IMG/VR virus record: IMGVR_UViG_3300017917_003098
Span: 1-31,107 of that record
Strand: one strand, 5' to 3'
Length of the DNA: 31,107 nucleotides
From: a virus
This document shows positions 1 to 31,107 of this stretch, in pieces; the first letter of the stretch is position 1, and each line of letters opens with the position of its first letter. Made by a program: the position numbers and the translations under genes. The notes beneath the pieces were generated by a model. The model was not told the DNA's origin, made no database searches, and was given only the letters and a program-made list of their open reading frames with translations.

Positions 1-233
1 ATTACATTTTCATGATCAATAAGATCTTTAAATTTAGATACATCAATATCTAAAATAAAAATCTTCTTATAATCGGAAATTTTATTTGTAAGCAACCAAT
101 TATTGAAATCAGTGTCAAAGTTTTTGACTGTAGAGCCTCTATATGGTACAGGACCACCTAAGAGCCATTTTAAACACAAATAGCTCCCAGCTCCATCTAA
201 ATCAAAATCGGTAAATACAAAGTACTTATCCAT
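1..233 (-). CDS. DHH-family phosphoesterase (RecJ-like), N-terminal part, runs off the window
   Basis: The minus-strand frame opens with ATG at 231-233 and stays open to the window edge, giving 77 residues. The start MDKYFVFTDFDLDGAGSY has the D-x-D-x-DG-x-x-S pattern of DHH phosphoesterase motif I, a metal-binding site in RecJ-type exonucleases and nanoRNases. KIFILDIDVS near residue 60 fits the next conserved strand ending in an acidic residue. DHH proteins cleave phosphodiester bonds with Mn/Mg; in a phage replication cluster a RecJ-like 5'-3' ssDNA exonuclease is plausible. It lies 30 bp downstream of the helicase gene on the same strand, so the two are probably co-transcribed. The DHH motif itself is outside the window, so the family call rests on motif I only. 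Confidence 0.6.
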   Translation of the reverse strand, partial: MDKYFVFTDFDLDGAGSYLCLKWLLGGPVPYRGSTVKNFDTDFNNWLLTNKISDYKKIFILDIDVSKFKDLIDHENV

Positions 234-263
234 TGTAGTTACTTAAATATAAATTAACCTTTA

Positions 264-1592
264 TCAACTATCAGACAAAAGATCTAATGCACTAATTGCA
301 TTAGCTGCTACTGATTCAATAGTTTCTACTGGTTCTTCAGTAATAGTTAAGGTGGGGTAATTAATCATTAATTGTGTAAACCCTGTATTAGGTCCAAAAC
401 GATTTTTCATCATACCCATTCTAATAATATTAAGTTCTCTATCTTCTTCTTCCTGCCAGATGCTCATCATTGCATCTGCAGTAGCAGCCATACCAATACT
501 CTCACCTACTGTTTCAACACCTGGATTAGATACATTATAACCAGTTCTATTTAACTGAGTAGCTGATATAACTGGTACGTTAAACATATAACTAAGAGCT
601 CTTACTTGTTCAGTAACATGTTTAATTCTTTCATAACTATTGTTACCAATAGGAGAATGTAAGAGGTTTATATAATCTAATACAATAGCATCAAATTTTA
701 CCCCTTGCGTTTGTAACTTCTTTAAAAATGCACCTAATTGTATAGGCGTTAATGTGCTAGGTGGAAACTCTTTGATAAGAACTCTACCTTCATGCTTATT
801 AAAGAACTTCTCTACACCACCTTTAATATTACCAGTCTCATGCTTGAGACTATTCATTGGTATACTGGTAATGCTAGAAGTTAATCGTCTAGCATAAATT
901 AATTCACTCATTTCAAGAGTGATAAGTATAACAGTTTTACCTTCTTTAGCAATATTAGTTGCTACATTACCCAGAAATATAGATTTACCTATATTAGTCT
1001 CACCTGCAAATATATAAAGAGATCTACCATTTGCTAACCAACCACCATCTAGTTTCTCATCTAACCATTTCCAACCAGTAGGGATAACCGGTCTTACTGT
1101 TTCTAAATCTTGTATTAATGAATCAACATCACGTAGAAGATCAATACCAAGAGTCTGTGTGAGATTAATACTACAGCTCTTTTCAAACTTTTCTAGAATC
1201 TCAGCAGTATTAATTGTGTTTGAAGTTATTTTATCAACAACTTCAGTCATCGTATAGAATACAGACTTCTCTTTTAAGAATTGCTCTGTATTAGTATACA
1301 ATTCATCATCATTAAAATTTCTATCTACTTTCTGTATTTTATTGAGAGCATTTTTAAAACTCTCTTTATATTCATTAGTATTACAATAGCTTAAGATTTC
1401 ATTCTTATTAGGTACTGTATTACGCTTACTGAAAAATACACTGATAATATTAAAGATATTCTTATAATCTTTATCTTTAAAGTAATGTGGTTTGATATAA
1501 TCTACAATCGAAGCCAGATACTTTTGATCTGTCATCGATTTATAGAAAATAATCGTCTCAAAATTATCTAAATCTAACGTTAAATTTTTCAT
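264..1592 (-). CDS. Replicative DNA helicase, DnaB/T4 gp41 type
   Basis: This 442-residue protein has an N-terminal helical domain (about 1-150) and a RecA-like C-terminal motor. Visible motifs are Walker A GETNIGKS (197-204), a catalytic Glu in TLEMS (about 227), Walker B AIVLDYINLL (302-311), SATQLNR (343-349) and a likely arginine finger in MKNRFGPN (near 398). It should act as a ring hexamer unwinding DNA 5'-3' at the phage fork and coupling to primase. The length matches T4 gp41 (475 aa) and DnaB (about 470). Its ATG overlaps the stop of the upstream amidotransferase gene as ATGA (1589-1592), which suggests translational coupling. The C-terminal tail after about 425 is acidic and may be a partner-binding peptide. 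Confidence 0.92.
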   Translation of the reverse strand: MKNLTLDLDNFETIIFYKSMTDQKYLASIVDYIKPHYFKDKDYKNIFNIISVFFSKRNTVPNKNEILSYCNTNEYKESFKNALNKIQKVDRNFNDDELYTNTEQFLKEKSVFYTMTEVVDKITSNTINTAEILEKFEKSCSINLTQTLGIDLLRDVDSLIQDLETVRPVIPTGWKWLDEKLDGGWLANGRSLYIFAGETNIGKSIFLGNVATNIAKEGKTVILITLEMSELIYARRLTSSITSIPMNSLKHETGNIKGGVEKFFNKHEGRVLIKEFPPSTLTPIQLGAFLKKLQTQGVKFDAIVLDYINLLHSPIGNNSYERIKHVTEQVRALSYMFNVPVISATQLNRTGYNVSNPGVETVGESIGMAATADAMMSIWQEEEDRELNIIRMGMMKNRFGPNTGFTQLMINYPTLTITEEPVETIESVAANAISALDLLSDS

Positions 1593-2284
1593 TCAAGAGT
1601 AAAAAAGTGCGAATTAGCATTAAACCCTGACATAGGTATAAACTTATTAATTGCTTTATTAGTACTTTGAAGCAACATAAAAATCTTCTTTTCAGGTACT
1701 TCAACCATATCACCTACTTGCACAGATGAGAATTCATCATCTTTATAAAATAATGTACTACTCAATCTGCATAGAAAGAAAGTATAAGTGTATGTATTAT
1801 AGATCCAAGTACTAAATGTACCGTCTAATTCACTAAATGTATGTTTAATAGCTTCTATATCAGACTGTTTACTATGATAATCTAACAATCTTGGTATAAT
1901 AGAACTATCAACATTAGAAGAATGATCAGTAAAATTATATTTTTGTTTGAGATCTTCAAAATTAGTTAATACACCATTATGTGCTACTACCCATTTATTA
2001 TGTATAAAAGGATGAATTGAAGCTTCAGTAAATCTATCTACACCAGTTGGAGCTTGTATATGACCTACAAAATAGGTAGGTTGTTTATCACTAAATTGCT
2101 TTAATGATTCTAAACCTTTATGTATATCATTATCTTTAATAATGGAATAATTATGAAATACACTAGTATCTTGGTGTAAACCATATGCAGCTAAACAACC
2201 TATTGAAAAACTACCTCGTTGTTTATTTAACTCATAGAGTTTATAAAAATTGTCTAAATTACTTGATCCAAAGATCGCGCACAT
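1589..2284 (-). CDS. Class II glutamine amidotransferase (stand-alone GAT domain)
   Basis: The 231-residue protein begins MCAIFGSS, so the catalytic N-terminal nucleophile Cys2 is exposed after Met removal, as in PurF, GlmS and AsnB. Other family marks are GHIQAPTG (74-81; an Arg is usual where Gln stands), HPFIHNKWVVAHNGVLTNF (about 91-109) with the HNG oxyanion segment, and VDSSII (about 126). It releases ammonia from glutamine for a partner synthetase, but no synthetase domain is fused to it. The nearest ATP-dependent amidating enzyme is QueC, about 800 bp upstream on the same strand. GAT-QueC fusions are known in Crenarchaeota and in phages carrying archaeosine-like DNA bases, so this may be a split version. 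It could instead serve another amidation reaction. Confidence 0.85.
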   Translation of the reverse strand: MCAIFGSSNLDNFYKLYELNKQRGSFSIGCLAAYGLHQDTSVFHNYSIIKDNDIHKGLESLKQFSDKQPTYFVGHIQAPTGVDRFTEASIHPFIHNKWVVAHNGVLTNFEDLKQKYNFTDHSSNVDSSIIPRLLDYHSKQSDIEAIKHTFSELDGTFSTWIYNTYTYTFFLCRLSSTLFYKDDEFSSVQVGDMVEVPEKKIFMLLQSTNKAINKFIPMSGFNANSHFFTLE

Positions 2285-2327
2285 ACTTTTATGATAAAGA
2301 CTTATATTTAAAGTTACAAGTAAACAA

Positions 2328-2333
2328 TAAATA
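2328..2333 (+). promoter_or_regulatory. TAAATA box 5 nt before the acidic protein at 2339
   Basis: TAAATA is followed by TTTTC and ATG (2339). It is one of a set of boxes with the same spacing. Confidence 0.35.
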
Positions 2334-2338
2334 TTTTC

Positions 2339-3124
2339 ATGGCCAAATCAGACAGTCAACTCATTTTTGAACAGTATTTCCACTCAATTACTGATATAGT
2401 GGAAGAAGCAAGAGGTAGGAAAAAACAATTTTCAGAGAGAGTTAAACAAATTATAGAAGACCCTAAGACTGGTGAAAAACGTTTGGAGTCATATTATGAA
2501 ATGATGCAAAGAATTAGACGCCAACAGTTAATGAAACAAGCTGATGCAGAGTATGAAGCAGAAAAAGCTGCTGAAGCAGGTGAGGCCACACCTGAAACTG
2601 AAGCAGAAGTTGAATCTGAAGTTGAAACACCAAAAGAAGTAGAAGTTAAAGCAGAAGAACCAAGTGTTGAGCCAGATGAAGATGTTGATATTGATGTATC
2701 AGCAGGTCCTATTGAAGATGTAGGTAGTTTTAATTTTAATGCAACACTTACAGCTGGTGATTTAGCAGATAAAGCCCCTTCAGATGGTATGTCTCAAGAT
2801 ATTATTAGATATGTTGAAGATACACCAGCTACAGGTCAAGAAATTGTTGATTATCTTGTTGGTAAAGGTGTAAATGAAGCAGATGCAAAAAATAAAGTTG
2901 CAAGTTTAGCAATGCTTGACATCTTAAAATTCTACTTTAGTGGTGAAGAAAAACCGGTAAAACCAAGTATAATTGATTTACCGGATATCGATGATGAAGA
3001 TAGTGGTGATGGTGAAGATCTTGAAGATTACGAAGATGCTTTAGGTGATTTACCAGAAGTAGAAGATGAAGACTTACCTTTAACTGATTACTCAGAAGAA
3101 GATTTACCAGCTGATGAACTGTAA
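2339..3124 (+). CDS. Acidic phage protein with possible winged-helix segment; function unknown
   Basis: The 261-residue protein starts MAKSDSQLIFEQYFHSITD. Its LIFEQYF resembles the start of the protein at 27249 (LTIFQEYFD). Residues 20-70 are basic and helical. Residues 70-125 are a Glu/Pro/Val-rich low-complexity linker. Residues 150-200 (DIIRYVEDTPATGQEIVDYL and after) look like a small winged-helix or three-helix unit. The last 50 residues are strongly acidic. The acidic tail suggests a virion or scaffold-like role or a protein-binding tail, but I do not recognise the family. It is the only plus-strand gene in the first 14 kb and separates the amidotransferase gene from queC. Its end overlaps the end of queC by 37 bp. 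TAAATA lies 5 nt before the ATG. Confidence 0.7.
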   Translation: MAKSDSQLIFEQYFHSITDIVEEARGRKKQFSERVKQIIEDPKTGEKRLESYYEMMQRIRRQQLMKQADAEYEAEKAAEAGEATPETEAEVESEVETPKEVEVKAEEPSVEPDEDVDIDVSAGPIEDVGSFNFNATLTAGDLADKAPSDGMSQDIIRYVEDTPATGQEIVDYLVGKGVNEADAKNKVASLAMLDILKFYFSGEEKPVKPSIIDLPDIDDEDSGDGEDLEDYEDALGDLPEVEDEDLPLTDYSEEDLPADEL

Positions 3125-3858
3125 ACTATCTCTTTACAGTTGTGTTTAACCCAAACCTTGTTAAGATCCTGTCTATATTGGATAGGATCTATATAGCCTG
3201 CGTCAATAAACCCTTTAATACGTAAACTGCTACTAACACTTTCAGCATCAGCAAGTGTATCACCACTATAGCAAGTATAAGTATCACCAAAATTAACACC
3301 CAATTCAATACCCTTTAATATAATATTCTTTTTAGACATATTAATTAACGGTGTCTCCACATTAATTTGAATAGATCTATTAAGAGATAACAGTTTATTC
3401 AAATAATCTCTAAATTCATTACTAGAGTCCCAATAACCAGCTAAACTATCTGCTTGAGCTGAACCATGCCAAATAGTATTAATATTTTGAGCTTCAGCTA
3501 AAGAAGCTAATATACTCAAAAACATTAAATTACGATTAGGTACATAACTAGCAGGTTGTGCTTCACCCATTACATCTTTGACTTTAGGTGTATCAATAGA
3601 TGTATTAGTTAATGAACTAGTTGGTGCAATCTTTTTAATAAAACTAACATCAATAGTTTTAAAAGTGAAAGATTTATTAGGATATTTAGCTCTTACTTCC
3701 TCTTTTTGTCTAATAGCACAATCGTATTCTCTCCATAAATGTCTTTGTTCGTAATTAAAAAATACACCAAATACACGGTTATATTGTTGTGCTGCCATAT
3801 GAAGCAACACAGTAGAGTCCATACCACCACTTACACCTAATACAACACCATCATTCAT
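3088..3858 (-). CDS. queC: QueC-like 7-cyano-7-deazaguanine synthase, with altered zinc motif
   Basis: The 256-residue protein has the PP-loop SGGMDST (10-16), which binds ATP, plus the QueC-typical YVPNRNLMFLSILASLAE (105-122), WHGSAQADS (130-138) and ETPLINMSKKNII (168-180). QueC converts 7-carboxy-7-deazaguanine to preQ0 through an amide intermediate, using two ATP and ammonia. Canonical QueC ends with a zinc site built from SC, then PCGxCxxC. Here only the first Cys (TYTCYSGD, about 196) is clear; the other positions read TLADAESVSSSLR, with no cysteine. The fold is retained, but the zinc site is probably lost or rebuilt. Length is near that of the family (about 230). It lies 30 bp downstream of the carbamoyltransferase gene on the same strand. 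The start has an A/T-rich leader and no Shine-Dalgarno. Confidence 0.88.
   Translation of the reverse strand: MNDGVVLGVSGGMDSTVLLHMAAQQYNRVFGVFFNYEQRHLWREYDCAIRQKEEVRAKYPNKSFTFKTIDVSFIKKIAPTSSLTNTSIDTPKVKDVMGEAQPASYVPNRNLMFLSILASLAEAQNINTIWHGSAQADSLAGYWDSSNEFRDYLNKLLSLNRSIQINVETPLINMSKKNIILKGIELGVNFGDTYTCYSGDTLADAESVSSSLRIKGFIDAGYIDPIQYRQDLNKVWVKHNCKEIVYSSSAGKSSSE
3117..3141. terminator. Hairpin at the convergent gene ends (possible weak bidirectional terminator)
   Basis: AACTGTAAA (3117-3125) and TTTACAGTT (3133-3141) form a perfect 9-bp stem with a 7-nt loop. The stem includes the stop codon of the plus-strand gene (3122-3124) and lies inside the end of queC. Neither strand has a clear run of T after the stem, so termination would be weak. 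The position at a convergent junction is what suggests a terminator. Confidence 0.35.
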
Positions 3859-3888
3859 ATAATTATGATATAAATTTATATAGATTGT

Positions 3889-5460
3889 TCAAGATTTTTT
3901 AACAAGAATATTTTCTAACACCACATAATCCATTTGTGTTTTATCTAAAACAGATAAAGCATCTCTATAAGTATTCAAAATAGGTTTACCAGCTAAATTA
4001 AACGATGTATTCAATAATACCCCATGACCGCATATTTTACTTACTTCAGTTAATACATCATATAACCAAGGATTTTGTTCTCTTGTAACTGTTTGCACTC
4101 TAGCAGTTCCATCAATATGAGTAATTGATGATAGCTTTTCTCTCCATTCTTGTTTAACTTTAGGACAGAAAAGCATGTGTTTACATTCACCTTCCCATTC
4201 AAAATAAGTTGAAACATCTTCTAATCTTACAACAGGTGCAAATGGTCTATACCATTCTCTATTCTTAACTTTCTTATTAAGAATATCTTTCATTTCCGGA
4301 AATGCTGGATTACACATTATACTTCTATGACCCAATGCTCTTGGACCATGTTCACATCTACCCTGTACCACACCAACAATCATACCTTCTTTAAATAAAT
4401 TAGCAACCATTTTAGGTGTAGCTACTTGTGTAATTCTAGTTTCAACAATTTCAGGTAATGTATATTTATCGAATACTTCCACACCACCATAGGTAATATC
4501 TACTGGTGTAGATGGTTTAGTAAAGTCTAACAACTGACCTAAAGCAATACCACAATCACTACTATTAGGTGCAACAAAGAGCTTACGGTTAGGAAACATT
4601 TCCTTTAACTTTTGATTAAGAAGAATATTCAAACCACATCCACCTGTTAAGATAATTGGATAATTATACTTTTCAAAGTATGGTGTAGCAATTTTTAAGA
4701 AAATGTATTCAAAAACCTTTTGTGATGTAGCAGCTAGATTGTAGCCTACTTCACCGGTGAGTCTATTATTTTCACTAAAACTTAAACCAATACGTTCACA
4801 CAGCTTTTTAATTTTAGTGTGGTAAGTTTCACCACATGGTTTAGATAAATAGAACTCAATCATTGCTGGTTCCCATTCTGGTACTGATTTACCAAAATTA
4901 CAGAGACCCATAATTTTACCACTATAAACTAAATTACCATCACCAATCCATTCTTGCTTAATTGGTTCAATGTAGTGTGCAAAAATCATGTAAGCAAACC
5001 CAGCATCCAACAAATGATTACCAACTTGTGTAATACCTTCTTTTCTATTTGCAGTATACACATTAAAGAAACCATCATCACCACCACCATCGAAAGAGAA
5101 AATAAGAGCGTCGTCGTAATCTGTTTGATAATACGACGACGCTGCATGTGCTCTATGGTGTGTAGTTTTTACAATTTTCTTAGCAGGAATAAAGTCCTTA
5201 AATGCAGTTGTTACATTATTATGTGTAACATCGGTATTATTATGTACCAATGTGTCAACTGGAAACTCAACCTTAAGTTCGTTTTGTAGATACAAAAGAG
5301 CTGCTTTAAGCCCAAATTCTCTATTTTTAGCGGCCTTATATTGAGCGAGTCCTAAATTCTTACTATTAAAAAATCTTTCAAATTCTAAAACGGTGTACTT
5401 ACCATCTTGTTCAATTGCTATTCCACCGTTATGAGAACCGTAAAAACCGATATTAACCAT
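3889..5460 (-). CDS. Carbamoyltransferase, NodU/CmcH/TobZ family
   Basis: The 523-residue protein has the Kae1-like fold marks of this family: GFYGSHNGGIAI near the start, HHRAHAASSYY (101-111) with the metal-binding HxxxH, FSFDGGGDDG (121-130), LTGGCGLNILLN (271-282), GRCEHGPRALGHRSI (367-381), REWYRPFAPV (401-410) and LLNTSFNLAGKPI (482-494). These enzymes make carbamoyl-adenylate from carbamoyl phosphate and ATP, then transfer the carbamoyl group to a hydroxyl or similar acceptor on sugars, antibiotics or, in some phages, modified DNA bases. Length is slightly below the usual 550-600. It lies between uvsX and queC on one strand. That placement suggests a nucleotide or DNA acceptor rather than a surface sugar, but this is inference. 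TAAATA lies 5 nt before the ATG. Confidence 0.88.
   Translation of the reverse strand: MVNIGFYGSHNGGIAIEQDGKYTVLEFERFFNSKNLGLAQYKAAKNREFGLKAALLYLQNELKVEFPVDTLVHNNTDVTHNNVTTAFKDFIPAKKIVKTTHHRAHAASSYYQTDYDDALIFSFDGGGDDGFFNVYTANRKEGITQVGNHLLDAGFAYMIFAHYIEPIKQEWIGDGNLVYSGKIMGLCNFGKSVPEWEPAMIEFYLSKPCGETYHTKIKKLCERIGLSFSENNRLTGEVGYNLAATSQKVFEYIFLKIATPYFEKYNYPIILTGGCGLNILLNQKLKEMFPNRKLFVAPNSSDCGIALGQLLDFTKPSTPVDITYGGVEVFDKYTLPEIVETRITQVATPKMVANLFKEGMIVGVVQGRCEHGPRALGHRSIMCNPAFPEMKDILNKKVKNREWYRPFAPVVRLEDVSTYFEWEGECKHMLFCPKVKQEWREKLSSITHIDGTARVQTVTREQNPWLYDVLTEVSKICGHGVLLNTSFNLAGKPILNTYRDALSVLDKTQMDYVVLENILVKKS
5107..5143. repeat. Strong GC-rich inverted repeat inside the carbamoyltransferase gene
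   Basis: AGCGTCGTCGTA (5107-5118) and TACGACGACGCT (5132-5143) form a perfect 12-bp stem with a 13-nt loop. It lies in the codons for the segment between the HxxxH motif and the conserved Asp. It is much richer in GC than the surrounding sequence, and the triplet GTC/GAC recurs inside each arm. Confidence 0.7.
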
Positions 5461-5464
5461 GTAG

Positions 5465-6559
5465 TTATTTACTCACACCATACTTATAAGCCACTGCTAA
5501 TTTCTTATCCAACTCTGGAATAATAAAGTTCTCCCAGAAGTCAATATCCTTAGACCAGTTCTTATAGTAACCAATCTTATCTCCTTGCTTATACTTTCCA
5601 TCTTCAGAAGTAATACCAATCTGGAAAGTAGGTCCATTAGAGATAAGAACACCATGATTAACTGCCATATCTCGCAAACCACTATACTTATCCAAACCTG
5701 TCTTGAAGTTAAGATATAGTTCAGCTTGCAAGTACTGAGGAATAAAACGATTCTTAACAGTCAAGAATCGAAGCGTTTTACCAGAATAATTACGTGCTTC
5801 AGCAAGCATTTCATCCTTCTCATTACTTTCATCTTGCTTTTCGTTAGATGCAGCAATTTGACAGAGAACACTAGCAAGATAGGTAGGTCCACTACCACCA
5901 GCCTGGTTCTTTACCAATGAAGGGTACATTGCAGTAGGATCACCATAAACGTGATTACTAAACAATACAGTAGTACCAGCTGCAGCAGCCTTGTAAGTAA
6001 TAAGTCGCATCATCGCCTTCAAAGTCTTAGCTCGAAGACCCATATCTGATGCAGACTTATCCTTTTCAACGTCATCAATTTCTTTCTGAGAAGCAAGGTT
6101 ACCAAGTGAGTCTACGCTAACGATAAACTTACCTTGCAAACCCTTCTCAACAATGCTATCCAAAAAGGTGGATAATTGATTACGGCATTGCTCAACAGTA
6201 TAAACAGGTACATATTTAGTACGTTCTGGATCCAGACCGACATTAATAGCACTCTCTTTATCAACAGCAAACTCAGTATCAAAGATCACAGGCATCAATC
6301 CGAGTTCACGTTGTGCAATACCGAGAATCTTGTTGATAATAAATGTCTTACCAACACCAGATTCACCAGAAAAGCCTACAATACGGCCTTTCGGTACACC
6401 ACCACCCTTAATTCTACCGCTAATGATAGCATTTAGCGCATAGCACCCAGTGTCATACCAGGTATCAACATTAGACAAGGCACTCTCACTCAAGAAAGTA
6501 GCCTCAGGATTTAATTTATCAAGACGTTCAAAGACGTCATTTAGGTCATTTTTACTCAT
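5465..6559 (-). CDS. uvsX: UvsX-like RecA-family strand-exchange protein
   Basis: I take the start at 6557-6559 (MSKNDLNDVFERLDKL), giving 364 residues. It lies just after the upstream stop at 6561-6563 and matches family length (T4 UvsX 391). Longer starts up to 6616 would run into the upstream gene. Motifs are Walker A GESGVGKT (65-72), catalytic Glu in DTEFAVD (about 96), Walker B FIVSVDSLGN (145-154) and an L2-like region from SNHVYGD to QAGGSGPTYLAS. It forms filaments on ssDNA and drives strand exchange for recombination-dependent replication, working with UvsY, UvsW and gp46/47, all encoded in this window. Codons are richer in AAG than in the accessory genes, perhaps reflecting high expression. 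Confidence 0.9.
   Translation of the reverse strand: MSKNDLNDVFERLDKLNPEATFLSESALSNVDTWYDTGCYALNAIISGRIKGGGVPKGRIVGFSGESGVGKTFIINKILGIAQRELGLMPVIFDTEFAVDKESAINVGLDPERTKYVPVYTVEQCRNQLSTFLDSIVEKGLQGKFIVSVDSLGNLASQKEIDDVEKDKSASDMGLRAKTLKAMMRLITYKAAAAGTTVLFSNHVYGDPTAMYPSLVKNQAGGSGPTYLASVLCQIAASNEKQDESNEKDEMLAEARNYSGKTLRFLTVKNRFIPQYLQAELYLNFKTGLDKYSGLRDMAVNHGVLISNGPTFQIGITSEDGKYKQGDKIGYYKNWSKDIDFWENFIIPELDKKLAVAYKYGVSK
5466..5471 (-). promoter_or_regulatory. TAAATA box 5 nt before the carbamoyltransferase ATG
   Basis: On the minus strand TAAATA is followed by ACTAC and then ATG (5460). The box overlaps the uvsX stop codon. It matches the core of the T4 late promoter (TATAAATA), and the same spacing recurs before several other genes in this window. 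Confidence 0.35.
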
Positions 6560-6560
6560 A

Positions 6561-6920
6561 TTATTCATCAAAAAGCTTAACAACCTTGGGCTGCTGGACT
6601 TGCTGTTGAGGTACAACAGGACTTACAGCCTTTTGGTATTGAGCTTTAAGAGCATCGCTAAGATTTACACCACCATCAATACAGACAGTGGTAGATCTTA
6701 CTGGAAACTTCCACGTGGTCTTTTCGACTCCAGGTGCAAGTAATTCCTTAAAAAAGTATGGAATGGTCTGAATTTGAACTTGACCATTTTGTGCTTGATT
6801 AACAACAATAATAGCAGGGTTCTTTACCATCATAAACTTATTATCGGGGGTGTAACACTCAATTACACCAAGAATATAACGACCTGCATTATCAACGAAT
6901 AGGCTAATTTGTTCTTCCAT
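6561..6920 (-). CDS. Small LSm/Hfq-like phage protein (tentative)
   Basis: The 119-residue protein lies between polymerase and uvsX. Its core, from GRYILGVIECYT through FMMVKNPAIIVV to QVQIQTIPYFF, reads as successive beta strands with a KNP turn. This resembles the LSm-like proteins I recall from marine T4-like phages, which also have a Y-x-x-x-x-SP-V-x-P segment like QYQKAVSPVVP here. The C terminus is Gln/Pro-rich and ends KLFDE, a short acidic tail that could bind a partner. LSm proteins bind RNA; a small ssDNA- or RNA-binding role in the replication cluster is possible. The fold assignment is by eye and could be wrong. It ends just before uvsX begins and follows polymerase by 30 bp. Confidence 0.6.
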   Translation of the reverse strand: MEEQISLFVDNAGRYILGVIECYTPDNKFMMVKNPAIIVVNQAQNGQVQIQTIPYFFKELLAPGVEKTTWKFPVRSTTVCIDGGVNLSDALKAQYQKAVSPVVPQQQVQQPKVVKLFDE

Positions 6921-6950
6921 AATATTATTATATGTTATAAACCAAAAATA

Positions 6951-9536
6951 TCAACTTAATAAATCGAATAGATCTATTTGCACTGCACGACTAGGTATAT
7001 GTGCATTCCATTTTACAGCCTCGTAAATATTTTCAATAGGTGAAAATACCATCTTTTCAAACGATTTTTCATAATCAGGTTTGAAATATTTACTAAACTC
7101 TTTAGGCCATGCATACTTAAACCCAATAGCATCTACATTAAACGTATTAGGCTTCTGCACATAAACAAATCTCATCTTATCACCTGACCCAATATGTTCG
7201 TAATACTTATCTAGCTTATCTTTCTCAATAATCTTGTTATAGAAATAAGCAGCTTTACAATGTATAGGCATACCCTTAGCAGGTGTAAAGTCTTTACATT
7301 TTGAAGCATACTCTTCATAGTTCTTAATACCCATCACCTTTGAAATACTCTCAACAGGTAATTTCATAAACTCATCATACACCTTCTTAAGTGCATCATT
7401 AGTTTTACTGTAATTTTGAGTACTTAACATTACCTCAATAATCTCTTTTAGTAATGGTTTAAGTGAATTAGGTGTAGATGTTCTTACTACCTCTACACCG
7501 GTGTACTTAGTTTTATTCATTTGCACACCCTCTTCATCGAGTACATGCAAAATATAACGCTTCTTTTGTAAGAATACACCTACATCACCAATACACTCAC
7601 GTTTAAAACTAAACCTACAGTCTTTACTATTAAGTTCTTTTATACCCCATTCTTTAATAGATGTATTTAGTGTATTAACAATCTCACTCTCAAGTTTATA
7701 CACCTCTTGTGATACATTACCCTTTTCATCGGTAAAAGGTATATTAAGCTTTTCAATCAAATGTCTAATTGAAACATATGAGCTATCGGTATCATTATAC
7801 ACAATAGGTGTATCTTGTTCGATTTGCTCAGAAGTCATACCCGTCTTATCACAGATAAACTTCTTAATAATTTCATTACTTTGTTTGATTACTGCTTGAC
7901 CAGTAAGGGTAATAGATGCAGCAATATCATCATCACCAATAGGTGCTTGCTTATTACCGAAGTAACCGTATATAGAATTAATAAGAATCTTAACAGTCAA
8001 CTGACGTGTACCAAATCGTTGTACTTCAGCCTCTAAGTCATAATACTTAGGATCATTCTTATCTACCTTTGTTAACTTCTTTTTAAGTTCAACGTATTTC
8101 TTTTTAAGTTCATTACGTTTACCGAAATAATAGTCAACAACTTCAGGTATAATACCTTTTTCTTTTTGAGTAAATAAGCAGTTAGCTTTAGTAACTGTTA
8201 TCTCATGATCTTTAACAAACTTATCAAATTTAGGTTGTGAAACCGTCTTTTGTTTACCATTAGTAAGTAATATTGCATACTCACCATTATCAAAACTTGT
8301 AATTTTACCAATTTTAGTCTCTGGTGATAAATTGAGACTAATCATTACCGTGGGGTATAGACTTGTAGCATCAAAAGAGAATACATACTTTTGAAAACCT
8401 TTCTTAGGATCTGCTACATATGCACCAGGGTTAATACTATCTGGGTCATTACGAATAAAAGTAGGTACAATCTGATTTCTATACCTACCTCTAATAGCAA
8501 TAGCACCATTAATAATAGACAAGCTACCCATTGCACTTTCAAACGTTGTCAAACCAACGTAAGCAAGCATTCTCACCAAACTCAAGTATTGTAATTTCTC
8601 TTCAAGTTTAGTCAGAAGACGTACGTCTTGAAGGTTGTAATCAATGAATGTCTCCCAGTTATTATCAGCCAGACTAAACAAATCTTGATTTTCAAACTTA
8701 ACCTTCTTATCACCTACTTCTAATTCAGCAATATAGTCAAGTTTATATGACTCACGCAAAGGTGCAAACCGTTTGTAAATATCAAGATAATCAAGAAGAG
8801 ATACCCCATCGATATGCCAGCGTGTTTGTTCCCTACCAAACTCACCTCTAAAGGTTCTTGAATAAATGTTATATACCGGTGAAAGACGTTTAGTCTCGTC
8901 TTCACCAAGTATACGAGTACATCTATTAATAATGTAAGGTAAGTCGAAGAATTCTGAATTCCAACCACTAAGAATATCAGGGTAATCTTTTTCAAGATAA
9001 CCAATGAAACCTAAAAGTAGATCACGTTCAGTCTTGCAATAGTAATAAACATGATCAGGATTCTTAGAAGTATAAGGTTTTAAACCCCATGTGTGGTATT
9101 CTTTAGAAAGAGAATCATAAACAGTAATAACGTTTATGGTATGATTTGCAGTTGCAATATCAGGAAAGCCATCAGGTGAATAAGTCTCAATATCAAGCAG
9201 TAACATCTTGATAGGAAACTTTGAAAAGTCTGGTGATTCGTTATCTTGCCAGAATCTATTGATTAAGAATTGTTGTATTTGAGGTAAGTTTTCAAATACC
9301 CTTGTAATGTTATTCTCTTTAATGAACTTACTTCTATCGTATTGTGTAGGAAAAGTAAGCTTCTTCAACGGTGTCTTAAATAAGGAAGTAGCAGTACCCT
9401 GTGCACTGCTTTGTACTTCAGTATACAAATAAGGTTGATACGTATGATCAACGGTAATTCTCTTACCATTTTCATCCCAGGTATACAACCGCATAAGTTG
9501 CTCCCTAGGGTGATAGGTAACGTTTCTGTAACTCAT
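6951..9536 (-). CDS. DNA polymerase, family B (T4 gp43-like)
   Basis: The 861-residue polymerase has a complete 3'-5' exonuclease: Exo I LLLDIETYS (112-120, D115/E117), Exo II SGWNSEFFDLPY (190-201) and Exo III YNLQDVRLL (300-308). The polymerase motifs are all present: A FDATSLYPTVM (388-398), B KILINSIYGYFGN (516-528) and C YNDTDSSY (580-587). Length compares with 898 for T4 gp43. The C-terminal peptide QIDLFDLLS resembles the clamp-binding tails of phage and archaeal polymerases, so a gp45-type sliding clamp should be encoded elsewhere. The N-terminal 100 residues match the usual beta-rich domain. It replicates phage DNA with proofreading and would have to accept any modified dGTP, if modification occurs before incorporation. 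Confidence 0.97.
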   Translation of the reverse strand: MSYRNVTYHPREQLMRLYTWDENGKRITVDHTYQPYLYTEVQSSAQGTATSLFKTPLKKLTFPTQYDRSKFIKENNITRVFENLPQIQQFLINRFWQDNESPDFSKFPIKMLLLDIETYSPDGFPDIATANHTINVITVYDSLSKEYHTWGLKPYTSKNPDHVYYYCKTERDLLLGFIGYLEKDYPDILSGWNSEFFDLPYIINRCTRILGEDETKRLSPVYNIYSRTFRGEFGREQTRWHIDGVSLLDYLDIYKRFAPLRESYKLDYIAELEVGDKKVKFENQDLFSLADNNWETFIDYNLQDVRLLTKLEEKLQYLSLVRMLAYVGLTTFESAMGSLSIINGAIAIRGRYRNQIVPTFIRNDPDSINPGAYVADPKKGFQKYVFSFDATSLYPTVMISLNLSPETKIGKITSFDNGEYAILLTNGKQKTVSQPKFDKFVKDHEITVTKANCLFTQKEKGIIPEVVDYYFGKRNELKKKYVELKKKLTKVDKNDPKYYDLEAEVQRFGTRQLTVKILINSIYGYFGNKQAPIGDDDIAASITLTGQAVIKQSNEIIKKFICDKTGMTSEQIEQDTPIVYNDTDSSYVSIRHLIEKLNIPFTDEKGNVSQEVYKLESEIVNTLNTSIKEWGIKELNSKDCRFSFKRECIGDVGVFLQKKRYILHVLDEEGVQMNKTKYTGVEVVRTSTPNSLKPLLKEIIEVMLSTQNYSKTNDALKKVYDEFMKLPVESISKVMGIKNYEEYASKCKDFTPAKGMPIHCKAAYFYNKIIEKDKLDKYYEHIGSGDKMRFVYVQKPNTFNVDAIGFKYAWPKEFSKYFKPDYEKSFEKMVFSPIENIYEAVKWNAHIPSRAVQIDLFDLLS

Positions 9537-9537
9537 A

Positions 9538-9554
9538 ATACACTTATAGTGTAT
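9538..9554 (-). promoter_or_regulatory. Hairpin directly before the DNA polymerase start codon
   Basis: ATACACT (9538-9544) and AGTGTAT (9548-9554) form a perfect 7-bp inverted repeat around a 3-nt centre. On the mRNA the stem ends 1 nt before the ATG at 9536. T4 gp43 represses its own translation by binding a hairpin at its start, so a translational operator is one reading. A protein-binding DNA palindrome is another. Confidence 0.4.
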
Positions 9555-9572
9555 AATTTTTAACTGTGAACG

Positions 9573-10772
9573 TCAAGGATTGATTTTATTAAGAAGTTTC
9601 CTCTCTGGGGATCTATAAGAATGCAAATACATCTCTACATATTTACCAATGTTATCAGGATTCTCTAAGAATCTAGATTCAGCAAATGATCTTGCAGCTG
9701 TTGCAGCTCTCTTATAAACACCTTCCTTAAGAGTATTATCAATTTGATCAATCATTTCATCACCAGTCTTAAACCTAATTGGTGCATTTTTATATGTTTC
9801 AATATCTTGACAAACAACTGGAATACCGTAACAAGAACCTTCCAAATATTTCAAATCACTCTTACATTTATTAAAAGTGTTATCAGCTAATGGAGCAATC
9901 ATCATTTGTACATTTAAATTGTCTATTGTATATGGATAATCCATAATTTTAGACCAAGGTACAAACTCAATATCACCAGATTTTACATAAGGTACAAGAG
10001 TGTGAGGTAAAGCACCCATAAACACCCACCTATATTTCTTAATTGTTTTAATAATAGCATCATTGACGTGGAAGAAGTCATCACGTTGTTTAATTCTATT
10101 ATCTACATCAAAATGTGCAGCAGAACCATTATAAAGTATACGAGGACGTCTCTTATGATCGTTTAAATTTTGAACAAGTTGATCTTTATCATAAAAATTA
10201 CCCATCCAGAAACGAGGAACATAATTAGGTAATACAGTTATATTTTGATTAATGAGTTTAGATCTATAATAATCTCTCATGTAATCACACGTAACTGTAA
10301 TTTCATCACACATTTCCATTATTTCTTGTGCTGAATTACGTATATCATCACTGGTAAATGCTGATTTAAATTTGTTATAATCGGGGATGTCTTCTCTAAA
10401 CACTACATCATCAATCTCATATACAATTTTAAAATTAGCTCTAGGCTGAATAGCTTTGAGAAACTTAATAAACTCTAATTGATGAGGGGAAGCTTGACGC
10501 TGGATGCGTATAGTTTTCATTAAACTATATAATGATTCATCCTTAGCCATTAAAATACTGCTAAAAGAAAGTAAATCACCTCTGAGATTCATTATCATCT
10601 CAGGCCAAATTAATCTCCAACACCCGCAACCACCATGATCAGCTAAAAAATTATACACTTTTGGTGTATTATTAATATTGGACTTAGGACTCTGAACTTG
10701 AGGTGGTGGTTGCGGGGCAAAAACGGGTCTAAAAGGTGCAGCAAATGGTGAATTTGCCATGGTATTTAACAT
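9573..10772 (-). CDS. GT-B fold glycosyltransferase (group 1 / GT4-like)
   Basis: The 399-residue protein has an N-terminal Rossmann-like half with YEIDDVVF (about 130), a segment common in phage GT4-like enzymes. Its C-terminal half has RPRILYNGSAAHFDVDN (about 208-224), RWVFMGALPH and FNKCKSDLKYLEGSCYGIPVVC. The last matches the donor-binding N-x-CKS-x-LK-x-LE-x-x-x-x-G-x-PV motif of GT-B transferases. It should move a sugar from a nucleotide-sugar to DNA bases, a virion protein or a host glycan; the acceptor cannot be read from sequence. A start four codons later (MANSPFAAPF) is also possible. The first 35 residues are Pro/Gln-rich. It is encoded 17 bp downstream of the gp46 gene, within the replication cluster. 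Confidence 0.82.
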   Translation of the reverse strand: MLNTMANSPFAAPFRPVFAPQPPPQVQSPKSNINNTPKVYNFLADHGGCGCWRLIWPEMIMNLRGDLLSFSSILMAKDESLYSLMKTIRIQRQASPHQLEFIKFLKAIQPRANFKIVYEIDDVVFREDIPDYNKFKSAFTSDDIRNSAQEIMEMCDEITVTCDYMRDYYRSKLINQNITVLPNYVPRFWMGNFYDKDQLVQNLNDHKRRPRILYNGSAAHFDVDNRIKQRDDFFHVNDAIIKTIKKYRWVFMGALPHTLVPYVKSGDIEFVPWSKIMDYPYTIDNLNVQMMIAPLADNTFNKCKSDLKYLEGSCYGIPVVCQDIETYKNAPIRFKTGDEMIDQIDNTLKEGVYKRAATAARSFAESRFLENPDNIGKYVEMYLHSYRSPERKLLNKINP

Positions 10773-10789
10773 ACCATATTTTATGCACT

Positions 10790-12595
10790 TTATTCAGTAT
10801 ATTCAACCCGTGTAGTAATACCATTTTTCTTCTCTAAACAAATAACTTCACCAGTTGCAAACTTACCACTTTCTTTTCTATGTGAAATTACCATAACACA
10901 TTCATTGTGTTCATCTACTCTTTCTTTAAGAATATTGAGCACAAGTTCAATACCATGTTCATCTACACTGCTATCTAACAATTCATCATAGATGCTTATG
11001 TTAATTGCAACACCACCTTGCAATCTTCTAACATCCATAAAGGTAAACAAACATGCTAAATCAATTGCTTTTCTTTCAGCACCAGAAAAATTAAAGTATG
11101 AACACGCTTTACCCTTCTCATTGGTGAACTTTTCATCAAAGAATTCATCAAAAATACAGGTACAGTTACTATCCATCTTCTTCAAATAATAAGCAATACG
11201 GTTATTAAACAATTCAAGTATACGTTTAATGATGAAAGCTTTAACACCTTCTTCAGAAACAATGTACTTAACTGCATCCAACATGTTCAAAGTGCTCTTC
11301 AATTCAGCAAGTTTAACTTCTGATTGAGCAACCTTATCAGTTGTAGTGTTAATTAATTCATCGAAGTCGGTTGTTTCACTATTAAGTGTTGTAAGCTCTT
11401 TATTGATGGTGAGATTCCAATCTTCAAGACTCTTAATAGCAGAAGAAAGTGATTTCTTAGATTCCATCTTCTTAGAAATCTGTGAGATTTCATTATTAAG
11501 AGCTGTTATCTTTTCTTTTATCTTATCTTTTGCACCTTTATAGGTAGTAATGAGTTTCTTTTGCTCATTTAACTTATCATTCAGTGCTGTAATATCGTTC
11601 TTAATGGTTTCTTTAGCACTATTGATGTGTGCTCTATCATTTACATCAACAGGCTTCAAGCAAACTTCACAAAGATCGTTTTTTGTACCAATTTTTGAGA
11701 GTTTAGTAGTGAGAGTACCTATTTCAGTCTGAATTGTAGTGGTAGATACAGTTAAATTATGTAACTCTTTATCAAGTTTATCGATATTTGAGTTAAAATC
11801 CTCAATTTTCTTCTGTCTACCTTCAATATCTACATCACCACCATCAGATTTATCAGCATTTTTAAGCTTTTCGATCTTTTCAATGTTCTCATTGAGTTGT
11901 CTCTCTTTATCAATCTTAGATGATTTACGTTGATTGAGGACGCCTTGACGCTGGTGCTTGTAATTGTTTAATGCAGTTACAACAGTTTCATGTTTAGCAG
12001 AGTCAATATCACAAATCTTCTTATTTTCGTTATATGAAGTCCTAACTTTAGACAACATATCACTAAAAACTTCAAGATTGAAAATACCTTCAATGAATTT
12101 TCTCTTTTCTACCATCTTCTTAGCCATGAATGGTGTAGAAGCATTGGCACTCATGATAATACAATTCTGGAATACTTCTTGATTGCAAGAAATAAGATCT
12201 GCAATCATTGTATTTGTACCAGCCATTGTATGCATTGTAACGTTTTCATCATCACAATACAAAGCTAACTCAGAAGGATTAATCTTTCTAATGATTACAT
12301 AATTTTTACCAACACCATTATTAACAATAGTGAAGTCGAGTTTAACTTCACAGATGCCATTGGTGATGTTATTAACAATTAAGTCCTTTTTAAGATCTCT
12401 AACAGTGTTACCATAGATAGCAAAATTAATTGCATCCAAGATTGTAGTCTTACCTACAGCATTACGTCTATCCTCTTTATCTTTATTAACACCAGTAATA
12501 ATATGCAACCCTTTGCTAAAGCTAACAACAACAGGAGTATTACCAACTGATAAAAAGTTTTGAATCGAAACACTGTTAAAATTAATGTATTTCAT
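10790..12595 (-). CDS. Recombination endonuclease ATPase subunit, T4 gp46/SbcC/Rad50-like
   Basis: The 601-residue protein has an N-terminal ATPase half with NAVGKTTILDAINFAIYGN (45-63). Two long coiled-coil arms (about 200-300 and 320-440) flank a zinc hook CEVC (309-312). The C-terminal half has the signature FSGAERKAIDLACLF (about 503), Walker B ISIYDELLDSS and VMVISHRKE. With gp47 it resects DNA ends for recombination-dependent replication and host DNA breakdown. Length compares with 560 for T4 gp46. It is encoded directly downstream of a glycosyltransferase gene that splits it from the gp47 gene; both junctions are 4-bp ATGA overlaps, so all three are probably translated together. Confidence 0.93.
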   Translation of the reverse strand: MKYINFNSVSIQNFLSVGNTPVVVSFSKGLHIITGVNKDKEDRRNAVGKTTILDAINFAIYGNTVRDLKKDLIVNNITNGICEVKLDFTIVNNGVGKNYVIIRKINPSELALYCDDENVTMHTMAGTNTMIADLISCNQEVFQNCIIMSANASTPFMAKKMVEKRKFIEGIFNLEVFSDMLSKVRTSYNENKKICDIDSAKHETVVTALNNYKHQRQGVLNQRKSSKIDKERQLNENIEKIEKLKNADKSDGGDVDIEGRQKKIEDFNSNIDKLDKELHNLTVSTTTIQTEIGTLTTKLSKIGTKNDLCEVCLKPVDVNDRAHINSAKETIKNDITALNDKLNEQKKLITTYKGAKDKIKEKITALNNEISQISKKMESKKSLSSAIKSLEDWNLTINKELTTLNSETTDFDELINTTTDKVAQSEVKLAELKSTLNMLDAVKYIVSEEGVKAFIIKRILELFNNRIAYYLKKMDSNCTCIFDEFFDEKFTNEKGKACSYFNFSGAERKAIDLACLFTFMDVRRLQGGVAINISIYDELLDSSVDEHGIELVLNILKERVDEHNECVMVISHRKESGKFATGEVICLEKKNGITTRVEYTE

Positions 12596-13296
12596 TTATT
12601 TTGTACGAATCTATTATATATTTTGTTAAAAGAAATAGCTGCTTCATCTTTACTTAAAATAGGTAACATATTAGGAAGATAATTGTACTTTGTTCGGAAT
12701 AATTTTAATCCTCTAAGCATCATATCTTCATCTAACTTTATTTCATTATCTATTTCTTGCAAAGTAGATGTATTTGGAGATGTAAAATAACCCACCGGTC
12801 CAACTAACCCTTTGTTAAAGAGTCTATAGTAATAATCAAAAATTTCAAATGAATCTTTATATTTTTCATCCAAATAACCAATTTGTTTAATACAGTTTTT
12901 ATTCAGATAGATAAAATTCTTAAAGAATCTATCAGCTAAATTAATCCACACTCCATTATAGTCATATGTTGCAAAACTATTACCACCGTTAAACAACATG
13001 TGCACACCCGTTTTCTCAAAAGTGTGAATATATCGTTCAATTATAGAGGTATCTTCAATGATGGTATTATCTCTAATTATGAAAATATGATCACAACCAT
13101 GTTGTGTGAGGTATCTTAAACCATCATTAACACAAGCAGCATAAAACTTCTTATCGTAATAGGTGGTGGTATTAGATGTAAAAGTTTTACCATTACAGTC
13201 ATTAGTAACTATAATGTTATATTTGTTGAGTTTGTCGATTAAAGCTTGACAATTGTCGACATGTTTTTCAAGATAGATAATAATTCCAATATTCAT
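12592..13296 (-). CDS. GT-A type glycosyltransferase-like protein inserted between gp47 and gp46
   Basis: The 234-residue protein begins with a Rossmann-like strand (MNIGIIIYLEKHVDN). It carries YDKKFYAACVNDGLRYL (48-64) and HIFIIRDNTIIEDTSII (75-91), which resemble the acceptor and metal-binding parts of GT2-like enzymes, with RDN in place of a classical DxD. KQIGYLDEKYKDSFEIFDYY matches the conserved 'G-x-x-DE ... ED-x-D' region near the base position. It could transfer a sugar, but loss of a clear DxD makes activity uncertain. It is translationally coupled on both sides (ATGA at 12592-12595 and 13293-13296), an unusual place for a glycosyltransferase. Confidence 0.7.
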   Translation of the reverse strand: MNIGIIIYLEKHVDNCQALIDKLNKYNIIVTNDCNGKTFTSNTTTYYDKKFYAACVNDGLRYLTQHGCDHIFIIRDNTIIEDTSIIERYIHTFEKTGVHMLFNGGNSFATYDYNGVWINLADRFFKNFIYLNKNCIKQIGYLDEKYKDSFEIFDYYYRLFNKGLVGPVGYFTSPNTSTLQEIDNEIKLDEDMMLRGLKLFRTKYNYLPNMLPILSKDEAAISFNKIYNRFVQNK

Positions 13297-14333
13297 TTTA
13301 TGCAGTCCTTATAAAGGTCGTTCACATATTTACGCACAACAGGTTTATTTTCTATCTCCATAAGATCGATAAACTCATCAATCATTGTAGAAATATCAAT
13401 ACCTTTTAAATTGGTATCAAAATCAGCATTAATTTCAATCTTATCTACATCAATCTTATAATCTACACTATAACCAATAGGTTTGAATTGTGAGATTTTA
13501 GCTGATACTTTATCTACATCTTCATGAGAAATCTTCTTATCAACATGCAATCTTACAATATTATTTGTAATGGTATCTTTTGTCTTTGTATCAAACTTAT
13601 CCAATTCACTCAATTTGACTACAAAGTGCTTAGGTGATACATCATTCTCAATTCTTTGATAGGAATTATCAATAAAATCATAAAGATATACATACTTAGG
13701 TCTCTCTGCATCACCAAAATCCATTTGAAAAGTGTTACCAACGTAGATAATCTTACCATTATCAAACACTCTTTCTTGATTCAAATGAAAGTGTCCGGTG
13801 AAAGTCATAGTAGATGAAGATAAAAGATCTTTATAATCTTCACCATGATCGCAAATTTTAAAGTTATTAATCTGGAAATTAGCCAATTCAAAATGACCAA
13901 ATACCACATCACTACGCGGTACATCCTTTACTGGTATACCCCATGGAACAAATGTAACTGATTTAGTAAAAACATCGTGAGTTTCGAGTTTATCGAAAAC
14001 TGTTACATTATTTCTACCTTTAATAATGGATAGAGAATTAATAGATGCTTCATTTTTAAGATAACAATCATGATTACCAGGTATCATGACAATATTGAAG
14101 CATGATAGAATATCTAAAATTTTAGATGCAACGTTGATAGTTGCAACATTAATTTCATCTCGATGATGAAACCAATCTCCGCAAAACATGATATCTTCAA
14201 TATCATTATTTTCGAGAACTGCTTTTAACCATTTAGCATAGTTAATTGCAATATCGTGCCACATGGTATTGTTCTGATGAACACCTAAGTGTAAATCAGC
14301 GATAACAGCAATTCGTCTATTTTTAAAAATCAT
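13293..14333 (-). CDS. Recombination endonuclease nuclease subunit, T4 gp47/SbcD/Mre11-like
   Basis: With the start at 14331-14333 (MIFKNRRIAVIADLHLG) the protein has 346 residues, close to T4 gp47 (339). The phosphodiesterase motifs are IADLHLG (11-17), CGDWFHHRDE (51-60), PGNHDCY (85-91), FGHFE and TGHFH, which together bind two metal ions. It is the Mre11-type nuclease that pairs with gp46. Longer starts (ATG at 14369 or GTG at 14396) would place poorly matching residues before the first motif and overlap the divergent gene, so I prefer the shorter one. It heads the long minus-strand replication run. Confidence 0.92.
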   Translation of the reverse strand: MIFKNRRIAVIADLHLGVHQNNTMWHDIAINYAKWLKAVLENNDIEDIMFCGDWFHHRDEINVATINVASKILDILSCFNIVMIPGNHDCYLKNEASINSLSIIKGRNNVTVFDKLETHDVFTKSVTFVPWGIPVKDVPRSDVVFGHFELANFQINNFKICDHGEDYKDLLSSSTMTFTGHFHLNQERVFDNGKIIYVGNTFQMDFGDAERPKYVYLYDFIDNSYQRIENDVSPKHFVVKLSELDKFDTKTKDTITNNIVRLHVDKKISHEDVDKVSAKISQFKPIGYSVDYKIDVDKIEINADFDTNLKGIDISTMIDEFIDLMEIENKPVVRKYVNDLYKDCIK

Positions 14334-14356
14334 GTTGTAAATCTGATACCTTATTT

Positions 14357-14362
14357 TAAATA
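14357..14362 (+). promoter_or_regulatory. TAAATA box 5 nt before the first HtrL/YibB-like gene
   Basis: TAAATA is followed by CTTTC and then ATG (14368). This is nearly the same as the arrangement at 2328-2333 (TAAATA, TTTTC, ATG). It lies in the 34-bp divergent gap shared with the gp47 gene. Confidence 0.35.
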
Positions 14363-14367
14363 CTTTC

Positions 14368-15522
14368 ATGTATAAATCAAACACAAGAATCGTCACTTGC
14401 GTTTATTATTCTCACCGCGACAGCGAAATGGGTGGTCGTAGTTGGCCGATAGAGTATTATAAATGGACACTTTTCAATATTTTCAATTTTGGATTACCAA
14501 TAACTTTGTTTTATGATGGTGAATCTGAGTCATTTAATAAACTAACAAATATCATTAACGATTATAAAGATAATATCAATAAAGAATTAGATATTCATCT
14601 TTTACCTCATGATTTAAAAACCCATCCAAAATACGATAAAATAATCAATAACCGTAAAACTATTCTAGATGAGTTAAATAATGACAAAGTAAATTTCCCC
14701 CACGGTTTTAACTGGGCTAGAAATGAAGTAATTTGCCATACAAAATTAACATTCCTCAAACAGGTATTGGAATTATACACTCATATTGATAATGTAGTGT
14801 GGGTTGATGCAGGTATTACCCACTGGGGATTGAATCCACGTTGTTATGGTGGTATGGAGATTAATGGTTCACAACATACCTATACTGATTTTTATCCGTA
14901 TAATAATAACAATATCTTCACTCCAAAAATTGGTGAAGGGTTCAATGCATTGTTAGAAAAACATAAAATGTTTTTCATCGGTCATCACAATAACTGGTAT
15001 TCACAAGATTTTCAGCGTATGAATGCTGATTATGTTTATGATAATCCTGAATACAAACAATTAATCGATCCACATGCAGATTGGGTAAAGAATAGTTTTA
15101 ATAGGGTATTAAGAGTAACCTATGAAAATGTACCAAGAGCTAAGTATGTAGTACATAATGGATCTAATGAAGATGTAAATACTCACGGATCACCAATTAA
15201 TATTTTTGGTAATCAGATAGTTGGTGGTGTAATTGGTGTAAGTAGAGAAAAATTCAATCACTTATATGAATTTTATAATAACTACTTGACATATATTTTT
15301 AATCACGATCATAGAAGTTTATTTACTGAAGAACCTATTTTATCATTATATTACTGTATTTTTGAACCTTATATGATTTATTTCAGTGATTGGAATCACA
15401 ATATATCAATTACACCACCTAACCCGTGTACAACAGAAGGTAAATTCGAAAAGAGCTTTTATAATGTGTGGATAGATATTTCTAACGTATCCACTTCTGA
15501 TTTATCAACAACTCATCAATAA
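14368..15522 (+). CDS. HtrL/YibB-like (WlaTC-like) putative glycosyltransferase, copy 1
   Basis: The 384-residue protein begins with IVTCVYYSHRDSEMGGRSWP and carries FGLPITLFYDG, RNEVICHTKLTFLKQ and VVWVDAGITHWG. These match the HtrL/YibB family, whose members include Campylobacter WlaTC and are thought to be glycosyltransferases, though biochemistry is sparse. The V-D-A-G stretch is where a DxD-like metal or sugar-nucleotide site is expected. A paralogue at 26284 shares TRxxVTCxY, YDKI, CHTKLxF and WxDAGIT. It is transcribed away from the gp47 gene. Its end overlaps the lipoprotein gene by 41 bp. The role may be to decorate DNA, a virion protein or host glycan. Confidence 0.72.
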   Translation: MYKSNTRIVTCVYYSHRDSEMGGRSWPIEYYKWTLFNIFNFGLPITLFYDGESESFNKLTNIINDYKDNINKELDIHLLPHDLKTHPKYDKIINNRKTILDELNNDKVNFPHGFNWARNEVICHTKLTFLKQVLELYTHIDNVVWVDAGITHWGLNPRCYGGMEINGSQHTYTDFYPYNNNNIFTPKIGEGFNALLEKHKMFFIGHHNNWYSQDFQRMNADYVYDNPEYKQLIDPHADWVKNSFNRVLRVTYENVPRAKYVVHNGSNEDVNTHGSPINIFGNQIVGGVIGVSREKFNHLYEFYNNYLTYIFNHDHRSLFTEEPILSLYYCIFEPYMIYFSDWNHNISITPPNPCTTEGKFEKSFYNVWIDISNVSTSDLSTTHQ

Positions 15523-16429
15523 CATCTTTATGCTTTTGATCCATAATTCCGTTAAGTGCACTTAAAACTTCAGATAATTTATATTGTTTATCTGGTAATT
15601 CTTTTTCTTTAACTCTAAACTCTTGAATTGTATCAACTATCATATCAAGAGTTTCTTTATATCTATTATATTCATGTTCATCTACTAATTTACTCATAGT
15701 AAATGCATTAGGTGTTAATGCTTTTACAGTACTAATAATAGTAGAACCTATCATATTAAAGATAGAAAACACCGATGCAGCTATAGGATTTGTCATTGAT
15801 AACACTCTTAATACGATGAATATAACTGCAAAGATAAGAATACCTGTTAAACAACTAAAAAAGAATCTCTTTAATCCCCACATTACAGCATTTAAACCAA
15901 ACATACCACCCATTTCATTAATTGTAGCTTGTTTGGCATCTGATTCTTTAGCTATATTATTTGCTTTATCAGCTAATTGCCATAATTGATCATCATATTT
16001 TTGTTTAAGATCTACATTTTGTTTTTGTAATTCACTGATAATTTTATCTCTTTGAGATAATAATTCCTCACCACGTTTACGTTCTTCAGCTACATGAGAA
16101 TTTAATAGATCAACGGTTGCTTTTATTCTTTTAATTTCGTCTAAATGAGGTGAACCAATAATGGATACAACGCGCTCATTCAATGCCTTAGCTGTATCAA
16201 CCTGTATGGGTGGGTTAGTAATTTGTAATAAAGAGTGTTGAATACCAGCTGTAAGAGTGGCTGTTTGTTGTTTTTTAGCAGCATCTACCTTTTCTATATC
16301 AGAAACAGTTAAATCTATTTTCTTTTCTTGTCTGTTTAAAATATTTTGTGCGGTATCTACTTGTCTTCTAACTGTTAATCCGCAACCAACTAAAATTAAT
16401 GATACTAATAAAATAAAAAACCGTTTCAT
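15482..16429 (-). CDS. Membrane lipoprotein with long coiled coil; function unknown
   Basis: I choose the ATG at 16427-16429, giving 315 residues, because MKRFFILLVSLILVGCG is then a clean lipoprotein signal with lipobox LVGC and the lipidated Cys at 16. The 7-residue longer start would put MWLLNNY before it. A heptad-rich coiled coil covers roughly 35-175. A strong membrane segment follows (FFFSCLTGILIFAVIFIVL, about 189-207). The C-terminal 100 residues are charged and helical. Anchoring by both a lipid and a membrane helix suggests an envelope-spanning part in lysis (spanin-like) or superinfection exclusion, but I do not recognise the family. TAAATA is 5 nt before this start, and a hairpin covers it. 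Confidence 0.72.
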   Translation of the reverse strand: MKRFFILLVSLILVGCGLTVRRQVDTAQNILNRQEKKIDLTVSDIEKVDAAKKQQTATLTAGIQHSLLQITNPPIQVDTAKALNERVVSIIGSPHLDEIKRIKATVDLLNSHVAEERKRGEELLSQRDKIISELQKQNVDLKQKYDDQLWQLADKANNIAKESDAKQATINEMGGMFGLNAVMWGLKRFFFSCLTGILIFAVIFIVLRVLSMTNPIAASVFSIFNMIGSTIISTVKALTPNAFTMSKLVDEHEYNRYKETLDMIVDTIQEFRVKEKELPDKQYKLSEVLSALNGIMDQKHKDVIDELLINQKWIR

Positions 16430-16457
16430 GTAATTATTTAGTAACCACATGAAACGG
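16421..16457. promoter_or_regulatory. Inverted repeat that would pair the lipoprotein start codon
   Basis: CCGTTTCATG (16421-16430) and CATGAAACGG (16448-16457) are a perfect 10-bp inverted repeat with a 17-nt loop. On the minus-strand RNA the ATG of the chosen start lies in the 3' arm and the TAAATA box lies in the loop. Transcripts reading in from the sigma gene would fold this hairpin. Transcripts starting just after the TAAATA box would lack the 5' arm. Confidence 0.6.
16435..16440 (-). promoter_or_regulatory. TAAATA box 5 nt before the lipoprotein ATG
   Basis: On the minus strand TAAATA is followed by ATTAC and ATG (16429). It sits in the loop of the inverted repeat 16421-16457. It supports the shorter start of the lipoprotein. 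Confidence 0.4.
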
Positions 16458-16479
16458 ATAAGATTTTATCTAAAAATAA

Positions 16480-16974
16480 CTAAACTTGTGCGTTATAGTT
16501 ATCTTGCTCTTCTTCTGCAGTACCTACATAAACATAGCCATTAGTGATATCGGTATCACCCATGATATCTTCATATACTTTTTGTTTATATTCGGTAACG
16601 ATTTCTTGATGCTTCTTTTCCTTCTTAATACGGTTAATAAAAGCATGGAAAGCAATTGTCGTAAAATAGGAAAACGGATTATAAGCATTACCCTCACTGT
16701 CTTTAGCTTCTAATCCGAATTTCTTATTCTTGAGTGCTTGGAACATTTTAACCATTGCATCACCAATCATTTCCTCTTTATAGGAATAATTAATGAAGTT
16801 AGGTGCGTAACTTAAACCTTGTGCTATCTTAGTGAGAGATTCACACAATTTTTCAGTATACTCATTGGTATCGTAATATCTGCGAATTTCCTCTTCGAAC
16901 TCCTTACTATTTACATAGTGAGGACGATCTTTTGGTTTAATCTTTTTACCGTTTTTAAGTTTTTTACTAAGCAT
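16480..16974 (-). CDS. Late-transcription sigma factor, T4 gp55-like
   Basis: The 164-residue protein has the region-2-like segment of gp55: a helical stretch LTKIAQGLSYAPNFINYSYK (about 46-65), then EEMIGDAMVKMFQALKNK (66-83) and NPFSYFTTIAFHAFINRIKK (about 98-117). The FSYFTTIAFHAFINRIKKEKK portion carries the aromatic residues and Arg/Lys used to melt and bind the -10 box. T4 gp55 (185 aa) directs host RNA polymerase to TATAAATA with no -35 element. Several such boxes occur in this window. It is encoded between uvsW (8 bp upstream) and the lipoprotein gene. The acidic C-terminal tail (about 140-160) may contact the clamp or polymerase. Confidence 0.85.
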   Translation of the reverse strand: MLSKKLKNGKKIKPKDRPHYVNSKEFEEEIRRYYDTNEYTEKLCESLTKIAQGLSYAPNFINYSYKEEMIGDAMVKMFQALKNKKFGLEAKDSEGNAYNPFSYFTTIAFHAFINRIKKEKKHQEIVTEYKQKVYEDIMGDTDITNGYVYVGTAEEEQDNYNAQV

Positions 16975-16981
16975 AATAGGT

Positions 16982-18436
16982 CTATACCGTTTCTTTAAAG
17001 GTATAGCTCTTAGTTATTATACGTTCATTTTTGTATAGTTCAAGTCTACGATCTGAATGCTCACCAGCATATTTCAATTGATCGGCAATATCAATTAAAA
17101 CAAGTTTTTCTTTGTTAGCATGTAAACGTAGACCTCTACCTATACTCTGAAGTATCTTAACCTTTGCTTTACCACCCCCCGCAAACACGATATAGTGAAT
17201 ATTATTTATGCTTATACCGGTTGAAAATATCTTACTTATAGCAATACAAATAACATTATTATCCTTTTCCATTATTTGTTTTACTTTATCTCTGTCTTCC
17301 ACCTCTACATCACCACGAATAAAGAATACTTGCTTATTAGGACAAATACTGGTTATAGTAGAATAAAGGTTCTCACCATGTGCAATTAAATCAATGAGAA
17401 CTAGAACGTTATTGTTTAAACCTTTACAGATTTTACCGATAAAATCATTTCTGAATTTATTTTCTTGGATAAACTCTTGTTCCATTCTATACCAAGCACC
17501 AGGATCTGTTAAATTCTTAATATCATACACAAGTTTCTTATTGTATGTGATATTAAAAATACTGGCTTCTGCATTAGCTACATAACTCTCTTCACGTAAT
17601 TCAAAACTACGTTTTTCAAACAATACATCACCTATTTTACCGATAATATTCCACTGATCTTGAGTTTCTTCAGGTAATGTTCCGGTAAATCCAAATTTTC
17701 TACTGGTCTTTATAGATTTAACTATCTTATTAATCTTATTATCTTTACGAAGTTTATGTACTTCATCAATAATAAGTAAATCTATAAATTTTATCCATTC
17801 AGTATCAGTATTCTTACTTTGTAAAATACCTAAATTAGCTATTATTACATTAGAACCTAAATATAGTTCATTATTACCAGTCCATTTAGAATAGGTAAAA
17901 GTTACACCATATTTTTGAAAATCACTACATGTTTGATTTACTAGACCTAAATCAGGTACGATAATCAATACTTTCCAGGTATCTTTATTAGAAGTACTAT
18001 TATATATACTTTGAAGTAAATTTGCAAATGTAAGTGTCTTACCACCAGCAGTAGCCAATAAAACCACACCCCTACCTTTTTCAATACAAAGATCTACTAT
18101 ATCTTTCTGATAATCACGTAATTCAAACGTTAAATTAGCAGAAACAGTACTCTCAAATTTAGGATTTAATACTTTCTTTAATTGATCGGATATATTGATT
18201 TCAGTACCTGGAAAGTTATTTTCAATATATGTTTTAATTGTATTGGTTAATCCTTCATCGTACCTACGGGTAGGAGTGATAAGATAACTTCTCTCAGGTA
18301 TATATCGTCCGATTCTACGAGCAAATTTAGCACCAGGATTTTCATAAGAGAAGTGTTCAGTAACTTCAGAAATTACATCTTCATCACCAGTAATTACCCC
18401 TCTCCTAGCACTTGCATCGTAGTCAAACTGAATCAT
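16982..18436 (-). CDS. uvsW: UvsW-like DNA helicase (superfamily 2)
   Basis: The 484-residue protein has an N-terminal domain (about 1-105) like that of T4 UvsW and the SF2 motor motifs: I LLATAGGKTLTF (127-138), II LIIDEVHKLRK (about 222-232), III FGFTGTLPE and VI QSIGRGLRLH (about 437). UvsW branch-migrates and unwinds R-loops and recombination intermediates, switching T4 from origin-dependent to recombination-dependent replication. Length compares with about 500 in T4. Its start overlaps the uvsY stop by 4 bp. The same pair of genes is adjacent in T4, which supports both calls. Confidence 0.92.
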   Translation of the reverse strand: MIQFDYDASARRGVITGDEDVISEVTEHFSYENPGAKFARRIGRYIPERSYLITPTRRYDEGLTNTIKTYIENNFPGTEINISDQLKKVLNPKFESTVSANLTFELRDYQKDIVDLCIEKGRGVVLLATAGGKTLTFANLLQSIYNSTSNKDTWKVLIIVPDLGLVNQTCSDFQKYGVTFTYSKWTGNNELYLGSNVIIANLGILQSKNTDTEWIKFIDLLIIDEVHKLRKDNKINKIVKSIKTSRKFGFTGTLPEETQDQWNIIGKIGDVLFEKRSFELREESYVANAEASIFNITYNKKLVYDIKNLTDPGAWYRMEQEFIQENKFRNDFIGKICKGLNNNVLVLIDLIAHGENLYSTITSICPNKQVFFIRGDVEVEDRDKVKQIMEKDNNVICIAISKIFSTGISINNIHYIVFAGGGKAKVKILQSIGRGLRLHANKEKLVLIDIADQLKYAGEHSDRRLELYKNERIITKSYTFKETV

Positions 18437-18840
18437 GTTGTCTCAATTGTTATAATTTTAACTATATTTGAGATATCAAATGTCATACTAGACAAAGTCT
18501 TCTCTGTTTTTTCTAAAAATTCTATGATCAGTTTAGTGTAATTTATTTCACTATCAATAGAAATTATATCAGAATGTTTAACAGCATTTCTCTCTACCAC
18601 TGTATTTGGTAAAGTAGTAGGAGATTGCATTTGTACTAGATTACATATTTCTTTAAGTTTTTGAGATCTCCTAAATGTTAGTTCATTGAGATCTATTTTA
18701 TGTCTTATCAATCTACCAGCCCATTTATGTTTTATACCAGGTAGAGATAATTGCGCATCTTTAAGATTAAATTGATCTAATTTTACATCTTTATCTAGTT
18801 CCTCTATATATTTGTTTAATAATTCTTTTGCGGAACTCAT
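18433..18840 (-). CDS. uvsY: UvsY-like recombination mediator
   Basis: The 135-residue protein is nearly the same length as T4 UvsY (137). It has a matching outline: LNKYIEELDKDVKLDQFNLK near the start, a helical KHKWAGRLIRHKI segment, and a C-terminal half with VVERNAVKHSDI, then IDSEINYTKLIIEFLEKTEK and FDISNIVKII. UvsY loads UvsX on gp32-coated ssDNA. Adjacency to uvsW with an ATGA overlap repeats the T4 order. Sequence similarity is low by eye, so the position carries much of the weight. It is the first gene of this minus-strand block, diverging from the accessory run that begins at 18911. Confidence 0.75.
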   Translation of the reverse strand: MSSAKELLNKYIEELDKDVKLDQFNLKDAQLSLPGIKHKWAGRLIRHKIDLNELTFRRSQKLKEICNLVQMQSPTTLPNTVVERNAVKHSDIISIDSEINYTKLIIEFLEKTEKTLSSMTFDISNIVKIITIETT

Positions 18841-18863
18841 AGGTAGTAAATACTCTTCTCTTC

Positions 18864-18871
18864 TATAAATA
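18864..18871 (+). promoter_or_regulatory. T4-type late promoter box TATAAATA
   Basis: An exact TATAAATA lies 39 nt before the ATG of the first gene in the plus-strand accessory run (18911). It is in the divergent gap with uvsY. With a gp55-like sigma factor encoded 2 kb away, this is the best late-promoter candidate in the window. Confidence 0.5.
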
Positions 18872-18910
18872 TTATAAAGGATTTTTAATTAGGAAATCAA
18901 CTGTGTTTTT

Positions 18911-19177
18911 ATGACATTTAACCAATTTTTTTATCTCGAAACTGACCAAGGTGCTGCAATACAAGGTAACATTTTTGGTAATTTTCCTATGACTACCTTT
19001 CAATCTACGTCAGAAACCTTACCTATCCCAGGTTCTAATACTGCTAATAAAATTAAGAAACGTAAGAAACCTTATATTAAACCAGGTAATAGAAAAGTAG
19101 TTCCAAAATATAATGTAGGTAGAGTAAATATGGCTACAACAATGTTACCATATCAAGGAAATGGATCATCATTATGA
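18911..19177 (+). CDS. Small basic accessory protein, possibly packaged
   Basis: The 88-residue protein begins MTFNQFFYLETDQ, a short hydrophobic tag ending in Glu like the tags of its neighbours. The middle is rich in Gly, Pro, Thr and Ser. A basic patch follows at about 47-65 (KIKKRKKPYIKPGNRKVVPK), likely to bind nucleic acid. The tail is uncharged. I do not recognise a family. It overlaps the next gene by 4 bp (ATGA at 19174-19177) and is the first gene behind the TATAAATA box at 18864. Confidence 0.65.
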   Translation: MTFNQFFYLETDQGAAIQGNIFGNFPMTTFQSTSETLPIPGSNTANKIKKRKKPYIKPGNRKVVPKYNVGRVNMATTMLPYQGNGSSL

Positions 19178-19404
19178 ATAACTTTGATAAATTAGTAAAT
19201 AAAATTATAGAGAACAACGTAGCTGGTGGCACTGGATCAGTATTCTCCAATGGTGAAGTAAATATTGGTGCAGGTGGTAATTCACTCAATACCGGTGATA
19301 CTTATGCACCTGGAGATATGAGAGTACCTAAAGTATTAGGTGCTAAGAAACGTAAAGGTAAGATGAAGTTTCCAATACAACGTAGAACCTTTACTTATTT
19401 CTAA
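19174..19404 (+). CDS. Small protein with capsid-tag-like N terminus and basic tail
   Basis: The 76-residue protein starts MNNFDKLVNKIIENNV, nearly the same as the starts of the proteins at 22773 and 23218. A Gly/Asn-rich middle (about 17-47) is followed by a basic C terminus (VLGAKKRKGKMKFPIQRRTF). The layout of tag, flexible linker and basic tail would suit an internal virion protein bound to DNA. Translation is probably coupled to the preceding gene. No known family is recognised. Confidence 0.65.
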   Translation: MNNFDKLVNKIIENNVAGGTGSVFSNGEVNIGAGGNSLNTGDTYAPGDMRVPKVLGAKKRKGKMKFPIQRRTFTYF

Positions 19405-19415
19405 TAAATGGGTGT

Positions 19416-19838
19416 ATGGATACAGGTCATTGGGAAGTAAGTTGTTTATGCCCTTCAGAAGAATACTTAAACAATGCTTATGGATTTATTTACCTTATAA
19501 CAAATACCGTTACAGGTAAGAAATATATTGGTAAAAAACAAAAGAAAACAATTAAAAAAAGACCACCTCTTAAAGGTAAGAAAAACAAGAGATGTGAGGA
19601 AGTAGAAACTGATTGGAAAACATATTCAAGTTCTAGTAATGATGTAAATACTGATATAACTCAATATGGTAAAGATAAATTTAAATTTGAGATATTGTTA
19701 TTTTGTAATAGTAAATGGGAATTAGCTTATCATGAAGCTAGATTGCAATTTGAAAATAAAGTGTTGTTAAGAGAAGATTTTTACAATGGGATTATTAATC
19801 TCCGTATTCCTAAGTTGAAAAATTTAGATAAATTGTAA
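19416..19838 (+). CDS. GIY-YIG nuclease-domain protein
   Basis: The 140-residue protein shows YGFIYLITNTVTGKKYIGKK (22-41), which is the GIY-YIG core (FIY and YIG strands) with the usual spacing. The rest resembles small phage GIY-YIG proteins: a Lys-rich stretch, WKTYSSSSNDVNTDI, YGKDKFKFEILLFC and a helical segment with Glu (AYHEARLQFENKVLL) that could supply the metal-binding residue. Such proteins are often free-standing homing endonucleases (Seg-like). A homing role would predict mobility and variable presence in related phages. It lies 11 bp after the preceding gene, and GTGT precedes the ATG as in queD and queE. Confidence 0.78.
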   Translation: MDTGHWEVSCLCPSEEYLNNAYGFIYLITNTVTGKKYIGKKQKKTIKKRPPLKGKKNKRCEEVETDWKTYSSSSNDVNTDITQYGKDKFKFEILLFCNSKWELAYHEARLQFENKVLLREDFYNGIINLRIPKLKNLDKL

Positions 19839-19847
19839 TAATAAATT

Positions 19848-20423
19848 ATGGATATAAAATCAGTAATTGAAAGATACGATTTTGATTACAACAATATTTG
19901 TCTTATAGATGTAAACTCATTAATTGCAATGAGTTCCTTAAACACAATTAATAATCTTAATTCTTATGAAATTGATTGTAACTTAAAAAATAAAACCTGT
20001 AAGAGATTTATAATATCAGATTTAATATACACAATGTGTGAATCCTTAAATGAGATAAACACTAAAAACAAAATAGTGTTTTATTTTGACTGTGAAAACG
20101 ATTATTTTGGTTGGTTTAATAACTATTTTGATAAAGAAGAATTGAAGGTATTCTTTAAGAAAATACTGAAATTGATAGGAAAAAATATACCTATAAGAAT
20201 CTTTACCGGTAAAGTAAGTTTAAAATATATAATTGAAGGTATAGATATAAAAGATGAAGAAACAATAATTTTACTTAATGAGATTGCTTTATATGTAGAT
20301 AAACACAGACTTAGGAACGTTACATTTAGTAAAGCAAGAGAATTTCTAACTAAGTATCAACTTAATTTTCTATCAAATAAGTATTTTACAACAATAAAAA
20401 GCAAACAGCTTATGTATAAATAA
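19848..20423 (+). CDS. Conserved-looking phage protein, function unknown (weak PIN-like hints)
   Basis: The 191-residue protein is rich in Lys, Asn and Ile. The opening strand NICLIDVNSLIAMSS (16-30) and a second strand KIVFYFDCENDYFGWF (about 75-90) resemble the acidic strand ends of PIN/FEN-type nucleases, where LIDxNxL and FxFDxxx occur. The pattern of further acidic residues is not clear, so this is a weak suggestion. It stands 9 bp after the GIY-YIG gene. Its last codons contain the TAAATA box used by the next gene. Confidence 0.6.
   Translation: MDIKSVIERYDFDYNNICLIDVNSLIAMSSLNTINNLNSYEIDCNLKNKTCKRFIISDLIYTMCESLNEINTKNKIVFYFDCENDYFGWFNNYFDKEELKVFFKKILKLIGKNIPIRIFTGKVSLKYIIEGIDIKDEETIILLNEIALYVDKHRLRNVTFSKAREFLTKYQLNFLSNKYFTTIKSKQLMYK
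20417..20422 (+). promoter_or_regulatory. TAAATA box (full TATAAATA) 5 nt before the gene at 20428
   Basis: TATAAATA spans 20415-20422 and is followed by ATAAT and ATG (20428). It includes the stop codon of the preceding gene. It is an exact match to the T4 late promoter core. Confidence 0.4.
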
Positions 20424-20427
20424 TAAT

Positions 20428-20901
20428 ATGAAGTTTAACAAAACACTTCAAAAACAGTATCATAAGCATTTACAAATACCTTTACTTAGTGAACAACTTG
20501 GTAAAGAACAGATGGATCGACTTGTCGGTGTTGCTAATGAGATAAAACAAATCATGGGTAACACACCACACAAGGTTGAAGCATTGAAGTTTTTATTTGA
20601 TACAGTAATGACAGAAACTAGTAAATGTGTGAAGTGTTCAGGTGCTAATTTTAGCGATGAAGATGAAGAAACTCAATATGAGGAAGATGAATTCACCTTA
20701 ACACCAGCACAGCGCGATGCCATCAATGTTGCATACACATTAGGACAAGGTAAAGCCAAAGGTGGTTTAGCTAGTACATTAACAGGCGGTTTAATTGGCG
20801 ATCCTGTTAAGAAAATACAAAAAGCATATGGTACATTACTTGGTAAGGTAGCAACTGAATTAGATAAAGCAGCACAAGGTATTGGTCAATCAACAATGTA
20901 A
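20428..20901 (+). CDS. Accessory phage protein, function unknown
   Basis: The 157-residue protein has a basic start (MKFNKTLQKQYHKHLQ), a helical core and a CxxC pair (KCVKCSGANF, about 67-76). After that come an acidic stretch (DEDEETQYEEDEF) and a Gly/Lys-rich C terminus (GQGKAKGGLASTLTGGLIGD) that could be amphipathic. No family is recognised. The acidic middle and Gly-rich tail suggest a virion or scaffold-associated protein. It is followed at 5 bp by the gene at 20906, and an exact TATAAATA lies before its start. Confidence 0.6.
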   Translation: MKFNKTLQKQYHKHLQIPLLSEQLGKEQMDRLVGVANEIKQIMGNTPHKVEALKFLFDTVMTETSKCVKCSGANFSDEDEETQYEEDEFTLTPAQRDAINVAYTLGQGKAKGGLASTLTGGLIGDPVKKIQKAYGTLLGKVATELDKAAQGIGQSTM

Positions 20902-20905
20902 AAAT

Positions 20906-21313
20906 ATGAGATTTAAATCATTAATTGGTGTACAAGAAAAGAGTGAAAACACCACACAACAACCAATAAAATTAACTAAATTCAAAAAGTTAATTAAAAG
21001 TTATGGTTTATATGAACAAACTGCTGATGATCCTAATGCAGCTGCATTACAAGACGCTGCATTAGACCCAAGTGCTGCACAAACACAAGCAGCTCAAGCA
21101 GCACCGGTGCCAGCTCCTGAAGAAGAACCAGTTCAAACTTTAACATCAGAGGGTGAAGTAGAATTGATTAGACTTTTAAGAACAGCATTAACCTTAGATG
21201 TACCTGCTAACACTATGCCATTAGAAATAGTAGATGCAGAAATTAACAAGGAAAATGCACGTGAGATTTACGAGAAGATCAAGACATTTATGTCTACCTT
21301 CACTGGTGAGTAA
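20906..21313 (+). CDS. Accessory phage protein with Ala/Pro-rich linker
   Basis: I take the start at 20906 (MRFKSLIGVQEK), 135 residues, because a longer frame overlaps the preceding gene. Residues 1-45 are basic and helical and contain TKFKKLIKSYGLYEQ, similar to the hydrophobic tags with a terminal Glu seen in neighbours. Residues 45-85 are an Ala/Pro/Gln linker. The C-terminal 50 residues look like a compact helical domain (GEVELIRLLRTALTLD, then REIYEKIKTFMSTF). No family is recognised. Confidence 0.62.
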   Translation: MRFKSLIGVQEKSENTTQQPIKLTKFKKLIKSYGLYEQTADDPNAAALQDAALDPSAAQTQAAQAAPVPAPEEEPVQTLTSEGEVELIRLLRTALTLDVPANTMPLEIVDAEINKENAREIYEKIKTFMSTFTGE

Positions 21314-21336
21314 TAGTTGATAGCGTAATCAAAAAC

Positions 21337-21344
21337 TATAAAAT
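21337..21344 (+). promoter_or_regulatory. TATAAAAT box 5 nt before the sulfotransferase-like gene
   Basis: TATAAAAT is followed by ATTAT and ATG (21350). The spacing equals that of the TAAATA boxes elsewhere in the window. Confidence 0.3.
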
Positions 21345-21349
21345 ATTAT

Positions 21350-22045
21350 ATGGTTTTTGATTTTCATAAAAACTATATATTTCAGCATATTTTCAAGACT
21401 GCAGGTACTACTATCAAACAAACTCTGCATTCTTATAGAATACCTGATCAAAAGATCTTATCTATGTGGAGTGAAGATAGATCTTATAGAGCATATAATA
21501 ATGCTTTACCTTATGAATTTGGTAATGAACATATTTCATTTGATCAATTTCATGTTATTTGGCCTTATTTAGATTTTAATAAATTTTACAAGTTTTGTTT
21601 TGTTAGACATACTTATGACTGGATAGTAGCAGGTTATAAGCATTGTTGTGATATATCATATTTTAAGAACTTTCCTGAAGGACCAGTAAGGGATGAGCAA
21701 ATACAAAGATTTACGTTTGATTTTTATGTTAAAAATTGGGTTATTACTGATTTAACTCAACTCGATTTCATGAAATTTCAAGGTAAAGTAATTGTAGATA
21801 AAATTGGTAGATTTGAAAACTTGCAGGAAGATTTTAACCAGATAGTTGATACTATTGGTTTACCTAGAAAGCAGTTAGATAAGCATAATTCTAGTGAACG
21901 TAGAAATTATGCAGTAAAAGATACTGAATTAAAAGCTAATCAGCATTATTCCTTGTGGTTTAATGATGAACTTTTGCATTTAGTAAATGAGAGATTTAAA
22001 GAAGAGATAGAATATTTTGATTTTAAATTTGTGGATAAACGTTAA
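21350..22045 (+). CDS. Sulfotransferase-like protein
   Basis: The 231-residue protein has IFQHIFKTAGTTI (10-22), matching the PAPS 5'-phosphosulfate loop of carbohydrate sulfotransferases (HxxKxAGTS). It has FCFVRHTYDWIVAGY (82-96), matching the 3'-phosphate motif FVRxPYDRxVS, and a later IGRFENLQEDFNQI segment also typical of the family. These enzymes move sulfate from PAPS to a sugar or protein hydroxyl. The HTYDW variant departs slightly from the common RNPYDR. With several glycosyltransferase-like genes in the window, a sulfated sugar is a possible product. Its 3' end overlaps the next, opposite gene by 4 bp. Confidence 0.78.
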   Translation: MVFDFHKNYIFQHIFKTAGTTIKQTLHSYRIPDQKILSMWSEDRSYRAYNNALPYEFGNEHISFDQFHVIWPYLDFNKFYKFCFVRHTYDWIVAGYKHCCDISYFKNFPEGPVRDEQIQRFTFDFYVKNWVITDLTQLDFMKFQGKVIVDKIGRFENLQEDFNQIVDTIGLPRKQLDKHNSSERRNYAVKDTELKANQHYSLWFNDELLHLVNERFKEEIEYFDFKFVDKR

Positions 22046-22410
22046 TCTCCAGTTCTACCATCATAATAACTAGCTACATCTTCAATATATTGCGTAGCAT
22101 GAGCTATTTTTTCTTGCACCCAAGGTGGTACATCTTGCATCTTTTTAAAATCTTCAGCAATAGATTTTAAGCTTTTATTAATGGTGATAAGATTAGTAGA
22201 AACCATGTCTTTACGATCTTGAGTAAAATCTTCTTCATTTTCATCAGGTGCATATTGTTTACCTTGTGTATTATCTTTAGTTGCAAAACCTGATGGAACA
22301 CTTACTACTACTTGTTGATTATTACTTGGACCTACTGGGGATTCAGCAGCTGGACCTAAATTAGCTACATTTTCATAAAGTCTAAAAATCTTTTTACTAT
22401 CAACATTCAT
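22042..22410 (-). CDS. Small phage protein with WVQEKI-x-x-A motif
   Basis: The 122-residue protein has a tag-like start (MNVDSKKIFRLYENV) and a polar linker. A C-terminal helical domain has PPWVQEKIAHATQYIEDVASYY, which resembles a short domain (WVQDKI-x-x-A-x-DYI) that I recall from small proteins of marine T4-like phages. Function is unknown; such proteins are often virion-associated. It is the only minus-strand gene inside the plus-strand accessory run and diverges from the next gene with a 30-bp gap that contains a TAAATA. Confidence 0.62.
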   Translation of the reverse strand: MNVDSKKIFRLYENVANLGPAAESPVGPSNNQQVVVSVPSGFATKDNTQGKQYAPDENEEDFTQDRKDMVSTNLITINKSLKSIAEDFKKMQDVPPWVQEKIAHATQYIEDVASYYDGRTGD

Positions 22411-22440
22411 ACAGTTATTTAATAAATAATAACAGAGATT

Positions 22441-22770
22441 ATGGACTTCGATAGGTTATTAAATTTTATGGGTGGTTCGGAGATACAATTACATATCCTC
22501 GAAAAACGTGGACCATCATTATCTGTTAAACGAGGTGAAAAGTTACCAGTAAGTAAAGGTGCTGGTTTAACTGCTAAAGGTAGAGCTAAATATAATAGAG
22601 CTACTGGTAGTAAACTCAAAGCACCAGTAACAGGTAAAGTTAAAAAAGGTTCAAAAGCATCTAAAAGAAGAAAGAGTTTCTGTGCAAGATCAAGTGCTTG
22701 GATACCACCAGGTGGTTGCGCAGGTAAGAAGACAAGAGGCTGTGCAGCAAGAAGAAGATGGAAATGCTAA
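22441..22770 (+). CDS. Basic Cys/Lys/Arg-rich protein, probable DNA- or RNA-binding virion protein
   Basis: The 109-residue protein starts MDFDRLLNFMGGSEIQ, followed by a linker. The strongly basic second half has KVKKGSKASKRRKSFCARSS (about 63-82) and further Cys, Gly and Arg (GGCAGKKTRGC, AARRRWKC). Four cysteines lie among about 20 Lys/Arg, which could form a zinc site or disulfides. The KRRKSFCAR module resembles a short domain I recall from phage and giant-virus proteins of unknown function. Its composition suggests nucleic-acid binding. It overlaps no neighbour, and the next gene starts 3 bp later. Confidence 0.68.
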   Translation: MDFDRLLNFMGGSEIQLHILEKRGPSLSVKRGEKLPVSKGAGLTAKGRAKYNRATGSKLKAPVTGKVKKGSKASKRRKSFCARSSAWIPPGGCAGKKTRGCAARRRWKC

Positions 22771-22772
22771 TT

Positions 22773-23216
22773 ATGAATAAATACGATAAACTTGTAAATA
22801 AAATCTTAAATGAGGTGGTGGGTCCTAATTCACCAGGTAATGATTCATTACCTACACCTAATAAAGATTACAAATGGCCATCTGGTGAAATAACACCTGA
22901 AATGTTGCAAGATATAGATAAAAAGGCCAATACTCCTAAAGCAATAAAAGACATTGTAGTAGGTTTCTTGCTTGAATTAGATGGTCATCTTGAAGATGAT
23001 TACAAATATTGGTTTCCATTCATTGAAAAACTGTTAAAAGAAAACAAATCTGAATCTTTAACAGATTTATTAGAATCAGCTACTTTACAAAGATTAAAGA
23101 GTTTAGCTAATATACTTTTATTAGCTGGTAAATCGGTGTTTATTAAACTTGGTCGAGAAAAGGATGCACAAACTACAGCACAATTACATAACGTAATAAT
23201 GAAACTTTTTAAATAA
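22773..23216 (+). CDS. Accessory protein with capsid-tag-like N terminus
   Basis: I start at 22773 (MNKYDKLVNKILNEVV), 147 residues. This makes the start align with the tags at 19174 and 23218; the frame also has an upstream ATG inside the preceding gene. After a Pro/Gly-rich linker, residues 45-147 form a helical domain (IKDIVVGFLLELDGHL, YWFPFIEKLLKEN, LQRLKSLANILLLAG). The family is not recognised. The next gene begins only 1 bp after its stop. Confidence 0.66.
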   Translation: MNKYDKLVNKILNEVVGPNSPGNDSLPTPNKDYKWPSGEITPEMLQDIDKKANTPKAIKDIVVGFLLELDGHLEDDYKYWFPFIEKLLKENKSESLTDLLESATLQRLKSLANILLLAGKSVFIKLGREKDAQTTAQLHNVIMKLFK

Positions 23217-23217
23217 T

Positions 23218-23373
23218 ATGAATAAATTCGATAAAATCGTAAGTGATATATTACAAGAAAAGAAAGACAGATGTTATCAAAGAGCTGTACAAGCTTATGG
23301 TAAGAAAACATCTGCCTATAGATCTGCAGCTATGGTAAAATGCAGAAAGGGTAAGATTTGGAAGAAAAAATAA
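23218..23373 (+). CDS. Short basic protein with capsid-tag-like N terminus (51 aa)
   Basis: ATG at 23218 and TAA at 23371-23373 enclose 51 codons. The protein starts MNKFDKIVSDILQE, the same tag as at 22773 and 19174. The rest (KKDRCYQRAVQAYGKK, then SAYRSAAMVKCRKGKIWKKK) is a basic module with two Cys; the SAYxSxAMVKCRK pattern resembles a short module I recall from many phage virion-associated proteins. It may bind DNA in the capsid. It is short, but start, stop, spacing and neighbour similarity support it as real. Confidence 0.6.
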   Translation: MNKFDKIVSDILQEKKDRCYQRAVQAYGKKTSAYRSAAMVKCRKGKIWKKK

Positions 23374-23374
23374 C

Positions 23375-24076
23375 ATGGATTTCGACCCTCCAGTATCTGC
23401 AGCATTATTAATTTCTGACAGAATAGTCAGAGGTGCATCCCATTTTGATGCTTATAAAAAAGAGATAGATGGCTATCTTAAAAATGAAATAAGAGAAAAC
23501 CCTATATTAAGACATCAACCAGAGATGTTAGATAAAATTCGTAGACATTTAATATCTAAAGTGCCTAATTTTACTAAAGGTTATGTTACCAATAGTGGTA
23601 AATTTATAGATGAAACTAATATTGTTAATTATTTTAAAACCGATAAAAAGTTAAAAGAAGCATTTATAAACTTCTTACGTGATGTAGAAGGTGTAGATTT
23701 TGACTTTAAAAATTATTTTACACACGCATATATAGGAAGCCCTGCACTTAATAAGTTTCACAAATATTTACGTGAAAATGGTTATAATGTAGGTGTTTGG
23801 GGTGAGAGTAAAGACATATTATCATTTAAAGTATTTTTTGAGGCATCTGATAATTTACATCAATGGTTTAACCGTAAGGCTAGAGACCCTAAAACGGGTA
23901 AAACATTTCACGGTTGGGTGAATTGTAAAACTGGTGGACCATGTGGTAGAAAATCTAAAAAATCAGGTGGTAGTTACCCTGCTTGTAGACCCACTAAAGC
24001 TGCATGTAAATCAATAAAAGGAAAAATGTATAAAAAGAAGAGCTCTAAACGTGTAAATTGGAAGAAAAATAAATAA
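23375..24076 (+). CDS. Accessory protein with C-terminal Cys-rich basic module
   Basis: The 233-residue protein has an N-terminal helical domain (about 1-130), starting MDFDPPVSAALLISDRIV, and a middle segment around KYLRENGYNVGVWGESKD. The C-terminal 65 residues are basic and Cys-rich: HGWVNCKTGGPCGRKSKKSG, then SYPACRPTKAAC and KKKSSKRVNWKKNK. The VNCxxGGPCGR and YPACRPT pattern resembles a short Cys-rich module I recall from phage proteins, and could bind zinc. A nucleic-acid-binding role is likely for the tail. The N-terminal domain is not recognised. It follows the 51-residue gene by 1 bp. Confidence 0.68.
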   Translation: MDFDPPVSAALLISDRIVRGASHFDAYKKEIDGYLKNEIRENPILRHQPEMLDKIRRHLISKVPNFTKGYVTNSGKFIDETNIVNYFKTDKKLKEAFINFLRDVEGVDFDFKNYFTHAYIGSPALNKFHKYLRENGYNVGVWGESKDILSFKVFFEASDNLHQWFNRKARDPKTGKTFHGWVNCKTGGPCGRKSKKSGGSYPACRPTKAACKSIKGKMYKKKSSKRVNWKKNK

Positions 24077-24084
24077 TTATACGT

Positions 24085-24291
24085 ATGAACAAACTTCTAC
24101 ATACTGATAAACCTAGTGATATGTTAATTGATAATTTTAACATATTCATTAAGAACTATCAAAAATTTCATGAAAGAGGTAGTTTAATGTCAGCTAGAAG
24201 ATCACGTAAAGCATTGGCAAATATAATTGTGCTCTGCAGAAAAGTCAGAAAAGAGATTTTATTTGATAGAACATTTAAGGCTAAAAGATGA
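24085..24291 (+). CDS. Small histone H1/Hc1-like basic protein (tentative)
   Basis: The 68-residue protein has a core FIKNYQKFHERGSLMSARRS (about 26-45) followed by RKALANIIVLCRKVRKEI. This resembles the Hc1-type proteins of bacteria and viruses, whose pattern is GNKxAGTRARKALxELxKLxKxxRKE. It has a run of Arg/Lys suited to DNA compaction. A histone-like protein would fit the neighbouring set of basic proteins. Similarity is by eye and short. Its end overlaps the next gene by 4 bp (ATGA at 24288-24291). TAAATA lies 9 nt before its ATG. Confidence 0.55.
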   Translation: MNKLLHTDKPSDMLIDNFNIFIKNYQKFHERGSLMSARRSRKALANIIVLCRKVRKEILFDRTFKAKR

Positions 24292-24725
24292 AAAATTTTA
24301 ATAACCAAATTAACGTATTCTTAAAAGAATACCTTGGAGACGTAATTGGAAACACCGAAGAAATATATATCGATGGTGTGGGTGATACTGTATGTAAAGT
24401 AGACACCGGTAATAATGCCTTTAATGTAATACACGGTATAGATGTAAAACCAAATGGTAAAGAAGTAGAATTTACCACTATTGGAGATAAACGTATTAAG
24501 AAAGAAATATTAGATAATGTGGTAATTAATATTGGTTCAGGTATTAAAGAAGAAAGACCAGTTATATTATTCAATGTAAAATTACATGGAAAAGAATACC
24601 CAGATGTAAAGTTCACACTCAGTGATCGAACTGAGAATACTGAACCTGTACTTCTGGGTAAGGACTTCTTATCTACCTTAGGTAAATTAATCGATATTAA
24701 TAAAGATTTTACTTCACAGCATTAA
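24288..24725 (+). CDS. Retropepsin-like aspartic protease (RimB/zinc-protease type fold)
   Basis: The 145-residue protein has VCKVDTGNNAFNVIHGI (about 35-51), with the catalytic DTG. RPVILFNVKLHGKEYPDVKF (about 90-109) follows, and then FTLSDRTENTEPVLLGKDFL. This is the order seen in single-domain retropepsin-like proteins and the Asp_protease_2 / RimB-type family (DTGA, then ERPVV, then LLGRxFL). Such proteins act as dimers with one DTG each. The start MKNFNNQINVFLKEYLGD resembles the tag of the neighbours, so the protease may be carried into the capsid or act in assembly. Its end overlaps the opposite gene by 17 bp. Confidence 0.72.
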   Translation: MKNFNNQINVFLKEYLGDVIGNTEEIYIDGVGDTVCKVDTGNNAFNVIHGIDVKPNGKEVEFTTIGDKRIKKEILDNVVINIGSGIKEERPVILFNVKLHGKEYPDVKFTLSDRTENTEPVLLGKDFLSTLGKLIDINKDFTSQH

Positions 24726-25179
24726 AAGCTGCAATTAATATATCTTCAATAGGTGTTTCTAATGCTTTCTTAGTATCAGAAATACTATCATAATCACCAT
24801 AAACATCATCATCTTCTAAACGATCATCTAAATGATTGGTGGTGGTAGGGTTATGGTTATGGTCTACTTTAATGTCAATAAGAATTAAAGCAAGAAGTGC
24901 ATGTGTATGTTTTTCAGTATGTGATCTCTTTACAAAATCTTTAATCATCGCTTTTGTAAAAGCAGAAGAAAGATCCTGAATTGGATTCGGTAGATTGATA
25001 TAAGCATGAATTGCAAGATAATTCGATGCAATTGTAGCACAATCACGTATTACATTATATGCTGATTTAACATTAATTGTAATACCTGTATCTGGCTCTT
25101 TAGCAGCTTTTAAAGCATGTTTAAGAAGATTAGCTTCTTTAAGAGTAGATGCACTTAAAATACGTTTTTCAAAGTCCAT
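24709..25179 (-). CDS. Unknown protein encoded directly after folE2
   Basis: The 156-residue protein is mostly helical, with MDFEKRILSASTLKEANLLK at the start. It has a His-rich segment (TEKHTHALLALILIDIKVDH, about 87-106, then NHNPTTTNH) and an acidic stretch (DDRLEDDDVYGDYD). It begins 1 bp after folE2 ends on the same strand, so the two are almost surely co-transcribed. I do not recognise the family. The His cluster could bind a metal, and a role in the deazaguanine pathway or as a regulator of FolE2 is possible but unsupported by motif. Confidence 0.6.
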   Translation of the reverse strand: MDFEKRILSASTLKEANLLKHALKAAKEPDTGITINVKSAYNVIRDCATIASNYLAIHAYINLPNPIQDLSSAFTKAMIKDFVKRSHTEKHTHALLALILIDIKVDHNHNPTTTNHLDDRLEDDDVYGDYDSISDTKKALETPIEDILIAAFNAVK

Positions 25180-25180
25180 A

Positions 25181-26227
25181 TTAACGAGGTACGTGGATTA
25201 AGCTATTATAAATTTCACGAGGTACACCAGGACGGAAACCATCATGAACACCTTTAACAATTACTGCAATAGCATCATGACTATGCAAGCTTTCTTGATG
25301 AGATGCAACAACCTTAAAGTCTTTAATACGTGAATCTTCATTCAGTCTTGCATAGATCAAACGAACTGCATCTTCAACAAACTTAAGATATGAACCATTA
25401 AGTTCAGCAAATGCTTGTTCATCTTCACGTTTAACAACTACTTGAGTTTCAGTCTTAAGTGCATCAAGGCACATTTCATGAATGTCTTCAATCCAGATCA
25501 TTTCATCGAATTTAATACTAATACGTGCAACGCTACGCTGACTATGAGGCACTACTGCACGATTACGATATTTTTCAGCATGTTGAGATAACTCATACGA
25601 GCAAGGACATGCAGAACTATAGACGAAATCAAAATGAATATACTTGTTAAGATTACCATTCTGATCAATATCTCCTTCGAGAGTAACATCATAATATTGA
25701 TAACCGATATTATCACTACGCAAGCTCTTTTGCTGAATAGGGTAACTAATTTTCATCATGATACGAGCATCAAATGAATTAAGCTTACCTTTATAATGAT
25801 TAAGAACATCTTCAATAATACCGATTGAAAATGTCTTATCCTTATAATCATAGAAGCTACGCATAATACGGCTCATATTAATACCTTTCTTATGAGCTTC
25901 TAAGCTTACAGTACCGGTTACACTCGTTTCAAGAGTGATAACATCACCATTTCTACACTTATAAGTGAGAGGTAAACGGAAATTATGAATACCAACTTGC
26001 TGAATTGCAACAGCAGCACCTTGAATTAAGCTACTCGGACCATTCTGCAAATCAGGTAAAGTCTCAATGTACTTATCATCAACTTTAAGCTGTATATCAT
26101 AGGTTCTAATAGGAGAAATATAGCTTGATGCATATGCATCTCCTAAAATACTCTTTGCTAACTTATCTTTATCACCACTAAGTTCATCTACTTCGTCTAG
26201 CCACTCGTATTTATTTGAATCAGGCAT
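25181..26227 (-). CDS. folE2: GTP cyclohydrolase FolE2 (type IB)
   Basis: The 348-residue protein has the FolE2 marks GIHNFRLPL (79-87), SLEAHKKGINMSR (108-120), SSACPCSYELS (204-214) with the metal/catalytic Cys region, VPHSQRSVAR (226-235) and ASHQESLHSHDA (308-319). It converts GTP to 7,8-dihydroneopterin triphosphate, the first step of both folate and 7-deazaguanine synthesis. The type IB enzyme can use metals other than zinc. Length is a little above bacterial FolE2 (about 260-300). It diverges from the HtrL-like gene at 26284. An A/T-rich TATAAATA lies directly before its ATG. Confidence 0.93.
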   Translation of the reverse strand: MPDSNKYEWLDEVDELSGDKDKLAKSILGDAYASSYISPIRTYDIQLKVDDKYIETLPDLQNGPSSLIQGAAVAIQQVGIHNFRLPLTYKCRNGDVITLETSVTGTVSLEAHKKGINMSRIMRSFYDYKDKTFSIGIIEDVLNHYKGKLNSFDARIMMKISYPIQQKSLRSDNIGYQYYDVTLEGDIDQNGNLNKYIHFDFVYSSACPCSYELSQHAEKYRNRAVVPHSQRSVARISIKFDEMIWIEDIHEMCLDALKTETQVVVKREDEQAFAELNGSYLKFVEDAVRLIYARLNEDSRIKDFKVVASHQESLHSHDAIAVIVKGVHDGFRPGVPREIYNSLIHVPR

Positions 26228-26271
26228 ATATTTATATTAAGAAATTTCCTTTAAAACTCAAGAAAAACCTG

Positions 26272-26277
26272 TAAATA
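26272..26277 (+). promoter_or_regulatory. TAAATA box 6 nt before the second HtrL/YibB-like gene
   Basis: TAAATA is followed by ATTTAC and ATG (26284). It lies in the divergent gap between folE2 and the HtrL-like gene. Confidence 0.35.
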
Positions 26278-26283
26278 ATTTAC

Positions 26284-27231
26284 ATGACAGACACAGTTTT
26301 AGTAACTTGCCTCTATAATGTCAAATACACCCAGCCAATTGGTGGTAGAGGATATCCAATAATTACATATTTTCCATCACTTCAAAGTATCTTTGCAATT
26401 AAGTTACCAGTCATTATTTACACAGCAGAAAACGAAGTTGAAACAATTGAGAACTTCTGTAAACGTTTTAATTATGAAAATTATGAGATTAGAACTCATG
26501 ATTTATCCACATACAGACATTATGATAAGATATTATCTTTAAAAGAACAATACGTTAACCCTGCATATAGATATTTTCATAGATGTGAAGTTTTATGTCA
26601 TACTAAACTACACTTTGTTGAACAAGCATATAACAACAAATGGAATTGTAAGAAAGTAGTGTGGATAGATGCAGGTATAACTGAAAACAGTAAAGTACCT
26701 GTAAAATACGGTGGTAGAGAACTTGGTGAAGGTAATATTATATTGAAATATGAATATTCACTTTATCCAAATAATCAGGAAAGCTTGTTTAAACCTGAAT
26801 TAGGAACTAAATTAGATGCATTTGTGGAGAAAAACAAGTGGTTCTTTGTTACTCTTAACAGTCCATTTGATGGTTATAACACACCATGGTTGGAAACATT
26901 AACTAAACAAGCAAAATTGCTATGTAATGTAGATGATATAACAAGTGCCAAGTGGTTAGTGGGTACTTTATGGGGTGGTTATAAGGAGCACTTTGATGAG
27001 ATCTATAGTTTATACAATAAGATGGTGGATAACACTATAAGTGAACCGAGATTTCCTAAAACTGAAGAGATGTATTTAAGTGTAGTCAATTATATACTTA
27101 AAAAACCAAGTTTATACTTCGATACATGGTATGGGGATGTCCCTGGAGAGATGGAATACATGGCTGATTTATGGAAATCTAACCCTGAATTTAAATCATT
27201 TTATAAGATATTTCGCGATATTCTTGAATAA
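26284..27231 (+). CDS. HtrL/YibB-like (WlaTC-like) putative glycosyltransferase, copy 2
   Basis: The 315-residue protein starts MTDTVLVTCLYNVKYTQPIG and shares LPVIIY, HYDKIL, RCEVLCHTKLHFVEQ and VVWIDAGITENS with the protein at 14368. It is about 70 residues shorter. The family (HtrL/YibB, with WlaTC of Campylobacter) is probably a glycosyltransferase. The two copies may act on different acceptors or at different steps. It is transcribed away from folE2, and the following gene starts 17 bp later. Confidence 0.7.
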   Translation: MTDTVLVTCLYNVKYTQPIGGRGYPIITYFPSLQSIFAIKLPVIIYTAENEVETIENFCKRFNYENYEIRTHDLSTYRHYDKILSLKEQYVNPAYRYFHRCEVLCHTKLHFVEQAYNNKWNCKKVVWIDAGITENSKVPVKYGGRELGEGNIILKYEYSLYPNNQESLFKPELGTKLDAFVEKNKWFFVTLNSPFDGYNTPWLETLTKQAKLLCNVDDITSAKWLVGTLWGGYKEHFDEIYSLYNKMVDNTISEPRFPKTEEMYLSVVNYILKKPSLYFDTWYGDVPGEMEYMADLWKSNPEFKSFYKIFRDILE

Positions 27232-27248
27232 ATATAATTAACACAATT

Positions 27249-28082
27249 ATGTCCAATGTTTTAACTATATTTCAAGAGTATTTTGATAAGAGGGGTGCTA
27301 AACGTATACGTTTCAAGGTTGACCCTACTTTAAAAACTGGGTTTGATATAGCTGAAACATATGAAGGTTATATTTTAAAGGAAACACACAATGTAGATGC
27401 AATACTTTACATACCTGTTGGAGATCAAATGGGTATGCATAATATGCAAGGTGTTGTACAAGTGCCAGAAGATGATAGATTAGGTCCAATAAAGTCTAAA
27501 ATTGTAGAAATTTTAAAAGGTAAACCAGGTGAAGAGGTTTTACCTCAAATAATGAAGACTAATTGCTTCATGGATATTGAGTCTCTCTTACGTGGAATTG
27601 GTATGGGTAGTGAAGACATTATTGAATTGTTAAAACGCGTAATTACTAATGAAGCTAAGTTTAACTATGTAGCGATGGACTCAAGTGGTAAACAAATTAG
27701 TGGTGTTGTAGATGTACCTGATTTTAGTGAAGCTATTAATAGGTTAAAAGGCATGGGGTATTTACCAATTAGTGTTAAACCTGTTAAAACACGTGCACCA
27801 AAACCTGGAGGTACACCTAAACCTGCTGGACCTTTACCACCACCAGGTATTCCTACAGCAGGTTCACCATTAGCCTCTCCTAATTCACCATTACCTGCAC
27901 CTGGTACACCTATAGCTAGTCCGACTTCTACTTCCACAAGTGATAAATTAGTAAGCGGTGCTAAAGCAACAGGTAAAGGTTTATACAAAGGTGCAAAAGC
28001 TTTATTAAAATCACCAATTACTTTAGCTCAAAAGTTAGCTAAAGGTAAGCAAAAAATGGATGCTGCAACTAGATATCTTTAA
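27249..28082 (+). CDS. Virion-like protein with a GspF/PilC N-terminal-like segment and Pro-rich linker
   Basis: The 277-residue protein starts MSNVLTIFQEYFDKRGAKRI. Residues 137-180 (FNYVAMDSSGKQISGVVDVP, then AINRLKGMGYLPISVKPV) follow closely the pattern at the N terminus of type II secretion GspF and pilus PilC proteins (F-x-Y-x-A-x-D-x-x-G-x-x-x-x-G ... A-x-x-x-L-x-x-x-G-x-x-P-x-x-V). Residues 185-230 are a Pro/Thr/Ser linker. The C-terminal 45 residues are basic and amphipathic. No full GspF membrane domain is present, so this is probably a virion or assembly protein with a borrowed fold. The TAA stop at 28080-28082 is followed by an open, in-frame continuation (see next entry). Confidence 0.7.
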   Translation: MSNVLTIFQEYFDKRGAKRIRFKVDPTLKTGFDIAETYEGYILKETHNVDAILYIPVGDQMGMHNMQGVVQVPEDDRLGPIKSKIVEILKGKPGEEVLPQIMKTNCFMDIESLLRGIGMGSEDIIELLKRVITNEAKFNYVAMDSSGKQISGVVDVPDFSEAINRLKGMGYLPISVKPVKTRAPKPGGTPKPAGPLPPPGIPTAGSPLASPNSPLPAPGTPIASPTSTSTSDKLVSGAKATGKGLYKGAKALLKSPITLAQKLAKGKQKMDAATRYL

Positions 28083-28151
28083 ACATTTGAACCAGGTTAT
28101 CTTAGTAGAGAAACACCTAAATGGGTACCTAATCCTAACTTAAATGCAGCA

Positions 28152-28313
28152 ATGTTTATTAAGGATAATGATTTCATAAAATGGTACGATGAAAAATTTG
28201 ATATGAAAAATAAGGTTAATAATATCAGAACCATTTTAAACAATTCATCAGTAAACCAATTAAATTATTTGGCACGTAAGTACTATGAATTTACTGGAAA
28301 ATATATTAGTTGA
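28152..28313 (+). CDS. Small ORF continuing the frame of the preceding gene after its stop
   Basis: From the TAA at 28080-28082 the same reading frame stays open for 76 codons (28083-28310) to a TGA at 28311-28313. The first ATG in it, at 28152, would give 53 residues (MFIKDNDFIKWYDEKFDMKN and on). The codons before 28152 (TFEPGYLSRETPKWVPNPNL) also look like protein. Either the gene was split by a nonsense change, or it is read through, or this is a small separate gene. No Shine-Dalgarno is seen. Without relatives I cannot decide. Confidence 0.4.
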   Translation: MFIKDNDFIKWYDEKFDMKNKVNNIRTILNNSSVNQLNYLARKYYEFTGKYIS

Positions 28314-28330
28314 TTTTTACAGTGAGAGTG

Positions 28331-28342
28331 CTATTATAATAG
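28331..28342 (+). promoter_or_regulatory. TATAAT-containing palindrome just before queD
   Basis: CTATTATAATAG is a perfect 12-bp palindrome. TATAAT (28335-28340) inside it lies 5 nt before the queD ATG (28346), the same spacing as the TAAATA boxes. No convincing -35 is seen at the right distance. Confidence 0.3.
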
Positions 28343-28345
28343 TGT

Positions 28346-29017
28346 ATGCATTATTTTAGTACAAAAACTATTGAGTTGGGTTCATGCGCATTTAGACAAC
28401 CGTTTGCTAATTCTCATTGCAAGTTTCTTCATGGTTATAGATTAGTTGCAAAGTTTATTTTTGCATGTAAGAATCTTGATAATAATAATTGGGTTGTTGA
28501 TTTTGGTGGTCTTAAGGAACTTAAGAGCATTCTTGAACATCAGTTTGATCATACCACTGTTGTTTGGGAAAAAGACCCACAGATTGAACTCTTTAGATTG
28601 CTTAATGAACGCGGTGTAGTGGATTTGCGTGTTATGCATGATGGTGTTGGTATTGAAAAGTTTGCTGAATATTGTTTTGAGGTGGCTAATAAGTATATTA
28701 AGGGTGTTACTAATGATAGGTGCTGGGTTGAGAGTGTCGAGGTTTGGGAACACGATAAGAATTCTGCATTTGTTAAGAATGCAATCCCCGCATTGAGTGT
28801 TGTATGTGACACTAAAAAGGTCGAATCATTTAAGGATAATGTAGTGCTTTTGAAGGAAGAGAAGCCTGCTATTGAGGCTCCTAAGGAAGAAGAGAAGCCA
28901 AAGGTTAAGAGACGTGAACCAATTCCTGCTCCTGTTGGTAATGTTGTTGATAAAGAGAACAACCTTAGCTTCAAGGCTGCATTAGATAAGCTCAACTGGG
29001 GTAACCCTAATAAGTAA
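28346..29017 (+). CDS. queD: QueD-like 6-carboxytetrahydropterin synthase with C-terminal extension
   Basis: The 223-residue protein has SHCKFLHGYRL (23-33), matching the catalytic Cys and HG of the QueD/PTPS family, VVDFGGLK (49-56), FDHTTVV (68-74) and EVWEHDKNSAFV (about 132-143). QueD makes 6-carboxy-5,6,7,8-tetrahydropterin from dihydroneopterin triphosphate, the second step to preQ0. The usual second His of HGH is Tyr (HGY), and the first zinc His is not where expected, a variant I recall in a marine bacterial and phage subfamily. The last 80 residues are Lys/Glu/Pro-rich, unusual for QueD. Lys is mostly AAG, unlike nearby genes. The small gene after it starts at the stop (TAATG). Confidence 0.82.
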   Translation: MHYFSTKTIELGSCAFRQPFANSHCKFLHGYRLVAKFIFACKNLDNNNWVVDFGGLKELKSILEHQFDHTTVVWEKDPQIELFRLLNERGVVDLRVMHDGVGIEKFAEYCFEVANKYIKGVTNDRCWVESVEVWEHDKNSAFVKNAIPALSVVCDTKKVESFKDNVVLLKEEKPAIEAPKEEEKPKVKRREPIPAPVGNVVDKENNLSFKAALDKLNWGNPNK

Positions 29018-29223
29018 TGTATAAAGGTGTCCAAATTGAAAAAGATCCATCAATTAACAAATTGGTAGGTGATGTTTTCAATCAATTGGACAAAATTGCA
29101 AACCCGGTAGGTCAAAAAGTAACAAGACCTACCGGGTTTGGTGCTCTATCTGTTGAAGATGCTCTTAAAGAGCTTCTCGAAATTGAGAAGAAAATTAAGA
29201 CTTCAAGTTCTCAACAACCTTAA
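29017..29223 (+). CDS. Small protein coupled to queD, containing a strong hairpin in its gene
   Basis: The 68-residue protein (MYKGVQIEKDPSINKLVGDV start) begins on the last base of the queD stop (TAATG), so it is probably translated with queD. It is helical with a charged C-terminal half (DALKELLEIEKKIKTSSS). No family is recognised. A 15-bp perfect inverted repeat runs through codons 28-42. Its end overlaps phoH on the other strand by 29 bp. Confidence 0.55.
   Translation: MYKGVQIEKDPSINKLVGDVFNQLDKIANPVGQKVTRPTGFGALSVEDALKELLEIEKKIKTSSSQQP
29099..29140. repeat. Perfect 15-bp GC-rich inverted repeat
   Basis: CAAACCCGGTAGGTC (29099-29113) and GACCTACCGGGTTTG (29126-29140) pair perfectly around a 12-nt loop (AAAAAGTAACAA). 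It is inside the small gene after queD. It is the strongest stem I found in this window. No T run follows, so it is not a standard terminator. Confidence 0.85.
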
Positions 29224-29926
29224 TAATATACTTTAACAATTCACTTCTAGTAATATCATTATTAGTAAAGGTGAAGCTAAGTATACCATTATTTCTACTT
29301 TCTTCACTGGTAAATGCATTATAGATACGTTTAAAACCTGATTTACCAATATCACTTTGCATTGAATCACCTATTAAGAAGAGTTTACAATTATTACCAA
29401 AACGTGTAAGAATTGTAATAAGTTCATTAAGTTCTAAATTTTGAGCTTCATCAACAATAACAGCTACATCTTTAAATGTTGTACCACGTAAGAAATTTAC
29501 CGGTAAGCATTTAATAAGTTCGTCACTGAGAAGATTATTGGTATTTGCCATACCAATTAATTCATCGCACTTTTCAACCATTGGTAAACTCCATGGTTTG
29601 AATTTACTTTCTTCATCACCAGGTAAGAACCCCAATTTCTTAGAAGCGCTTTCCACTACACTTCTAATGTAGATGATTTCTTTTATTTGTTTTTGTTTGA
29701 GTAATAATAATGATACATATGCAGAAAGATATGTTTTACTTGAACCTGCTGGTCCATCTATCATTAATATTTTTGATTGTTCACTCAAACTTTGTTGTAC
29801 GAAATTTTTATGTGTTTCATTCAACTTATATTGTTGATCAATTTCGTAATTCAGTTCTAAACTAACATCAACAATTTTTTGTTTTTGTTTTTTAGACTTC
29901 ACTATTTTAAGAGTTTTGTGTCCCAT
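29195..29926 (-). CDS. phoH: PhoH-like ATPase
   Basis: The 243-residue protein has Walker A DGPAGSSKT (57-65), IYIRSVVESASKKLGFLPGD (85-104), Walker B VAVIVDEAQNLE (154-165) and the downstream LFLIGDSMQSDIG (182-194), the standard order of PhoH. PhoH proteins are common in marine phages. They are ATPases with proposed RNA helicase or phosphate-starvation roles, not settled. Length matches the family (about 240). It is minus strand, between the queD operon and queE, and its end overlaps the small gene after queD by 29 bp. Confidence 0.93.
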   Translation of the reverse strand: MGHKTLKIVKSKKQKQKIVDVSLELNYEIDQQYKLNETHKNFVQQSLSEQSKILMIDGPAGSSKTYLSAYVSLLLLKQKQIKEIIYIRSVVESASKKLGFLPGDEESKFKPWSLPMVEKCDELIGMANTNNLLSDELIKCLPVNFLRGTTFKDVAVIVDEAQNLELNELITILTRFGNNCKLFLIGDSMQSDIGKSGFKRIYNAFTSEESRNNGILSFTFTNNDITRSELLKYIIKVVENLKS

Positions 29927-29977
29927 CTACATATATTTAATTTTTAACTTGAATACTCCATGTTCCTATTTTAATAT

Positions 29978-30751
29978 ATGTGTATGGATGATATTTCCTA
30001 CGACGAGAATGTCGATACATTGTTTCTTTCTGATGATAAAGTTTTTTACACGCTAGAAGGTGAAGGAAGGTTAGTAGGTCAACCTTCAGTATTTATGCGT
30101 CTTGCTATGTGCAATCTTACTTGCATAGGGTTTAAATCTCCTGATTCACCTTTTGGTTGCGATTCTTATTCTTCTTGGTCGGTAAAAAACAAATATACCT
30201 TTAAGGAAATCTATGAAGAGTTTTTTCTTAAAACCGGGTATGATAAAAGACTTCAAAATAATGCTATTTTAAAAATTACCGGTGGTGAACCTTTAATTCA
30301 GCAAAAACAAGTTATTAAGTTTATTACATATTTATTTAATAAGATTGGTCAAAGTTTTGCTATTGATTTTGAAACTAATGCTACAATTAAACCAGATAAT
30401 ATTTTTATAACTAAATTTTTAGAAGTAACGTTTACCACTTCACCTAAATTGGCTTCAAATGGTGACCCTGAAAGTAAACGTTATGTTCCTGAAACACTTA
30501 AATGGTATGCTGATAATAATTCTGATTTCAAATTTGTAGTTCAAAATGAAGGTGATGTAAAAGAAGTTTTAGAAAAGTATGTAAATAAATTTCACATATC
30601 ACCGATTAATGTTTGGTTAATGCCTTGTTGTGGGTCTAGATTGGAATTGTCTCAACGTTCTGCTCAAGTAGCTGAATGGTGTAAAGAATATTGTTTTAAC
30701 TTTAGTCCAAGACTGCAATTAGTTATTTGGGATAAAGCATTAAAAGTGTAA
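29978..30751 (+). CDS. queE: QueE-like radical SAM 7-carboxy-7-deazaguanine synthase
   Basis: The 257-residue protein has FYTLEGEGRLVGQPSVFMRL (23-42), matching the QueE opening (FxSxQGEG...G.P.xFxR). Radical-SAM-type cysteines are at C45, C49 and C61 (RLAMCNLTC, then PFGCDSY), and TGGEPL (101-106) binds SAM. The family makes 7-carboxy-7-deazaguanine from QueD product. The third Cys is 11 residues after the second, longer than the common Cx3Cx2C, though QueE has several known spacings. A start at 29984 (MDDISYDEN) is also possible. The next gene starts in its stop (TAATG, 30749-30753), so the two are coupled. Confidence 0.88.
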   Translation: MCMDDISYDENVDTLFLSDDKVFYTLEGEGRLVGQPSVFMRLAMCNLTCIGFKSPDSPFGCDSYSSWSVKNKYTFKEIYEEFFLKTGYDKRLQNNAILKITGGEPLIQQKQVIKFITYLFNKIGQSFAIDFETNATIKPDNIFITKFLEVTFTTSPKLASNGDPESKRYVPETLKWYADNNSDFKFVVQNEGDVKEVLEKYVNKFHISPINVWLMPCCGSRLELSQRSAQVAEWCKEYCFNFSPRLQLVIWDKALKV

Positions 30752-31107
30752 TGAAATATTGGCTAAAAAATAATAGTTTTTTAGATAGCCAATATGATTA
30801 CATGGTGAGTATTGGTCACCGTTGTTGCGTGGGTCAAGGGATGCACTACATGCGTAAGTCATCCTTTCCCTTTGACTGGCAAATTACAGATATAGATGGG
30901 TTAGTACCTCTATTTAAAAATGAGTTAAAGAATATATACCCCAACGGGCCTGGTATTACTTGGGTTCATGAAATACACTATCCGCCCACTTACCCTGATG
31001 GTCCTGAAGGTGGTGTAGATGTAGAAAAAACAATAGAAACCTACAATCGTAGAGCTGAAAGGTTAGTTAAATTACTAAAAGATAACAATCGTAAATTGTT
31101 ATTTATA
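30751..31107 (+). CDS. DUF1796-like putative cysteine peptidase, N-terminal part, cut by the window
   Basis: From the ATG at 30751 the frame stays open to the window end, 119 residues. VSIGHRCCVGQGMHYMRKSS (18-37) followed by FPFDWQ fits the DUF1796 pattern (SLGxxCxVAxxLR ... PFDW), a family with a papain-like fold; the Cys here could be the nucleophile. Phage members occur near glycosyltransferase-type genes. It is coupled to queE by the TAATG overlap. Function in the phage is unknown. Confidence 0.55.
   Translation, partial: MKYWLKNNSFLDSQYDYMVSIGHRCCVGQGMHYMRKSSFPFDWQITDIDGLVPLFKNELKNIYPNGPGITWVHEIHYPPTYPDGPEGGVDVEKTIETYNRRAERLVKLLKDNNRKLLFI

Follow-up and report, generated by a model that had tools for sequence, protein, structure and literature searches.

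A 31,107-bp virus fragment (IMGVR_UViG_3300017917_003098), part of a T4-like phage genome from a large environmental phage, raises the question of which base its 7-deazaguanine genes make and where that base ends up. An earlier note on this DNA had read its genes as a complete preQ0 route with a split amidotransferase/QueC pair making an amidated or amidine 7-deazaguanine for the phage's own DNA. We analysed the whole record (henceforth the window), drawing its context from about 100 related contigs and placing all genes by homology only. We posit, with a probability of roughly two in three, that the window phage encodes half of a two-locus DNA-modification system, the second locus lying beyond the fragment, and carries a preQ1-derived 7-deazaguanine in its DNA. 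The gene content, synteny and motifs that define this scheme are direct observations.

The pathway genes of the window

The window encodes FolE2, QueD, QueE and QueC at the positions given in the earlier note, each backed by family matches (Table 1), and the 'complete preQ0 route' is thus correct as a statement of gene content. The E-values of the five pathway genes, including the stand-alone amidotransferase (Gat), are far beyond chance, and dozens of relatives share the gene order, as uvsX-queC-gat-gp41 and folE-queD-phoH-queE. In one relative of 128 kb (G013), queC, gat, folE, queD, queE, queF and the gene for a DpdA3-type transglycosylase all lie on a single contig.

Table 1. Features of the window bearing on the 7-deazaguanine pathway and its neighbourhood
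Feature	Coordinates	Strand	Evidence and remarks
gp41-type DnaB replicative helicase	264..1592	-	next gene after gat in replisome operon
Gat, class II (Ntn-type) glutamine amidotransferase	1589..2284	-	complete ORF, 231 aa; PF13522/PF13537
Acidic ORF between gat and queC	2339..3124	+	opposite strand
QueC-type 7-cyano-7-deazaguanine synthase	3088..3858	-	complete ORF; PF06508, 153 bits, E 9e-45
NodU/TobZ-type carbamoyltransferase, between uvsX and queC	3889..5460	-	PF02543 and PF16861 domains, both present
UvsX/RecA-type recombinase	5465..6616	-	translation and synteny; upstream end of queC slot
FolE2 (GTP cyclohydrolase IB), CPCS motif	25181..26227	-	complete ORF; PF02649, E 4.5e-73
QueD-type 6-carboxytetrahydropterin synthase, C-terminal extension	28346..29017	+	complete ORF; PF01242, E 6.8e-15; PHROG QueD, E 1.1e-36
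QueE-type radical SAM 7-carboxy-7-deazaguanine synthase	29978..30751	+	complete ORF; PHROG QueE, E 9.6e-44; solved QueE, E 1e-5

QueE gave no match to Pfam; it displays three cysteines as CX3CX11C and a TGGEP motif. Two pathway enzymes, QueC and QueD, depart from the textbook motifs. QueD keeps the catalytic Cys and one of the three zinc His of the canonical enzyme (HC..LHG), with AFRQ and LHGY replacing the other two, and these replacements are common to the whole phage group. Canonical QueC has a C(x)8CxxCxxC zinc site and a YPDC motif (PMC13329287). Comparison with reference structures (PDB 2pg3/3bl5) and phage sequences indicated that the window protein preserves the SGGxDS, YxQxH and VPxRN motifs (as SGGMDS, NYEQRH and YVPNRN), but that its zinc motif reads C196-D204-S207-S210, with three of the four zinc Cys lost, and that GYWDS stands where YPDC is expected. 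Accordingly, we class it as a QueC-type zinc-site-less variant rather than a canonical QueC. The missing zinc ligands may have changed the chemistry of QueC and QueD, which would count against the proposed scheme, and the pairing of a zinc-less QueC with the zinc-independent FolE2 would raise the question of the role of zinc in QueC.

Gat as a probable partner of QueC

The stand-alone class II amidotransferase recognized in the earlier note holds up: it matches GATase_6/GATase_7 (E ~3e-8, above the cut-offs), with Cys2 as the nucleophile and an HNG motif, and Cys2, R23, H102-N103-G104 and D126 are invariant in 26 relatives. An apparent disruption of Gat in three relatives (G032, G035 and G042) proved to be an artefact of start-codon choice, the frames being intact from an Ile codon. 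The AlphaFold2 model (pLDDT 91) is nearest in the PDB to the glutaminase domain of GlmS. The gat ORF runs into the start of the gene for the gp41 helicase, and in 51 of 51 testable loci of the T4-like group to which the window belongs, queC is found upstream of gat within the replisome operon. The window has both constituents of the Gat-QueC protein of the phage 9g type, namely a Cys2 class II amidotransferase domain and a QueC domain, as two unfused ORFs; the spot between them is occupied in relatives by different opposite-strand ORFs. The split arrangement is not unique to this group, since the Vibrio phages nt-1 and 2.275.O have it too. Gat is most likely the ammonia source for QueC.

A second locus in the relatives

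As the earlier note had stated, there is no DpdA among the window's ORFs; the window also lacks QueF and the acyltransferase, and all three are missing from a 50-kb relative (G001), which speaks against the two-locus scheme. The absence of DpdA from the window means little, because the record is a 31-kb fragment. A scan with the window QueE for contigs overlapping its right end found none. The suggestion that a transglycosylase lies elsewhere is borne out in relatives of the same group: G008, G013 and the majority of the large relatives encode a DpdA3-type enzyme, among them the two Gat records of greatest length (221 and 230 kb), and in one case its gene lies about 30 kb beyond queE. A QueC with 47-57% identity to that of the window is found in 12 of 17 DpdA3 records. 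The metagenome of G001 contains two contigs with DpdA3 (L130 and L168), but these could not be assigned to that genome, their G+C and neighbours differing or overlap being lacking.

The relatives' DpdA3 shows 45% identity to the 'DNA guanine transglycosylase' of Flavobacterium phage immuto and to a gene of Campylobacter phage CP220, and its AlphaFold2 model is nearest to tRNA-guanine transglycosylases (TGTs; E 1.5e-9). A PF01702 (tRNA TGT) search of ten relatives returned no match, which is uninformative since Pfam also misses 9g DpdA and nt-1 DpdA2; a search for TGTs by the DSGG motif missed DpdA3, whose stretch reads DNS, and phmmer with nt-1 DpdA2, 9g DpdA and 2.275.O ORF468 recovered no relative in G001-G010. 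The gene belongs to a cassette, DpdA3–[acyltransferase]–NTPase–QueF–gp23, which keeps its order in more than 50 loci of the relatives, adjoins the capsid gene and encodes a kinase-like NTPase resembling thymidylate kinase. The QueF of the relatives aligns end to end with the NADPH-dependent QueF 3bp1 (E 3.6e-42), carries an ESKSxKLY stretch and an SNC...QPDWG site, and has the two-domain form, NADPH-site stretch and catalytic Cys/Asp, as opposed to the QueF-like amidinotransferase; its homologue in 2.275.O has QueF_N and QueF domains by Pfam. By these motifs it looks like a true nitrile reductase, and the route would therefore run through preQ1. With more than 500 matches each for Gat and DpdA3 in the virus collection, these observations connect complete modification of DNA with 7-deazaguanines to large environmental phages of a widespread but undescribed group.

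Exchangeable tailoring enzymes

The tailoring gene of these systems encodes either a formyltransferase (14 records) or a GNAT acetyltransferase (3 records), never both. The exchange recurs among near-identical neighbours, the slot lying beside gat or beside DpdA3, and the Gat/QueC pair is retained regardless of which enzyme is present. The swap leads us to predict N-formyl- and N-acetyl-aminomethyl-7-deazaguanine as the respective bases. We tentatively suggest that the pathway ends with an interchangeable N-acyl group capping preQ1 in DNA, formyl or acetyl depending on the genome. The suggestion predicts a new DNA base, 2'-deoxy-7-(acetamidomethyl)-7-deazaguanine, and can be tested directly; to our knowledge, no such base is known in DNA.

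Next to queC lies the NodU-type carbamoyltransferase, a weak candidate for a decorator of the window phage's base. Among the relatives, only the closest two, G001 and G002, have it at this position, flanked by uvsX and queC. That in this clade it adds a carbamoyl cap, instead of formyl or acetyl, beside the zinc-less QueC is decidedly improbable. We do not regard it as a proven tailoring enzyme: homologues are common in cyanophages, and G013 has a distant homologue in addition to a formyltransferase. The window also encodes glycosyltransferases.

Proposed pathway and competing explanations

Under the two-locus scheme, FolE2, QueD and QueE would yield 7-carboxy-7-deazaguanine, which QueC would convert to preQ0 with ammonia released by the glutaminase Gat, the product of a separate gene. 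QueF from the second locus, which also encodes the kinase-like NTPase, would reduce preQ0 to preQ1, the DpdA3-type transglycosylase would swap guanine in DNA for the deazaguanine, and the N-acyltransferase usually present at the second locus would cap the aminomethyl group, the modified DNA serving as a shield against restriction. We infer these reactions, the partnership of Gat with QueC, and that the window's own phage has DpdA3 and QueF.

That Gat and QueC instead make archaeosine (G+) or the amide ADG for DNA, as the earlier note proposed, is unlikely. The two proteins do correspond to the two domains of 9g Gat-QueC, which together with DpdA puts dG+ in E. coli DNA (PMC6884629). However, relatives with the same pair keep a two-domain NADPH-type QueF and an amine-directed N-acyltransferase by DpdA3, which would be pointless for G+ or ADG, and they keep the pair whatever the tailoring enzyme. 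QueF beside DpdA3 and an N-acyltransferase makes a preQ1-derived product more likely, with Gat as QueC's ammonia source. Still less probable is that the genes merely raise preQ0 or queuine for host tRNA queuosine and leave phage DNA unmodified, as has been considered for pathway-bearing phages lacking DpdA (PMC6884629): the window does lack DpdA, but throughout the group DpdA3 goes together with the pathway, also in the 221- and 230-kb Gat records. The claim that a 7-deazaguanine is placed in phage DNA probably stands.

It is very improbable that Gat serves another synthetase, for example in sugar amination or with the carbamoyltransferase, and adjoins queC incidentally. Its fold is that of a generic GlmS-like glutaminase, and the window has glycosyltransferases and the carbamoyltransferase, but queC precedes gat in every testable locus even where the carbamoyltransferase is lacking, the pair recurs in the unrelated Vibrio phages and Gat-QueC fusions exist in phages such as 9g. 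Finally, incorporation of a 7-deazaguanine dNTP by the phage DNA polymerase, to which the placement of queC/gat in the replisome operon and the thymidylate-kinase-like NTPase might point, is highly improbable and unnecessary, because the TGT-fold DpdA3 of the relatives shares that NTPase's cassette.

Comparison with known systems

The Gat-QueC proteins of Enterobacteria phage 9g and Crenarchaeota share with the window both domains with their catalytic motifs and a preQ0-based route. They differ in that the 9g protein is fused, as opposed to the separate genes of the window, nt-1 and 2.275.O; that 9g QueC retains four zinc Cys, the window's one; and that 9g makes dG+ and its cluster lacks QueF, whereas the window's group has QueF and N-acyltransferases. 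In the preQ0 clusters of Vibrio phages nt-1/KVP40 and 2.275.O, queC is directly followed by an unfused Gat, as in the window's group. The Gat of 2.275.O lies at 335680-336294, and that of nt-1 is ORF392 (PHROG 12378, 'unknown function'); our reading would account for this separate amidotransferase, to which the annotation of model Vibrio phages assigns no function. Unlike in the window, their QueC proteins keep the zinc Cys and their clusters lie outside the replisome operon; nt-1 uses DpdA2 and 2.275.O encodes a large protein bearing a DSGGFQ motif like that of TGTs, whereas the window's group has DpdA3.

Among cultured phages, Flavobacterium phage immuto 2-6A has DpdA3, a formyltransferase, a thymidylate-kinase-like NTPase and QueF in the same order as the window's relatives, but its replicative polymerase belongs to family A, and a search there gave no split Gat match. 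Campylobacter phage CP220 also carries a DpdA3 homologue. Relative to immuto-type cassettes, the exchange of GNAT for formyltransferase is an addition of the window's group. Cui et al., in 2023, reportedly named DpdA3 and predicted a dPreQ1 formyltransferase, DpdN, with the base fdPreQ1. As in that system, most relatives have a Formyl_trans_N protein together with QueF and DpdA3, but in the others a GNAT acetyltransferase replaces the formyltransferase, predicting an acetylated base.

A split queC/gat pair within a replisome operon

The 31,107-bp window record lacks end repeats and has a T4-like gene content: gp46/gp47, UvsX, helicases of the DnaB/gp41 and UvsW types, and a family B polymerase whose identity to that of any named-collection phage is ~32% at best. 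The preQ0 enzymes listed in the earlier note (FolE2, QueD, QueE, QueC), along with its stand-alone class II amidotransferase (Gat), are indeed present as complete ORFs at the positions it gives. Its claim that they serve DNA modification is supported by relatives carrying a DpdA3-type DNA transglycosylase and QueF alongside the preQ0 genes. This is a genuine, well-formed phage 7-deazaguanine modification system in a variant arrangement: Gat and QueC are split and belong to the replisome operon, the capsid locus of relatives holds DpdA3/QueF, and the predicted acyl caps are exchangeable.

Both Cys2 and the HNG motif are present in Gat, whose structural model most closely resembles the GlmS glutaminase domain. 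Scanning the virus collection with a profile recovered at least 542 relatives of this Gat; among the best 80, queC lies upstream of gat in all 51 loci with enough upstream sequence. The operon order in the window's group is gp46 – glycosyltransferase – gp43 – uvsX – queC – (opposite-strand insert) – gat – (tailoring gene) – glycosyltransferase – gp41. Because the pairing is stable, occurs in unlike phages and has known fused counterparts elsewhere, Gat most likely works with QueC by producing its ammonia.

The probable insertion enzyme and the capsid-locus cassette

Gene contexts were drawn from about 100 related contigs. Two of these combine the preQ0 genes with a 277-aa protein adjoining queF: G013 (128 kb) and G008 (230 kb), the latter judged nearly complete because it overlaps G006 at the capsid gene. 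The 277-aa protein shares 45% identity with the 'DNA guanine transglycosylase' encoded by Flavobacterium phage immuto and with a gene of Campylobacter CP220. Aligning 18 sequences shows more than 50 of its residues to be invariant, and its AlphaFold2 model (pLDDT 88.7) best matches tRNA-guanine transglycosylases (Foldseek E 1.5e-9). We take it to be of the DpdA3 type, a name taken from Cui et al. 2023. The cassette gp5-like – DpdA3 – (tailoring gene) – NTPase – QueF – gp23 recurs in more than 50 loci, and 12 of the 17 DpdA3 records encode a QueC sharing 47-57% identity with that of the window, the remaining five being among the shorter records. In G013 some 30 kb separate queE from the start of the cassette, and the window ends 0.36 kb past its own queE; the lack of DpdA3 in the window is therefore expected, and lends no evidence to the nucleotide-level route once offered as an alternative.

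The expected base and its predicted caps

The cassette QueF can be aligned end to end with an NADPH-dependent QueF of known structure (3bp1, E 3.6e-42), and both the ESKSxKLY stretch and the SNC...QPDWG site are conserved. QueF-like amidinotransferases, which have the catalytic Cys and Asp in common with QueF, use ammonia, not NADPH (PMC5485725). Because of this resemblance to the NADPH-dependent enzyme, the base expected from sequence would be preQ1 or a derivative, rather than an amide or amidine; for the window's phage we infer the preQ0-to-preQ1 step from the queF of its relatives. The amidated or amidine base of the earlier note is thus probably wrong, and the amidotransferase, its reason for G+, makes better sense as a supplier of ammonia to QueC.

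In most relatives a formyltransferase adjoins DpdA3 or, within the G003/L007 clade, gat; most score above the Formyl_trans_N cut-off, with NxH and VDEG residues visible. In G004, G032, G060 and many others a GNAT acetyltransferase instead occupies the slot beside gat, and in G029 another, weaker GNAT match fills that beside DpdA3. Among 17 records showing both regions, 14 have only the formyltransferase, three only a GNAT and none both (Fisher p 0.0015, uncorrected for relatedness). On the Gat tree the formyltransferase label requires five changes, at least four forced by well-supported branches, and these fall among near-identical neighbours (e.g. G003 and G004). That two unlike N-acyltransferases have repeatedly replaced each other at a single site adjoining the preQ1 pathway suggests, from gene context, that both cap the same amine, which would predict an N-formyl and an N-acetyl base. 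The former has already been proposed by others; the latter is, to our knowledge, new.

A carbamoyl cap is improbable. The window, G001 and G002, alone among the relatives, have a NodU-type carbamoyltransferase between uvsX and queC, and this family is known to carbamoylate 5-hydroxymethylcytosine in phages (PMC8670742). However, cyanophages commonly carry homologues, and those found on unmodified contigs adjoin genes such as glycosyltransferases (PMC8670742), an arrangement also seen in the window. DNA glycosylation is possible: one glycosyltransferase is kept between gp46 and gp43 in nearly all relatives, and a second (PF13712) follows gat in most of them. The second is missing from the window, where, as in G001, gp41 directly follows gat with no intervening acyltransferase.

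Zinc sites

Three of the four zinc cysteines are missing from the window's QueC (C196-D204-S207-S210) and from those of G001-G005, G029, G032, G033, G037 and G038; all four are kept in G006-G010, G013, G030, G031, G034-G036, G041 and G042. A separate phage group (L069-L081) shows a similar D..S..S form. FolE2, which in B. subtilis does not depend on zinc (PMC5007448), accompanies zinc-less QueC in 5/7 genomes, against 0/11 with zinc-cysteine QueC, a lead and not proof because the genomes are related. In QueD, two of the three zinc-binding histidines are absent throughout the group, with AFRQ and LHGY replacing xxHR and LHGH.

Coordinates of features in the window and related loci (L numbers)
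Feature	Location	Remarks
Glycosyltransferase (PHROG 7162)	window 9573-10772	between gp46 and gp43
Sulfotransferase-like protein (PHROG 3347); two proteins of unknown family, related to each other (about 27% identical)	window 21350-22045, 14368-15522, 26284-27231	possibly surface-glycan or tail decoration
QueD	window 28346-29017	
FolE2 / FolE1	window 25181-26227 / L037:1192-1848	interchange beside the same small gene in related phages
Small gene	window 24709-25179 / L037:1881-2417	adjoins FolE2/FolE1
Tubulin/FtsZ-family (TubZ/PhuZ-like) protein	L037:2426-3532 (G008)	near folE; unusual for a T4-like phage
gat, three intact frames	L245:6001; L179, L181	Ile codon before catalytic Cys suggests non-AUG (AUU/AUA-type) start
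Thymidylate-kinase-like P-loop NTPase (AAA_28)	L047:7825-8511 and homologues	just ahead of QueF in almost every cassette, and in immuto
~115-aa domain after formyltransferase	L065:12358-12705 (separate); L047:6886-7815 (fused)	no Pfam match; PHROG 1485 match when fused
Tryptophan-halogenase-family flavoprotein (PF04820, E 2e-75)	L064:10807-12390	within one DpdA3-formyltransferase cassette; base halogenation conceivable
IMPDH/GMP-reductase family	L065:11402-12361; also L198, L216, L238, L246	in cassette or near gat; perhaps recycles guanine freed by transglycosylation
Radical SAM/SPASM protein	L132:13446-14765, L150:12566-13891	between NTPase and QueF
nt-1 ORF392	L050:15099-15707	PHROG 12378 'unknown function'; annotated hypothetical

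Comparison with known systems

The cassette of the window's relatives matches that of immuto, whose order is DpdA – formyltransferase – thymidylate-kinase-like – QueF. Nor is the split pair unique to the window's group: in Vibrio phage nt-1, ORF392 is an unfused glutamine amidotransferase right after queC, and Vibrio phage 2.275.O likewise has queC and then gat as separate genes.
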